Source: Labia minor (Eukaryota > Arthropoda > Insecta > Dermaptera > Spongiphoridae). From it: 64,000 nt of DNA. Both the position numbers and the translations under genes were made by a program. Position 1 is the first letter of the stretch. The number at the start of each line of letters is the position of its first letter. The stretch lies in assembly GCA_963082975.1 (NCBI GenBank), contig OY720346.1, positions 49,696,296 to 49,760,295 on the forward strand. The letters are read 5' to 3'. The notes below the pieces were generated by a model. The model was given only the letters and a program-made list of their open reading frames with translations, did no database searches and was not told where the DNA came from. Positions 1 to 64,000 of the stretch are shown here, one piece after another.

Positions 1-317
1 ATATCAAGCTTCTTTATAACAAGACAGAGGCTGCTTGCCTCAATCGAGGCAATTTCCGCATCTTGCCGATGGCGGCAACAATCCTCGCCCGTTACGAGAA
101 TTCCTCGATGACAAACTACATGGGCGCTCAAAGTGATGCTACCTATAAGATCTTAGAGGACTGCATCCTGAGATACTTGTCTTCTAGGAACGCCTTGGCT
201 CCAGTTGACATGATGCATTCTTCGTCTGCTCATTCAACACAGATAGAAAGTGAGGAGATATCAAGGAGCTTCATCATCTGGCGAGCAAGGATGAGGAGGA
301 CTCATTCTTCACGATGA
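1..317 (+). CDS. orfB, short form, 5' end outside window
   Basis: Only the last 105 codons are present. It has N92 and S159 of the short class and ends in the tail read out of frame from orfA sequence (ending RTHSSR). Confidence 0.55.
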   Translation, partial: IKLLYNKTEAACLNRGNFRILPMAATILARYENSSMTNYMGAQSDATYKILEDCILRYLSSRNALAPVDMMHSSSAHSTQIESEEISRSFIIWRARMRRTHSSR

Positions 318-490
318 GGGAGCAGCAATTGGTAGGCTTAGGAGTTTACTTCTTAATGACCGGGAAGAATTTACAAGCACAGGGTTACTCAGGGTGGATC
401 AATAATAGACTGAGAACATTTGCAGGAACCGCAGGTGTCATTCAGAGATCAGTGTGGGCTGAGAGGTCCTTCGCCCACAGACAGCAATGA
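314..490 (+). pseudogene. orfA tail fragment (58 codons)
   Basis: This is the 3' part of orfA, starting at the internal methionine before REQQLVGLG and ending in HRQQ inside the next orfB start. The orfA 5' part is missing because of the S deletion. Its ATG overlaps the stop of the preceding short orfB (ATGA), just as orfB overlaps orfA. Whether it is translated is unknown. Confidence 0.45.
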
Positions 491-1086
491 GTACCTTATA
501 TGCGGTTTTCTCCGCCAACTTCCATCTGCGGCGGAGTGTATTCGAAATGTTCTTGAGTGATTGTAACGCTCCTGGCCTAGTAGGAAGTTTCTTCCAGACC
601 ATTGTTCACCTGCTTGATGGAGTCGAAATGACACACTTATACAACATAGAGAATTACATAATGGGCAAGTATAAGGAAGTGTTCAAGATCCGGATTATCA
701 GAGATGAGATGCGGGCGTACAACAAGGCAATTGACTTCGTGTGCTCCAAAGACGCTAATGAGCATGGTTATATCAAGCTTCTTTATGACAAGACAGAGGC
801 TGCTTGCCTCAATCGAGGCAATTTCCGCATCTTGCCGATGGCGGCAACAATCCTCGCCCGTTACGAGAATTCCTCGATGACAAACTACATGGGCGCTCAA
901 AGTGATGCTACCTATAAGATCTTAGAGGACTGCATCCTGAGATACTTGTCTTCTAGGAACGCCTTGGCTCCAGTTGACATGATGCATTCTTCGTCTGCTC
1001 ATTCAACACAGATAGAAAGTGAGGAGATATCAAGGAGCTTCATCATCTGGCGAGCAAGGATGAGGAGGACTCATTCTTCACGATGA
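487..1086 (+). CDS. orfB, short form with 9 extra residues (199 aa)
   Basis: The start matches other copies, then NFHLRRSVFEM replaces DM at residues 11-12, adding nine residues. The body is consensus (E46, K79, D92, S121) with S159. The native C-terminus is replaced by the 12-residue tail read from orfA sequence. Function unrecognised. Confidence 0.55.
   Translation: MSTLYAVFSANFHLRRSVFEMFLSDCNAPGLVGSFFQTIVHLLDGVEMTHLYNIENYIMGKYKEVFKIRIIRDEMRAYNKAIDFVCSKDANEHGYIKLLYDKTEAACLNRGNFRILPMAATILARYENSSMTNYMGAQSDATYKILEDCILRYLSSRNALAPVDMMHSSSAHSTQIESEEISRSFIIWRARMRRTHSSR
510..536 (+). other. Inverted repeat at the 27-bp segment of orfB
   Basis: CTCCGCC (510-516) and GGCGGAG (530-536) form a perfect 7-bp inverted repeat around a 13-base loop. 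The right arm lies inside the 27-bp segment present only in the S+27 and broken orfB copies. Its presence next to an insertion/deletion polymorphism fits slippage over a hairpin. I cannot tell from the sequence which state is ancestral. Confidence 0.6.
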
Positions 1087-1259
1087 GGGAGCAGCAATTG
1101 GTAGGCTTAGGAGTTTACTTCTTAATGATCGGGAAGAATTTACAAGCACAGGGTTACTCAGGGTGGATCAATAATAGACTGAGAACATTTGCAGGAACCG
1201 CAGGTGTCATTCAGAGATCAGTGTGGGCTGAGAGGTCCTTCGCCCACAGACAGCAATGA
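1083..1259 (+). pseudogene. orfA tail fragment (58 codons)
   Basis: As at 314 but with I68 (MIGKNL) instead of T68. It ends in HRQQ at the next orfB start. Confidence 0.45.
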
Positions 1260-1888
1260 GTACCTTATATGCGGTTTTCTCCGCCGACATGTTCTTGAGT
1301 GATTGTAACGCTCCTGGCCTAGTAGGAAGTTTCTTCCAGACCATTGTTCACCTGCTTGATGGAGTCGAAATGACACACTTATACAACATAGAGAATTACA
1401 TAATGGGCAAGTATAAGGAAGTGTTCAAGAACCGGATTATCAGAGATGAGATGCGGGCGTACAACAAGGCAATTGACTTCGTGTGCTCCAAAGACGCTAA
1501 TGAGCATGGTTATATCAAGCTTCTTTATGACAAGACAGAGGCTGCTTGCCTCAATCGAGGCAATTTCCGCATCTTGCCGATGGCGGCAACAATCCTCGCC
1601 CGTTACGAGAATTCCTCGATGACAAACTACATGGGCGCTCAAAGTGATGCTACCTATAAGATCTTAGAGGACTGCATCCTGAGATACTTGTCTTCTAGGA
1701 ACGCCTTGGCTCCAGTTGACATGATGCATTTTTCGTCTGCTCATTCAACACAGATAGAAAGTGAGGAGATATCAAGGAGCTTCATCGTCTCGTGGAGAGA
1801 GAAGGACAGTATCAAGGAATCAGGATCAGGGAACATCGCCTTTCCAAACCCTATGATACAAGCTCAGAACTCTCAGGTCCCCTCTTAG
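1256..1888 (+). CDS. orfB, long form, N59/V178 variant (210 aa)
   Basis: Complete orfB with I59N and I178V, a combination shared only with the copies at 27787 and 52384. The spacer that follows has AATTAAGAG, which removes the ATTAAA motif. Confidence 0.6.
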   Translation: MSTLYAVFSADMFLSDCNAPGLVGSFFQTIVHLLDGVEMTHLYNIENYIMGKYKEVFKNRIIRDEMRAYNKAIDFVCSKDANEHGYIKLLYDKTEAACLNRGNFRILPMAATILARYENSSMTNYMGAQSDATYKILEDCILRYLSSRNALAPVDMMHFSSAHSTQIESEEISRSFIVSWREKDSIKESGSGNIAFPNPMIQAQNSQVPS

Positions 1889-2078
1889 GAGATAAGTAAA
1901 GTAGTGTTTTTTTAATTTGGGCGTCGGTTTTTAACTAAATTTAGGTACAGGTTTCCTACCTGAGTATTTGTATTTTTAACTTTTAACTTAGAATTAAGAG
2001 TAATAATTGTTTAATGTAATTATAAGAGCTTTCCTATAATACAAATAGATAGTGAACACTTTGAACATTTCTGGCTCT

Positions 2079-2255
2079 ATGAGCAAGTTCTCTGCTGCTC
2101 TTGCTGAGATCCAGTATAATATCGTCTTCCAAGACCTGACAAACGAGGAGACAGCTCAGCTCTTCCACTCTGAGCACTCAATAGAAAGTGAGGAGATATC
2201 AAGGAGCTTCATCATCTGGCGAGCAAGGATGAGGAGGACTCATTCTTCACGATGA
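2079..2255 (+). CDS. orfA, chimeric (58 aa)
   Basis: The first 34 residues are normal orfA up to HSEHS. The reading frame then enters a 37-bp tract copied from orfB and continues in the tail ending RARMRRTHSSR. The last 24 residues equal those of the short orfB. A separate orfA tail frame, 2252-2428, follows with an ATGA overlap and leads into the next orfB. The protein, if made, lacks two thirds of orfA. Confidence 0.45.
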   Translation: MSKFSAALAEIQYNIVFQDLTNEETAQLFHSEHSIESEEISRSFIIWRARMRRTHSSR

Positions 2256-2424
2256 GGGAGCAGCAATTGGTAGGCTTAGGAGTTTACTTCTTAATGATCG
2301 GGAAGAATTTACAAGCACAGGGTTACTCAGGGTGGATCAATAATAGACGGAGAACCTTTACACGAACCGCAGGTGTCTCTCAGAGATCAGTGTGGACTGA
2401 GAGGTCATTCGCCACACAGACAAC

Positions 2425-3057
2425 ATGAGTACCTTATATGCGGTTTTCTCCGCCGACATGTTCTTGAGTGATTGTAACGCTCCTGGCCTAGTAGGAAGTT
2501 TCTTCCACACCATTGTTCACCTGCTTGATGGAGTCGAAATGACACACTTATACAACATAGAGAATTACATAATGGGCAAGTATAAGGAAGTGTTCAAGAT
2601 CCGGATTATCAGAGATGAGATGCGGGCGTACAACAAGGCAATTGACTTCGTGTGCTCCAAAGACGCTAATGAGCATGGTTATATCAAGCTTCTTTATGAC
2701 AAGACAGAGGCTGCTTGCCTCAATCGAGGCAATTTCCGCATCTTGCCGATGGCGGCAACAATCCTCGCCCGTTACGAGAATTCCTCGATGACAAACTACA
2801 TGGGCGCTCAAAGTGATGCTACCTATAAGATCTTAGAGGACTGCATCCTGAGATACTTGTCTTCTAGGAACGCCTTGGCTCCAGTTGACATGATGCATTT
2901 TTCGTCTGCTCATTCAACACAGATAGAAAGTGAGGAGATATCAAGGAGCTTCATCATCTCGTGGAGAGAGAAGGACAGTATCAAGGAATCAGGATCAGGG
3001 AACATCGCCTTTCCAAACCCTATGATACAAGCTCAGAACTCTCAGGTCCCCTCTTAG
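2425..3057 (+). CDS. orfB, long form, H28 private variant (210 aa)
   Basis: Consensus long orfB with Q28H, seen in no other copy of the window. The following spacer has the unusual pairing of T-run-C with GGGCG, shared with the spacer after 53553-54185. Confidence 0.6.
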   Translation: MSTLYAVFSADMFLSDCNAPGLVGSFFHTIVHLLDGVEMTHLYNIENYIMGKYKEVFKIRIIRDEMRAYNKAIDFVCSKDANEHGYIKLLYDKTEAACLNRGNFRILPMAATILARYENSSMTNYMGAQSDATYKILEDCILRYLSSRNALAPVDMMHFSSAHSTQIESEEISRSFIISWREKDSIKESGSGNIAFPNPMIQAQNSQVPS

Positions 3058-3247
3058 GAGATAAGTAAAGTAGTGTTTTTTCAATTTGGGCGTCGGTTTT
3101 TAACTAAATTTAGGTACAGGTTTCCTACCTGAGTATTTGTATTTTTAACTTTTAACTTAGAATTAAAAGTAATAATTGTTTAATGTAATTATAAGAGCAT
3201 TCCTATAATACAAATAGATAGTGAACACTTTGAACATTTCTGGCTCT

Positions 3248-3424
3248 ATGAGCAAGTTCTCTGCTGCTCTTGCTGAGATCCAGTATAATATCGTCTTCCA
3301 AGACCTGACAAACGAGGAGACAGCTCAGCTCTTCCACTCTGAGCACTCAATAGAAAGTGAGGAGATATCAAGGAGCTTCATCATCTGGCGAGGAAGGATG
3401 AGGAGGACTCATTCTTCACGATGA
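3248..3424 (+). CDS. orfA, chimeric, RGRMRR variant (58 aa)
   Basis: Chimeric form with glycine in the tail (WRGRMRR). The tail frame 3421-3597 has L85 and A89-G90. The upstream spacer reads GAGCATTCC, shared with those before 28583 and 54349. Confidence 0.45.
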   Translation: MSKFSAALAEIQYNIVFQDLTNEETAQLFHSEHSIESEEISRSFIIWRGRMRRTHSSR

Positions 3425-3593
3425 GGGAGCAGCAATTGGTAGGCTTAGGAGTTTACTTCTTAATGATCGGGAAGAATTTACAAGCACAGGGTTACTCAGG
3501 GTGGATCAATAATAGACTAAGAACCTTTGCAGGAACCGCAGGTGTCTCTCAGAGATCAGTGTGGACTGAGAGGTCCTTCGCCACACAGACAAC

Positions 3594-4226
3594 ATGAGTA
3601 CCTTATATGCGGTTTTCTCCGCCGACATGTTCTTGAGTGATTGTAACGCTCCTGGCCTAGTAGGAAGTTTCTTCCAGACCATTGTTCACCTGCTTGATGG
3701 AGTCGAAATGACACACTTATACAACATACAGAATTACATAATGGGTAAGTATAAGGAAGTGTTCAAGATCCGGATTATCAGAGATGAGATGCGGGCGTAC
3801 AACAAGGCAATTGACTTCGTGTGCTCCGAAGACGCTAATGAGCATGGTTATATCAAGCTTCTTTATGACAAGACAGAGACTGCTTGCCTCAATCGAGGTA
3901 ATTTCCGCATCTTGCCGATGGCGGCAACAATCCTCGCTCGTTACGAGAATTCCTTGATGACAAACTACATGGGCGCTCAAAGTGATGCTACCTATAAGAT
4001 CTTAGAGGACTGCATCCTGAGATACTTGTCTTCAAGGAACGCCTTGGCTCCAGTTGACATGATGCATTTTTCGTCTGCTCATTCAACACAGATAGAAAGT
4101 GAGGAGATATCAAGGAGCTTCATCATCTCGTGGAGAGAGAAGGACAGTATCAAGGAATCAGGATCAGGGAACATCGCATTTCCAAACCCTATGATACAAG
4201 CTCAGAACTCTCAGGTCCCCTCTTAG
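3594..4226 (+). CDS. orfB, long form, Q46/E79 class (210 aa)
   Basis: First copy of a distinct allele class with E46Q, K79E, A96T and S121L plus five silent changes (codons 51, 102, 115, 147 and 195) relative to the copies with the GCC195 codon. It carries GGTAAGT at codons 51-53 in place of GGCAAGT. The class travels with the GGGTG/TATTTAT spacer. Confidence 0.6.
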   Translation: MSTLYAVFSADMFLSDCNAPGLVGSFFQTIVHLLDGVEMTHLYNIQNYIMGKYKEVFKIRIIRDEMRAYNKAIDFVCSEDANEHGYIKLLYDKTETACLNRGNFRILPMAATILARYENSLMTNYMGAQSDATYKILEDCILRYLSSRNALAPVDMMHFSSAHSTQIESEEISRSFIISWREKDSIKESGSGNIAFPNPMIQAQNSQVPS

Positions 4227-4416
4227 GAGATAAGTAAAGTAGTGTTTTTTCAATTTGGGTGTCGGTTTTTAACTAAATTTAGGTACAGGTTTCCTACCTG
4301 AGTATTTGTATTTTTAACTTTTAACTTAGAATTAAAAATAATAATTGTTTAATGTATTTATAAGAGCTTTCCTATAATACAAATAGATAGTGAACACTTT
4401 GAACATTTCTGGCTCT

Positions 4417-4749
4417 ATGAGCAAGTTCTCTGCTGCTCTTGCTGAGATCCAGTATAATATCGTCTTCCAAGACCTGACAAACGAGGAGACAGCTCAGCTC
4501 TTCCACTCTGAGGACTCAAGAAAATTCTGGGCGACCATGGCGAGCAAGGATGAGGAGGACTCATTGTTTACGATGAGGGAGCAGCAATTGGTAGACTTAG
4601 GAGTTTACTTCTTAATGATCGGGATGAATTTACAAGCACAGGGTTACTCAGGGTGGATCAATAATAGACGGAGAACCTTTACACGAACCGCAGGTGTCTC
4701 TCAGAGATCAGTGTGGACTGAGAGGTCATTCGCCACACAGACAACATGA
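4417..4749 (+). CDS. orfA, complete (110 aa), D33/D60/M70 variant; reference entry
   Basis: I chose the ATG at 4417. An in-frame GTG at 4390 would add nine residues, but no bacterial ribosome-binding site is present and the setting is eukaryotic. The ATG context is weak (T at -3). The protein is small and probably helical: an N-terminal helix (residues 2-16), an acidic patch (EEDS, 46-49), a hydrophobic stretch LVDLGVYFLM (58-67), then an arginine-rich segment NNRRRTFTR (82-90). No cysteine, signal peptide or clear membrane helix is present, and I recognise no family. The stop overlaps the orfB start (ATGA), an arrangement used for termination-coupled reinitiation in some viral and compact mRNAs. 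Marker residues are D33, S49, L50, D60, M70 and R85. Confidence 0.55.
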   Translation: MSKFSAALAEIQYNIVFQDLTNEETAQLFHSEDSRKFWATMASKDEEDSLFTMREQQLVDLGVYFLMIGMNLQAQGYSGWINNRRRTFTRTAGVSQRSVWTERSFATQTT

Positions 4750-5378
4750 GTACCTTATATGCGGTTTTCTCCGCCGACATGTTCTTGAGTGATTGTAACG
4801 CTCCTGGCCTAGTAGGAAGTTTCTTCCAGACCATTGTTCACCTGCTTGATGGAGTCGAAATGACACACTTATACAACATAGAGAATTACATAATGGGCAA
4901 GTATAAGGAAGTGTTCAAGATCCGGATTATCAGAGATGAGATGCGGGCGTACAACAAGGCAATTGACTTCGTGTGCTCCAAAGACGCTAATGAGCATGGT
5001 TATATCAAGCTTCTTTATGACAAGACAGAGGCTGCTTGCCTCAATCGAGGCAATTTCCGCATCTTGCCGATGGCGGCAACAATCCTCGCCCGTTACGAGA
5101 ATTCCTCGATGACAAACTACATGGGCGCTCAAAGTGATGCTACCTATAAGATCTTAGAGGACTGCATCCTGAGATACTTGTCTTCTAGGAACGCCTTGGC
5201 TCCAGTTGACATGATGCATTTTTCGTCTGCTCATTCAACACAGATAGAAAGTGAGGAGATATCAAGGAGCTTCATCATCTCGTGGAGAGAGAAGGACAGT
5301 ATCAAGAAATCAGGATCAGGGAACATCGCCTTTCCAAACCCTATGATACAAGCTCAGAACTCTCAGGTCCCCTCTTAG
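4746..5378 (+). CDS. orfB, long form, K188 variant (210 aa); reference entry
   Basis: The start is the ATG inside the orfA stop, with A at -3, a stronger context than that of orfA. Residues 18-40 (NAPGLVGSFF onward) and 43-77 look like amphipathic helices. A basic patch KYKEVFKIRIIR spans 52-63. Residues 100-118 (NRGNFRILPM onward) form a conserved-looking core, and 131-152 another helix. The C-terminus from 165 is polar and probably disordered. Cysteines are at 17, 77, 98 and 140; no metal-binding spacing or catalytic motif is evident. No family is recognised. A helical RNA- or protein-binding role is conceivable but unsupported. This copy has E188K, shared with 15142, 23999, 31277, 39352, 48596 and 55874. 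Confidence 0.6.
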   Translation: MSTLYAVFSADMFLSDCNAPGLVGSFFQTIVHLLDGVEMTHLYNIENYIMGKYKEVFKIRIIRDEMRAYNKAIDFVCSKDANEHGYIKLLYDKTEAACLNRGNFRILPMAATILARYENSSMTNYMGAQSDATYKILEDCILRYLSSRNALAPVDMMHFSSAHSTQIESEEISRSFIISWREKDSIKKSGSGNIAFPNPMIQAQNSQVPS

Positions 5379-5568
5379 GAGATAAGTAAAGTAGTGTTTT
5401 TTCAATTTGGGCGTCGGTTTTTAACTAAATTTAGGTACAGGTTTCCTACCTGAGTATTTGTATTTTTAACTTTTAACTTAGAATTAAAAGTAATAATTGT
5501 TTAATGTAATTATAAGAGCTTTCCTATAATACAAATAGATAGTGAACACTTTGAACATTTCTGGCTCT
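5379..5568 (+). promoter_or_regulatory. Inter-unit spacer, exemplar (candidate 3' end and promoter)
   Basis: The 190 bp between the orfB stop and the orfA ATG are AT-rich. A T-run follows the stop. A small inverted repeat (CAGGT, 5-base loop, ACCTG) lies at 5438-5452. ATTAAA, a common variant poly(A) signal, is at 5483-5488. A TATA-like TATAAG starts at 5511, 58 bp before the orfA ATG. This order would let each unit end one transcript and start the next, but that is inference. There are 44 such spacers, one after each orfB with the full 3' end; the last is cut by the window edge. Two main variants differ at GGGCG/GGGTG, AAAAGTAAT/AAAAATAAT and GTAATTAT/GTATTTAT. The second gives a better TATA box (TATTTATAAG). 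Confidence 0.5.
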
Positions 5569-5901
5569 ATGAGCAAGTTCTCTGCTGCTCTTGCTGAGAT
5601 CCAGTATAATATCGTCTTCCAAGACCTGACAAACGAGGAGACAGCTCTGCTCTTCCACTCTGAGCACTCAAGAAAATTCTGGGCGACCATGGCGAGCAAG
5701 GATGAGGAGGACACATTGTTTACGATGAGGGAGCAGCAATTGGTAGGCTTAGGAGTTTACTTCTTAATGATCGGGAAGAATTTACAAGCACAGGGTTACT
5801 CAGGGTGGATCAATAATAGACTGAGAACCTTTGCAGGAACCGCAGGTGTCTCTCAGAGATCAGTGTGGACTGAGAGGTCCTTCGCCACACAGACAACATG
5901 A
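5569..5901 (+). CDS. orfA, complete (110 aa), L27/T49 variant
   Basis: Complete orfA with Q27L, H33, T49, G60, K70, L85 and A89-G90. It always precedes a short orfB in this array (also 15965, 24822, 32100, 40175, 56697). Confidence 0.55.
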   Translation: MSKFSAALAEIQYNIVFQDLTNEETALLFHSEHSRKFWATMASKDEEDTLFTMREQQLVGLGVYFLMIGKNLQAQGYSGWINNRLRTFAGTAGVSQRSVWTERSFATQTT

Positions 5902-6470
5902 GTACCTTATATGCGGTTTTCTCCGCCGACATGTTCTTGAGTGATTGTAACGCTCCTGGCCTAGTAGGAAGTTTCTTGCAGACCATTGTTCACCTGCTTG
6001 ATGGAGTCGAAATGACACACTTATACAACATAGAGAATTACATAATGGGTAAGTATAAGGAAGTGTTCAAGATCCGGATTATCAGAGATGAGATGCGGGC
6101 GTACAACAAGGCAATTGACTTCGTGTGCTCCAAAGACGCTAATGAGCATGGTTATATCAAGCTTCTTTATAACAAGACAGAGGCTGCTTGCCTCAATCGA
6201 GGCAATTTCCGCATCTTGCCGATGGCGGCAACAATCCTCGCCCGTTACGAGAATTCCTCGATGACAAACTACATGGGCGCTCAAAGTGATGCTACCTATA
6301 AGATCTTAGAGGACTGCATCCTGAGATACTTGTCTTCTAGGAACGCCTTGGCTCCAGTTGACATGATGCATTCTTCGTCTGCTCATTCAACACAGATAGA
6401 AAGTGAGGAGATATCAAGGAGCTTCATCATCTGGCGAGCAAGGATGAGGAGGACTCATTCTTCACGATGA
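5898..6470 (+). CDS. orfB, short form (190 aa); reference entry
   Basis: The short class differs from consensus at F27L, D92N and F159S and ends after residue 178 in a 12-residue tail (WRARMRRTHSSR) encoded by orfA sequence in another frame. It lacks the native polar C-terminus (residues 179-210). GGTAAGT is present at codons 51-53. No spacer follows; the orfA tail fragment abuts directly. Confidence 0.55.
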   Translation: MSTLYAVFSADMFLSDCNAPGLVGSFLQTIVHLLDGVEMTHLYNIENYIMGKYKEVFKIRIIRDEMRAYNKAIDFVCSKDANEHGYIKLLYNKTEAACLNRGNFRILPMAATILARYENSSMTNYMGAQSDATYKILEDCILRYLSSRNALAPVDMMHSSSAHSTQIESEEISRSFIIWRARMRRTHSSR

Positions 6471-6639
6471 GGGAGCAGCAATTGGTAGGCTTAGGAGTTT
6501 ACTTCTTAATGACCGGGAAGAATTTACAAGCACAGGGTTACTCAGGGTGGATCAATAATAGACTGAGAACATTTGCAGGAACCGCAGGTGTCATTCAGAG
6601 ATCAGTGTGGGCTGAGAGGTCCTTCGCCCACAGACAGCA
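5898..6639 (+). repeat. Unit form S (742 bp), exemplar
   Basis: Measured against form L, this unit lacks 410 bp covering the last part of orfB, the whole spacer and the first part of orfA. The junction reads CATCT/GGCGAGC in every S unit, which argues for a single origin followed by amplification. There is no spacer, so an S unit has no promoter-like region of its own. Confidence 0.94.
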
Positions 6640-6643
6640 ATGA
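6467..6643 (+). pseudogene. orfA tail fragment (58 codons)
   Basis: S-type remnant with T68, L85, I95 and an HRQQ end, leading into an S+27 orfB. Confidence 0.45.
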
Positions 6644-7239
6644 GTACCTTATATGCGGTTTTCTCCGCCAACTTCCATCTGCGGCGGAGTGTATTCGAAA
6701 TGTTCTTGAGTGATTGTAACGCTCCTGGCCTAGTAGGAAGTTTCTTCCAGACCATTGTTCACCTGCTTGATGGAGTCGAAATGACACACTTATACAACAT
6801 AGAGAATTACATAATGGGCAAGTATAAGGAAGTGTTCAAGATCCGGATTATCAGAGATGAGATGCGGGCGTACAACAAGGCAATTGACTTCGTGTGCTCC
6901 AAAGACGCTAATGAGCATGGTTATATCAAGCTTCTTTATGACAAGACAGAGGCTGCTTGCCTCAATCGAGGCAATTTCCGCATCTTGCCGATGGCGGCAA
7001 CAATCCTCGCCCGTTACGAGAATTCCTCGATGACAAACTACATGGGCGCTCAAAGTGATGCTACCTATAAGATCTTAGAGGACTGCATCCTGAGATACTT
7101 GTCTTCTAGGAACGCCTTGGCTCCAGTTGACATGATGCATTCTTCGTCTGCTCATTCAACACAGATAGAAAGTGAGGAGATATCAAGGAGCTTCATCATC
7201 TGGCGAGCAAGGATGAGGAGGACTCATTCTTCACGATGA
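6640..7239 (+). CDS. orfB, short form with 9 extra residues (199 aa)
   Basis: Protein identical to the copy at 487. It follows a plain short unit and precedes the broken orfB, an order repeated at 33171 and 41246. Confidence 0.55.
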   Translation: MSTLYAVFSANFHLRRSVFEMFLSDCNAPGLVGSFFQTIVHLLDGVEMTHLYNIENYIMGKYKEVFKIRIIRDEMRAYNKAIDFVCSKDANEHGYIKLLYDKTEAACLNRGNFRILPMAATILARYENSSMTNYMGAQSDATYKILEDCILRYLSSRNALAPVDMMHSSSAHSTQIESEEISRSFIIWRARMRRTHSSR

Positions 7240-8069
7240 GGGAGCAGCAATTGGTAGGCTTAGGAGTTTACTTCTTAATGATCGGGAAGAATTTACAAGC
7301 ACAGGGTTACTCAGGGTGGATCAATAATAGACTGAGAACATTTGCAGGTACCGCAGGTGTCATTCAGAGATCAGTGTGGGCTGAGAGGTCCTTCGCCACA
7401 CAGACAACAATGAGTACCTTATATGCGGTTTTCTCCGCCAACTTCCATCTGCGGCGGAGTGTATTCGAAATGTTCTTGAGTGATTGTAACGCTCCTGGCC
7501 TAGTAGGAAGTTTCTTCCAGACCATTGTTCACCTGCTTGATGGAGTCGAAATGACACACTTATACAACATAGAGAATTACATAATGGGTAAGTATAAGGA
7601 AGTGTTCAAGATCCGGATTATCAGAGATGAGATGCGGGCGTACAACAAGGCAATTGACTTCGTGTGCTCCAAAGACGCTAATGAGCATGGTTATATCAAG
7701 ATTCTTTATGACAAGACAGAGACTGCTTGCCTCAATCGAGGCAATTTCCGCATCTTGCCGATGGCGGCAACAATCCTCGCCTGTTACGAGAATTCCTCGA
7801 TGACAAACTAGATGGGCGCTCAAAGTGATGCTACCTATAAGATCTAAGAGGACTGCATCCTGAGATACTTGTCTTCTAGGAACGCCTTGGCTCCAGTTGA
7901 CATGATGCATTTTTCGTCTGCTCATTCAACACAGATAGAAAGTAAGGAGATATCAAGGAGCTTCATCATCTCGTGGAGAGAGAAGGAAAGTATCAAGGAA
8001 TCAGGATCAGGGAACATCGCCTTTCCAAACCCTATGATACAAGCTCAGAACTCTCAGGTCCCCTCTTAG
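7236..8069 (+). pseudogene. orfA tail read in frame into a broken orfB
   Basis: The orfA tail and the following orfB (start about 7410, with the nine extra residues) lie in one open frame here, unlike the overlapping frames of other units. The orfB part is broken in at least two places. Its distal end, 7869-8069, resumes the native long C-terminus. I296-type marker changes (I for L near residue 89 of orfB, T96, C116) distinguish it. The same broken copy occurs at 33767 and 41842. Confidence 0.7.
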
Positions 8070-8259
8070 GATTTAAGTAAAGTAATGTTTTTTCAATTTG
8101 GGTGTCGGTTTTTAACTAAATTTAGGTACAGGTTTCCTACCTGAGTATTTGTATTTTTAACTTTTAACTTAGAATTAAAAGTAATAATTGTTTAATGTAT
8201 TTATAAGAGCTTTCCTATAATACAAATAGATAGTGAACACTTTGAACATTTCTGGCTCT

Positions 8260-8592
8260 ATGAGCAAGTTCTCTGCTGCTCTTGCTGAGATCCAGTATAA
8301 TATCGTCTTCCAAGACCTGACAAACGAGGAGACAGCTCAGCTCTTCCACTCTGAGCACTCAAGAAAATTCTGGGCGACCATGGCGAGCAAGGATGAGGAG
8401 GACTCATTCTTCACGATGAGGGAGCAGCAATTGGTAGGCTTAGGAGTTTATTTCTTAATGATCGGGAAGAATTTACAAGCACAGGGTTACTCAGGGTGGA
8501 TCAATAATAGACGGAGAACCTTTACACGAACCGCAGGTGTCTCTCAGAGATCAGTGTGGACTGAGAGGTCCTTCGCCACACAGACAACATGA
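8260..8592 (+). CDS. orfA, complete (110 aa), F50/G60/R85 variant
   Basis: Complete orfA with H33, S49-F50, G60, I68 and R85. The same allele follows each of the three broken orfB copies. Confidence 0.55.
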   Translation: MSKFSAALAEIQYNIVFQDLTNEETAQLFHSEHSRKFWATMASKDEEDSFFTMREQQLVGLGVYFLMIGKNLQAQGYSGWINNRRRTFTRTAGVSQRSVWTERSFATQTT

Positions 8593-9161
8593 GTACCTTA
8601 TATGCGGTTTTCTCCGCCGACATGTTCTTGAGTGATTGTAACGCTCCTGGCCTAGTAGGAAGTTTCTTGCAGACCATTGTTCACCTGCTTGATGGAGTCG
8701 AAATGACACACTTATACAACATAGAGAATTACATAATGGGTAAGTATAAGGAAGTGTTCAAGATCCGGATTATCAGAGATGAGATGCGGGCGTACAACAA
8801 GGCAATTGACTTCGTGTGCTCCAAAGACGCTAATGAGCATGGTTATATCAAGCTTCTTTATAACAAGACAGAGGCTGCTTGCCTCAATCGAGGCAATTTC
8901 CGCATCTTGCCGATGGCGGCAACAATCCTCGCCCGTTACGAGAATTCCTCGATGACAAACTACATGGGCGCTCAAAGTGATGCTACCTATAAGATCTTAG
9001 AGGACTGCATCCTGAGATACTTGTCTTCTAGGAACGCCTTGGCTCCAGTTGACATGATGCATTCTTCGTCTGCTCATTCAACACAGATAGAAAGTGAGGA
9101 GATATCAAGGAGCTTCATCATCTGGCGAGCAAGGATGAGGAGGTCTCATTCTTCACGATGA
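8589..9161 (+). CDS. orfB, short form, private tail change (190 aa)
   Basis: Short class. The tail reads RRSHSSR in place of RRTHSSR, a change private to this copy. Confidence 0.55.
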   Translation: MSTLYAVFSADMFLSDCNAPGLVGSFLQTIVHLLDGVEMTHLYNIENYIMGKYKEVFKIRIIRDEMRAYNKAIDFVCSKDANEHGYIKLLYNKTEAACLNRGNFRILPMAATILARYENSSMTNYMGAQSDATYKILEDCILRYLSSRNALAPVDMMHSSSAHSTQIESEEISRSFIIWRARMRRSHSSR

Positions 9162-9334
9162 GGGAGCAGCAATTGGTAGGCTTAGGAGTTTACTTCTTAA
9201 TGACCGGGAAGAATTTACAAGCACAGGGTTACTCAGGGTGGATCAATAATAGACTGAGAACATTTGCAGGAACCGCAGGTGTCATTCAGAGATCAGTGTG
9301 GGCTGAGAGGTCCTTCGCCCACAGACAGCAATGA
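9158..9334 (+). pseudogene. orfA tail fragment (58 codons)
   Basis: S-type remnant with T68 and an HRQQ end. Confidence 0.45.
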
Positions 9335-9963
9335 GTACCTTATATGCGGTTTTCTCCGCCGACATGTTCTTGAGTGATTGTAACGCTCCTGGCCTAGTAG
9401 GAAGTTTCTTCCAGACCATTGTTCACCTGCTTGATGGAGTCGAAATGACACACTTATACAACATAGAGAATTACATAATGGGCAAGTATAAGGAAGTGTT
9501 CAAGATCCGGATTATCAGAGATGAGATGCGGGCGTACAACAAGGCAATTGACTTCGTGTGCTCCAAAGACGCTAATGAGCATGGTTATATCAAGCTTCTT
9601 TATGACAAGACAGAGGCTGCTTGCCTCAATCGAGGCAATTTCCGCATCTTGCCGATGGCGGCAACAATCCTCGCCCGTTACGAGAATTCCTCGATGACAA
9701 ACTACATGGGCGCTCAAAGTGATGCTACCTATAAGATCTTAGAGGACTGCATCCTGAGATACTTGTCTTCTAGGAACGCCTTGGCTCCAGTTGACATGAT
9801 GCATTTTTCGTCTGCTCATTCAACACAGATAGAAAGTGAGGAGATATCAAGGAGCTTCATCATCTCGTGGAGAGAGAAGGACAGTATCAAGGAATCAGGA
9901 TCAGGGAACATCGCCTTTCCAAACCCTATGATACAAGCTCAGAACTCTCAGGTCCCCTCTTAG
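9331..9963 (+). CDS. orfB, long form, consensus (210 aa)
   Basis: Consensus residues at all marker positions. First unit of the 8,857-bp block. The alanine-195 codon is GCC, followed by the GGGCG spacer. Confidence 0.6.
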   Translation: MSTLYAVFSADMFLSDCNAPGLVGSFFQTIVHLLDGVEMTHLYNIENYIMGKYKEVFKIRIIRDEMRAYNKAIDFVCSKDANEHGYIKLLYDKTEAACLNRGNFRILPMAATILARYENSSMTNYMGAQSDATYKILEDCILRYLSSRNALAPVDMMHFSSAHSTQIESEEISRSFIISWREKDSIKESGSGNIAFPNPMIQAQNSQVPS

Positions 9964-10153
9964 GAGATAAGTAAAGTAGTGTTTTTTTAATTTGGGCGTC
10001 GGTTTTTAACTAAATTTAGGTACAGGTTTCCTACCTGAGTATTTGTATTTTTAACTTTTAACTTAGAATTAAAAGTAATAATTGTTTAATGTAATTATAA
10101 GAGCTTTCCTATAATACAAATAGATAGTGAACACTTTGAACATTTCTGGCTCT

Positions 10154-10330
10154 ATGAGCAAGTTCTCTGCTGCTCTTGCTGAGATCCAGTATAATATCGT
10201 CTTCCAAGACCTGACAAACGAGGAGACAGCTCAGCTCTTCCACTCTGAGCACTCAATAGAAAGTGAGGAGATATCAAGGAGCTTCATCATCTGGCGAGCA
10301 AGGATGAGGAGGACTCATTCTTCACGATGA
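10154..10330 (+). CDS. orfA, chimeric (58 aa)
   Basis: RARMRR tail variant. The separate orfA tail frame is 10327-10503 with R85 and T89-R90. Confidence 0.45.
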   Translation: MSKFSAALAEIQYNIVFQDLTNEETAQLFHSEHSIESEEISRSFIIWRARMRRTHSSR

Positions 10331-10499
10331 GGGAGCAGCAATTGGTAGGCTTAGGAGTTTACTTCTTAATGATCGGGAAGAATTTACAAGCACAGGGTTA
10401 CTCAGGGTGGATCAATAATAGACGGAGAACCTTTACACGAACCGCAGGTGTCTCTCAGAGATCAGTGTGGACTGAGAGGTCATTCGCCACACAGACAAC

Positions 10500-11132
10500 A
10501 TGAGTACCTTATATGCGGTTTTCTCCGCCGACATGTTCTTGAGTGATTGTAACGCTCCTGGCCTAGTAGGAAGTTTCTTCCAGACCATTGTTCACCTGCT
10601 TGATGGAGTCGAAATGACACACTTATACAACATAGAGAATTACATAATGGGCAAGTATAAGGAAGTGTTCAAGATCCGGATTATCAGAGATGAGATGCGG
10701 GCGTACAACAAGGCAATTGACTTCGTGTGCTCCAAAGACGCTAATGAGCATGGTTATATCAAGCTTCTTTATGACAAGACAGAGGCTGCTTGCCTCAATC
10801 GAGGCAATTTCCGCATCTTGCCGATGGCGGCAACAATCCTCGCCCGTTACGAGAATTCCTCGATGACAAACTACATGGGCGCTCAAAGTGATGCTACCTA
10901 TAAGATCTTAGAGGACTGCATCCTGAGATACTTGTCTTCTAGGAACGCCTTGGCTCCAGTTGACATGATGCATTTTTCGTCTGCTCATTCAACACAGATA
11001 GAAAGTGAGGAGATATCAAGGAGCTTCATCATCTCGTGGAGAGAGAAGGACAGTATCAAGGAATCAGGATCAGGGAACATCGCCTTTCCAAACCCTATGA
11101 TACAAGCTCAGAACTCTCAGGTCCCCTCTTAG
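10500..11132 (+). CDS. orfB, long form, consensus (210 aa)
   Basis: Consensus copy in a run of three consecutive L' units (10127, 11296, 12465). Confidence 0.6.
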   Translation: MSTLYAVFSADMFLSDCNAPGLVGSFFQTIVHLLDGVEMTHLYNIENYIMGKYKEVFKIRIIRDEMRAYNKAIDFVCSKDANEHGYIKLLYDKTEAACLNRGNFRILPMAATILARYENSSMTNYMGAQSDATYKILEDCILRYLSSRNALAPVDMMHFSSAHSTQIESEEISRSFIISWREKDSIKESGSGNIAFPNPMIQAQNSQVPS

Positions 11133-11322
11133 GAGATAAGTAAAGTAGTGTTTTTTTAATTTGGGCGTCGGTTTTTAACTAAATTTAGGTACAGGTTTCC
11201 TACCTGAGTATTTGTATTTTTAACTTTTAACTTAGAATTAAAAGTAATAATTGTTTAATGTAATTATAAGAGCTTTCCTATAATACAAATAGATAGTGAA
11301 CACTTTGAACATTTCTGGCTCT

Positions 11323-11499
11323 ATGAGCAAGTTCTCTGCTGCTCTTGCTGAGATCCAGTATAATATCGTCTTCCAAGACCTGACAAACGAGGAGACAGCT
11401 CAGCTCTTCCACTCTGAGCACTCAATAGAAAGTGAGGAGATATCAAGGAGCTTCATCATCTGGCGAGCAAGGATGAGGAGGACTCATTCTTCACGATGA
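11323..11499 (+). CDS. orfA, chimeric (58 aa)
   Basis: Protein identical to the copy at 10154. Tail frame 11496-11672. Confidence 0.45.
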   Translation: MSKFSAALAEIQYNIVFQDLTNEETAQLFHSEHSIESEEISRSFIIWRARMRRTHSSR

Positions 11500-11668
11500 G
11501 GGAGCAGCAATTGGTAGGCTTAGGAGTTTACTTCTTAATGATCGGGAAGAATTTACAAGCACAGGGTTACTCAGGGTGGATCAATAATAGACGGAGAACC
11601 TTTACACGAACCGCAGGTGTCTCTCAGAGATCAGTGTGGACTGAGAGGTCATTCGCCACACAGACAAC

Positions 11669-12301
11669 ATGAGTACCTTATATGCGGTTTTCTCCGCCGA
11701 CATGTTCTTGAGTGATTGTAACGCTCCTGGCCTAGTAGGAAGTTTCTTCCAGACCATTGTTCACCTGCTTGATGGAGTCGAAATGACACACTTATACAAC
11801 ATAGAGAATTACATAATGGGCAAGTATAAGGAAGTGTTCAAGATCCGGATTATCAGAGATGAGATGCGGGCGTACAACAAGGCAATTGACTTCGTGTGCT
11901 CCAAAGACGCTAATGAGCATGGTTATATCAAGCTTCTTTATGACAAGACAGAGGCTGCTTGCCTCAATCGAGGCAATTTCCGCATCTTGCCGATGGCGGC
12001 AACAATCCTCGCCCGTTACGAGAATTCCTCGATGACAAACTACATGGGCGCTCAAAGTGATGCTACCTATAAGATCTTAGAGGACTGCATCCTGAGATAC
12101 TTGTCTTCTAGGAACGCCTTGGCTCCAGTTGACATGATGCATTTTTCGTCTGCTCATTCAACACAGATAGAAAGTGAGGAGATATCAAGGAGCTTCATCA
12201 TCTCGTGGAGAGAGAAGGACAGTATCAAGGAATCAGGATCAGGGAACATCGCCTTTCCAAACCCTATGATACAAGCTCAGAACTCTCAGGTCCCCTCTTA
12301 G
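11669..12301 (+). CDS. orfB, long form, consensus (210 aa)
   Basis: Consensus copy. Followed by the T7/GGGCG spacer. Confidence 0.6.
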   Translation: MSTLYAVFSADMFLSDCNAPGLVGSFFQTIVHLLDGVEMTHLYNIENYIMGKYKEVFKIRIIRDEMRAYNKAIDFVCSKDANEHGYIKLLYDKTEAACLNRGNFRILPMAATILARYENSSMTNYMGAQSDATYKILEDCILRYLSSRNALAPVDMMHFSSAHSTQIESEEISRSFIISWREKDSIKESGSGNIAFPNPMIQAQNSQVPS

Positions 12302-12491
12302 GAGATAAGTAAAGTAGTGTTTTTTTAATTTGGGCGTCGGTTTTTAACTAAATTTAGGTACAGGTTTCCTACCTGAGTATTTGTATTTTTAACTTTTAAC
12401 TTAGAATTAAAAGTAATAATTGTTTAATGTAATTATAAGAGCTTTCCTATAATACAAATAGATAGTGAACACTTTGAACATTTCTGGCTCT

Positions 12492-12668
12492 ATGAGCAAG
12501 TTCTCTGCTGCTCTTGCTGAGATCCAGTATAATATCGTCTTCCAAGACCTGACAAACGAGGAGACAGCTCAGCTCTTCCACTCTGAGCACTCAATAGAAA
12601 GTGAGGAGATATCAAGGAGCTTCATCATCTGGCGAGCAAGGATGAGGAGGACTCATTCTTCACGATGA
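12492..12668 (+). CDS. orfA, chimeric (58 aa)
   Basis: RARMRR variant. Tail frame 12665-12841. Confidence 0.45.
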   Translation: MSKFSAALAEIQYNIVFQDLTNEETAQLFHSEHSIESEEISRSFIIWRARMRRTHSSR

Positions 12669-12837
12669 GGGAGCAGCAATTGGTAGGCTTAGGAGTTTAC
12701 TTCTTAATGATCGGGAAGAATTTACAAGCACAGGGTTACTCAGGGTGGATCAATAATAGACGGAGAACCTTTACACGAACCGCAGGTGTCTCTCAGAGAT
12801 CAGTGTGGACTGAGAGGTCATTCGCCACACAGACAAC

Positions 12838-13470
12838 ATGAGTACCTTATATGCGGTTTTCTCCGCCGACATGTTCTTGAGTGATTGTAACGCTCCTGGC
12901 CTAGTAGGAAGTTTCTTCCAGACCATTGTTCACCTGCTTGATGGAGTCGAAATGACACACTTATACAACATAGAGAATTACATAATGGGCAAGTATAAGG
13001 AAGTGTTCAAGATCCGGATTATCAGAGATGAGATGCGGGCGTACAACAAGGCAATTGACTTCGTGTGCTCCAAAGACGCTAATGAGCATGGTAATATCAA
13101 GCTTCTTTATGACAAGACAGAGGCTGCTTGCCTCAATCGAGGCAATTTCCGCATCTTGCCGATGGCGGCAACAATCCTCGCCCGTTACGAGAATTCCTCG
13201 ATGACAAACTACATGGGCGCTCAAAGTGATGCTACCTATAAGATCTTAGAGGACTGCATCCTGAGATACTTGTCTTCTAGGAACGCCTTGGCTCCAGTTG
13301 ACATGATGCATTTTTCGTCTGCTCATTCAACACAGATAGAAAGTGAGGAGATATCAAGGAGCTTCATCATCTCGTGGAGAGAGAAGGACAGTATCAAGGA
13401 ATCAGGATCAGGGAACATCGCATTTCCAAACCCTATGATACAAGCTCAGAACTCTCAGGTCCCCTCTTAG
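12838..13470 (+). CDS. orfB, long form, N86 variant (210 aa)
   Basis: Y86N, shared with 21695 and 47444 only. The alanine-195 codon is GCA and the spacer is the GGGTG type. Confidence 0.6.
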   Translation: MSTLYAVFSADMFLSDCNAPGLVGSFFQTIVHLLDGVEMTHLYNIENYIMGKYKEVFKIRIIRDEMRAYNKAIDFVCSKDANEHGNIKLLYDKTEAACLNRGNFRILPMAATILARYENSSMTNYMGAQSDATYKILEDCILRYLSSRNALAPVDMMHFSSAHSTQIESEEISRSFIISWREKDSIKESGSGNIAFPNPMIQAQNSQVPS

Positions 13471-13660
13471 GAGATAAGTAAAGTAGTGTTTTTTCAATTT
13501 GGGTGTCGGTTTTTAACTAAATTTAGGTACAGGTTTCCTACCTGAGTATTTGTATTTTTAACTTTTAACTTAGAATTAAAAATAATAATTGTTTAATGTA
13601 TTTATAAGAGCTTTCCTATAATACAAATAGATAGTGAACACTTTGAACATTTCTGGCTCT

Positions 13661-13993
13661 ATGAGCAAGTTCTCTGCTGCTCTTGCTGAGATCCAGTATA
13701 ATATCGTCTTCCAAGACCTGACAAACGAGGAGACAGCTCAGCTCTTCCACTCTGAGGACTCAAGAAAATTCTGGGCGACCATGGCGAGCAAGGATGAGGA
13801 GGACTCATTCTTCACGATGAGGGAGCAGCAATTGGTAGGCTTAGGAGTTTACTTCTTAATGACCGGGAAGAATTTACAAGCACAGGGTTACTCAGGGTGG
13901 ATCAATAATAGACTGAGAACATTTGCAGGAACCGCAGGTGTCATTCAGAGATCAGTGTGGGCTGAGAGGTCCTTCGCCCACAGACAGCAATGA
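13661..13993 (+). CDS. orfA, complete, with S-type tail (110 aa)
   Basis: The N-terminal half is the D33 type. From residue 50 onward it matches the S-unit tail (F50, G60, T68, L85, I95, A101, ending AHRQQ). This is a recombinant between a complete orfA and an S remnant that stays open throughout. Confidence 0.55.
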   Translation: MSKFSAALAEIQYNIVFQDLTNEETAQLFHSEDSRKFWATMASKDEEDSFFTMREQQLVGLGVYFLMTGKNLQAQGYSGWINNRLRTFAGTAGVIQRSVWAERSFAHRQQ

Positions 13994-14622
13994 GTACCTT
14001 ATATGCGGTTTTCTCCGCCGACATGTTCTTGAGTGATTGTAACGCTCCTGGCCTAGTAGGAAGTTTCTTCCAGACCATTGTTCACCTGCTTGATGGAGTC
14101 GAAATGACACACTTATACAACATAGAGAATTACATAATGGGCAAGTATAAGGAAGTGTTCAAGATCCGGATTATCAGAGATGAGATGCGGGCGTACAACA
14201 AGGCAATTGACTTCGTGTGCTCCAAAGACGCTAATGAGCATGGTTATATCAAGCTTCTTTATGACAAGACAGAGGCTGCTTGCCTCAATCGAGGCAATTT
14301 CCGCATCTTGCCGATGGCGGCAACAATCCTCGCCCGTTACGAGAATTCCTCGATGACAAACTACATGGGCGCTCAAAGTGATGCTACCTATAAGATCTTA
14401 GAGGACTGCATCCTGAGATACTTGTCTTCTAGGAACGCCTTGGCTCCAGTTGACATGATGCATTTTTCGTCTGCTCATTCAACACAGATAGAAAGTGAGG
14501 AGATATCAAGGAGCTTCATCATCTCGTGGAGAGAGAAGGACAGTATCAAGGAATCAGGATCAGGGAACATCGCATTTCCAAACCCTATGATACAAGCTCA
14601 GAACTCTCAGGTCCCCTCTTAG
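13990..14622 (+). CDS. orfB, long form, consensus protein (210 aa)
   Basis: Consensus protein with the silent GCA195 marker and GGGTG spacer, so the 3' part resembles the Q46/E79 class and the 5' part does not. Confidence 0.6.
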   Translation: MSTLYAVFSADMFLSDCNAPGLVGSFFQTIVHLLDGVEMTHLYNIENYIMGKYKEVFKIRIIRDEMRAYNKAIDFVCSKDANEHGYIKLLYDKTEAACLNRGNFRILPMAATILARYENSSMTNYMGAQSDATYKILEDCILRYLSSRNALAPVDMMHFSSAHSTQIESEEISRSFIISWREKDSIKESGSGNIAFPNPMIQAQNSQVPS

Positions 14623-14812
14623 GAGATAAGTAAAGTAGTGTTTTTTCAATTTGGGTGTCGGTTTTTAACTAAATTTAGGTACAGGTTTCCTACCTGAGTA
14701 TTTGTATTTTTAACTTTTAACTTAGAATTAAAAATAATAATTGTTTAATGTATTTATAAGAGCTTTCCTATAATACAAATAGATAGTGAACACTTTGAAC
14801 ATTTCTGGCTCT

Positions 14813-15145
14813 ATGAGCAAGTTCTCTGCTGCTCTTGCTGAGATCCAGTATAATATCGTCTTCCAAGACCTGACAAACGAGGAGACAGCTCAGCTCTTCC
14901 ACTCTGAGGACTCAAGAAAATTCTGGGCGACCATGGCGAGCAAGGATGAGGAGGACTCATTGTTTACGATGAGGGAGCAGCAATTGGTAGACTTAGGAGT
15001 TTACTTCTTAATGATCGGGAAGAATTTACAAGCACAGGGTTACTCAGGGTGGATCAATAATAGACGGAGAACCTTTACACGAACCGCAGGTGTCTCTCAG
15101 AGATCAGTGTGGACTGAGAGGTCATTCGCCACACAGACAACATGA
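14813..15145 (+). CDS. orfA, complete (110 aa), D33/D60/K70
   Basis: As the reference copy at 4417 but with K70, the commoner residue. Confidence 0.55.
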   Translation: MSKFSAALAEIQYNIVFQDLTNEETAQLFHSEDSRKFWATMASKDEEDSLFTMREQQLVDLGVYFLMIGKNLQAQGYSGWINNRRRTFTRTAGVSQRSVWTERSFATQTT

Positions 15146-15774
15146 GTACCTTATATGCGGTTTTCTCCGCCGACATGTTCTTGAGTGATTGTAACGCTCC
15201 TGGCCTAGTAGGAAGTTTCTTCCAGACCATTGTTCACCTGCTTGATGGAGTCGAAATGACACACTTATACAACATAGAGAATTACATAATGGGCAAGTAT
15301 AAGGAAGTGTTCAAGATCCGGATTATCAGAGATGAGATGCGGGCGTACAACAAGGCAATTGACTTCGTGTGCTCCAAAGACGCTAATGAGCATGGTTATA
15401 TCAAGCTTCTTTATGACAAGACAGAGGCTGCTTGCCTCAATCGAGGCAATTTCCGCATCTTGCCGATGGCGGCAACAATCCTCGCCCGTTACGAGAATTC
15501 CTCGATGACAAACTACATGGGCGCTCAAAGTGATGCTACCTATAAGATCTTAGAGGACTGCATCCTGAGATACTTGTCTTCTAGGAACGCCTTGGCTCCA
15601 GTTGACATGATGCATTTTTCGTCTGCTCATTCAACACAGATAGAAAGTGAGGAGATATCAAGGAGCTTCATCATCTCGTGGAGAGAGAAGGACAGTATCA
15701 AGAAATCAGGATCAGGGAACATCGCCTTTCCAAACCCTATGATACAAGCTCAGAACTCTCAGGTCCCCTCTTAG
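15142..15774 (+). CDS. orfB, long form, K188 variant (210 aa)
   Basis: Protein identical to the copy at 4746. Confidence 0.6.
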   Translation: MSTLYAVFSADMFLSDCNAPGLVGSFFQTIVHLLDGVEMTHLYNIENYIMGKYKEVFKIRIIRDEMRAYNKAIDFVCSKDANEHGYIKLLYDKTEAACLNRGNFRILPMAATILARYENSSMTNYMGAQSDATYKILEDCILRYLSSRNALAPVDMMHFSSAHSTQIESEEISRSFIISWREKDSIKKSGSGNIAFPNPMIQAQNSQVPS

Positions 15775-15964
15775 GAGATAAGTAAAGTAGTGTTTTTTCA
15801 ATTTGGGCGTCGGTTTTTAACTAAATTTAGGTACAGGTTTCCTACCTGAGTATTTGTATTTTTAACTTTTAACTTAGAATTAAAAGTAATAATTGTTTAA
15901 TGTAATTATAAGAGCTTTCCTATAATACAAATAGATAGTGAACACTTTGAACATTTCTGGCTCT

Positions 15965-16297
15965 ATGAGCAAGTTCTCTGCTGCTCTTGCTGAGATCCAG
16001 TATAATATCGTCTTCCAAGACCTGACAAACGAGGAGACAGCTCTGCTCTTCCACTCTGAGCACTCAAGAAAATTCTGGGCGACCATGGCGAGCAAGGATG
16101 AGGAGGACACATTGTTTACGATGAGGGAGCAGCAATTGGTAGGCTTAGGAGTTTACTTCTTAATGATCGGGAAGAATTTACAAGCACAGGGTTACTCAGG
16201 GTGGATCAATAATAGACTGAGAACCTTTGCAGGAACCGCAGGTGTCTCTCAGAGATCAGTGTGGACTGAGAGGTCCTTCGCCACACAGACAACATGA
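15965..16297 (+). CDS. orfA, complete (110 aa), L27/T49 variant
   Basis: Protein identical to the copy at 5569. Confidence 0.55.
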   Translation: MSKFSAALAEIQYNIVFQDLTNEETALLFHSEHSRKFWATMASKDEEDTLFTMREQQLVGLGVYFLMIGKNLQAQGYSGWINNRLRTFAGTAGVSQRSVWTERSFATQTT

Positions 16298-16866
16298 GTA
16301 CCTTATATGCGGTTTTCTCCGCCGACATGTTCTTGAGTGATTGTAACGCTCCTGGCCTAGTAGGAAGTTTCTTGCAGACCATTGTTCACCTGCTTGATGG
16401 AGTCGAAATGACACACTTATACAACATAGAGAATTACATAATGGGTAAGTATAAGGAAGTGTTCAAGATCCGGATTATCAGAGATGAGATGCGGGCGTAC
16501 AACAAGGCAATTGACTTCGTGTGCTCCAAAGACGCTAATGAGCATGGTTATATCAAGCTTCTTTATAACAAGACAGAGGCTGCTTGCCTCAATCGAGGCA
16601 ATTTCCGCATCTTGCCGATGGCGGCAACAATCCTCGCCCGTTACGAGAATTCCTCGATGACAAACTACATGGGCGCTCAAAGTGATGCTACCTATAAGAT
16701 CTTAGAGGACTGCATCCTGAGATACTTGTCTTCTAGGAACGCCTTGGCTCCAGTTGACATGATGCATTCTTCGTCTGCTCATTCAACACAGATAGAAAGT
16801 GAGGAGATATCAAGGAGCTTCATCATCTGGCGAGCAAGGATGAGGAGGACTCATTCTTCACGATGA
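16294..16866 (+). CDS. orfB, short form (190 aa)
   Basis: Protein identical to the copy at 5898, but followed by a long rather than an S+27 orfB. Confidence 0.55.
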   Translation: MSTLYAVFSADMFLSDCNAPGLVGSFLQTIVHLLDGVEMTHLYNIENYIMGKYKEVFKIRIIRDEMRAYNKAIDFVCSKDANEHGYIKLLYNKTEAACLNRGNFRILPMAATILARYENSSMTNYMGAQSDATYKILEDCILRYLSSRNALAPVDMMHSSSAHSTQIESEEISRSFIIWRARMRRTHSSR

Positions 16867-17039
16867 GGGAGCAGCAATTGGTAGGCTTAGGAGTTTACTT
16901 CTTAATGACCGGGAAGAATTTACAAGCACAGGGTTACTCAGGGTGGATCAATAATAGACTGAGAACATTTGCAGGAACCGCAGGTGTCATTCAGAGATCA
17001 GTGTGGGCTGAGAGGTCCTTCGCCCACAGACAGCAATGA
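16863..17039 (+). pseudogene. orfA tail fragment (58 codons)
   Basis: S-type remnant with T68 and an HRQQ end. Confidence 0.45.
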
Positions 17040-17668
17040 GTACCTTATATGCGGTTTTCTCCGCCGACATGTTCTTGAGTGATTGTAACGCTCCTGGCCT
17101 AGTAGGAAGTTTCTTCCAGACCATTGTTCACCTGCTTGATGGAGTCGAAATGACACACTTATACAACATAGAGAATTACATAATGGGCAAGTATAAGGAA
17201 GTGTTCAAGATCCGGATTATCAGAGATGAGATGCGGGCGTACAACAAGGCAATTGACTTCGTGTGCTCCAAAGACGCTAATGAGCATGGTTATATCAAGC
17301 TTCTTTATGACAAGACAGAGGCTGCTTGCCTCAATCGAGGCAATTTCCGCATCTTGCCGATGGCGGCAACAATCCTCGCCCGTTACGAGAATTCCTCGAT
17401 GACAAACTACATGGGCGCTCAAAGTGATGCTACCTATAAGATCTTAGAGGACTGCATCCTGAGATACTTGTCTTCTAGGAACGCCTTGGCTCCAGTTGAC
17501 ATGATGCATTTTTCGTCTGCTCATTCAACACAGATAGAAAGTGAGGAGATATCAAGGAGCTTCATCATCTCGTGGAGAGAGAAGGACAGTATCAAGGAAT
17601 CAGGATCAGGGAACATCGCATTTCCAAACCCTATGATACAAGCTCAGAACTCTCAGGTCCCCTCTTAG
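17036..17668 (+). CDS. orfB, long form, consensus protein (210 aa)
   Basis: Consensus protein with GCA195 and the GGGTG spacer. Confidence 0.6.
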   Translation: MSTLYAVFSADMFLSDCNAPGLVGSFFQTIVHLLDGVEMTHLYNIENYIMGKYKEVFKIRIIRDEMRAYNKAIDFVCSKDANEHGYIKLLYDKTEAACLNRGNFRILPMAATILARYENSSMTNYMGAQSDATYKILEDCILRYLSSRNALAPVDMMHFSSAHSTQIESEEISRSFIISWREKDSIKESGSGNIAFPNPMIQAQNSQVPS

Positions 17669-17858
17669 GAGATAAGTAAAGTAGTGTTTTTTCAATTTGG
17701 GTGTCGGTTTTTAACTAAATTTAGGTACAGGTTTCCTACCTGAGTATTTGTATTTTTAACTTTTAACTTAGAATTAAAAATAATAATTGTTTAATGTATT
17801 TATAAGAGCTTTCCTATAATACAAATAGATAGTGAACACTTTGAACATTTCTGGCTCT

Positions 17859-18191
17859 ATGAGCAAGTTCTCTGCTGCTCTTGCTGAGATCCAGTATAAT
17901 ATCGTCTTCCAAGACCTGACAAACGAGGAGACAGCTCAGCTCTTCCACTCTGAGGACTCAAGAAAATTCTGGGCGACCATGGCGAGCAAGGATGAGGAGG
18001 ACTCATTGTTTACGATGAGGGAGCAGCAATTGGTAGACTTAGGAGTTTACTTCTTAATGATCGGGAAGAATTTACAAGCACAGGGTTACTCAGGGTGGAT
18101 CAATAATAGACGGAGAACCTTTGCACGAATCGCAGGTGTCTCTCAGAGATCAGTGTGGACTGAGAGGTCATTCGCCACACAGACAACATGA
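17859..18191 (+). CDS. orfA, complete (110 aa), A89/I91 variant
   Basis: Carries T89A and T91I (FARIAG), shared with 26716 and 51313. Otherwise D33, D60, K70, R85. Confidence 0.55.
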   Translation: MSKFSAALAEIQYNIVFQDLTNEETAQLFHSEDSRKFWATMASKDEEDSLFTMREQQLVDLGVYFLMIGKNLQAQGYSGWINNRRRTFARIAGVSQRSVWTERSFATQTT

Positions 18192-18820
18192 GTACCTTAT
18201 ATGCGGTTTTCTCCGCCGACATGTTCTTGAGTGATTGTAACGCTCCTGGCCTAGTAGGAAGTTTCTTCCAGACCATTGTTCACCTGCTTGATGGAGTCGA
18301 AATGACACACTTATACAACATAGAGAATTACATAATGGGCAAGTATAAGGAAGTGTTCAAGATCCGGATTATCAGAGATGAGATGCGGGCGTACAACAAG
18401 GCAATTGACTTCGTGTGCTCCAAAGACGCTAATGAGCATGGTTATATCAAGCTTCTTTATGACAAGACAGAGGCTGCTTGCCTCAATCGAGGCAATTTCC
18501 GCATCTTGCCGATGGCGGCAACAATCCTCGCCCGTTACGAGAATTCCTCGATGACAAACTACATGGGCGCTCAAAGTGATGCTACCTATAAGATCTTAGA
18601 GGACTGCATCCTGAGATACTTGTCTTCTAGGAACGCCTTGGCTCCAGTTGACATGATGCATTTTTCGTCTGCTCATTCAACACAGATAGAAAGTGAGGAG
18701 ATATCAAGGAGCTTCATCATCTCGTGGAGAGAGAAGGACAGTATCAAGGAATCAGGATCAGGGAACATCGCCTTTCCAAACCCTATGATACAAGCTCAGA
18801 ACTCTCAGGTCCCCTCTTAG
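18188..18820 (+). CDS. orfB, long form, consensus (210 aa)
   Basis: First orfB of copy b of the 8,857-bp block, corresponding to 9331. Confidence 0.6.
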   Translation: MSTLYAVFSADMFLSDCNAPGLVGSFFQTIVHLLDGVEMTHLYNIENYIMGKYKEVFKIRIIRDEMRAYNKAIDFVCSKDANEHGYIKLLYDKTEAACLNRGNFRILPMAATILARYENSSMTNYMGAQSDATYKILEDCILRYLSSRNALAPVDMMHFSSAHSTQIESEEISRSFIISWREKDSIKESGSGNIAFPNPMIQAQNSQVPS

Positions 18821-19010
18821 GAGATAAGTAAAGTAGTGTTTTTTTAATTTGGGCGTCGGTTTTTAACTAAATTTAGGTACAGGTTTCCTACCTGAGTATT
18901 TGTATTTTTAACTTTTAACTTAGAATTAAAAGTAATAATTGTTTAATGTAATTATAAGAGCTTTCCTATAATACAAATAGATAGTGAACACTTTGAACAT
19001 TTCTGGCTCT

Positions 19011-19187
19011 ATGAGCAAGTTCTCTGCTGCTCTTGCTGAGATCCAGTATAATATCGTCTTCCAAGACCTGACAAACGAGGAGACAGCTCAGCTCTTCCAC
19101 TCTGAGCACTCAATAGAAAGTGAGGAGATATCAAGGAGCTTCATCATCTGGCGAGCAAGGATGAGGAGGACTCATTCTTCACGATGA
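19011..19187 (+). CDS. orfA, chimeric (58 aa)
   Basis: RARMRR variant. Tail frame 19184-19360. Confidence 0.45.
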   Translation: MSKFSAALAEIQYNIVFQDLTNEETAQLFHSEHSIESEEISRSFIIWRARMRRTHSSR

Positions 19188-19356
19188 GGGAGCAGCAATT
19201 GGTAGGCTTAGGAGTTTACTTCTTAATGATCGGGAAGAATTTACAAGCACAGGGTTACTCAGGGTGGATCAATAATAGACGGAGAACCTTTACACGAACC
19301 GCAGGTGTCTCTCAGAGATCAGTGTGGACTGAGAGGTCATTCGCCACACAGACAAC

Positions 19357-19989
19357 ATGAGTACCTTATATGCGGTTTTCTCCGCCGACATGTTCTTGAG
19401 TGATTGTAACGCTCCTGGCCTAGTAGGAAGTTTCTTCCAGACCATTGTTCACCTGCTTGATGGAGTCGAAATGACACACTTATACAACATAGAGAATTAC
19501 ATAATGGGCAAGTATAAGGAAGTGTTCAAGATCCGGATTATCAGAGATGAGATGCGGGCGTACAACAAGGCAATTGACTTCGTGTGCTCCAAAGACGCTA
19601 ATGAGCATGGTTATATCAAGCTTCTTTATGACAAGACAGAGGCTGCTTGCCTCAATCGAGGCAATTTCCGCATCTTGCCGATGGCGGCAACAATCCTCGC
19701 CCGTTACGAGAATTCCTCGATGACAAACTACATGGGCGCTCAAAGTGATGCTACCTATAAGATCTTAGAGGACTGCATCCTGAGATACTTGTCTTCTAGG
19801 AACGCCTTGGCTCCAGTTGACATGATGCATTTTTCGTCTGCTCATTCAACACAGATAGAAAGTGAGGAGATATCAAGGAGCTTCATCATCTCGTGGAGAG
19901 AGAAGGACAGTATCAAGGAATCAGGATCAGGGAACATCGCCTTTCCAAACCCTATGATACAAGCTCAGAACTCTCAGGTCCCCTCTTAG
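19357..19989 (+). CDS. orfB, long form, consensus (210 aa)
   Basis: Corresponds to 10500 in block copy a. Confidence 0.6.
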   Translation: MSTLYAVFSADMFLSDCNAPGLVGSFFQTIVHLLDGVEMTHLYNIENYIMGKYKEVFKIRIIRDEMRAYNKAIDFVCSKDANEHGYIKLLYDKTEAACLNRGNFRILPMAATILARYENSSMTNYMGAQSDATYKILEDCILRYLSSRNALAPVDMMHFSSAHSTQIESEEISRSFIISWREKDSIKESGSGNIAFPNPMIQAQNSQVPS

Positions 19990-20179
19990 GAGATAAGTAA
20001 AGTAGTGTTTTTTTAATTTGGGCGTCGGTTTTTAACTAAATTTAGGTACAGGTTTCCTACCTGAGTATTTGTATTTTTAACTTTTAACTTAGAATTAAAA
20101 GTAATAATTGTTTAATGTAATTATAAGAGCTTTCCTATAATACAAATAGATAGTGAACACTTTGAACATTTCTGGCTCT

Positions 20180-20356
20180 ATGAGCAAGTTCTCTGCTGCT
20201 CTTGCTGAGATCCAGTATAATATCGTCTTCCAAGACCTGACAAACGAGGAGACAGCTCAGCTCTTCCACTCTGAGCACTCAATAGAAAGTGAGGAGATAT
20301 CAAGGAGCTTCATCATCTGGCGAGCAAGGATGAGGAGGACTCATTCTTCACGATGA
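20180..20356 (+). CDS. orfA, chimeric (58 aa)
   Basis: RARMRR variant. Tail frame 20353-20529. Confidence 0.45.
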   Translation: MSKFSAALAEIQYNIVFQDLTNEETAQLFHSEHSIESEEISRSFIIWRARMRRTHSSR

Positions 20357-20525
20357 GGGAGCAGCAATTGGTAGGCTTAGGAGTTTACTTCTTAATGATC
20401 GGGAAGAATTTACAAGCACAGGGTTACTCAGGGTGGATCAATAATAGACGGAGAACCTTTACACGAACCGCAGGTGTCTCTCAGAGATCAGTGTGGACTG
20501 AGAGGTCATTCGCCACACAGACAAC

Positions 20526-21158
20526 ATGAGTACCTTATATGCGGTTTTCTCCGCCGACATGTTCTTGAGTGATTGTAACGCTCCTGGCCTAGTAGGAAGT
20601 TTCTTCCAGACCATTGTTCACCTGCTTGATGGAGTCGAAATGACACACTTATACAACATAGAGAATTACATAATGGGCAAGTATAAGGAAGTGTTCAAGA
20701 TCCGGATTATCAGAGATGAGATGCGGGCGTACAACAAGGCAATTGACTTCGTGTGCTCCAAAGACGCTAATGAGCATGGTTATATCAAGCTTCTTTATGA
20801 CAAGACAGAGGCTGCTTGCCTCAATCGAGGCAATTTCCGCATCTTGCCGATGGCGGCAACAATCCTCGCCCGTTACGAGAATTCCTCGATGACAAACTAC
20901 ATGGGCGCTCAAAGTGATGCTACCTATAAGATCTTAGAGGACTGCATCCTGAGATACTTGTCTTCTAGGAACGCCTTGGCTCCAGTTGACATGATGCATT
21001 TTTCGTCTGCTCATTCAACACAGATAGAAAGTGAGGAGATATCAAGGAGCTTCATCATCTCGTGGAGAGAGAAGGACAGTATCAAGGAATCAGGATCAGG
21101 GAACATCGCCTTTCCAAACCCTATGATACAAGCTCAGAACTCTCAGGTCCCCTCTTAG
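20526..21158 (+). CDS. orfB, long form, consensus (210 aa)
   Basis: Corresponds to 11669. Confidence 0.6.
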   Translation: MSTLYAVFSADMFLSDCNAPGLVGSFFQTIVHLLDGVEMTHLYNIENYIMGKYKEVFKIRIIRDEMRAYNKAIDFVCSKDANEHGYIKLLYDKTEAACLNRGNFRILPMAATILARYENSSMTNYMGAQSDATYKILEDCILRYLSSRNALAPVDMMHFSSAHSTQIESEEISRSFIISWREKDSIKESGSGNIAFPNPMIQAQNSQVPS

Positions 21159-21348
21159 GAGATAAGTAAAGTAGTGTTTTTTTAATTTGGGCGTCGGTTT
21201 TTAACTAAATTTAGGTACAGGTTTCCTACCTGAGTATTTGTATTTTTAACTTTTAACTTAGAATTAAAAGTAATAATTGTTTAATGTAATTATAAGAGCT
21301 TTCCTATAATACAAATAGATAGTGAACACTTTGAACATTTCTGGCTCT

Positions 21349-21525
21349 ATGAGCAAGTTCTCTGCTGCTCTTGCTGAGATCCAGTATAATATCGTCTTCC
21401 AAGACCTGACAAACGAGGAGACAGCTCAGCTCTTCCACTCTGAGCACTCAATAGAAAGTGAGGAGATATCAAGGAGCTTCATCATCTGGCGAGCAAGGAT
21501 GAGGAGGACTCATTCTTCACGATGA
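21349..21525 (+). CDS. orfA, chimeric (58 aa)
   Basis: RARMRR variant. Tail frame 21522-21698. Confidence 0.45.
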   Translation: MSKFSAALAEIQYNIVFQDLTNEETAQLFHSEHSIESEEISRSFIIWRARMRRTHSSR

Positions 21526-21694
21526 GGGAGCAGCAATTGGTAGGCTTAGGAGTTTACTTCTTAATGATCGGGAAGAATTTACAAGCACAGGGTTACTCAG
21601 GGTGGATCAATAATAGACGGAGAACCTTTACACGAACCGCAGGTGTCTCTCAGAGATCAGTGTGGACTGAGAGGTCATTCGCCACACAGACAAC

Positions 21695-22327
21695 ATGAGT
21701 ACCTTATATGCGGTTTTCTCCGCCGACATGTTCTTGAGTGATTGTAACGCTCCTGGCCTAGTAGGAAGTTTCTTCCAGACCATTGTTCACCTGCTTGATG
21801 GAGTCGAAATGACACACTTATACAACATAGAGAATTACATAATGGGCAAGTATAAGGAAGTGTTCAAGATCCGGATTATCAGAGATGAGATGCGGGCGTA
21901 CAACAAGGCAATTGACTTCGTGTGCTCCAAAGACGCTAATGAGCATGGTAATATCAAGCTTCTTTATGACAAGACAGAGGCTGCTTGCCTCAATCGAGGC
22001 AATTTCCGCATCTTGCCGATGGCGGCAACAATCCTCGCCCGTTACGAGAATTCCTCGATGACAAACTACATGGGCGCTCAAAGTGATGCTACCTATAAGA
22101 TCTTAGAGGACTGCATCCTGAGATACTTGTCTTCTAGGAACGCCTTGGCTCCAGTTGACATGATGCATTTTTCGTCTGCTCATTCAACACAGATAGAAAG
22201 TGAGGAGATATCAAGGAGCTTCATCATCTCGTGGAGAGAGAAGGACAGTATCAAGGAATCAGGATCAGGGAACATCGCATTTCCAAACCCTATGATACAA
22301 GCTCAGAACTCTCAGGTCCCCTCTTAG
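21695..22327 (+). CDS. orfB, long form, N86 variant (210 aa)
   Basis: Corresponds to 12838 and keeps Y86N. Confidence 0.6.
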   Translation: MSTLYAVFSADMFLSDCNAPGLVGSFFQTIVHLLDGVEMTHLYNIENYIMGKYKEVFKIRIIRDEMRAYNKAIDFVCSKDANEHGNIKLLYDKTEAACLNRGNFRILPMAATILARYENSSMTNYMGAQSDATYKILEDCILRYLSSRNALAPVDMMHFSSAHSTQIESEEISRSFIISWREKDSIKESGSGNIAFPNPMIQAQNSQVPS

Positions 22328-22517
22328 GAGATAAGTAAAGTAGTGTTTTTTCAATTTGGGTGTCGGTTTTTAACTAAATTTAGGTACAGGTTTCCTACCT
22401 GAGTATTTGTATTTTTAACTTTTAACTTAGAATTAAAAATAATAATTGTTTAATGTATTTATAAGAGCTTTCCTATAATACAAATAGATAGTGAACACTT
22501 TGAACATTTCTGGCTCT

Positions 22518-22850
22518 ATGAGCAAGTTCTCTGCTGCTCTTGCTGAGATCCAGTATAATATCGTCTTCCAAGACCTGACAAACGAGGAGACAGCTCAGCT
22601 CTTCCACTCTGAGGACTCAAGAAAATTCTGGGCGACCATGGCGAGCAAGGATGAGGAGGACTCATTCTTCACGATGAGGGAGCAGCAATTGGTAGGCTTA
22701 GGAGTTTACTTCTTAATGACCGGGAAGAATTTACAAGCACAGGGTTACTCAGGGTGGATCAATAATAGACTGAGAACATTTGCAGGAACCGCAGGTGTCA
22801 TTCAGAGATCAGTGTGGGCTGAGAGGTCCTTCGCCCACAGACAGCAATGA
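22518..22850 (+). CDS. orfA, complete, with S-type tail (110 aa)
   Basis: Protein identical to 13661, including the AHRQQ end. Confidence 0.55.
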   Translation: MSKFSAALAEIQYNIVFQDLTNEETAQLFHSEDSRKFWATMASKDEEDSFFTMREQQLVGLGVYFLMTGKNLQAQGYSGWINNRLRTFAGTAGVIQRSVWAERSFAHRQQ

Positions 22851-23479
22851 GTACCTTATATGCGGTTTTCTCCGCCGACATGTTCTTGAGTGATTGTAAC
22901 GCTCCTGGCCTAGTAGGAAGTTTCTTCCAGACCATTGTTCACCTGCTTGATGGAGTCGAAATGACACACTTATACAACATAGAGAATTACATAATGGGCA
23001 AGTATAAGGAAGTGTTCAAGATCCGGATTATCAGAGATGAGATGCGGGCGTACAACAAGGCAATTGACTTCGTGTGCTCCAAAGACGCTAATGAGCATGG
23101 TTATATCAAGCTTCTTTATGACAAGACAGAGGCTGCTTGCCTCAATCGAGGCAATTTCCGCATCTTGCCGATGGCGGCAACAATCCTCGCCCGTTACGAG
23201 AATTCCTCGATGACAAACTACATGGGCGCTCAAAGTGATGCTACCTATAAGATCTTAGAGGACTGCATCCTGAGATACTTGTCTTCTAGGAACGCCTTGG
23301 CTCCAGTTGACATGATGCATTTTTCGTCTGCTCATTCAACACAGATAGAAAGTGAGGAGATATCAAGGAGCTTCATCATCTCGTGGAGAGAGAAGGACAG
23401 TATCAAGGAATCAGGATCAGGGAACATCGCATTTCCAAACCCTATGATACAAGCTCAGAACTCTCAGGTCCCCTCTTAG
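22847..23479 (+). CDS. orfB, long form, consensus protein (210 aa)
   Basis: GCA195 marker. Corresponds to 13990. Confidence 0.6.
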   Translation: MSTLYAVFSADMFLSDCNAPGLVGSFFQTIVHLLDGVEMTHLYNIENYIMGKYKEVFKIRIIRDEMRAYNKAIDFVCSKDANEHGYIKLLYDKTEAACLNRGNFRILPMAATILARYENSSMTNYMGAQSDATYKILEDCILRYLSSRNALAPVDMMHFSSAHSTQIESEEISRSFIISWREKDSIKESGSGNIAFPNPMIQAQNSQVPS

Positions 23480-23669
23480 GAGATAAGTAAAGTAGTGTTT
23501 TTTCAATTTGGGTGTCGGTTTTTAACTAAATTTAGGTACAGGTTTCCTACCTGAGTATTTGTATTTTTAACTTTTAACTTAGAATTAAAAATAATAATTG
23601 TTTAATGTATTTATAAGAGCTTTCCTATAATACAAATAGATAGTGAACACTTTGAACATTTCTGGCTCT

Positions 23670-24002
23670 ATGAGCAAGTTCTCTGCTGCTCTTGCTGAGA
23701 TCCAGTATAATATCGTCTTCCAAGACCTGACAAACGAGGAGACAGCTCAGCTCTTCCACTCTGAGGACTCAAGAAAATTCTGGGCGACCATGGCGAGCAA
23801 GGATGAGGAGGACTCATTGTTTACGATGAGGGAGCAGCAATTGGTAGACTTAGGAGTTTACTTCTTAATGATCGGGAAGAATTTACAAGCACAGGGTTAC
23901 TCAGGGTGGATCAATAATAGACGGAGAACCTTTACACGAACCGCAGGTGTCTCTCAGAGATCAGTGTGGACTGAGAGGTCATTCGCCACACAGACAACAT
24001 GA
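23670..24002 (+). CDS. orfA, complete (110 aa), D33/D60/K70
   Basis: Protein identical to 14813. Confidence 0.55.
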   Translation: MSKFSAALAEIQYNIVFQDLTNEETAQLFHSEDSRKFWATMASKDEEDSLFTMREQQLVDLGVYFLMIGKNLQAQGYSGWINNRRRTFTRTAGVSQRSVWTERSFATQTT

Positions 24003-24631
24003 GTACCTTATATGCGGTTTTCTCCGCCGACATGTTCTTGAGTGATTGTAACGCTCCTGGCCTAGTAGGAAGTTTCTTCCAGACCATTGTTCACCTGCTT
24101 GATGGAGTCGAAATGACACACTTATACAACATAGAGAATTACATAATGGGCAAGTATAAGGAAGTGTTCAAGATCCGGATTATCAGAGATGAGATGCGGG
24201 CGTACAACAAGGCAATTGACTTCGTGTGCTCCAAAGACGCTAATGAGCATGGTTATATCAAGCTTCTTTATGACAAGACAGAGGCTGCTTGCCTCAATCG
24301 AGGCAATTTCCGCATCTTGCCGATGGCGGCAACAATCCTCGCCCGTTACGAGAATTCCTCGATGACAAACTACATGGGCGCTCAAAGTGATGCTACCTAT
24401 AAGATCTTAGAGGACTGCATCCTGAGATACTTGTCTTCTAGGAACGCCTTGGCTCCAGTTGACATGATGCATTTTTCGTCTGCTCATTCAACACAGATAG
24501 AAAGTGAGGAGATATCAAGGAGCTTCATCATCTCGTGGAGAGAGAAGGACAGTATCAAGAAATCAGGATCAGGGAACATCGCCTTTCCAAACCCTATGAT
24601 ACAAGCTCAGAACTCTCAGGTCCCCTCTTAG
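23999..24631 (+). CDS. orfB, long form, K188 variant (210 aa)
   Basis: Corresponds to 15142. Confidence 0.6.
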   Translation: MSTLYAVFSADMFLSDCNAPGLVGSFFQTIVHLLDGVEMTHLYNIENYIMGKYKEVFKIRIIRDEMRAYNKAIDFVCSKDANEHGYIKLLYDKTEAACLNRGNFRILPMAATILARYENSSMTNYMGAQSDATYKILEDCILRYLSSRNALAPVDMMHFSSAHSTQIESEEISRSFIISWREKDSIKKSGSGNIAFPNPMIQAQNSQVPS

Positions 24632-24821
24632 GAGATAAGTAAAGTAGTGTTTTTTCAATTTGGGCGTCGGTTTTTAACTAAATTTAGGTACAGGTTTCCT
24701 ACCTGAGTATTTGTATTTTTAACTTTTAACTTAGAATTAAAAGTAATAATTGTTTAATGTAATTATAAGAGCTTTCCTATAATACAAATAGATAGTGAAC
24801 ACTTTGAACATTTCTGGCTCT

Positions 24822-25154
24822 ATGAGCAAGTTCTCTGCTGCTCTTGCTGAGATCCAGTATAATATCGTCTTCCAAGACCTGACAAACGAGGAGACAGCTC
24901 TGCTCTTCCACTCTGAGCACTCAAGAAAATTCTGGGCGACCATGGCGAGCAAGGATGAGGAGGACACATTGTTTACGATGAGGGAGCAGCAATTGGTAGG
25001 CTTAGGAGTTTACTTCTTAATGATCGGGAAGAATTTACAAGCACAGGGTTACTCAGGGTGGATCAATAATAGACTGAGAACCTTTGCAGGAACCGCAGGT
25101 GTCTCTCAGAGATCAGTGTGGACTGAGAGGTCCTTCGCCACACAGACAACATGA
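24822..25154 (+). CDS. orfA, complete (110 aa), L27/T49 variant
   Basis: Corresponds to 15965. Confidence 0.55.
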   Translation: MSKFSAALAEIQYNIVFQDLTNEETALLFHSEHSRKFWATMASKDEEDTLFTMREQQLVGLGVYFLMIGKNLQAQGYSGWINNRLRTFAGTAGVSQRSVWTERSFATQTT

Positions 25155-25723
25155 GTACCTTATATGCGGTTTTCTCCGCCGACATGTTCTTGAGTGATTG
25201 TAACGCTCCTGGCCTAGTAGGAAGTTTCTTGCAGACCATTGTTCACCTGCTTGATGGAGTCGAAATGACACACTTATACAACATAGAGAATTACATAATG
25301 GGTAAGTATAAGGAAGTGTTCAAGATCCGGATTATCAGAGATGAGATGCGGGCGTACAACAAGGCAATTGACTTCGTGTGCTCCAAAGACGCTAATGAGC
25401 ATGGTTATATCAAGCTTCTTTATAACAAGACAGAGGCTGCTTGCCTCAATCGAGGCAATTTCCGCATCTTGCCGATGGCGGCAACAATCCTCGCCCGTTA
25501 CGAGAATTCCTCGATGACAAACTACATGGGCGCTCAAAGTGATGCTACCTATAAGATCTTAGAGGACTGCATCCTGAGATACTTGTCTTCTAGGAACGCC
25601 TTGGCTCCAGTTGACATGATGCATTCTTCGTCTGCTCATTCAACACAGATAGAAAGTGAGGAGATATCAAGGAGCTTCATCATCTGGCGAGCAAGGATGA
25701 GGAGGACTCATTCTTCACGATGA
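25151..25723 (+). CDS. orfB, short form (190 aa)
   Basis: Corresponds to 16294. Confidence 0.55.
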   Translation: MSTLYAVFSADMFLSDCNAPGLVGSFLQTIVHLLDGVEMTHLYNIENYIMGKYKEVFKIRIIRDEMRAYNKAIDFVCSKDANEHGYIKLLYNKTEAACLNRGNFRILPMAATILARYENSSMTNYMGAQSDATYKILEDCILRYLSSRNALAPVDMMHSSSAHSTQIESEEISRSFIIWRARMRRTHSSR

Positions 25724-25896
25724 GGGAGCAGCAATTGGTAGGCTTAGGAGTTTACTTCTTAATGACCGGGAAGAATTTACAAGCACAGGGTTACTCAGGG
25801 TGGATCAATAATAGACTGAGAACATTTGCAGGAACCGCAGGTGTCATTCAGAGATCAGTGTGGGCTGAGAGGTCCTTCGCCCACAGACAGCAATGA
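25720..25896 (+). pseudogene. orfA tail fragment (58 codons)
   Basis: S-type remnant with T68 and an HRQQ end. Confidence 0.45.
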
Positions 25897-26525
25897 GTAC
25901 CTTATATGCGGTTTTCTCCGCCGACATGTTCTTGAGTGATTGTAACGCTCCTGGCCTAGTAGGAAGTTTCTTCCAGACCATTGTTCACCTGCTTGATGGA
26001 GTCGAAATGACACACTTATACAACATAGAGAATTACATAATGGGCAAGTATAAGGAAGTGTTCAAGATCCGGATTATCAGAGATGAGATGCGGGCGTACA
26101 ACAAGGCAATTGACTTCGTGTGCTCCAAAGACGCTAATGAGCATGGTTATATCAAGCTTCTTTATGACAAGACAGAGGCTGCTTGCCTCAATCGAGGCAA
26201 TTTCCGCATCTTGCCGATGGCGGCAACAATCCTCGCCCGTTACGAGAATTCCTCGATGACAAACTACATGGGCGCTCAAAGTGATGCTACCTATAAGATC
26301 TTAGAGGACTGCATCCTGAGATACTTGTCTTCTAGGAACGCCTTGGCTCCAGTTGACATGATGCATTTTTCGTCTGCTCATTCAACACAGATAGAAAGTG
26401 AGGAGATATCAAGGAGCTTCATCATCTCGTGGAGAGAGAAGGACAGTATCAAGGAATCAGGATCAGGGAACATCGCATTTCCAAACCCTATGATACAAGC
26501 TCAGAACTCTCAGGTCCCCTCTTAG
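25893..26525 (+). CDS. orfB, long form, consensus protein (210 aa)
   Basis: GCA195 marker. Corresponds to 17036. Confidence 0.6.
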   Translation: MSTLYAVFSADMFLSDCNAPGLVGSFFQTIVHLLDGVEMTHLYNIENYIMGKYKEVFKIRIIRDEMRAYNKAIDFVCSKDANEHGYIKLLYDKTEAACLNRGNFRILPMAATILARYENSSMTNYMGAQSDATYKILEDCILRYLSSRNALAPVDMMHFSSAHSTQIESEEISRSFIISWREKDSIKESGSGNIAFPNPMIQAQNSQVPS

Positions 26526-26715
26526 GAGATAAGTAAAGTAGTGTTTTTTCAATTTGGGTGTCGGTTTTTAACTAAATTTAGGTACAGGTTTCCTACCTGA
26601 GTATTTGTATTTTTAACTTTTAACTTAGAATTAAAAATAATAATTGTTTAATGTATTTATAAGAGCTTTCCTATAATACAAATAGATAGTGAACACTTTG
26701 AACATTTCTGGCTCT

Positions 26716-27048
26716 ATGAGCAAGTTCTCTGCTGCTCTTGCTGAGATCCAGTATAATATCGTCTTCCAAGACCTGACAAACGAGGAGACAGCTCAGCTCT
26801 TCCACTCTGAGGACTCAAGAAAATTCTGGGCGACCATGGCGAGCAAGGATGAGGAGGACTCATTGTTTACGATGAGGGAGCAGCAATTGGTAGACTTAGG
26901 AGTTTACTTCTTAATGATCGGGAAGAATTTACAAGCACAGGGTTACTCAGGGTGGATCAATAATAGACGGAGAACCTTTGCACGAATCGCAGGTGTCTCT
27001 CAGAGATCAGTGTGGACTGAGAGGTCATTCGCCACACAGACAACATGA
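26716..27048 (+). CDS. orfA, complete (110 aa), A89/I91 variant
   Basis: Protein identical to 17859. Last orfA of block copy b. Confidence 0.55.
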   Translation: MSKFSAALAEIQYNIVFQDLTNEETAQLFHSEDSRKFWATMASKDEEDSLFTMREQQLVDLGVYFLMIGKNLQAQGYSGWINNRRRTFARIAGVSQRSVWTERSFATQTT

Positions 27049-27617
27049 GTACCTTATATGCGGTTTTCTCCGCCGACATGTTCTTGAGTGATTGTAACGC
27101 TCCTGGCCTAGTAGGAAGTTTCTTGCAGACCATTGTTCACCTGCTTGATGGAGTCGAAATGACACACTTATACAACATAGAGAATTACATAATGGGTAAG
27201 TATAAGGAAGTGTTCAAGATCCGGATTATCAGAGATGAGATGCGGGCGTACAACAAGGCAATTGACTTCGTGTGCTCCAAAGACGCTAATGAGGATGGTT
27301 ATATCAAGCTTCTTTATAACAAGACAGAGGCTGCTTGCCTCAATCGAGGCAATTTCCGCATCTTGCCGATGGCGGCAACAATCCTCGCCCGTTACGAGAA
27401 TTCCTCGATGACAAACTACATGGGCGCTCAAAGTGATGCTACCTATAAGATCTTAGAGGACTGCATCCTGAGATACTTGTCTTCTAGGAACGCCTTGGCT
27501 CCAGTTGACATGATGCATTCTTCGTCTGCTCATTCAACACAGATAGAAAGTGAGGAGATATCAAGGAGCTTCATCATCTGGCGAGCAAGGATGAGGAGGA
27601 CTCATTCTTCACGATGA
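27045..27617 (+). CDS. orfB, short form, D84 private variant (190 aa)
   Basis: Short class with H84D found nowhere else in the window. Marks the end of the 8,857-bp periodicity. Confidence 0.55.
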   Translation: MSTLYAVFSADMFLSDCNAPGLVGSFLQTIVHLLDGVEMTHLYNIENYIMGKYKEVFKIRIIRDEMRAYNKAIDFVCSKDANEDGYIKLLYNKTEAACLNRGNFRILPMAATILARYENSSMTNYMGAQSDATYKILEDCILRYLSSRNALAPVDMMHSSSAHSTQIESEEISRSFIIWRARMRRTHSSR

Positions 27618-27790
27618 GGGAGCAGCAATTGGTAGGCTTAGGAGTTTACTTCTTAATGACCGGGAAGAATTTACAAGCACAGGGTTACTCAGGGTGGATC
27701 AATAATAGACTGAGAACATTTGCAGGAACCGCAGGTGTCATTCAGAGATCAGTGTGGGCTGAGAGGTCCTTCGCCCACAGACAGCAATGA
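27614..27790 (+). pseudogene. orfA tail fragment (58 codons)
   Basis: S-type remnant with T68 and an HRQQ end. Confidence 0.45.
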
Positions 27791-28419
27791 GTACCTTATA
27801 TGCGGTTTTCTCCGCCGACATGTTCTTGAGTGATTGTAACGCTCCTGGCCTAGTAGGAAGTTTCTTCCAGACCATTGTTCACCTGCTTGATGGAGTCGAA
27901 ATGACACACTTATACAACATAGAGAATTACATAATGGGCAAGTATAAGGAAGTGTTCAAGAACCGGATTATCAGAGATGAGATGCGGGCGTACAACAAGG
28001 CAATTGACTTCGTGTGCTCCAAAGACGCTAATGAGCATGGTTATATCAAGCTTCTTTATGACAAGACAGAGGCTGCTTGCCTCAATCGAGGCAATTTCCG
28101 CATCTTGCCGATGGCGGCAACAATCCTCGCCCGTTACGAGAATTCCTCGATGACAAACTACATGGGCGCTCAAAGTGATGCTACCTATAAGATCTTAGAG
28201 GACTGCATCCTGAGATACTTGTCTTCTAGGAACGCCTTGGCTCCAGTTGACATGATGCATTTTTCGTCTGCTCATTCAACACAGATAGAAAGTGAGGAGA
28301 TATCAAGGAGCTTCATCGTCTCGTGGAGAGAGAAGGACAGTATCAAGGAATCAGGATCAGGGAACATCGCCTTTCCAAACCCTATGATACAAGCTCAGAA
28401 CTCTCAGGTCCCCTCTTAG
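27787..28419 (+). CDS. orfB, long form, N59/V178 variant (210 aa)
   Basis: Same protein as 1256. The spacer after it keeps ATTAAA but has GAGCATTCC. Confidence 0.6.
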   Translation: MSTLYAVFSADMFLSDCNAPGLVGSFFQTIVHLLDGVEMTHLYNIENYIMGKYKEVFKNRIIRDEMRAYNKAIDFVCSKDANEHGYIKLLYDKTEAACLNRGNFRILPMAATILARYENSSMTNYMGAQSDATYKILEDCILRYLSSRNALAPVDMMHFSSAHSTQIESEEISRSFIVSWREKDSIKESGSGNIAFPNPMIQAQNSQVPS

Positions 28420-28609
28420 GAGATAAGTAAAGTAGTGTTTTTTTAATTTGGGCGTCGGTTTTTAACTAAATTTAGGTACAGGTTTCCTACCTGAGTATTT
28501 GTATTTTTAACTTTTAACTTAGAATTAAAAGTAATAATTGTTTAATGTAATTATAAGAGCATTCCTATAATACAAATAGATAGTGAACACTTTGAACATT
28601 TCTGGCTCT

Positions 28610-28786
28610 ATGAGCAAGTTCTCTGCTGCTCTTGCTGAGATCCAGTATAATATCGTCTTCCAAGACCTGACAAACGAGGAGACAGCTCAGCTCTTCCACT
28701 CTGAGCACTCAATAGAAAGTGAGGAGATATCAAGGAGCTTCATCATCTGGCGAGGAAGGATGAGGAGGACTCATTCTTCACGATGA
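28610..28786 (+). CDS. orfA, chimeric, RGRMRR variant (58 aa)
   Basis: Glycine variant. Tail frame 28783-28959 with L85 and A89-G90. Confidence 0.45.
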   Translation: MSKFSAALAEIQYNIVFQDLTNEETAQLFHSEHSIESEEISRSFIIWRGRMRRTHSSR

Positions 28787-28955
28787 GGGAGCAGCAATTG
28801 GTAGGCTTAGGAGTTTACTTCTTAATGATCGGGAAGAATTTACAAGCACAGGGTTACTCAGGGTGGATCAATAATAGACTAAGAACCTTTGCAGGAACCG
28901 CAGGTGTCTCTCAGAGATCAGTGTGGACTGAGAGGTCCTTCGCCACACAGACAAC

Positions 28956-29588
28956 ATGAGTACCTTATATGCGGTTTTCTCCGCCGACATGTTCTTGAGT
29001 GATTGTAACGCTCCTGGCCTAGTAGGAAGTTTCTTCCAGACCATTGTTCACCTGCTTGATGGAGTCGAAATGACACACTTATACAACATACAGAATTACA
29101 TAATGGGTAAGTATAAGGAAGTGTTCAAGATCCGGATTATCAGAGATGAGATGCGGGCGTACAACAAGGCAATTGACTTCGTGTGCTCCGAAGACGCTAA
29201 TGAGCATGGTTATATCAAGCTTCTTTATGACAAGACAGAGACTGCTTGCCTCAATCGAGGTAATTTCCGCATCTTGCCGATGGCGGCAACAATCCTCGCT
29301 CGTTACGAGAATTCCTTGATGACAAACTACATGGGCGCTCAAAGTGATGCTACCTATAAGATCTTAGAGGACTGCATCCTGAGATACTTGTCTTCAAGGA
29401 ACGCCTTGGCTCCAGTTGACATGATGCATTTTTCGTCTGCTCATTCAACACAGATAGAAAGTGAGGAGATATCAAGGAGCTTCATCATCTCGTGGAGAGA
29501 GAAGGACAGTATCAAGGAATCAGGATCAGGGAACATCGCATTTCCAAACCCTATGATACAAGCTCAGAACTCTCAGGTCCCCTCTTAG
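28956..29588 (+). CDS. orfB, long form, Q46/E79 class (210 aa)
   Basis: Same protein as 3594. First of two consecutive copies of this class. Confidence 0.6.
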   Translation: MSTLYAVFSADMFLSDCNAPGLVGSFFQTIVHLLDGVEMTHLYNIQNYIMGKYKEVFKIRIIRDEMRAYNKAIDFVCSEDANEHGYIKLLYDKTETACLNRGNFRILPMAATILARYENSLMTNYMGAQSDATYKILEDCILRYLSSRNALAPVDMMHFSSAHSTQIESEEISRSFIISWREKDSIKESGSGNIAFPNPMIQAQNSQVPS

Positions 29589-29778
29589 GAGATAAGTAAA
29601 GTAGTGTTTTTTCAATTTGGGTGTCGGTTTTTAACTAAATTTAGGTACAGGTTTCCTACCTGAGTATTTGTATTTTTAACTTTTAACTTAGAATTAAAAA
29701 TAATAATTGTTTAATGTATTTATAAGAGCTTTCCTATAATACAAATAGATAGTGAACACTTTGAACATTTCTGGCTCT

Positions 29779-29955
29779 ATGAGCAAGTTCTCTGCTGCTC
29801 TTGCTGAGATCCAGTATAATATCGTCTTCCAAGACCTGACAAACGAGGAGACAGCTCAGCTCTTCCACTCTGAGCACTCAATAGAAAGTGAGGAGATATC
29901 AAGGAGCTTCATCATCTGGCGAGGAAGGATGAGGAGGACTCATTCTTCACGATGA
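29779..29955 (+). CDS. orfA, chimeric, RGRMRR variant (58 aa)
   Basis: Tail frame 29952-30128. Upstream spacer is the GGGTG type. Confidence 0.45.
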   Translation: MSKFSAALAEIQYNIVFQDLTNEETAQLFHSEHSIESEEISRSFIIWRGRMRRTHSSR

Positions 29956-30124
29956 GGGAGCAGCAATTGGTAGGCTTAGGAGTTTACTTCTTAATGATCG
30001 GGAAGAATTTACAAGCACAGGGTTACTCAGGGTGGATCAATAATAGACTAAGAACCTTTGCAGGAACCGCAGGTGTCTCTCAGAGATCAGTGTGGACTGA
30101 GAGGTCCTTCGCCACACAGACAAC

Positions 30125-30757
30125 ATGAGTACCTTATATGCGGTTTTCTCCGCCGACATGTTCTTGAGTGATTGTAACGCTCCTGGCCTAGTAGGAAGTT
30201 TCTTCCAGACCATTGTTCACCTGCTTGATGGAGTCGAAATGACACACTTATACAACATACAGAATTACATAATGGGTAAGTATAAGGAAGTGTTCAAGAT
30301 CCGGATTATCAGAGATGAGATGCGGGCGTACAACAAGGCAATTGACTTCGTGTGCTCCGAAGACGCTAATGAGCATGGTTATATCAAGCTTCTTTATGAC
30401 AAGACAGAGACTGCTTGCCTCAATCGAGGTAATTTCCGCATCTTGCCGATGGCGGCAACAATCCTCGCTCGTTACGAGAATTCCTTGATGACAAACTACA
30501 TGGGCGCTCAAAGTGATGCTACCTATAAGATCTTAGAGGACTGCATCCTGAGATACTTGTCTTCAAGGAACGCCTTGGCTCCAGTTGACATGATGCATTT
30601 TTCGTCTGCTCATTCAACACAGATAGAAAGTGAGGAGATATCAAGGAGCTTCATCATCTCGTGGAGAGAGAAGGACAGTATCAAGGAATCAGGATCAGGG
30701 AACATCGCATTTCCAAACCCTATGATACAAGCTCAGAACTCTCAGGTCCCCTCTTAG
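30125..30757 (+). CDS. orfB, long form, Q46/E79 class (210 aa)
   Basis: Second of two consecutive copies, consistent with a one-unit local duplication. Confidence 0.6.
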   Translation: MSTLYAVFSADMFLSDCNAPGLVGSFFQTIVHLLDGVEMTHLYNIQNYIMGKYKEVFKIRIIRDEMRAYNKAIDFVCSEDANEHGYIKLLYDKTETACLNRGNFRILPMAATILARYENSLMTNYMGAQSDATYKILEDCILRYLSSRNALAPVDMMHFSSAHSTQIESEEISRSFIISWREKDSIKESGSGNIAFPNPMIQAQNSQVPS

Positions 30758-30947
30758 GAGATAAGTAAAGTAGTGTTTTTTCAATTTGGGTGTCGGTTTT
30801 TAACTAAATTTAGGTACAGGTTTCCTACCTGAGTATTTGTATTTTTAACTTTTAACTTAGAATTAAAAATAATAATTGTTTAATGTATTTATAAGAGCTT
30901 TCCTATAATACAAATAGATAGTGAACACTTTGAACATTTCTGGCTCT

Positions 30948-31280
30948 ATGAGCAAGTTCTCTGCTGCTCTTGCTGAGATCCAGTATAATATCGTCTTCCA
31001 AGACCTGACAAACGAGGAGACAGCTCAGCTCTTCCACTCTGAGGACTCAAGAAAATTCTGGGCGACCATGGCGAGCAAGGATGAGGAGGACTCATTGTTT
31101 ACGATGAGGGAGCAGCAATTGGTAGACTTAGGAGTTTACTTCTTAATGATCGGGATGAATTTACAAGCACAGGGTTACTCAGGGTGGATCAATAATAGAC
31201 GGAGAACCTTTACACGAACCGCAGGTGTCTCTCAGAGATCAGTGTGGACTGAGAGGTCATTCGCCACACAGACAACATGA
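30948..31280 (+). CDS. orfA, complete (110 aa), M70 variant
   Basis: Protein identical to 4417. Confidence 0.55.
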   Translation: MSKFSAALAEIQYNIVFQDLTNEETAQLFHSEDSRKFWATMASKDEEDSLFTMREQQLVDLGVYFLMIGMNLQAQGYSGWINNRRRTFTRTAGVSQRSVWTERSFATQTT

Positions 31281-31909
31281 GTACCTTATATGCGGTTTTC
31301 TCCGCCGACATGTTCTTGAGTGATTGTAACGCTCCTGGCCTAGTAGGAAGTTTCTTCCAGACCATTGTTCACCTGCTTGATGGAGTCGAAATGACACACT
31401 TATACAACATAGAGAATTACATAATGGGCAAGTATAAGGAAGTGTTCAAGATCCGGATTATCAGAGATGAGATGCGGGCGTACAACAAGGCAATTGACTT
31501 CGTGTGCTCCAAAGACGCTAATGAGCATGGTTATATCAAGCTTCTTTATGACAAGACAGAGGCTGCTTGCCTCAATCGAGGCAATTTCCGCATCTTGCCG
31601 ATGGCGGCAACAATCCTCGCCCGTTACGAGAATTCCTCGATGACAAACTACATGGGCGCTCAAAGTGATGCTACCTATAAGATCTTAGAGGACTGCATCC
31701 TGAGATACTTGTCTTCTAGGAACGCCTTGGCTCCAGTTGACATGATGCATTTTTCGTCTGCTCATTCAACACAGATAGAAAGTGAGGAGATATCAAGGAG
31801 CTTCATCATCTCGTGGAGAGAGAAGGACAGTATCAAGAAATCAGGATCAGGGAACATCGCCTTTCCAAACCCTATGATACAAGCTCAGAACTCTCAGGTC
31901 CCCTCTTAG
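31277..31909 (+). CDS. orfB, long form, K188 variant (210 aa)
   Basis: Protein identical to 4746. Confidence 0.6.
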   Translation: MSTLYAVFSADMFLSDCNAPGLVGSFFQTIVHLLDGVEMTHLYNIENYIMGKYKEVFKIRIIRDEMRAYNKAIDFVCSKDANEHGYIKLLYDKTEAACLNRGNFRILPMAATILARYENSSMTNYMGAQSDATYKILEDCILRYLSSRNALAPVDMMHFSSAHSTQIESEEISRSFIISWREKDSIKKSGSGNIAFPNPMIQAQNSQVPS

Positions 31910-32099
31910 GAGATAAGTAAAGTAGTGTTTTTTCAATTTGGGCGTCGGTTTTTAACTAAATTTAGGTACAGGTTTCCTACCTGAGTATTTGTATTTTTAA
32001 CTTTTAACTTAGAATTAAAAGTAATAATTGTTTAATGTAATTATAAGAGCTTTCCTATAATACAAATAGATAGTGAACACTTTGAACATTTCTGGCTCT

Positions 32100-32432
32100 A
32101 TGAGCAAGTTCTCTGCTGCTCTTGCTGAGATCCAGTATAATATCGTCTTCCAAGACCTGACAAACGAGGAGACAGCTCTGCTCTTCCACTCTGAGCACTC
32201 AAGAAAATTCTGGGCGACCATGGCGAGCAAGGATGAGGAGGACACATTGTTTACGATGAGGGAGCAGCAATTGGTAGGCTTAGGAGTTTACTTCTTAATG
32301 ATCGGGAAGAATTTACAAGCACAGGGTTACTCAGGGTGGATCAATAATAGACTGAGAACCTTTGCAGGAACCGCAGGTGTCTCTCAGAGATCAGTGTGGA
32401 CTGAGAGGTCCTTCGCCACACAGACAACATGA
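32100..32432 (+). CDS. orfA, complete (110 aa), L27/T49 variant
   Basis: Protein identical to 5569. Confidence 0.55.
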   Translation: MSKFSAALAEIQYNIVFQDLTNEETALLFHSEHSRKFWATMASKDEEDTLFTMREQQLVGLGVYFLMIGKNLQAQGYSGWINNRLRTFAGTAGVSQRSVWTERSFATQTT

Positions 32433-33001
32433 GTACCTTATATGCGGTTTTCTCCGCCGACATGTTCTTGAGTGATTGTAACGCTCCTGGCCTAGTAGGA
32501 AGTTTCTTGCAGACCATTGTTCACCTGCTTGATGGAGTCGAAATGACACACTTATACAACATAGAGAATTACATAATGGGTAAGTATAAGGAAGTGTTCA
32601 AGATCCGGATTATCAGAGATGAGATGCGGGCGTACAACAAGGCAATTGACTTCGTGTGCTCCAAAGACGCTAATGAGCATGGTTATATCAAGCTTCTTTA
32701 TAACAAGACAGAGGCTGCTTGCCTCAATCGAGGCAATTTCCGCATCTTGCCGATGGCGGCAACAATCCTCGCCCGTTACGAGAATTCCTCGATGACAAAC
32801 TACATGGGCGCTCAAAGTGATGCTACCTATAAGATCTTAGAGGACTGCATCCTGAGATACTTGTCTTCTAGGAACGCCTTGGCTCCAGTTGACATGATGC
32901 ATTCTTCGTCTGCTCATTCAACACAGATAGAAAGTGAGGAGATATCAAGGAGCTTCATCATCTGGCGAGCAAGGATGAGGAGGACTCATTCTTCACGATG
33001 A
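32429..33001 (+). CDS. orfB, short form (190 aa)
   Basis: Protein identical to 5898 and, like it, followed by an S+27 unit. Confidence 0.55.
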   Translation: MSTLYAVFSADMFLSDCNAPGLVGSFLQTIVHLLDGVEMTHLYNIENYIMGKYKEVFKIRIIRDEMRAYNKAIDFVCSKDANEHGYIKLLYNKTEAACLNRGNFRILPMAATILARYENSSMTNYMGAQSDATYKILEDCILRYLSSRNALAPVDMMHSSSAHSTQIESEEISRSFIIWRARMRRTHSSR

Positions 33002-33174
33002 GGGAGCAGCAATTGGTAGGCTTAGGAGTTTACTTCTTAATGACCGGGAAGAATTTACAAGCACAGGGTTACTCAGGGTGGATCAATAATAGACTGAGAA
33101 CATTTGCAGGAACCGCAGGTGTCATTCAGAGATCAGTGTGGGCTGAGAGGTCCTTCGCCCACAGACAGCAATGA
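32998..33174 (+). pseudogene. orfA tail fragment (58 codons)
   Basis: S-type remnant with T68 and an HRQQ end. Confidence 0.45.
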
Positions 33175-33770
33175 GTACCTTATATGCGGTTTTCTCCGCC
33201 AACTTCCATCTGCGGCGGAGTGTATTCGAAATGTTCTTGAGTGATTGTAACGCTCCTGGCCTAGTAGGAAGTTTCTTCCAGACCATTGTTCACCTGCTTG
33301 ATGGAGTCGAAATGACACACTTATACAACATAGAGAATTACATAATGGGCAAGTATAAGGAAGTGTTCAAGATCCGGATTATCAGAGATGAGATGCGGGC
33401 GTACAACAAGGCAATTGACTTCGTGTGCTCCAAAGACGCTAATGAGCATGGTTATATCAAGCTTCTTTATGACAAGACAGAGGCTGCTTGCCTCAATCGA
33501 GGCAATTTCCGCATCTTGCCGATGGCGGCAACAATCCTCGCCCGTTACGAGAATTCCTCGATGACAAACTACATGGGCGCTCAAAGTGATGCTACCTATA
33601 AGATCTTAGAGGACTGCATCCTGAGATACTTGTCTTCTAGGAACGCCTTGGCTCCAGTTGACATGATGCATTCTTCGTCTGCTCATTCAACACAGATAGA
33701 AAGTGAGGAGATATCAAGGAGCTTCATCATCTGGCGAGCAAGGATGAGGAGGACTCATTCTTCACGATGA
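33171..33770 (+). CDS. orfB, short form with 9 extra residues (199 aa)
   Basis: Protein identical to 487 and 6640. Confidence 0.55.
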   Translation: MSTLYAVFSANFHLRRSVFEMFLSDCNAPGLVGSFFQTIVHLLDGVEMTHLYNIENYIMGKYKEVFKIRIIRDEMRAYNKAIDFVCSKDANEHGYIKLLYDKTEAACLNRGNFRILPMAATILARYENSSMTNYMGAQSDATYKILEDCILRYLSSRNALAPVDMMHSSSAHSTQIESEEISRSFIIWRARMRRTHSSR

Positions 33771-34600
33771 GGGAGCAGCAATTGGTAGGCTTAGGAGTTT
33801 ACTTCTTAATGATCGGGAAGAATTTACAAGCACAGGGTTACTCAGGGTGGATCAATAATAGACTGAGAACATTTGCAGGTACCGCAGGTGTCATTCAGAG
33901 ATCAGTGTGGGCTGAGAGGTCCTTCGCCACACAGACAACAATGAGTACCTTATATGCGGTTTTCTCCGCCAACTTCCATCTGCGGCGGAGTGTATTCGAA
34001 ATGTTCTTGAGTGATTGTAACGCTCCTGGCCTAGTAGGAAGTTTCTTCCAGACCATTGTTCACCTGCTTGATGGAGTCGAAATGACACACTTATACAACA
34101 TAGAGAATTACATAATGGGTAAGTATAAGGAAGTGTTCAAGATCCGGATTATCAGAGATGAGATGCGGGCGTACAACAAGGCAATTGACTTCGTGTGCTC
34201 CAAAGACGCTAATGAGCATGGTTATATCAAGATTCTTTATGACAAGACAGAGACTGCTTGCCTCAATCGAGGCAATTTCCGCATCTTGCCGATGGCGGCA
34301 ACAATCCTCGCCTGTTACGAGAATTCCTCGATGACAAACTAGATGGGCGCTCAAAGTGATGCTACCTATAAGATCTAAGAGGACTGCATCCTGAGATACT
34401 TGTCTTCTAGGAACGCCTTGGCTCCAGTTGACATGATGCATTTTTCGTCTGCTCATTCAACACAGATAGAAAGTAAGGAGATATCAAGGAGCTTCATCAT
34501 CTCGTGGAGAGAGAAGGAAAGTATCAAGGAATCAGGATCAGGGAACATCGCCTTTCCAAACCCTATGATACAAGCTCAGAACTCTCAGGTCCCCTCTTAG
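33767..34600 (+). pseudogene. orfA tail read in frame into a broken orfB
   Basis: Second occurrence of the copy at 7236. It carries the same disruptions, so it spread by duplication after becoming broken. Confidence 0.7.
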
Positions 34601-34790
34601 GATTTAAGTAAAGTAATGTTTTTTCAATTTGGGTGTCGGTTTTTAACTAAATTTAGGTACAGGTTTCCTACCTGAGTATTTGTATTTTTAACTTTTAACT
34701 TAGAATTAAAAGTAATAATTGTTTAATGTATTTATAAGAGCTTTCCTATAATACAAATAGATAGTGAACACTTTGAACATTTCTGGCTCT

Positions 34791-35123
34791 ATGAGCAAGT
34801 TCTCTGCTGCTCTTGCTGAGATCCAGTATAATATCGTCTTCCAAGACCTGACAAACGAGGAGACAGCTCAGCTCTTCCACTCTGAGCACTCAAGAAAATT
34901 CTGGGCGACCATGGCGAGCAAGGATGAGGAGGACTCATTCTTCACGATGAGGGAGCAGCAATTGGTAGGCTTAGGAGTTTATTTCTTAATGATCGGGAAG
35001 AATTTACAAGCACAGGGTTACTCAGGGTGGATCAATAATAGACGGAGAACCTTTACACGAACCGCAGGTGTCTCTCAGAGATCAGTGTGGACTGAGAGGT
35101 CCTTCGCCACACAGACAACATGA
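34791..35123 (+). CDS. orfA, complete (110 aa), F50/G60/R85 variant
   Basis: Protein identical to 8260. Confidence 0.55.
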   Translation: MSKFSAALAEIQYNIVFQDLTNEETAQLFHSEHSRKFWATMASKDEEDSFFTMREQQLVGLGVYFLMIGKNLQAQGYSGWINNRRRTFTRTAGVSQRSVWTERSFATQTT

Positions 35124-35692
35124 GTACCTTATATGCGGTTTTCTCCGCCGACATGTTCTTGAGTGATTGTAACGCTCCTGGCCTAGTAGGAAGTTTCTTG
35201 CAGACCATTGTTCACCTGCTTGATGGAGTCGAAATGACACACTTATACAACATAGAGAATTACATAATGGGTAAGTATAAGGAAGTGTTCAAGATCCGGA
35301 TTATCAGAGATGAGATGCGGGCGTACAACAAGGCAATTGACTTCGTGTGCTCCAAAGACGCTAATGAGCATGGTTATATCAAGCTTCTTTATAACAAGAC
35401 AGAGGCTGCTTGCCTCAATCGAGGCAATTTCCGCATCTTGCCGATGGCGGCAACAATCCTCGCCCGTTACGAGAATTCCTCGATGACAAACTACATGGGC
35501 GCTCAAAGTGATGCTACCTATAAGATCTTAGAGGACTGCATCCTGAGATACTTGTCTTCTAGGAACGCCTTGGCTCCAGTTGACATGATGCATTCTTCGT
35601 CTGCTCATTCAACACAGATAGAAAGTGAGGAGATATCAAGGAGCTTCATCATCTGGCGAGCAAGGATGAGGAGGACTCATTCTTCACGATGA
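35120..35692 (+). CDS. orfB, short form (190 aa)
   Basis: Corresponds to 8589 but with the common RRTHSSR tail. Confidence 0.55.
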   Translation: MSTLYAVFSADMFLSDCNAPGLVGSFLQTIVHLLDGVEMTHLYNIENYIMGKYKEVFKIRIIRDEMRAYNKAIDFVCSKDANEHGYIKLLYNKTEAACLNRGNFRILPMAATILARYENSSMTNYMGAQSDATYKILEDCILRYLSSRNALAPVDMMHSSSAHSTQIESEEISRSFIIWRARMRRTHSSR

Positions 35693-35865
35693 GGGAGCAG
35701 CAATTGGTAGGCTTAGGAGTTTACTTCTTAATGACCGGGAAGAATTTACAAGCACAGGGTTACTCAGGGTGGATCAATAATAGACTGAGAACATTTGCAG
35801 GAACCGCAGGTGTCATTCAGAGATCAGTGTGGGCTGAGAGGTCCTTCGCCCACAGACAGCAATGA
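35689..35865 (+). pseudogene. orfA tail fragment (58 codons)
   Basis: S-type remnant with T68 and an HRQQ end. Confidence 0.45.
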
Positions 35866-36494
35866 GTACCTTATATGCGGTTTTCTCCGCCGACATGTTC
35901 TTGAGTGATTGTAACGCTCCTGGCCTAGTAGGAAGTTTCTTCCAGACCATTGTTCACCTGCTTGATGGAGTCGAAATGACACACTTATACAACATAGAGA
36001 ATTACATAATGGGCAAGTATAAGGAAGTGTTCAAGATCCGGATTATCAGAGATGAGATGCGGGCGTACAACAAGGCAATTGACTTCGTGTGCTCCAAAGA
36101 CGCTAATGAGCATGGTTATATCAAGCTTCTTTATGACAAGACAGAGGCTGCTTGCCTCAATCGAGGCAATTTCCGCATCTTGCCGATGGCGGCAACAATC
36201 CTCGCCCGTTACGAGAATTCCTCGATGACAAACTACATGGGCGCTCAAAGTGATGCTACCTATAAGATCTTAGAGGACTGCATCCTGAGATACTTGTCTT
36301 CTAGGAACGCCTTGGCTCCAGTTGACATGATGCATTTTTCGTCTGCTCATTCAACACAGATAGAAAGTGAGGAGATATCAAGGAGCTTCATCATCTCGTG
36401 GAGAGAGAAGGACAGTATCAAGGAATCAGGATCAGGGAACATCGCCTTTCCAAACCCTATGATACAAGCTCAGAACTCTCAGGTCCCCTCTTAG
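35862..36494 (+). CDS. orfB, long form, consensus (210 aa)
   Basis: GCC195 with T7/GGGCG spacer. Corresponds to 9331. Confidence 0.6.
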   Translation: MSTLYAVFSADMFLSDCNAPGLVGSFFQTIVHLLDGVEMTHLYNIENYIMGKYKEVFKIRIIRDEMRAYNKAIDFVCSKDANEHGYIKLLYDKTEAACLNRGNFRILPMAATILARYENSSMTNYMGAQSDATYKILEDCILRYLSSRNALAPVDMMHFSSAHSTQIESEEISRSFIISWREKDSIKESGSGNIAFPNPMIQAQNSQVPS

Positions 36495-36684
36495 GAGATA
36501 AGTAAAGTAGTGTTTTTTTAATTTGGGCGTCGGTTTTTAACTAAATTTAGGTACAGGTTTCCTACCTGAGTATTTGTATTTTTAACTTTTAACTTAGAAT
36601 TAAAAGTAATAATTGTTTAATGTAATTATAAGAGCTTTCCTATAATACAAATAGATAGTGAACACTTTGAACATTTCTGGCTCT

Positions 36685-36861
36685 ATGAGCAAGTTCTCTG
36701 CTGCTCTTGCTGAGATCCAGTATAATATCGTCTTCCAAGACCTGACAAACGAGGAGACAGCTCAGCTCTTCCACTCTGAGCACTCAATAGAAAGTGAGGA
36801 GATATCAAGGAGCTTCATCATCTGGCGAGCAAGGATGAGGAGGACTCATTCTTCACGATGA
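36685..36861 (+). CDS. orfA, chimeric (58 aa)
   Basis: RARMRR variant. Tail frame 36858-37034 with R85 and T89-R90. Confidence 0.45.
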   Translation: MSKFSAALAEIQYNIVFQDLTNEETAQLFHSEHSIESEEISRSFIIWRARMRRTHSSR

Positions 36862-37030
36862 GGGAGCAGCAATTGGTAGGCTTAGGAGTTTACTTCTTAA
36901 TGATCGGGAAGAATTTACAAGCACAGGGTTACTCAGGGTGGATCAATAATAGACGGAGAACCTTTACACGAACCGCAGGTGTCTCTCAGAGATCAGTGTG
37001 GACTGAGAGGTCATTCGCCACACAGACAAC

Positions 37031-37663
37031 ATGAGTACCTTATATGCGGTTTTCTCCGCCGACATGTTCTTGAGTGATTGTAACGCTCCTGGCCTAGTAG
37101 GAAGTTTCTTCCAGACCATTGTTCACCTGCTTGATGGAGTCGAAATGACACACTTATACAACATACAGAATTACATAATGGGTAAGTATAAGGAAGTGTT
37201 CAAGATCCGGATTATCAGAGATGAGATGCGGGCGTACAACAAGGCAATTGACTTCGTGTGCTCCGAAGACGCTAATGAGCATGGTTATATCAAGCTTCTT
37301 TATGACAAGACAGAGACTGCTTGCCTCAATCGAGGTAATTTCCGCATCTTGCCGATGGCGGCAACAATCCTCGCTCGTTACGAGAATTCCTTGATGACAA
37401 ACTACATGGGCGCTCAAAGTGATGCTACCTATAAGATCTTAGAGGACTGCATCCTGAGATACTTGTCTTCAAGGAACGCCTTGGCTCCAGTTGACATGAT
37501 GCATTTTTCGTCTGCTCATTCAACACAGATAGAAAGTGAGGAGATATCAAGGAGCTTCATCATCTCGTGGAGAGAGAAGGACAGTATCAAGGAATCAGGA
37601 TCAGGGAACATCGCATTTCCAAACCCTATGATACAAGCTCAGAACTCTCAGGTCCCCTCTTAG
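37031..37663 (+). CDS. orfB, long form, Q46/E79 class (210 aa)
   Basis: First orfB of block 2 copy b. It is preceded by an RARMRR rather than RGRMRR chimeric orfA, which marks the join between the two block copies. Confidence 0.6.
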   Translation: MSTLYAVFSADMFLSDCNAPGLVGSFFQTIVHLLDGVEMTHLYNIQNYIMGKYKEVFKIRIIRDEMRAYNKAIDFVCSEDANEHGYIKLLYDKTETACLNRGNFRILPMAATILARYENSLMTNYMGAQSDATYKILEDCILRYLSSRNALAPVDMMHFSSAHSTQIESEEISRSFIISWREKDSIKESGSGNIAFPNPMIQAQNSQVPS

Positions 37664-37853
37664 GAGATAAGTAAAGTAGTGTTTTTTCAATTTGGGTGTC
37701 GGTTTTTAACTAAATTTAGGTACAGGTTTCCTACCTGAGTATTTGTATTTTTAACTTTTAACTTAGAATTAAAAATAATAATTGTTTAATGTATTTATAA
37801 GAGCTTTCCTATAATACAAATAGATAGTGAACACTTTGAACATTTCTGGCTCT

Positions 37854-38030
37854 ATGAGCAAGTTCTCTGCTGCTCTTGCTGAGATCCAGTATAATATCGT
37901 CTTCCAAGACCTGACAAACGAGGAGACAGCTCAGCTCTTCCACTCTGAGCACTCAATAGAAAGTGAGGAGATATCAAGGAGCTTCATCATCTGGCGAGGA
38001 AGGATGAGGAGGACTCATTCTTCACGATGA
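37854..38030 (+). CDS. orfA, chimeric, RGRMRR variant (58 aa)
   Basis: Tail frame 38027-38203. Confidence 0.45.
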   Translation: MSKFSAALAEIQYNIVFQDLTNEETAQLFHSEHSIESEEISRSFIIWRGRMRRTHSSR

Positions 38031-38199
38031 GGGAGCAGCAATTGGTAGGCTTAGGAGTTTACTTCTTAATGATCGGGAAGAATTTACAAGCACAGGGTTA
38101 CTCAGGGTGGATCAATAATAGACTAAGAACCTTTGCAGGAACCGCAGGTGTCTCTCAGAGATCAGTGTGGACTGAGAGGTCCTTCGCCACACAGACAAC

Positions 38200-38832
38200 A
38201 TGAGTACCTTATATGCGGTTTTCTCCGCCGACATGTTCTTGAGTGATTGTAACGCTCCTGGCCTAGTAGGAAGTTTCTTCCAGACCATTGTTCACCTGCT
38301 TGATGGAGTCGAAATGACACACTTATACAACATACAGAATTACATAATGGGTAAGTATAAGGAAGTGTTCAAGATCCGGATTATCAGAGATGAGATGCGG
38401 GCGTACAACAAGGCAATTGACTTCGTGTGCTCCGAAGACGCTAATGAGCATGGTTATATCAAGCTTCTTTATGACAAGACAGAGACTGCTTGCCTCAATC
38501 GAGGTAATTTCCGCATCTTGCCGATGGCGGCAACAATCCTCGCTCGTTACGAGAATTCCTTGATGACAAACTACATGGGCGCTCAAAGTGATGCTACCTA
38601 TAAGATCTTAGAGGACTGCATCCTGAGATACTTGTCTTCAAGGAACGCCTTGGCTCCAGTTGACATGATGCATTTTTCGTCTGCTCATTCAACACAGATA
38701 GAAAGTGAGGAGATATCAAGGAGCTTCATCATCTCGTGGAGAGAGAAGGACAGTATCAAGGAATCAGGATCAGGGAACATCGCATTTCCAAACCCTATGA
38801 TACAAGCTCAGAACTCTCAGGTCCCCTCTTAG
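38200..38832 (+). CDS. orfB, long form, Q46/E79 class (210 aa)
   Basis: Corresponds to 30125 at an 8,075-bp offset. Confidence 0.6.
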   Translation: MSTLYAVFSADMFLSDCNAPGLVGSFFQTIVHLLDGVEMTHLYNIQNYIMGKYKEVFKIRIIRDEMRAYNKAIDFVCSEDANEHGYIKLLYDKTETACLNRGNFRILPMAATILARYENSLMTNYMGAQSDATYKILEDCILRYLSSRNALAPVDMMHFSSAHSTQIESEEISRSFIISWREKDSIKESGSGNIAFPNPMIQAQNSQVPS

Positions 38833-39022
38833 GAGATAAGTAAAGTAGTGTTTTTTCAATTTGGGTGTCGGTTTTTAACTAAATTTAGGTACAGGTTTCC
38901 TACCTGAGTATTTGTATTTTTAACTTTTAACTTAGAATTAAAAATAATAATTGTTTAATGTATTTATAAGAGCTTTCCTATAATACAAATAGATAGTGAA
39001 CACTTTGAACATTTCTGGCTCT

Positions 39023-39355
39023 ATGAGCAAGTTCTCTGCTGCTCTTGCTGAGATCCAGTATAATATCGTCTTCCAAGACCTGACAAACGAGGAGACAGCT
39101 CAGCTCTTCCACTCTGAGGACTCAAGAAAATTCTGGGCGACCATGGCGAGCAAGGATGAGGAGGACTCATTGTTTACGATGAGGGAGCAGCAATTGGTAG
39201 ACTTAGGAGTTTACTTCTTAATGATCGGGATGAATTTACAAGCACAGGGTTACTCAGGGTGGATCAATAATAGACGGAGAACCTTTACACGAACCGCAGG
39301 TGTCTCTCAGAGATCAGTGTGGACTGAGAGGTCATTCGCCACACAGACAACATGA
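39023..39355 (+). CDS. orfA, complete (110 aa), M70 variant
   Basis: Protein identical to 4417. Confidence 0.55.
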   Translation: MSKFSAALAEIQYNIVFQDLTNEETAQLFHSEDSRKFWATMASKDEEDSLFTMREQQLVDLGVYFLMIGMNLQAQGYSGWINNRRRTFTRTAGVSQRSVWTERSFATQTT

Positions 39356-39984
39356 GTACCTTATATGCGGTTTTCTCCGCCGACATGTTCTTGAGTGATT
39401 GTAACGCTCCTGGCCTAGTAGGAAGTTTCTTCCAGACCATTGTTCACCTGCTTGATGGAGTCGAAATGACACACTTATACAACATAGAGAATTACATAAT
39501 GGGCAAGTATAAGGAAGTGTTCAAGATCCGGATTATCAGAGATGAGATGCGGGCGTACAACAAGGCAATTGACTTCGTGTGCTCCAAAGACGCTAATGAG
39601 CATGGTTATATCAAGCTTCTTTATGACAAGACAGAGGCTGCTTGCCTCAATCGAGGCAATTTCCGCATCTTGCCGATGGCGGCAACAATCCTCGCCCGTT
39701 ACGAGAATTCCTCGATGACAAACTACATGGGCGCTCAAAGTGATGCTACCTATAAGATCTTAGAGGACTGCATCCTGAGATACTTGTCTTCTAGGAACGC
39801 CTTGGCTCCAGTTGACATGATGCATTTTTCGTCTGCTCATTCAACACAGATAGAAAGTGAGGAGATATCAAGGAGCTTCATCATCTCGTGGAGAGAGAAG
39901 GACAGTATCAAGAAATCAGGATCAGGGAACATCGCCTTTCCAAACCCTATGATACAAGCTCAGAACTCTCAGGTCCCCTCTTAG
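39352..39984 (+). CDS. orfB, long form, K188 variant (210 aa)
   Basis: Protein identical to 4746. Confidence 0.6.
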   Translation: MSTLYAVFSADMFLSDCNAPGLVGSFFQTIVHLLDGVEMTHLYNIENYIMGKYKEVFKIRIIRDEMRAYNKAIDFVCSKDANEHGYIKLLYDKTEAACLNRGNFRILPMAATILARYENSSMTNYMGAQSDATYKILEDCILRYLSSRNALAPVDMMHFSSAHSTQIESEEISRSFIISWREKDSIKKSGSGNIAFPNPMIQAQNSQVPS

Positions 39985-40174
39985 GAGATAAGTAAAGTAG
40001 TGTTTTTTCAATTTGGGCGTCGGTTTTTAACTAAATTTAGGTACAGGTTTCCTACCTGAGTATTTGTATTTTTAACTTTTAACTTAGAATTAAAAGTAAT
40101 AATTGTTTAATGTAATTATAAGAGCTTTCCTATAATACAAATAGATAGTGAACACTTTGAACATTTCTGGCTCT

Positions 40175-40507
40175 ATGAGCAAGTTCTCTGCTGCTCTTGC
40201 TGAGATCCAGTATAATATCGTCTTCCAAGACCTGACAAACGAGGAGACAGCTCTGCTCTTCCACTCTGAGCACTCAAGAAAATTCTGGGCGACCATGGCG
40301 AGCAAGGATGAGGAGGACACATTGTTTACGATGAGGGAGCAGCAATTGGTAGGCTTAGGAGTTTACTTCTTAATGATCGGGAAGAATTTACAAGCACAGG
40401 GTTACTCAGGGTGGATCAATAATAGACTGAGAACCTTTGCAGGAACCGCAGGTGTCTCTCAGAGATCAGTGTGGACTGAGAGGTCCTTCGCCACACAGAC
40501 AACATGA
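40175..40507 (+). CDS. orfA, complete (110 aa), L27/T49 variant
   Basis: Protein identical to 5569. Confidence 0.55.
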   Translation: MSKFSAALAEIQYNIVFQDLTNEETALLFHSEHSRKFWATMASKDEEDTLFTMREQQLVGLGVYFLMIGKNLQAQGYSGWINNRLRTFAGTAGVSQRSVWTERSFATQTT

Positions 40508-41076
40508 GTACCTTATATGCGGTTTTCTCCGCCGACATGTTCTTGAGTGATTGTAACGCTCCTGGCCTAGTAGGAAGTTTCTTGCAGACCATTGTTCACC
40601 TGCTTGATGGAGTCGAAATGACACACTTATACAACATAGAGAATTACATAATGGGTAAGTATAAGGAAGTGTTCAAGATCCGGATTATCAGAGATGAGAT
40701 GCGGGCGTACAACAAGGCAATTGACTTCGTGTGCTCCAAAGACGCTAATGAGCATGGTTATATCAAGCTTCTTTATAACAAGACAGAGGCTGCTTGCCTC
40801 AATCGAGGCAATTTCCGCATCTTGCCGATGGCGGCAACAATCCTCGCCCGTTACGAGAATTCCTCGATGACAAACTACATGGGCGCTCAAAGTGATGCTA
40901 CCTATAAGATCTTAGAGGACTGCATCCTGAGATACTTGTCTTCTAGGAACGCCTTGGCTCCAGTTGACATGATGCATTCTTCGTCTGCTCATTCAACACA
41001 GATAGAAAGTGAGGAGATATCAAGGAGCTTCATCATCTGGCGAGCAAGGATGAGGAGGACTCATTCTTCACGATGA
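40504..41076 (+). CDS. orfB, short form (190 aa)
   Basis: Protein identical to 5898. Confidence 0.55.
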   Translation: MSTLYAVFSADMFLSDCNAPGLVGSFLQTIVHLLDGVEMTHLYNIENYIMGKYKEVFKIRIIRDEMRAYNKAIDFVCSKDANEHGYIKLLYNKTEAACLNRGNFRILPMAATILARYENSSMTNYMGAQSDATYKILEDCILRYLSSRNALAPVDMMHSSSAHSTQIESEEISRSFIIWRARMRRTHSSR

Positions 41077-41249
41077 GGGAGCAGCAATTGGTAGGCTTAG
41101 GAGTTTACTTCTTAATGACCGGGAAGAATTTACAAGCACAGGGTTACTCAGGGTGGATCAATAATAGACTGAGAACATTTGCAGGAACCGCAGGTGTCAT
41201 TCAGAGATCAGTGTGGGCTGAGAGGTCCTTCGCCCACAGACAGCAATGA
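41073..41249 (+). pseudogene. orfA tail fragment (58 codons)
   Basis: S-type remnant with T68 and an HRQQ end. Confidence 0.45.
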
Positions 41250-41845
41250 GTACCTTATATGCGGTTTTCTCCGCCAACTTCCATCTGCGGCGGAGTGTAT
41301 TCGAAATGTTCTTGAGTGATTGTAACGCTCCTGGCCTAGTAGGAAGTTTCTTCCAGACCATTGTTCACCTGCTTGATGGAGTCGAAATGACACACTTATA
41401 CAACATAGAGAATTACATAATGGGCAAGTATAAGGAAGTGTTCAAGATCCGGATTATCAGAGATGAGATGCGGGCGTACAACAAGGCAATTGACTTCGTG
41501 TGCTCCAAAGACGCTAATGAGCATGGTTATATCAAGCTTCTTTATGACAAGACAGAGGCTGCTTGCCTCAATCGAGGCAATTTCCGCATCTTGCCGATGG
41601 CGGCAACAATCCTCGCCCGTTACGAGAATTCCTCGATGACAAACTACATGGGCGCTCAAAGTGATGCTACCTATAAGATCTTAGAGGACTGCATCCTGAG
41701 ATACTTGTCTTCTAGGAACGCCTTGGCTCCAGTTGACATGATGCATTCTTCGTCTGCTCATTCAACACAGATAGAAAGTGAGGAGATATCAAGGAGCTTC
41801 ATCATCTGGCGAGCAAGGATGAGGAGGACTCATTCTTCACGATGA
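41246..41845 (+). CDS. orfB, short form with 9 extra residues (199 aa)
   Basis: Protein identical to 487, 6640 and 33171. Confidence 0.55.
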   Translation: MSTLYAVFSANFHLRRSVFEMFLSDCNAPGLVGSFFQTIVHLLDGVEMTHLYNIENYIMGKYKEVFKIRIIRDEMRAYNKAIDFVCSKDANEHGYIKLLYDKTEAACLNRGNFRILPMAATILARYENSSMTNYMGAQSDATYKILEDCILRYLSSRNALAPVDMMHSSSAHSTQIESEEISRSFIIWRARMRRTHSSR

Positions 41846-42675
41846 GGGAGCAGCAATTGGTAGGCTTAGGAGTTTACTTCTTAATGATCGGGAAGAATTT
41901 ACAAGCACAGGGTTACTCAGGGTGGATCAATAATAGACTGAGAACATTTGCAGGTACCGCAGGTGTCATTCAGAGATCAGTGTGGGCTGAGAGGTCCTTC
42001 GCCACACAGACAACAATGAGTACCTTATATGCGGTTTTCTCCGCCAACTTCCATCTGCGGCGGAGTGTATTCGAAATGTTCTTGAGTGATTGTAACGCTC
42101 CTGGCCTAGTAGGAAGTTTCTTCCAGACCATTGTTCACCTGCTTGATGGAGTCGAAATGACACACTTATACAACATAGAGAATTACATAATGGGTAAGTA
42201 TAAGGAAGTGTTCAAGATCCGGATTATCAGAGATGAGATGCGGGCGTACAACAAGGCAATTGACTTCGTGTGCTCCAAAGACGCTAATGAGCATGGTTAT
42301 ATCAAGATTCTTTATGACAAGACAGAGACTGCTTGCCTCAATCGAGGCAATTTCCGCATCTTGCCGATGGCGGCAACAATCCTCGCCTGTTACGAGAATT
42401 CCTCGATGACAAACTAGATGGGCGCTCAAAGTGATGCTACCTATAAGATCTAAGAGGACTGCATCCTGAGATACTTGTCTTCTAGGAACGCCTTGGCTCC
42501 AGTTGACATGATGCATTTTTCGTCTGCTCATTCAACACAGATAGAAAGTAAGGAGATATCAAGGAGCTTCATCATCTCGTGGAGAGAGAAGGAAAGTATC
42601 AAGGAATCAGGATCAGGGAACATCGCCTTTCCAAACCCTATGATACAAGCTCAGAACTCTCAGGTCCCCTCTTAG
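41842..42675 (+). pseudogene. orfA tail read in frame into a broken orfB
   Basis: Third occurrence of the broken copy, with the same disruptions and the same following orfA allele. Confidence 0.7.
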
Positions 42676-42865
42676 GATTTAAGTAAAGTAATGTTTTTTC
42701 AATTTGGGTGTCGGTTTTTAACTAAATTTAGGTACAGGTTTCCTACCTGAGTATTTGTATTTTTAACTTTTAACTTAGAATTAAAAGTAATAATTGTTTA
42801 ATGTATTTATAAGAGCTTTCCTATAATACAAATAGATAGTGAACACTTTGAACATTTCTGGCTCT

Positions 42866-43198
42866 ATGAGCAAGTTCTCTGCTGCTCTTGCTGAGATCCA
42901 GTATAATATCGTCTTCCAAGACCTGACAAACGAGGAGACAGCTCAGCTCTTCCACTCTGAGCACTCAAGAAAATTCTGGGCGACCATGGCGAGCAAGGAT
43001 GAGGAGGACTCATTCTTCACGATGAGGGAGCAGCAATTGGTAGGCTTAGGAGTTTATTTCTTAATGATCGGGAAGAATTTACAAGCACAGGGTTACTCAG
43101 GGTGGATCAATAATAGACGGAGAACCTTTACACGAACCGCAGGTGTCTCTCAGAGATCAGTGTGGACTGAGAGGTCCTTCGCCACACAGACAACATGA
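42866..43198 (+). CDS. orfA, complete (110 aa), F50/G60/R85 variant
   Basis: Protein identical to 8260. Confidence 0.55.
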   Translation: MSKFSAALAEIQYNIVFQDLTNEETAQLFHSEHSRKFWATMASKDEEDSFFTMREQQLVGLGVYFLMIGKNLQAQGYSGWINNRRRTFTRTAGVSQRSVWTERSFATQTT

Positions 43199-43767
43199 GT
43201 ACCTTATATGCGGTTTTTTCCGCCGACATGTTCTTGAGTGATTGTAACGCTCCTGGCCTAGTAGGAAGTTTCTTGCAGACCATTGTTCACCTGCTTGATG
43301 GAGTCGAAATGACACACTTATACAACATAGAGAATTACATAATGGGTAAGTATAAGGAAGTGTTCAAGATCCGGATTATCAGAGATGAGATGCGGGCGTA
43401 CAACAAGGCAATTGACTTCGTGTGCTCCAAAGACGCTAATGAGCATGGTTATATCAAGCTTCTTTATAACAAGACAGAGGCTGCTTGCCTCAATCGAGGC
43501 AATTTCCGCATCTTGCCGATGGCGGCAACAATCCTCGCCCGTTACGAGAATTCCTCGATGACAAACTACATGGGCGCTCAAAGTGATGCTACCTATAAGA
43601 TCTTAGAGGACTGCATCCTGAGATACTTGTCTTCTAGGAACGCCTTGGCTCCAGTTGACATGATGCATTCTTCGTCTGCTCATTCAACACAGATAGAAAG
43701 TGAGGAGATATCAAGGAGCTTCATCATCTGGCGAGCAAGGATGAGGAGGACTCATTCTTCACGATGA
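43195..43767 (+). CDS. orfB, short form with a private silent change (190 aa)
   Basis: Protein as 5898. The eighth and ninth codons read TTTTCC rather than TTCTCC, silent and private to this copy. Confidence 0.55.
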   Translation: MSTLYAVFSADMFLSDCNAPGLVGSFLQTIVHLLDGVEMTHLYNIENYIMGKYKEVFKIRIIRDEMRAYNKAIDFVCSKDANEHGYIKLLYNKTEAACLNRGNFRILPMAATILARYENSSMTNYMGAQSDATYKILEDCILRYLSSRNALAPVDMMHSSSAHSTQIESEEISRSFIIWRARMRRTHSSR

Positions 43768-43940
43768 GGGAGCAGCAATTGGTAGGCTTAGGAGTTTACT
43801 TCTTAATGACCGGGAAGAATTTACAAGCACAGGGTTACTCAGGGTGGATCAATAATAGACTGAGAACATTTGCAGGAACCGCAGGTGTCATTCAGAGATC
43901 AGTGTGGGCTGAGAGGTCCTTCGCCCACAGACAGCAATGA
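43764..43940 (+). pseudogene. orfA tail fragment (58 codons)
   Basis: S-type remnant with T68 and an HRQQ end. Confidence 0.45.
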
Positions 43941-44569
43941 GTACCTTATATGCGGTTTTCTCCGCCGACATGTTCTTGAGTGATTGTAACGCTCCTGGCC
44001 TAGTAGGAAGTTTCTTCCAGACCATTGTTCACCTGCTTGATGGAGTCGAAATGACACACTTATACAACATAGAGAATTACATAATGGGCAAGTATAAGGA
44101 AGTGTTCAAGATCCGGATTATCAGAGATGAGATGCGGGCGTACAACAAGGCAATTGACTTCGTGTGCTCCAAAGACGCTAATGAGCATGGTTATATCAAG
44201 CTTCTTTATGACAAGACAGAGGCTGCTTGCCTCAATCGAGGCAATTTCCGCATCTTGCCGATGGCGGCAACAATCCTCGCCCGTTACGAGAATTCCTCGA
44301 TGACAAACTACATGGGCGCTCAAAGTGATGCTACCTATAAGATCTTAGAGGACTGCATCCTGAGATACTTGTCTTCTAGGAACGCCTTGGCTCCAGTTGA
44401 CATGATGCATTTTTCGTCTGCTCATTCAACACAGATAGAAAGTGAGGAGATATCAAGGAGCTTCATCATCTCGTGGAGAGAGAAGGACAGTATCAAGGAA
44501 TCAGGATCAGGGAACATCGCCTTTCCAAACCCTATGATACAAGCTCAGAACTCTCAGGTCCCCTCTTAG
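43937..44569 (+). CDS. orfB, long form, consensus (210 aa)
   Basis: Corresponds to 9331 at an offset of 34,606 bp. Confidence 0.6.
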   Translation: MSTLYAVFSADMFLSDCNAPGLVGSFFQTIVHLLDGVEMTHLYNIENYIMGKYKEVFKIRIIRDEMRAYNKAIDFVCSKDANEHGYIKLLYDKTEAACLNRGNFRILPMAATILARYENSSMTNYMGAQSDATYKILEDCILRYLSSRNALAPVDMMHFSSAHSTQIESEEISRSFIISWREKDSIKESGSGNIAFPNPMIQAQNSQVPS

Positions 44570-44759
44570 GAGATAAGTAAAGTAGTGTTTTTTTAATTTG
44601 GGCGTCGGTTTTTAACTAAATTTAGGTACAGGTTTCCTACCTGAGTATTTGTATTTTTAACTTTTAACTTAGAATTAAAAGTAATAATTGTTTAATGTAA
44701 TTATAAGAGCTTTCCTATAATACAAATAGATAGTGAACACTTTGAACATTTCTGGCTCT

Positions 44760-44936
44760 ATGAGCAAGTTCTCTGCTGCTCTTGCTGAGATCCAGTATAA
44801 TATCGTCTTCCAAGACCTGACAAACGAGGAGACAGCTCAGCTCTTCCACTCTGAGCACTCAATAGAAAGTGAGGAGATATCAAGGAGCTTCATCATCTGG
44901 CGAGCAAGGATGAGGAGGACTCATTCTTCACGATGA
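44760..44936 (+). CDS. orfA, chimeric (58 aa)
   Basis: RARMRR variant. Tail frame 44933-45109. Confidence 0.45.
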   Translation: MSKFSAALAEIQYNIVFQDLTNEETAQLFHSEHSIESEEISRSFIIWRARMRRTHSSR

Positions 44937-45105
44937 GGGAGCAGCAATTGGTAGGCTTAGGAGTTTACTTCTTAATGATCGGGAAGAATTTACAAGCACA
45001 GGGTTACTCAGGGTGGATCAATAATAGACGGAGAACCTTTACACGAACCGCAGGTGTCTCTCAGAGATCAGTGTGGACTGAGAGGTCATTCGCCACACAG
45101 ACAAC

Positions 45106-45738
45106 ATGAGTACCTTATATGCGGTTTTCTCCGCCGACATGTTCTTGAGTGATTGTAACGCTCCTGGCCTAGTAGGAAGTTTCTTCCAGACCATTGTTCA
45201 CCTGCTTGATGGAGTCGAAATGACACACTTATACAACATAGAGAATTACATAATGGGCAAGTATAAGGAAGTGTTCAAGATCCGGATTATCAGAGATGAG
45301 ATGCGGGCGTACAACAAGGCAATTGACTTCGTGTGCTCCAAAGACGCTAATGAGCATGGTTATATCAAGCTTCTTTATGACAAGACAGAGGCTGCTTGCC
45401 TCAATCGAGGCAATTTCCGCATCTTGCCGATGGCGGCAACAATCCTCGCCCGTTACGAGAATTCCTCGATGACAAACTACATGGGCGCTCAAAGTGATGC
45501 TACCTATAAGATCTTAGAGGACTGCATCCTGAGATACTTGTCTTCTAGGAACGCCTTGGCTCCAGTTGACATGATGCATTTTTCGTCTGCTCATTCAACA
45601 CAGATAGAAAGTGAGGAGATATCAAGGAGCTTCATCATCTCGTGGAGAGAGAAGGACAGTATCAAGGAATCAGGATCAGGGAACATCGCCTTTCCAAACC
45701 CTATGATACAAGCTCAGAACTCTCAGGTCCCCTCTTAG
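45106..45738 (+). CDS. orfB, long form, consensus (210 aa)
   Basis: Corresponds to 10500. First unit after the end of block 2. Confidence 0.6.
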   Translation: MSTLYAVFSADMFLSDCNAPGLVGSFFQTIVHLLDGVEMTHLYNIENYIMGKYKEVFKIRIIRDEMRAYNKAIDFVCSKDANEHGYIKLLYDKTEAACLNRGNFRILPMAATILARYENSSMTNYMGAQSDATYKILEDCILRYLSSRNALAPVDMMHFSSAHSTQIESEEISRSFIISWREKDSIKESGSGNIAFPNPMIQAQNSQVPS

Positions 45739-45928
45739 GAGATAAGTAAAGTAGTGTTTTTTTAATTTGGGCGTCGGTTTTTAACTAAATTTAGGTACAG
45801 GTTTCCTACCTGAGTATTTGTATTTTTAACTTTTAACTTAGAATTAAAAGTAATAATTGTTTAATGTAATTATAAGAGCTTTCCTATAATACAAATAGAT
45901 AGTGAACACTTTGAACATTTCTGGCTCT

Positions 45929-46105
45929 ATGAGCAAGTTCTCTGCTGCTCTTGCTGAGATCCAGTATAATATCGTCTTCCAAGACCTGACAAACGAGGAG
46001 ACAGCTCAGCTCTTCCACTCTGAGCACTCAATAGAAAGTGAGGAGATATCAAGGAGCTTCATCATCTGGCGAGCAAGGATGAGGAGGACTCATTCTTCAC
46101 GATGA
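45929..46105 (+). CDS. orfA, chimeric (58 aa)
   Basis: RARMRR variant. Tail frame 46102-46278. Confidence 0.45.
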   Translation: MSKFSAALAEIQYNIVFQDLTNEETAQLFHSEHSIESEEISRSFIIWRARMRRTHSSR

Positions 46106-46274
46106 GGGAGCAGCAATTGGTAGGCTTAGGAGTTTACTTCTTAATGATCGGGAAGAATTTACAAGCACAGGGTTACTCAGGGTGGATCAATAATAGACGG
46201 AGAACCTTTACACGAACCGCAGGTGTCTCTCAGAGATCAGTGTGGACTGAGAGGTCATTCGCCACACAGACAAC

Positions 46275-46907
46275 ATGAGTACCTTATATGCGGTTTTCTC
46301 CGCCGACATGTTCTTGAGTGATTGTAACGCTCCTGGCCTAGTAGGAAGTTTCTTCCAGACCATTGTTCACCTGCTTGATGGAGTCGAAATGACACACTTA
46401 TACAACATAGAGAATTACATAATGGGCAAGTATAAGGAAGTGTTCAAGATCCGGATTATCAGAGATGAGATGCGGGCGTACAACAAGGCAATTGACTTCG
46501 TGTGCTCCAAAGACGCTAATGAGCATGGTTATATCAAGCTTCTTTATGACAAGACAGAGGCTGCTTGCCTCAATCGAGGCAATTTCCGCATCTTGCCGAT
46601 GGCGGCAACAATCCTCGCCCGTTACGAGAATTCCTCGATGACAAACTACATGGGCGCTCAAAGTGATGCTACCTATAAGATCTTAGAGGACTGCATCCTG
46701 AGATACTTGTCTTCTAGGAACGCCTTGGCTCCAGTTGACATGATGCATTTTTCGTCTGCTCATTCAACACAGATAGAAAGTGAGGAGATATCAAGGAGCT
46801 TCATCATCTCGTGGAGAGAGAAGGACAGTATCAAGGAATCAGGATCAGGGAACATCGCCTTTCCAAACCCTATGATACAAGCTCAGAACTCTCAGGTCCC
46901 CTCTTAG
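46275..46907 (+). CDS. orfB, long form, consensus (210 aa)
   Basis: Corresponds to 11669. Confidence 0.6.
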   Translation: MSTLYAVFSADMFLSDCNAPGLVGSFFQTIVHLLDGVEMTHLYNIENYIMGKYKEVFKIRIIRDEMRAYNKAIDFVCSKDANEHGYIKLLYDKTEAACLNRGNFRILPMAATILARYENSSMTNYMGAQSDATYKILEDCILRYLSSRNALAPVDMMHFSSAHSTQIESEEISRSFIISWREKDSIKESGSGNIAFPNPMIQAQNSQVPS

Positions 46908-47097
46908 GAGATAAGTAAAGTAGTGTTTTTTTAATTTGGGCGTCGGTTTTTAACTAAATTTAGGTACAGGTTTCCTACCTGAGTATTTGTATTTTTAACT
47001 TTTAACTTAGAATTAAAAGTAATAATTGTTTAATGTAATTATAAGAGCTTTCCTATAATACAAATAGATAGTGAACACTTTGAACATTTCTGGCTCT

Positions 47098-47274
47098 ATG
47101 AGCAAGTTCTCTGCTGCTCTTGCTGAGATCCAGTATAATATCGTCTTCCAAGACCTGACAAACGAGGAGACAGCTCAGCTCTTCCACTCTGAGCACTCAA
47201 TAGAAAGTGAGGAGATATCAAGGAGCTTCATCATCTGGCGAGCAAGGATGAGGAGGACTCATTCTTCACGATGA
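47098..47274 (+). CDS. orfA, chimeric (58 aa)
   Basis: RARMRR variant. Tail frame 47271-47447. Confidence 0.45.
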   Translation: MSKFSAALAEIQYNIVFQDLTNEETAQLFHSEHSIESEEISRSFIIWRARMRRTHSSR

Positions 47275-47443
47275 GGGAGCAGCAATTGGTAGGCTTAGGA
47301 GTTTACTTCTTAATGATCGGGAAGAATTTACAAGCACAGGGTTACTCAGGGTGGATCAATAATAGACGGAGAACCTTTACACGAACCGCAGGTGTCTCTC
47401 AGAGATCAGTGTGGACTGAGAGGTCATTCGCCACACAGACAAC

Positions 47444-48076
47444 ATGAGTACCTTATATGCGGTTTTCTCCGCCGACATGTTCTTGAGTGATTGTAACGCT
47501 CCTGGCCTAGTAGGAAGTTTCTTCCAGACCATTGTTCACCTGCTTGATGGAGTCGAAATGACACACTTATACAACATAGAGAATTACATAATGGGCAAGT
47601 ATAAGGAAGTGTTCAAGATCCGGATTATCAGAGATGAGATGCGGGCGTACAACAAGGCAATTGACTTCGTGTGCTCCAAAGACGCTAATGAGCATGGTAA
47701 TATCAAGCTTCTTTATGACAAGACAGAGGCTGCTTGCCTCAATCGAGGCAATTTCCGCATCTTGCCGATGGCGGCAACAATCCTCGCCCGTTACGAGAAT
47801 TCCTCGATGACAAACTACATGGGCGCTCAAAGTGATGCTACCTATAAGATCTTAGAGGACTGCATCCTGAGATACTTGTCTTCTAGGAACGCCTTGGCTC
47901 CAGTTGACATGATGCATTTTTCGTCTGCTCATTCAACACAGATAGAAAGTGAGGAGATATCAAGGAGCTTCATCATCTCGTGGAGAGAGAAGGACAGTAT
48001 CAAGGAATCAGGATCAGGGAACATCGCATTTCCAAACCCTATGATACAAGCTCAGAACTCTCAGGTCCCCTCTTAG
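47444..48076 (+). CDS. orfB, long form, N86 variant (210 aa)
   Basis: Third and last Y86N copy in the window. Confidence 0.6.
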   Translation: MSTLYAVFSADMFLSDCNAPGLVGSFFQTIVHLLDGVEMTHLYNIENYIMGKYKEVFKIRIIRDEMRAYNKAIDFVCSKDANEHGNIKLLYDKTEAACLNRGNFRILPMAATILARYENSSMTNYMGAQSDATYKILEDCILRYLSSRNALAPVDMMHFSSAHSTQIESEEISRSFIISWREKDSIKESGSGNIAFPNPMIQAQNSQVPS

Positions 48077-48266
48077 GAGATAAGTAAAGTAGTGTTTTTT
48101 CAATTTGGGTGTCGGTTTTTAACTAAATTTAGGTACAGGTTTCCTACCTGAGTATTTGTATTTTTAACTTTTAACTTAGAATTAAAAATAATAATTGTTT
48201 AATGTATTTATAAGAGCTTTCCTATAATACAAATAGATAGTGAACACTTTGAACATTTCTGGCTCT

Positions 48267-48599
48267 ATGAGCAAGTTCTCTGCTGCTCTTGCTGAGATCC
48301 AGTATAATATCGTCTTCCAAGACCTGACAAACGAGGAGACAGCTCAGCTCTTCCACTCTGAGGACTCAAGAAAATTCTGGGCGACCATGGCGAGCAAGGA
48401 TGAGGAGGACTCATTGTTTACGATGAGGGAGCAGCAATTGGTAGACTTAGGAGTTTACTTCTTAATGATCGGGAAGAATTTACAAGCACAGGGTTACTCA
48501 GGGTGGATCAATAATAGACGGAGAACCTTTACACGAACCGCAGGTGTCTCTCAGAGATCAGTGTGGACTGAGAGGTCATTCGCCACACAGACAACATGA
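48267..48599 (+). CDS. orfA, complete (110 aa), D33/D60/K70
   Basis: Protein identical to 14813. The HRQQ-tailed orfA and one long orfB that separate N86 from this allele at 12838-14813 are missing here, a one-unit contraction. Confidence 0.55.
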   Translation: MSKFSAALAEIQYNIVFQDLTNEETAQLFHSEDSRKFWATMASKDEEDSLFTMREQQLVDLGVYFLMIGKNLQAQGYSGWINNRRRTFTRTAGVSQRSVWTERSFATQTT

Positions 48600-49228
48600 G
48601 TACCTTATATGCGGTTTTCTCCGCCGACATGTTCTTGAGTGATTGTAACGCTCCTGGCCTAGTAGGAAGTTTCTTCCAGACCATTGTTCACCTGCTTGAT
48701 GGAGTCGAAATGACACACTTATACAACATAGAGAATTACATAATGGGCAAGTATAAGGAAGTGTTCAAGATCCGGATTATCAGAGATGAGATGCGGGCGT
48801 ACAACAAGGCAATTGACTTCGTGTGCTCCAAAGACGCTAATGAGCATGGTTATATCAAGCTTCTTTATGACAAGACAGAGGCTGCTTGCCTCAATCGAGG
48901 CAATTTCCGCATCTTGCCGATGGCGGCAACAATCCTCGCCCGTTACGAGAATTCCTCGATGACAAACTACATGGGCGCTCAAAGTGATGCTACCTATAAG
49001 ATCTTAGAGGACTGCATCCTGAGATACTTGTCTTCTAGGAACGCCTTGGCTCCAGTTGACATGATGCATTTTTCGTCTGCTCATTCAACACAGATAGAAA
49101 GTGAGGAGATATCAAGGAGCTTCATCATCTCGTGGAGAGAGAAGGACAGTATCAAGAAATCAGGATCAGGGAACATCGCCTTTCCAAACCCTATGATACA
49201 AGCTCAGAACTCTCAGGTCCCCTCTTAG
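48596..49228 (+). CDS. orfB, long form, K188 variant (210 aa)
   Basis: Protein identical to 4746. Confidence 0.6.
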   Translation: MSTLYAVFSADMFLSDCNAPGLVGSFFQTIVHLLDGVEMTHLYNIENYIMGKYKEVFKIRIIRDEMRAYNKAIDFVCSKDANEHGYIKLLYDKTEAACLNRGNFRILPMAATILARYENSSMTNYMGAQSDATYKILEDCILRYLSSRNALAPVDMMHFSSAHSTQIESEEISRSFIISWREKDSIKKSGSGNIAFPNPMIQAQNSQVPS

Positions 49229-49418
49229 GAGATAAGTAAAGTAGTGTTTTTTCAATTTGGGCGTCGGTTTTTAACTAAATTTAGGTACAGGTTTCCTACC
49301 TGAGTATTTGTATTTTTAACTTTTAACTTAGAATTAAAAGTAATAATTGTTTAATGTAATTATAAGAGCTTTCCTATAATACAAATAGATAGTGAACACT
49401 TTGAACATTTCTGGCTCT

Positions 49419-49751
49419 ATGAGCAAGTTCTCTGCTGCTCTTGCTGAGATCCAGTATAATATCGTCTTCCAAGACCTGACAAACGAGGAGACAGCTCAGC
49501 TCTTCCACTCTGAGCACTCAAGAAAATTCTGGGCGACCATGGCGAGCAAGGATGAGGAGGACACATTGTTTACGATGAGGGAGCAGCAATTGGTAGGCTT
49601 AGGAGTTTACTTCTTAATGATCGGGAAGAATTTACAAGCACAGGGTTACTCAGGGTGGATCAATAATAGACTGAGAACCTTTGCAGGAACCGCAGGTGTC
49701 TCTCAGAGATCAGTGTGGACTGAGAGGTCCTTCGCCACACAGACAACATGA
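49419..49751 (+). CDS. orfA, complete (110 aa), Q27/T49 variant
   Basis: As 5569 but with Q27 instead of L27. It is the only such combination, so it is either the parent of the L27 allele or a revertant by conversion. Confidence 0.55.
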   Translation: MSKFSAALAEIQYNIVFQDLTNEETAQLFHSEHSRKFWATMASKDEEDTLFTMREQQLVGLGVYFLMIGKNLQAQGYSGWINNRLRTFAGTAGVSQRSVWTERSFATQTT

Positions 49752-50320
49752 GTACCTTATATGCGGTTTTCTCCGCCGACATGTTCTTGAGTGATTGTAA
49801 CGCTCCTGGCCTAGTAGGAAGTTTCTTGCAGACCATTGTTCACCTGCTTGATGGAGTCGAAATGACACACTTATACAACATAGAGAATTACATAATGGGT
49901 AAGTATAAGGAAGTGTTCAAGATCCGGATTATCAGAGATGAGATGCGGGCGTACAACAAGGCAATTGACTTCGTGTGCTCCAAAGACGCTAATGAGCATG
50001 GTTATATCAAGCTTCTTTATAACAAGACAGAGGCTGCTTGCCTCAATCGAGGCAATTTCCGCATCTTGCCGATGGCGGCAACAATCCTCGCCCGTTACGA
50101 GAATTCCTCGATGACAAACTACATGGGCGCTCAAAGTGATGCTACCTATAAGATCTTAGAGGACTGCATCCTGAGATACTTGTCTTCTAGGAACGCCTTG
50201 GCTCCAGTTGACATGATGCATTCTTCGTCTGCTCATTCAACACAGATAGAAAGTGAGGAGATATCAAGGAGCTTCATCATCTGGCGAGCAAGGATGAGGA
50301 GGACTCATTCTTCACGATGA
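49748..50320 (+). CDS. orfB, short form (190 aa)
   Basis: Protein identical to 5898. Confidence 0.55.
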   Translation: MSTLYAVFSADMFLSDCNAPGLVGSFLQTIVHLLDGVEMTHLYNIENYIMGKYKEVFKIRIIRDEMRAYNKAIDFVCSKDANEHGYIKLLYNKTEAACLNRGNFRILPMAATILARYENSSMTNYMGAQSDATYKILEDCILRYLSSRNALAPVDMMHSSSAHSTQIESEEISRSFIIWRARMRRTHSSR

Positions 50321-50493
50321 GGGAGCAGCAATTGGTAGGCTTAGGAGTTTACTTCTTAATGACCGGGAAGAATTTACAAGCACAGGGTTACTCAGGGTGG
50401 ATCAATAATAGACTGAGAACATTTGCAGGAACCGCAGGTGTCATTCAGAGATCAGTGTGGGCTGAGAGGTCCTTCGCCCACAGACAGCAATGA
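50317..50493 (+). pseudogene. orfA tail fragment (58 codons)
   Basis: S-type remnant with T68 and an HRQQ end. Confidence 0.45.
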
Positions 50494-51122
50494 GTACCTT
50501 ATATGCGGTTTTCTCCGCCGACATGTTCTTGAGTGATTGTAACGCTCCTGGCCTAGTAGGAAGTTTCTTCCAGACCATTGTTCACCTGCTTGATGGAGTC
50601 GAAATGACACACTTATACAACATAGAGAATTACATAATGGGCAAGTATAAGGAAGTGTTCAAGATCCGGATTATCAGAGATGAGATGCGGGCGTACAACA
50701 AGGCAATTGACTTCGTGTGCTCCAAAGACGCTAATGAGCATGGTTATATCAAGCTTCTTTATGACAAGACAGAGGCTGCTTGCCTCAATCGAGGCAATTT
50801 CCGCATCTTGCCGATGGCGGCAACAATCCTCGCCCGTTACGAGAATTCCTCGATGACAAACTACATGGGCGCTCAAAGTGATGCTACCTATAAGATCTTA
50901 GAGGACTGCATCCTGAGATACTTGTCTTCTAGGAACGCCTTGGCTCCAGTTGACATGATGCATTTTTCGTCTGCTCATTCAACACAGATAGAAAGTGAGG
51001 AGATATCAAGGAGCTTCATCATCTCGTGGAGAGAGAAGGACAGTATCAAGGAATCAGGATCAGGGAACATCGCATTTCCAAACCCTATGATACAAGCTCA
51101 GAACTCTCAGGTCCCCTCTTAG
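50490..51122 (+). CDS. orfB, long form, consensus protein (210 aa)
   Basis: GCA195 with GGGTG spacer. Corresponds to 17036 and 25893. Confidence 0.6.
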   Translation: MSTLYAVFSADMFLSDCNAPGLVGSFFQTIVHLLDGVEMTHLYNIENYIMGKYKEVFKIRIIRDEMRAYNKAIDFVCSKDANEHGYIKLLYDKTEAACLNRGNFRILPMAATILARYENSSMTNYMGAQSDATYKILEDCILRYLSSRNALAPVDMMHFSSAHSTQIESEEISRSFIISWREKDSIKESGSGNIAFPNPMIQAQNSQVPS

Positions 51123-51312
51123 GAGATAAGTAAAGTAGTGTTTTTTCAATTTGGGTGTCGGTTTTTAACTAAATTTAGGTACAGGTTTCCTACCTGAGTA
51201 TTTGTATTTTTAACTTTTAACTTAGAATTAAAAATAATAATTGTTTAATGTATTTATAAGAGCTTTCCTATAATACAAATAGATAGTGAACACTTTGAAC
51301 ATTTCTGGCTCT

Positions 51313-51645
51313 ATGAGCAAGTTCTCTGCTGCTCTTGCTGAGATCCAGTATAATATCGTCTTCCAAGACCTGACAAACGAGGAGACAGCTCAGCTCTTCC
51401 ACTCTGAGGACTCAAGAAAATTCTGGGCGACCATGGCGAGCAAGGATGAGGAGGACTCATTGTTTACGATGAGGGAGCAGCAATTGGTAGACTTAGGAGT
51501 TTACTTCTTAATGATCGGGAAGAATTTACAAGCACAGGGTTACTCAGGGTGGATCAATAATAGACGGAGAACCTTTGCACGAATCGCAGGTGTCTCTCAG
51601 AGATCAGTGTGGACTGAGAGGTCATTCGCCACACAGACAACATGA
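51313..51645 (+). CDS. orfA, complete (110 aa), A89/I91 variant
   Basis: Protein identical to 17859. Confidence 0.55.
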   Translation: MSKFSAALAEIQYNIVFQDLTNEETAQLFHSEDSRKFWATMASKDEEDSLFTMREQQLVDLGVYFLMIGKNLQAQGYSGWINNRRRTFARIAGVSQRSVWTERSFATQTT

Positions 51646-52214
51646 GTACCTTATATGCGGTTTTCTCCGCCGACATGTTCTTGAGTGATTGTAACGCTCC
51701 TGGCCTAGTAGGAAGTTTCTTGCAGACCATTGTTCACCTGCTTGATGGAGTCGAAATGACACACTTATACAACATAGAGAATTACATAATGGGTAAGTAT
51801 AAGGAAGTGTTCAAGATCCGGATTATCAGAGATGAGATGCGGGCGTACAACAAGGCAATTGACTTCGTGTGCTCCAAAGACGCTAATGAGCATGGTTATA
51901 TCAAGCTTCTTTATAACAAGACAGAGGCTGCTTGCCTCAATCGAGGCAATTTCCGCATCTTGCCGATGGCGGCAACAATCCTCGCCCGTTACGAGAATTC
52001 CTCGATGACAAACTACATGGGCGCTCAAAGTGATGCTACCTATAAGATCTTAGAGGACTGCATCCTGAGATACTTGTCTTCTAGGAACGCCTTGGCTCCA
52101 GTTGACATGATGCATTCTTCGTCTGCTCATTCAACACAGATAGAAAGTGAGGAGATATCAAGGAGCTTCATCATCTGGCGAGCAAGGATGAGGAGGACTC
52201 ATTCTTCACGATGA
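51642..52214 (+). CDS. orfB, short form (190 aa)
   Basis: Corresponds to 27045 but with the common H84. Confidence 0.55.
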   Translation: MSTLYAVFSADMFLSDCNAPGLVGSFLQTIVHLLDGVEMTHLYNIENYIMGKYKEVFKIRIIRDEMRAYNKAIDFVCSKDANEHGYIKLLYNKTEAACLNRGNFRILPMAATILARYENSSMTNYMGAQSDATYKILEDCILRYLSSRNALAPVDMMHSSSAHSTQIESEEISRSFIIWRARMRRTHSSR

Positions 52215-52387
52215 GGGAGCAGCAATTGGTAGGCTTAGGAGTTTACTTCTTAATGACCGGGAAGAATTTACAAGCACAGGGTTACTCAGGGTGGATCAAT
52301 AATAGACTGAGAACATTTGCAGGAACCGCAGGTGTCATTCAGAGATCAGTGTGGGCTGAGAGGTCCTTCGCCCACAGACAGCAATGA
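52211..52387 (+). pseudogene. orfA tail fragment (58 codons)
   Basis: S-type remnant with T68 and an HRQQ end. Confidence 0.45.
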
Positions 52388-53016
52388 GTACCTTATATGC
52401 GGTTTTCTCCGCCGACATGTTCTTGAGTGATTGTAACGCTCCTGGCCTAGTAGGAAGTTTCTTCCAGACCATTGTTCACCTGCTTGATGGAGTCGAAATG
52501 ACACACTTATACAACATAGAGAATTACATAATGGGCAAGTATAAGGAAGTGTTCAAGAACCGGATTATCAGAGATGAGATGCGGGCGTACAACAAGGCAA
52601 TTGACTTCGTGTGCTCCAAAGACGCTAATGAGCATGGTTATATCAAGCTTCTTTATGACAAGACAGAGGCTGCTTGCCTCAATCGAGGCAATTTCCGCAT
52701 CTTGCCGATGGCGGCAACAATCCTCGCCCGTTACGAGAATTCCTCGATGACAAACTACATGGGCGCTCAAAGTGATGCTACCTATAAGATCTTAGAGGAC
52801 TGCATCCTGAGATACTTGTCTTCTAGGAACGCCTTGGCTCCAGTTGACATGATGCATTTTTCGTCTGCTCATTCAACACAGATAGAAAGTGAGGAGATAT
52901 CAAGGAGCTTCATCGTCTCGTGGAGAGAGAAGGACAGTATCAAGGAATCAGGATCAGGGAACATCGCCTTTCCAAACCCTATGATACAAGCTCAGAACTC
53001 TCAGGTCCCCTCTTAG
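52384..53016 (+). CDS. orfB, long form, N59/V178 variant (210 aa)
   Basis: Protein identical to 1256, and the following spacer shares its AATTAAGAG change. Confidence 0.6.
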   Translation: MSTLYAVFSADMFLSDCNAPGLVGSFFQTIVHLLDGVEMTHLYNIENYIMGKYKEVFKNRIIRDEMRAYNKAIDFVCSKDANEHGYIKLLYDKTEAACLNRGNFRILPMAATILARYENSSMTNYMGAQSDATYKILEDCILRYLSSRNALAPVDMMHFSSAHSTQIESEEISRSFIVSWREKDSIKESGSGNIAFPNPMIQAQNSQVPS

Positions 53017-53206
53017 GAGATAAGTAAAGTAGTGTTTTTTTAATTTGGGCGTCGGTTTTTAACTAAATTTAGGTACAGGTTTCCTACCTGAGTATTTGTA
53101 TTTTTAACTTTTAACTTAGAATTAAGAGTAATAATTGTTTAATGTAATTATAAGAGCTTTCCTATAATACAAATAGATAGTGAACACTTTGAACATTTCT
53201 GGCTCT

Positions 53207-53383
53207 ATGAGCAAGTTCTCTGCTGCTCTTGCTGAGATCCAGTATAATATCGTCTTCCAAGACCTGACAAACGAGGAGACAGCTCAGCTCTTCCACTCTG
53301 AGCACTCAATAGAAAGTGAGGAGATATCAAGGAGCTTCATCATCTGGCGAGCAAGGATGAGGAGGACTCATTCTTCACGATGA
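53207..53383 (+). CDS. orfA, chimeric (58 aa)
   Basis: RARMRR variant. Tail frame 53380-53556. Confidence 0.45.
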   Translation: MSKFSAALAEIQYNIVFQDLTNEETAQLFHSEHSIESEEISRSFIIWRARMRRTHSSR

Positions 53384-53552
53384 GGGAGCAGCAATTGGTA
53401 GGCTTAGGAGTTTACTTCTTAATGATCGGGAAGAATTTACAAGCACAGGGTTACTCAGGGTGGATCAATAATAGACGGAGAACCTTTACACGAACCGCAG
53501 GTGTCTCTCAGAGATCAGTGTGGACTGAGAGGTCATTCGCCACACAGACAAC

Positions 53553-54185
53553 ATGAGTACCTTATATGCGGTTTTCTCCGCCGACATGTTCTTGAGTGAT
53601 TGTAACGCTCCTGGCCTAGTAGGAAGTTTCTTCCAGACCATTGTTCACCTGCTTGATGGAGTCGAAATGACACACTTATACAACATAGAGAATTACATAA
53701 TGGGCAAGTATAAGGAAGTGTTCAAGATCCGGATTATCAGAGATGAGATGCGGGCGTACAACAAGGCAATTGACTTCGTGTGCTCCAAAGACGCTAATGA
53801 GCATGGTTATATCAAGCTTCTTTATGACAAGACAGAGGCTGCTTGCCTCAATCGAGGCAATTTCCGCATCTTGCCGATGGCGGCAACAATCCTCGCCCGT
53901 TACGAGAATTCCTCGATGACAAACTACATGGGCGCTCAAAGTGATGCTACCTATAAGATCTTAGAGGACTGCATCCTGAGATACTTGTCTTCTAGGAACG
54001 CCTTGGCTCCAGTTGACATGATGCATTTTTCGTCTGCTCATTCAACACAGATAGAAAGTGAGGAGATATCAAGGAGCTTCATCATCTCGTGGAGAGAGAA
54101 GGACAGTATCAAGGAATCAGGATCAGGGAACATCGCCTTTCCAAACCCTATGATACAAGCTCAGAACTCTCAGGTCCCCTCTTAG
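53553..54185 (+). CDS. orfB, long form, consensus (210 aa)
   Basis: Corresponds to 2425 without its private H28. Confidence 0.6.
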   Translation: MSTLYAVFSADMFLSDCNAPGLVGSFFQTIVHLLDGVEMTHLYNIENYIMGKYKEVFKIRIIRDEMRAYNKAIDFVCSKDANEHGYIKLLYDKTEAACLNRGNFRILPMAATILARYENSSMTNYMGAQSDATYKILEDCILRYLSSRNALAPVDMMHFSSAHSTQIESEEISRSFIISWREKDSIKESGSGNIAFPNPMIQAQNSQVPS

Positions 54186-54375
54186 GAGATAAGTAAAGTA
54201 GTGTTTTTTCAATTTGGGCGTCGGTTTTTAACTAAATTTAGGTACAGGTTTCCTACCTGAGTATTTGTATTTTTAACTTTTAACTTAGAATTAAAAGTAA
54301 TAATTGTTTAATGTAATTATAAGAGCATTCCTATAATACAAATAGATAGTGAACACTTTGAACATTTCTGGCTCT

Positions 54376-54552
54376 ATGAGCAAGTTCTCTGCTGCTCTTG
54401 CTGAGATCCAGTATAATATCGTCTTCCAAGACCTGACAAACGAGGAGACAGCTCAGCTCTTCCACTCTGAGCACTCAATAGAAAGTGAGGAGATATCAAG
54501 GAGCTTCATCATCTGGCGAGGAAGGATGAGGAGGACTCATTCTTCACGATGA
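54376..54552 (+). CDS. orfA, chimeric, RGRMRR variant (58 aa)
   Basis: Tail frame 54549-54725. Upstream spacer has GAGCATTCC. Confidence 0.45.
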   Translation: MSKFSAALAEIQYNIVFQDLTNEETAQLFHSEHSIESEEISRSFIIWRGRMRRTHSSR

Positions 54553-54721
54553 GGGAGCAGCAATTGGTAGGCTTAGGAGTTTACTTCTTAATGATCGGGA
54601 AGAATTTACAAGCACAGGGTTACTCAGGGTGGATCAATAATAGACTAAGAACCTTTGCAGGAACCGCAGGTGTCTCTCAGAGATCAGTGTGGACTGAGAG
54701 GTCCTTCGCCACACAGACAAC

Positions 54722-55354
54722 ATGAGTACCTTATATGCGGTTTTCTCCGCCGACATGTTCTTGAGTGATTGTAACGCTCCTGGCCTAGTAGGAAGTTTCT
54801 TCCAGACCATTGTTCACCTGCTTGATGGAGTCGAAATGACACACTTATACAACATACAGAATTACATAATGGGTAAGTATAAGGAAGTGTTCAAGATCCG
54901 GATTATCAGAGATGAGATGCGGGCGTACAACAAGGCAATTGACTTCGTGTGCTCCGAAGACGCTAATGAGCATGGTTATATCAAGCTTCTTTATGACAAG
55001 ACAGAGACTGCTTGCCTCAATCGAGGTAATTTCCGCATCTTGCCGATGGCGGCAACAATCCTCGCTCGTTACGAGAATTCCTTGATGACAAACTACATGG
55101 GCGCTCAAAGTGATGCTACCTATAAGATCTTAGAGGACTGCATCCTGAGATACTTGTCTTCAAGGAACGCCTTGGCTCCAGTTGACATGATGCATTTTTC
55201 GTCTGCTCATTCAACACAGATAGAAAGTGAGGAGATATCAAGGAGCTTCATCATCTCGTGGAGAGAGAAGGACAGTATCAAGGAATCAGGATCAGGGAAC
55301 ATCGCATTTCCAAACCCTATGATACAAGCTCAGAACTCTCAGGTCCCCTCTTAG
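54722..55354 (+). CDS. orfB, long form, Q46/E79 class (210 aa)
   Basis: Protein identical to 3594. Confidence 0.6.
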   Translation: MSTLYAVFSADMFLSDCNAPGLVGSFFQTIVHLLDGVEMTHLYNIQNYIMGKYKEVFKIRIIRDEMRAYNKAIDFVCSEDANEHGYIKLLYDKTETACLNRGNFRILPMAATILARYENSLMTNYMGAQSDATYKILEDCILRYLSSRNALAPVDMMHFSSAHSTQIESEEISRSFIISWREKDSIKESGSGNIAFPNPMIQAQNSQVPS

Positions 55355-55544
55355 GAGATAAGTAAAGTAGTGTTTTTTCAATTTGGGTGTCGGTTTTTAA
55401 CTAAATTTAGGTACAGGTTTCCTACCTGAGTATTTGTATTTTTAACTTTTAACTTAGAATTAAAAATAATAATTGTTTAATGTATTTATAAGAGCTTTCC
55501 TATAATACAAATAGATAGTGAACACTTTGAACATTTCTGGCTCT

Positions 55545-55877
55545 ATGAGCAAGTTCTCTGCTGCTCTTGCTGAGATCCAGTATAATATCGTCTTCCAAGA
55601 CCTGACAAACGAGGAGACAGCTCAGCTCTTCCACTCTGAGGACTCAAGAAAATTCTGGGCGACCATGGCGAGCAAGGATGAGGAGGACTCATTGTTTACG
55701 ATGAGGGAGCAGCAATTGGTAGACTTAGGAGTTTACTTCTTAATGATCGGGATGAATTTACAAGCACAGGGTTACTCAGGGTGGATCAATAATAGACGGA
55801 GAACCTTTACACGAACCGCAGGTGTCTCTCAGAGATCAGTGTGGACTGAGAGGTCATTCGCCACACAGACAACATGA
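55545..55877 (+). CDS. orfA, complete (110 aa), M70 variant
   Basis: Protein identical to 4417. Confidence 0.55.
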   Translation: MSKFSAALAEIQYNIVFQDLTNEETAQLFHSEDSRKFWATMASKDEEDSLFTMREQQLVDLGVYFLMIGMNLQAQGYSGWINNRRRTFTRTAGVSQRSVWTERSFATQTT

Positions 55878-56506
55878 GTACCTTATATGCGGTTTTCTCC
55901 GCCGACATGTTCTTGAGTGATTGTAACGCTCCTGGCCTAGTAGGAAGTTTCTTCCAGACCATTGTTCACCTGCTTGATGGAGTCGAAATGACACACTTAT
56001 ACAACATAGAGAATTACATAATGGGCAAGTATAAGGAAGTGTTCAAGATCCGGATTATCAGAGATGAGATGCGGGCGTACAACAAGGCAATTGACTTCGT
56101 GTGCTCCAAAGACGCTAATGAGCATGGTTATATCAAGCTTCTTTATGACAAGACAGAGGCTGCTTGCCTCAATCGAGGCAATTTCCGCATCTTGCCGATG
56201 GCGGCAACAATCCTCGCCCGTTACGAGAATTCCTCGATGACAAACTACATGGGCGCTCAAAGTGATGCTACCTATAAGATCTTAGAGGACTGCATCCTGA
56301 GATACTTGTCTTCTAGGAACGCCTTGGCTCCAGTTGACATGATGCATTTTTCGTCTGCTCATTCAACACAGATAGAAAGTGAGGAGATATCAAGGAGCTT
56401 CATCATCTCGTGGAGAGAGAAGGACAGTATCAAGAAATCAGGATCAGGGAACATCGCCTTTCCAAACCCTATGATACAAGCTCAGAACTCTCAGGTCCCC
56501 TCTTAG
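55874..56506 (+). CDS. orfB, long form, K188 variant (210 aa)
   Basis: Protein identical to 4746. Confidence 0.6.
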   Translation: MSTLYAVFSADMFLSDCNAPGLVGSFFQTIVHLLDGVEMTHLYNIENYIMGKYKEVFKIRIIRDEMRAYNKAIDFVCSKDANEHGYIKLLYDKTEAACLNRGNFRILPMAATILARYENSSMTNYMGAQSDATYKILEDCILRYLSSRNALAPVDMMHFSSAHSTQIESEEISRSFIISWREKDSIKKSGSGNIAFPNPMIQAQNSQVPS

Positions 56507-56696
56507 GAGATAAGTAAAGTAGTGTTTTTTCAATTTGGGCGTCGGTTTTTAACTAAATTTAGGTACAGGTTTCCTACCTGAGTATTTGTATTTTTAACTT
56601 TTAACTTAGAATTAAAAGTAATAATTGTTTAATGTAATTATAAGAGCTTTCCTATAATACAAATAGATAGTGAACACTTTGAACATTTCTGGCTCT

Positions 56697-57029
56697 ATGA
56701 GCAAGTTCTCTGCTGCTCTTGCTGAGATCCAGTATAATATCGTCTTCCAAGACCTGACAAACGAGGAGACAGCTCTGCTCTTCCACTCTGAGCACTCAAG
56801 AAAATTCTGGGCGACCATGGCGAGCAAGGATGAGGAGGACACATTGTTTACGATGAGGGAGCAGCAATTGGTAGGCTTAGGAGTTTACTTCTTAATGATC
56901 GGGAAGAATTTACAAGCACAGGGTTACTCAGGGTGGATCAAAAATAGACTGAGAACCTTTGCAGGAACCGCAGGTGTCTCTCAGAGATCAGTGTGGACTG
57001 AGAGGTCCTTCGCCACACAGACAACATGA
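56697..57029 (+). CDS. orfA, complete (110 aa), L27/T49 with private K82
   Basis: As 5569 with N82K (GWIKNR), private to this copy. Confidence 0.55.
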   Translation: MSKFSAALAEIQYNIVFQDLTNEETALLFHSEHSRKFWATMASKDEEDTLFTMREQQLVGLGVYFLMIGKNLQAQGYSGWIKNRLRTFAGTAGVSQRSVWTERSFATQTT

Positions 57030-57598
57030 GTACCTTATATGCGGTTTTCTCCGCCGACATGTTCTTGAGTGATTGTAACGCTCCTGGCCTAGTAGGAAGT
57101 TTCTTGCAGACCATTGTTCACCTGCTTGATGGAGTCGAAATGACACACTTATACAACATAGAGAATTACATAATGGGTAAGTATAAGGAAGTGTTCAAGA
57201 TCCGGATTATCAGAGATGAGATGCGGGCGTACAACAAGGCAATTGACTTCGTGTGCTCCAAAGACGCTAATGAGCATGGTTATATCAAGCTTCTTTATAA
57301 CAAGACAGAGGCTGCTTGCCTCAATCGAGGCAATTTCCGCATCTTGCCGATGGCGGCAACAATCCTCGCCCGTTACGAGAATTCCTCGATGACAAACTAC
57401 ATGGGCGCTCAAAGTGATGCTACCTATAAGATCTTAGAGGACTGCATCCTGAGATACTTGTCTTCTAGGAACGCCTTGGCTCCAGTTGACATGATGCATT
57501 CTTCGTCTGCTCATTCAACACAGATAGAAAGTGAGGAGATATCAAGGAGCTTCATCATCTGGCGAGCAAGGATGAGGAGGACTCATTCTTCACGATGA
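57026..57598 (+). CDS. orfB, short form (190 aa)
   Basis: Protein identical to 5898. Here it is followed by a long orfB, not S+27, which ends block D. Confidence 0.55.
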   Translation: MSTLYAVFSADMFLSDCNAPGLVGSFLQTIVHLLDGVEMTHLYNIENYIMGKYKEVFKIRIIRDEMRAYNKAIDFVCSKDANEHGYIKLLYNKTEAACLNRGNFRILPMAATILARYENSSMTNYMGAQSDATYKILEDCILRYLSSRNALAPVDMMHSSSAHSTQIESEEISRSFIIWRARMRRTHSSR

Positions 57599-57771
57599 GG
57601 GAGCAGCAATTGGTAGGCTTAGGAGTTTACTTCTTAATGACCGGGAAGAATTTACAAGCACAGGGTTACTCAGGGTGGATCAATAATAGACTGAGAACAT
57701 TTGCAGGAACCGCAGGTGTCATTCAGAGATCAGTGTGGGCTGAGAGGTCCTTCGCCCACAGACAGCAATGA
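57595..57771 (+). pseudogene. orfA tail fragment (58 codons)
   Basis: S-type remnant with T68 and an HRQQ end. Confidence 0.45.
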
Positions 57772-58400
57772 GTACCTTATATGCGGTTTTCTCCGCCGAC
57801 ATGTTCTTGAGTGATTGTAACGCTCCTGGCCTAGTAGGAAGTTTCTTCCAGACCATTGTTCACCTGCTTGATGGAGTCGAAATGACACACTTATACAACA
57901 TAGAGAATTACATAATGGGCAAGTATAAGGAAGTGTTCAAGATCCGGATTATCAGAGATGAGATGCGGGCGTACAACAAGGCAATTGACTTCGTGTGCTC
58001 CAAAGACGCTAATGAGCATGGTTATATCAAGCTTCTTTATGACAAGACAGAGGCTGCTTGCCTCAATCGAGGCAATTTCCGCATCTTGCCGATGGCGGCA
58101 ACAATCCTCGCCCGTTACGAGAATTCCTCGATGACAAACTACATGGGCGCTCAAAGTGATGCTACCTATAAGATCTTAGAGGACTGCATCCTGAGATACT
58201 TGTCTTCTAGGAACGCCTTGGCTCCAGTTGACATGATGCATTTTTCGTCTGCTCATTCAACACAGATAGAAAGTGAGGAGATATCAAGGAGCTTCATCAT
58301 CTCGTGGAGAGAGAAGGACAGTATCAAGGAATCAGGATCAGGGAACATCGCCTTTCCAAACCCTATGATACAAGCTCAGAACTCTCAGGTCCCCTCTTAG
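57768..58400 (+). CDS. orfB, long form, consensus (210 aa)
   Basis: GCC195 with T7/GGGCG spacer. Begins the divergent right-hand section. Confidence 0.6.
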   Translation: MSTLYAVFSADMFLSDCNAPGLVGSFFQTIVHLLDGVEMTHLYNIENYIMGKYKEVFKIRIIRDEMRAYNKAIDFVCSKDANEHGYIKLLYDKTEAACLNRGNFRILPMAATILARYENSSMTNYMGAQSDATYKILEDCILRYLSSRNALAPVDMMHFSSAHSTQIESEEISRSFIISWREKDSIKESGSGNIAFPNPMIQAQNSQVPS

Positions 58401-58590
58401 GAGATAAGTAAAGTAGTGTTTTTTTAATTTGGGCGTCGGTTTTTAACTAAATTTAGGTACAGGTTTCCTACCTGAGTATTTGTATTTTTAACTTTTAACT
58501 TAGAATTAAAAGTAATAATTGTTTAATGTAATTATAAGAGCTTTCCTATAATACAAATAGATAGTGAACACTTTGAACATTTCTGGCTCT

Positions 58591-58767
58591 ATGAGCAAGT
58601 TCTCTGCTGCTCTTGCTGAGATCCAGTATAATATCGTCTTCCAAGACCTGACAAACGAGGAGACAGCTCAGCTCTTCCACTCTGAGCACTCAATAGAAAG
58701 TGAGGAGATATCAAGGAGCTTCATCATCTGGCGAGGAAGGATGAGGAGGACTCATTCTTCACGATGA
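58591..58767 (+). CDS. orfA, chimeric, RGRMRR variant (58 aa)
   Basis: Tail frame 58764-58940. Unlike the copies at 3248 and 28610, the spacer before it has the ordinary GAGCTTTCC. Confidence 0.45.
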   Translation: MSKFSAALAEIQYNIVFQDLTNEETAQLFHSEHSIESEEISRSFIIWRGRMRRTHSSR

Positions 58768-58936
58768 GGGAGCAGCAATTGGTAGGCTTAGGAGTTTACT
58801 TCTTAATGATCGGGAAGAATTTACAAGCACAGGGTTACTCAGGGTGGATCAATAATAGACTAAGAACCTTTGCAGGAACCGCAGGTGTCTCTCAGAGATC
58901 AGTGTGGACTGAGAGGTCCTTCGCCACACAGACAAC

Positions 58937-59509
58937 ATGAGTACCTTATATGCGGTTTTCTCCGCCGACATGTTCTTGAGTGATTGTAACGCTCCTGGCC
59001 TAGTAGGAAGTTTCTTCCAGACCATTGTTCACCTGCTTGATGGAGTCGAAATGACACACTTATACAACATACAGAATTACATAATGGGTAAGTATAAGGA
59101 AGTGTTCAAGATCCGGATTATCAGAGATGAGATGCGGGCGTACAACAAGGCAATTGACTTCGTGTGCTCCGAAGACGCTAATGAGCATGGTTATATCAAG
59201 CTTATTTATGACAAGACAGAGACTGCTTGCCTCAATCGAGGTAATTTCCGCATCTTGCCGATGGCGGCAACAATCCTCGCTCGTTACGAGAATTCCTCGA
59301 TGACAAACTACATGGGCGCTCAAAGTGATGCTACCTATAAGATCTTAGAGGACTGCATCCTGAGATACTTGTCTTCTAGGAACGCCTTGGCTCCAGTTGA
59401 CATGATGCATTCTTCGTCTGCTCATTCAACACAGATAGAAAGTGAGGAGATATCAAGGAGCTTCATCATCTGGCGAGCAAGGATGAGGAGGACTCATTCT
59501 TCACGATGA
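58937..59509 (+). CDS. orfB, recombinant of Q46/E79 and short classes (190 aa)
   Basis: The first part has Q46, E79, T96 and the silent GCT115 of the Q46/E79 class, plus L90I. From codon 121 on it is S121, S159 and the short tail. The switch therefore lies between codons 115 and 121 (59282-59298). Confidence 0.6.
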   Translation: MSTLYAVFSADMFLSDCNAPGLVGSFFQTIVHLLDGVEMTHLYNIQNYIMGKYKEVFKIRIIRDEMRAYNKAIDFVCSEDANEHGYIKLIYDKTETACLNRGNFRILPMAATILARYENSSMTNYMGAQSDATYKILEDCILRYLSSRNALAPVDMMHSSSAHSTQIESEEISRSFIIWRARMRRTHSSR

Positions 59510-59682
59510 GGGAGCAGCAATTGGTAGGCTTAGGAGTTTACTTCTTAATGACCGGGAAGAATTTACAAGCACAGGGTTACTCAGGGTGGATCAATAATAG
59601 ACTGAGAACATTTGCAGGAACCGCAGGTGTCATTCAGAGATCAGTGTGGGCTGAGAGGTCCTTCGCCCACAGACAGCAATGA
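59506..59682 (+). pseudogene. orfA tail fragment (58 codons)
   Basis: S-type remnant with T68 and an HRQQ end. Confidence 0.45.
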
Positions 59683-60311
59683 GTACCTTATATGCGGTTT
59701 TCTCCGCCGACATGTTCTTGAGTGATTGTAACGCTCCTGGCCTAGTAGGAAGTTTCTTCCAGACCATTGTTCACCTGCTTGATGGAGTCGAAATGACACA
59801 CTTATACAACATAGAGAATTACATAATGGGCAAGTATAAGGAAGTGTTCAAGATCCGGATTATCAGAGATGAGATGCGGGCGTACAACAAGGCAATTGAC
59901 TTCGTGTGCTCCAAAGACGCTAATGAGCATGGTTATATCAAGCTTCTTTATGACAAGACAGAGGCTGCTTGCCTCAATCGAGGCAATTTCCGCATCTTGC
60001 CGATGGCGGCAACAATCCTCGCCCGTTACGAGAATTCCTCGATGACAAACTACATGGGCGCTCAAAGTGATGCTACCTATAAGATCTTAGAGGACTGCAT
60101 CCTGAGATACTTGTCTTCTAGGAACGCCTTGGCTCCAGTTGACATGATGCATTTTTCGTCTGCTCATTCAACACAGATAGAAAGTGAGGAGATATCAAGG
60201 AGCTTCATCATCTCGTGGAGAGAGAAGGACAGTATCAAGGAATCAGGATCAGGGAACATCGCCTTTCCAAACCCTATGATACAAGCTCAGAACTCTCAGG
60301 TCCCCTCTTAG
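59679..60311 (+). CDS. orfB, long form, consensus (210 aa)
   Basis: Protein identical to 9331. Confidence 0.6.
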   Translation: MSTLYAVFSADMFLSDCNAPGLVGSFFQTIVHLLDGVEMTHLYNIENYIMGKYKEVFKIRIIRDEMRAYNKAIDFVCSKDANEHGYIKLLYDKTEAACLNRGNFRILPMAATILARYENSSMTNYMGAQSDATYKILEDCILRYLSSRNALAPVDMMHFSSAHSTQIESEEISRSFIISWREKDSIKESGSGNIAFPNPMIQAQNSQVPS

Positions 60312-60501
60312 GAGATAAGTAAAGTAGTGTTTTTTTAATTTGGGCGTCGGTTTTTAACTAAATTTAGGTACAGGTTTCCTACCTGAGTATTTGTATTTTT
60401 AACTTTTAACTTAGAATTAAAAGTAATAATTGTTTAATGTAATTATAAGAGCTTTCCTATAATACAAATAGATAGTGAACACTTTGAACATTTCTGGCTC
60501 T

Positions 60502-60678
60502 ATGAGCAAGTTCTCTGCTGCTCTTGCTGAGATCCAGTATAATATCGTCTTCCAAGACCTGACAAACGAGGAGACAGCTCAGCTCTTCCACTCTGAGCAC
60601 TCAATAGAAAGTGAGGAGATATCAAGGAGCTTCATCATCTGGCGAGGAAGGATGAGGAGGACTCATTCTTCACGATGA
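60502..60678 (+). CDS. orfA, chimeric, RGRMRR variant (58 aa)
   Basis: Tail frame 60675-60851. Confidence 0.45.
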   Translation: MSKFSAALAEIQYNIVFQDLTNEETAQLFHSEHSIESEEISRSFIIWRGRMRRTHSSR

Positions 60679-60847
60679 GGGAGCAGCAATTGGTAGGCTT
60701 AGGAGTTTACTTCTTAATGATCGGGAAGAATTTACAAGCACAGGGTTACTCAGGGTGGATCAATAATAGACTAAGAACCTTTGCAGGAACCGCAGGTGTC
60801 TCTCAGAGATCAGTGTGGACTGAGAGGTCCTTCGCCACACAGACAAC

Positions 60848-61480
60848 ATGAGTACCTTATATGCGGTTTTCTCCGCCGACATGTTCTTGAGTGATTGTAA
60901 CGCTCCTGGCCTAGTAGGAAGATTCTTCCAGACCATTGTTCACCTGCTTGATGGAGTCGAAATGACACACTTATACAACATACAGAATTACATAATGGGT
61001 AAGTATAAGGAAGTGTTCAAGATCCGGATTATCAGAGATGAGATGCGGGCGTACAACAAGGCAATTGACTTCGTGTGCTCCGAAGACGCTAATGAGCATG
61101 GTTATATCAAGCTTATTTATGACAAGACAGAGACTGCTTGCCTCAATCGAGGTAATTTCCGCATCTTGCCGATGGCGGCAACAATCCTCGCTCGTTACGA
61201 GAATTCCTTGATGACAAACTACATGGGCGCTCAAAGTGATGCTACCTATAAGATCTTAGAGGACTGCATCCTGAGATACTTGTCTTCAAGGAACGCCTTG
61301 GCTCCAGTTGACATGATGCATTTTTCGTCTGCTCATTCAACACAGATAGAAAGTGAGGAGATATCAAGGAGCTTCATCATCTCGTGGAGAGAGAAGGACA
61401 GTATCAAGGAATCAGGATCAGGGAACATCGCATTTCCAAACCCTATGATACAAGCTCAGAACTCTCAGGTCCCCTCTTAG
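60848..61480 (+). CDS. orfB, long form, Q46/E79 class with R25 and I90 (210 aa)
   Basis: S25R is private. L90I is shared only with 58937, which suggests those two copies share a recent parent. Confidence 0.6.
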   Translation: MSTLYAVFSADMFLSDCNAPGLVGRFFQTIVHLLDGVEMTHLYNIQNYIMGKYKEVFKIRIIRDEMRAYNKAIDFVCSEDANEHGYIKLIYDKTETACLNRGNFRILPMAATILARYENSLMTNYMGAQSDATYKILEDCILRYLSSRNALAPVDMMHFSSAHSTQIESEEISRSFIISWREKDSIKESGSGNIAFPNPMIQAQNSQVPS

Positions 61481-61670
61481 GAGATAAGTAAAGTAGTGTT
61501 TTTTCAATTTGGGTGTCGGTTTTTAACTAAATTTAGGTACAGGTTTCCTACCTGAGTATTTGTATTTTTAACTTTTAACTTAGAATTAAAAATAATAATT
61601 GTTTAATGTATTTATAAGAGCTTTCCTATAATACAAATAGATAGTGAACACTTTGAACATTTCTGGCTCT

Positions 61671-62003
61671 ATGAGCAAGTTCTCTGCTGCTCTTGCTGAG
61701 ATCCAGTATAATATCGTCTTCCAAGACCTGACAAACGAGGAGACAGCTCAGCTCTTCCACTCTGAGGACTCAAGAAAATTCTGGGCGACCATGGCGAGCA
61801 AGGATGAGGAGGACACATTGTTTACGATGAGGGAGCAGCAATTGGTAGACTTAGGAGTTTACTTCTTAATGATCGGGAAGAATTTACAAGCACAGGGTTA
61901 CTCAGGGTGGATCAATAATAGACGGAGAACCTTTACACGAACCGCAGGTGTCTCTCAGAGATCAGTGTGGACTGAGAGGTCATTCGCCACACAGACAACA
62001 TGA
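61671..62003 (+). CDS. orfA, complete (110 aa), D33/T49/D60
   Basis: A unique combination: D33, D60 and R85 as in 14813, but T49 as in the L27 allele. Confidence 0.55.
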   Translation: MSKFSAALAEIQYNIVFQDLTNEETAQLFHSEDSRKFWATMASKDEEDTLFTMREQQLVDLGVYFLMIGKNLQAQGYSGWINNRRRTFTRTAGVSQRSVWTERSFATQTT

Positions 62004-62632
62004 GTACCTTATATGCGGTTTTCTCCGCCGACATGTTCTTGAGTGATTGTAACGCTCCTGGCCTAGTAGGAAGTTTCTTCCAGACCATTGTTCACCTGCT
62101 TGATGGAGTCGAAATGACACACTTATACAACATAGAGAATTACATAATGGGCAAGTATAAGGAAGTGTTCAAGATCCGGATTATCAGAGATGAGATGCGG
62201 GCGTACAACAAGGCAATTGACTTCGTGTGCTCCAAAGACGCTAATGAGCATGGTTATATCAAGCTTCTTTATGACAAGACAGAGGCTGCTTGCCTCAATC
62301 GAGGCAATTTCCGCATCTTGCCGATGGCGGCAACAATCCTCGCCCGTTACGAGAATTCCTCGATGACAAACTACATGGGCGCTCAAAGTGATGCTACCTA
62401 TAAGATCTTAGAGGACTGCATCATGAGATACTTGTCTTCTAGGAACGCCTTGGCTCCAGTTGACATGATGCATTTTTCGTCTGCTCATTCAACACAGATA
62501 GAAAGTGAGGAGATATCAAGGAGCTTCATCATCTCGTGGAGAGAGAAGGACAGTATCAAGGAATCAGGATCATGGAACATCGCATTTCCAAACCCTATGA
62601 TACAAGCTCAGAACTCTCAGGTCCCCTCTTAG
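62000..62632 (+). CDS. orfB, long form, M142/W192 private variant (210 aa)
   Basis: Two private replacements, L142M and G192W, in one copy, with GCA195 and the GGGTG spacer. Confidence 0.6.
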   Translation: MSTLYAVFSADMFLSDCNAPGLVGSFFQTIVHLLDGVEMTHLYNIENYIMGKYKEVFKIRIIRDEMRAYNKAIDFVCSKDANEHGYIKLLYDKTEAACLNRGNFRILPMAATILARYENSSMTNYMGAQSDATYKILEDCIMRYLSSRNALAPVDMMHFSSAHSTQIESEEISRSFIISWREKDSIKESGSWNIAFPNPMIQAQNSQVPS

Positions 62633-62822
62633 GAGATAAGTAAAGTAGTGTTTTTTCAATTTGGGTGTCGGTTTTTAACTAAATTTAGGTACAGGTTTCC
62701 TACCTGAGTATTTGTATTTTTAACTTTTAACTTAGAATTAAAAATAATAATTGTTTAATGTATTTATAAGAGCTTTCCTATAATACAAATAGATAGTGAA
62801 CACTTTGAACATTTCTGGCTCT

Positions 62823-62999
62823 ATGAGCAAGTTCTCTGCTGCTCTTGCTGAGATCCAGTATAATATCGTCTTCCAAGACCTGACAAACGAGGAGACAGCT
62901 CAGCTCTTCCACTCTGAGCACTCAATAGAAAGTGAGGAGATATCAAGGAGCTTCATCATCTGGCGAGCAAGGATGAGGAGGACTCATTCTTCACGATGA
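62823..62999 (+). CDS. orfA, chimeric (58 aa)
   Basis: RARMRR variant. Tail frame 62996-63172 combines L85 with T89-R90, a mixture not seen in the other tails. Confidence 0.45.
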   Translation: MSKFSAALAEIQYNIVFQDLTNEETAQLFHSEHSIESEEISRSFIIWRARMRRTHSSR

Positions 63000-63168
63000 G
63001 GGAGCAGCAATTGGTAGGCTTAGGAGTTTACTTCTTAATGATCGGGAAGAATTTACAAGCACAGGGTTACTCAGGGTGGATCAATAATAGACTGAGAACC
63101 TTTACACGAACCGCAGGTGTCTCTCAGAGATCAGTGTGGACTGAGAGGTCATTCGCCACACAGACAAC

Positions 63169-63801
63169 ATGAGTACCTTATATGCGGTTTTCTCCGCCGA
63201 CATGTTCTTGAGTGATTGTAACGCTCCTGGCCTAGTAGGAAGTTTCTTCCAGACCATTGTTCACCTGCTTGATGGAGTCGAAATGACACACTTATACAAC
63301 ATACAGAATTACATAATGGGTAAGTATAAGGAAGTGTTCAAGATCCGGATTATCAGAGATGAGATGCGGGCGTACAACAAGGCAATTGACTTCGTGTGCT
63401 CCGAAGACGCTAATGAGCATGGTTATATCAAGCTTCTTTATGACAAGACAGAGACTGCTTGCCTCAATCGAGGTAATTTCCGCATCTTGCCGATGGCGGC
63501 AACAATCCTCGCTCGTTACGAGAATTCCTTGATGACAAACTACATGGGCGCTCAAAGTGATGCTACCTATAAGATCTTAGAGGACTGCATCCTGAGATAC
63601 TTGTCTTCAAGGAACGCCTTGGCTCCAGTTGACATGATGCATTTTTCGTCTGCTCATTCAACACAGATAGAAAGTGAGGAGATATCAAGGAGCTTCATCA
63701 TCTCGTGGAGAGAGAAGGACAGTATCAAGGAATCAGGATCAGGGAACATCGCCTTTCCAAACCCTATGATACAAGCTCAGAACTCTCAGGTCCCCTCTTA
63801 G
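63169..63801 (+). CDS. orfB, long form, Q46/E79 class with GCC195 (210 aa)
   Basis: The protein is of the Q46/E79 class, but codon 195 is GCC, as in consensus copies, followed by the GGGTG spacer. This is a short conversion patch or a recombinant. Confidence 0.6.
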   Translation: MSTLYAVFSADMFLSDCNAPGLVGSFFQTIVHLLDGVEMTHLYNIQNYIMGKYKEVFKIRIIRDEMRAYNKAIDFVCSEDANEHGYIKLLYDKTETACLNRGNFRILPMAATILARYENSLMTNYMGAQSDATYKILEDCILRYLSSRNALAPVDMMHFSSAHSTQIESEEISRSFIISWREKDSIKESGSGNIAFPNPMIQAQNSQVPS

Positions 63802-63991
63802 GAGATAAGTAAAGTAGTGTTTTTTCAATTTGGGTGTCGGTTTTTAACTAAATTTAGGTACAGGTTTCCTACCTGAGTATTTGTATTTTTAACTTTTAAC
63901 TTAGAATTAAAAATAATAATTGTTTAATGTATTTATAAGAGCTTTCCTATAATACAAATAGATAGTGAACACTTTGAACATTTCTGGCTCT

Positions 63992-64000
63992 ATGAGCAAG
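63992..64000 (+). CDS. orfA start, cut by window end
   Basis: Only the ATG and two further codons are present. The array continues beyond the window. Confidence 0.5.

What the first reader, a model, noticed from the sequence alone, without database searches (positions are those of the whole stretch)
1..64000. A 64-kb gene array with no single-copy sequence
All of the window is one family of units, with 62 orfB copies. A protein-coding tandem array of this density, with neither end in view, implies selection for dosage, a structural or satellite-like role, or a runaway amplification.
Basis: partly seen in the sequence, partly recalled or inferred. Interest (0 to 1): 0.7.

Follow-up and report, generated by a model that had tools for sequence, protein, structure and literature searches.

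The report
Satellite-like array of decaying gene copies
All 64,000 bases are near-identical head-to-tail copies of one short former gene, multiplied in blocks like satellite DNA and changing without detectable selection on the protein, so it looks like runaway copying of a gene of unknown origin rather than a dosage-selected gene array.

Summary
Units fall into six length classes arranged in higher-order blocks of about eight units.

"Protein-coding gene array" needs correcting. 41 of 61 orfB copies keep the 210-aa form; 17 have a chimeric end and 3 stop early. Differences between copies show no purifying selection: 12 of 53 coding changes are synonymous, omega 0.99 (0.51-2.08). The open frames fit youth and homogenisation.

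Best reading: a gene-derived macrosatellite in an unidentified, probably eukaryotic genome, formed by illegitimate joins (J1, J2) and spread by unequal exchange or block duplication. Dosage selection is not supported. Assembly error could not be tested.

The founder gene is unidentified: no accepted match in Pfam, NCBIfam, PHROGs, PDB, IMG/VR, GTDB, phages or plasmids; structure models were too poor to use. A negative-strand RNA virus nucleoprotein origin is my hunch, from memory alone.

The parts
1..64000 (+). whole window: one same-strand tandem array, both ends open
   Evidence: no single-copy run; 61 orfB starts
1..317 (+). orfB fragment cut by the left edge (the 62nd copy), with the chimeric J1 end
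13990..15141 (+). example of class B unit (1152 bp; 20 copies): orfB, spacer, full orfA
13990..14622 (+). example orfB, 210-aa form (41 of 61)
14623..14812 (+). spacer between orfB stop and orfA ATG (190 bp); a weak spliced-leader-like string lies just before the ATG
14813..15145 (+). example full orfA (110 aa from its ATG); its stop overlaps the next orfB start (ATGA)
9331..10499 (+). example of class A unit (1169 bp; 20 copies): orfA interrupted by a piece of orfB (joins J2 and J1)
5898..6639 (+). example of class C unit (742 bp; 13 copies): 410 bp shorter than class B, join J1 fusing the orfB 3' part to mid-orfA
6640..7409 (+). class D unit (770 bp; 3 identical copies): join J1 plus the extra 27 bp in orfB
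7410..8588 (+). class E unit (1179 bp; 3 identical copies): extra 27 bp and two stop codons in orfB
7236..7811 (+). the D-to-E junction as it stands: orfA 3' part and orfB 5' part open in one frame (191 aa); 58 of 61 junctions are out of frame
487..1255 (+). class d unit (769 bp, single copy)
9331..18267 (+). higher-order block, first copy of the longest exact repeat (8,937 bp)
18188..27124 (+). higher-order block, second copy (lag 8,857 bp, 8 units)
28939..35142 (+). exact 6,204-bp repeat, first copy (lag 8,075 bp, 8 units)
37014..43217 (+). exact 6,204-bp repeat, second copy

Best explanation
The window lies inside a gene-derived macrosatellite (satellite-like array). SHOWN: units of about 1.15 kb carry two consecutive reading-frame pieces (orfA, orfB) and a 190-bp spacer. 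Two further joins (J1, J2) define the other main unit classes: J1 in classes C, D, d and A, J2 in class A. Units are internally recombined and recur in blocks of about eight units. Differences between copies carry no detectable sign of selection on either reading frame. INFERRED: the array grew by unequal crossing-over or block duplication and is kept alike by recent turnover; class B is nearest the founder layout; the frame was once a single open gene (it is still open at the D-to-E junction) and is now decaying, and most copies look intact only because they are recent copies of few ancestors. Whether class C or class A came first is undecided. The host is probably a eukaryote. The origin of the founder gene is unknown.
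For: Whole window repeated, one strand, 61 starts. Six length classes with consensus alignment. 25 distinct haplotypes among 60 full units. Exact repeats up to 8,937 bp. Mean divergence 0.0109 at lag 8 units against 0.018-0.020 at lags 1-6. Repeated unit words and runs beyond 2000 shuffles; four-gamete conflicts at 258 of 820 pairs of 41 sites, at least 7 recombination events (replaced block and single-haplotype variants left out). orfB changes 6 synonymous, 22 replacement, 2 stop of 30; orfA 6, 17, 0 of 23; variable sites spacer 9/190, orfB 30/633, orfA 23/305. Pooled omega 0.99 (0.51-2.08), omega 0.3 at P 6e-5. Restricted to classes with unbroken frames: 9 of 38 synonymous, omega 0.94 (0.43-2.25). 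Stops are 2 of 53 changes, where neutrality expects 4.0% (orfB) and 5.4% (orfA). Former coding nature: longest stop-free frame 218 codons, reached by none of 1000 dinucleotide shuffles, maximum 183.
Against: The selection test rests on 53 changes treated as independent; omega 0.5 is rejected only at P 0.02, and selection on a few copies could hide. Within class B alone orfB has 5 synonymous of 13 changes (orfA 3 of 19), and the orfB changes marking the B1/A5/B9 group are 3 synonymous of 7 (5 of 9 if more widely shared sites are counted; read off): a possible trace of older constraint. No flanks, reads or host genome were available, so real amplification cannot be separated from assembly error. 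The 41 intact 210-aa orfB copies could still be expressed. Divergence at lag 33 equals that at lag 8 (0.0109), and only 15 lags were printed.
Confidence: 0.78

Rival explanations
1. Dosage-selected tandem gene array, as for highly expressed dinoflagellate genes: each unit is a working gene, copies are kept for expression, and short spacers carry processing signals.
For: Same-strand units with a short spacer (190 bp), as described for such arrays (PMC2488372 and PMC7245778, passages). 41 of 61 orfB copies intact. A 12-column match with one gap to the dinoflagellate spliced leader just before the orfA ATG (P 0.016 in the whole spacer, 0.005 in the last 43 bases; post hoc).
Against: [quoted passage not shown] 20 of 61 orfB copies chimeric or stopped, orfA cut short in 20 of 43 starts. 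The AAAAG/C polyadenylation motif reported there is absent from the one class B spacer tested, though the class A and E consensus spacers contain AAAAG. The leader match was tested after the fact.
Confidence: 0.1
2. Assembly artefact: a short array expanded or scrambled by the assembler.
For: Exact repeats of 8.9 and 6.2 kb are at a scale where assemblers can err (general knowledge).
Against: The order of the 25 haplotypes is not a simple loop: blocks recur with single-unit and single-base differences. This is an argument, not a test.
Confidence: 0.08
3. Selfish or silencing gene array like Drosophila Stellate: copies spread because the product or its small RNAs act in the germline.
For: A tandem array of a short gene-derived unit with tens of copies; Stellate alleles hold 15-50 or 150-400 copies and the repeats are held to descend from an amplified gene (PMC7874207, passages).
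Against: No CK2-type family was reported by Pfam for six window ORFs. No opposite-strand copies that could form hairpins in the window. No linkage or expression data.
Confidence: 0.12

Closest known systems
Large human tandem arrays, macrosatellites and gene-bearing arrays (PMC2588610, passages seen)
   Same: Large head-to-tail arrays; the paper counts 20 arrays with one gene per unit and 53 of 96 arrays with units over 2 kb that hold genes or exons; its retroelement-made arrays form higher-order repeats of six monomers, with unequal crossing-over proposed.
   Different: The 96 arrays have units over 2 kb; here units are 0.74-1.18 kb, the source gene is unidentified, and the frames look unconstrained.
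Stellate / Su(Ste) repeats of Drosophila melanogaster (PMC7874207, passages seen)
   Same: Short gene-derived unit amplified to tens or hundreds of copies.
   Different: Stellate resembles CK2-beta and is silenced by piRNAs; no CK2 family was reported here and there are no silencing data.
Dinoflagellate tandem gene arrays (PMC2488372 and PMC7245778, passages seen; review PMC11453091, passages)
   Same: Same-strand genes with short spacers; pseudogene copies occur (10 of 46 actin sequences).
   Different: Those arrays hold mostly highly expressed genes and the actin clusters differ by synonymous changes; here there is no synonymous excess.
Endogenous bornavirus-like nucleoprotein elements of afrotherians (PMC4982594, passages seen)
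   Same: Only a conceptual parallel: a captured nucleoprotein gene duplicated in tandem.
   Different: Two tandem copies in elephant and manatee, not an array; and no similarity to a viral nucleoprotein was found here.

Membership tests
Macrosatellite / satellite-like array | Head-to-tail near-identical units over tens of kb | tested here: met
   61 starts on one strand, no single-copy run; mean within-class pairwise divergence 0-1.2%
Macrosatellite / satellite-like array | Higher-order repeat structure and exchange between units | tested here: met
   exact block repeats, low divergence at lag 8, mosaic haplotypes
Macrosatellite / satellite-like array | Copy number varies between individuals; defined chromosomal place | not testable with these tools
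   no reads and no host genome
Dosage-selected tandem gene array | Purifying selection: excess of synonymous differences between copies | tested here: not met
   omega 0.99 (0.51-2.08) and 0.94 (0.43-2.25); weak constraint (omega about 0.5 or more) is not excluded
Dosage-selected tandem gene array | Copies transcribed and translated | not testable with these tools
   no expression data
Dinoflagellate tandem gene array | Relict spliced leader and AAAAG/C polyadenylation motif in the spacer | tested here: inconclusive
   leader-like match P 0.016, post hoc; motif absent in the one class B spacer tested; AAAAG present in the class A and E consensus
Endogenous negative-strand RNA virus nucleoprotein | Sequence similarity to a viral nucleoprotein family | tested here: inconclusive
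   Searches (Pfam, six ORFs; PDB sequences, four ORFs): none reported; a divergent member could be missed
Endogenous negative-strand RNA virus nucleoprotein | Nucleoprotein fold | tested here: inconclusive
   single-sequence models with mean pLDDT 45 and 34; fold searches are uninformative
Stellate-like gene | CK2-beta homology | tested here: inconclusive
   Pfam scans of six ORFs reported no CK2 regulatory subunit

The most novel reading that the evidence does not exclude
The founder gene is a captured nucleoprotein gene of a negative-strand RNA virus, so the array is a higher-order satellite built from an endogenous non-retroviral RNA-virus gene. The orfA/orfB split would then be a frameshifted single viral frame, still open at the D-to-E junction. 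This rests on a recalled resemblance and on low-confidence, all-helical models, not on any significant match.
Probability: 0.25. Interest if true: 0.6.

Novelty: new member of a known kind. Interest (0 to 1): 0.38.

Why it matters
It shows how a 64-kb stretch full of intact-looking reading frames can be satellite DNA rather than a gene family: counting open frames in a young, homogenised array overstates its coding content. The preserved unit classes record steps of array birth (illegitimate joins, chimeric units, block duplication). If the founder gene proves to be viral, it would be a route from virus capture to satellite DNA.

Tried and rejected
Homology of the proteins. Pfam-A (six distinct window ORFs over the two calls, not all 61 copies): best DUF1397, E 0.019-0.038, 13.8-14.8 bits against a cut-off of 25.7, in the three orfB forms and not in the fused ORF or orfA; treated as chance. 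NCBIfam (four ORFs): best E 0.015, 15.6 bits against a cut-off of 190. PHROGs (four ORFs): best E 0.083. PDB sequences: best E 0.42. IMG/VR by protein (1, 11 and 2 pattern matches, none confirmed) and by one DNA string: nothing. GTDB genomes by protein (7 pattern matches, none confirmed) and by one DNA string: nothing. Phages and plasmids: no match.

Rfam at gathering score: 0 matches. tRNA/tmRNA: 0. Tandem Repeats Finder gave 0 rows; its longest period is 500.

Literature. Searches. Only listings were seen, except for the passages cited from six papers. No listed title or abstract start described a nucleoprotein-derived satellite array; I make no claim that such a thing is absent from print.

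Considered and dropped. Hairpin-RNA source: no inverted copies. Bacterial or phage origin: nothing in the prokaryote, phage and plasmid collections as searched above. Two coupled genes through the ATGA overlap: cannot be excluded, but made less likely by the in-frame D-to-E junction and by two different frame-breaking forms at the other junctions (41 B-type, 17 C-type, 3 D-type of 61). A fixed order B then C then A for the unit classes, which I had first drawn: dropped, because class A also holds two copies of the same orfB piece 427 bp apart, so class C could equally have come from class A by recombination between them.
Full report
1. The observation. Every part of the window belongs to one repeat family. 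No run of 20 or more positions carries single-occurrence 15-mers, the median 15-mer occurs 50 times, and none is shared with the opposite strand. The array runs off both ends of the window. Tandem Repeats Finder saw nothing because its longest period was 500.

2. Units. Spacings between starts fall into six classes: A 1169 bp x20, B 1152 x20, C 742 x13, D 770 x3, E 1179 x3, d 769 x1. The order is d AABBCDEC AAABBBCB AAABBBCBC AABBCDEC AABBCDEC AAABBCBC AABBC ACABA (string; grouping by me). Among 60 full units there are 25 distinct haplotypes. Mean within-class pairwise divergence is 0-1.2%; the most different pair of haplotypes differs by 3.9% on shared columns.

3. Anatomy. A class B unit holds orfB (210 aa), a 190-bp spacer and orfA (110 aa from its ATG), whose stop overlaps the next orfB start as ATGA. 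The D-to-E junction keeps orfA and orfB in one frame (7236-7811). Of 61 junctions 41 have the B-type break, 17 the C-type and 3 the open D-type. Classes d, D and E carry an extra 27 bp in orfB that A, B and C lack (7 against 54 of 61 starts). Class E orfB has two stop codons.

4. How the classes arose (inferred from the joins). Class C is 410 bp shorter than class B and joins the end of orfB to mid-orfA (J1). Class A carries J1 plus a second join J2, where orfA runs into a piece of orfB; the J2 string occurs 20 times and there are 20 A units. The J1 string occurs 31 times exactly; 37 units plus the left fragment should carry it, and the shortfall of 7 matches the 7 A copies with a base change inside the probe. 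Neither join shows long homology at the break (sequence contexts), so end-joining or template switching is likely. Two orders fit: B to C by deletion, then a C-B join making A; or B to A by a copied insert, then A to C by recombination between the two orfB pieces 427 bp apart. I cannot choose between them.

5. How the array grew. Exact repeats reach 8,937 bp (lag 8,857) and 6,204 bp (lag 8,075). Mean divergence between units is 0.018-0.020 at lags 1-6 and falls to 0.0109 at lag 8; lag 33 is equally low, of the 15 lags printed. This is the mark of higher-order repeats. Repeated 4-unit words number 18 against at most 4 in 2000 shuffles; the longest repeated run is 8 units against 5. Haplotypes are mosaics: 258 of 820 pairs of 41 sites fail the four-gamete test and at least 7 recombination events are needed. 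This fits unequal crossing-over and block duplication.

6. Is it a working gene family? The frame was once coding: the longest stop-free frame is 218 codons, and none of 1000 dinucleotide shuffles reaches that (maximum 183). But differences between copies look unconstrained. In orfB, 6 changes are synonymous, 22 replacement and 2 stop; in orfA 6, 17 and 0, leaving out the block replaced in class A. Pooled, 12 of 53 are synonymous where 11.9 are expected without selection: omega 0.99 (0.51-2.08); omega 0.3 has P 6e-5 and omega 0.5 P 0.02. Using only classes whose reading frames are unbroken (A and B for orfB, B and E for orfA), 9 of 38 are synonymous, omega 0.94 (0.43-2.25). The spacer varies as much as orfB (9/190 and 30/633) and orfA varies more (23/305). 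Against this: the sample is small; in class B alone orfB has 5 synonymous of 13 (orfA 3 of 19); and the orfB changes marking the B1/A5/B9 group are 3 of 7 synonymous, or 5 of 9 with more widely shared sites (read off), perhaps a trace of older constraint. 41 of 61 orfB copies keep 210 aa, 17 end in a chimeric tail and 3 stop at 133 aa; orfA is full in 23 of 43 starts.

7. What the founder gene was. Unknown. Searches of Pfam, NCBIfam, PHROGs, PDB sequences, IMG/VR, GTDB genomes, phages and plasmids gave nothing acceptable. The two structure models were too poor to use (mean pLDDT 45 and 34) and their fold searches were uninformative. The text of orfB reminded me of nucleoproteins of negative-strand RNA viruses; this is recollection, not a result. 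A 12-column match with one gap to the dinoflagellate spliced leader lies just before the orfA start (P 0.016, post hoc). No genome is held for the window and the proteins have no match in the prokaryote, phage and plasmid collections searched, so a eukaryote is likely (inference).

8. Comparison with what is known. Large human tandem arrays with a gene per unit, and arrays with higher-order repeats and proposed unequal crossing-over, are described (PMC2588610, passages). Stellate is an amplified short gene-derived repeat (PMC7874207, passages). Dinoflagellate gene arrays share the layout, but the actin clusters differ by synonymous changes (PMC2488372, passages; PMC7245778, passages; review PMC11453091, passages). 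Endogenous bornavirus-like nucleoprotein genes are known as two tandem copies in elephant and manatee (PMC4982594, passages). This array works like a macrosatellite and meets the features of one that can be tested here; it fails the constraint test for a dosage-selected gene array, within the limits given above.

9. Verdict. Real pattern in the sequence as given, correctly counted; interpretation partly right. A gene-derived satellite-like array, new member of a known kind, with an unidentified founder gene.

Noticed in passing
window 487-600 and the other d, D and E units: The extra 27 bp in orfB contains one arm of a short inverted repeat (CTCCGCC / GGCGGAG, seen in the context printed); its absence in A, B and C may be a hairpin-linked deletion.
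   Followed up: partly
window 14800-14811 and the same place in other spacers: String CATTTCTGGCTC just before the orfA ATG resembles part of the dinoflagellate spliced leader with one inserted base.
   Followed up: partly
orfB residues about 63-168: Sub-threshold Pfam hit to DUF1397 (E 0.019-0.038) in the three orfB forms scanned.
   Followed up: no
window 7236-7811 and the other two D-E pairs: The only three junctions where orfA and orfB are in one frame lead into the E copies, whose orfB carries two stop codons.
   Followed up: partly
whole window: CpG is moderately depleted (observed/expected 0.64), with CA at 1.22 and TG at 0.98.
   Followed up: no
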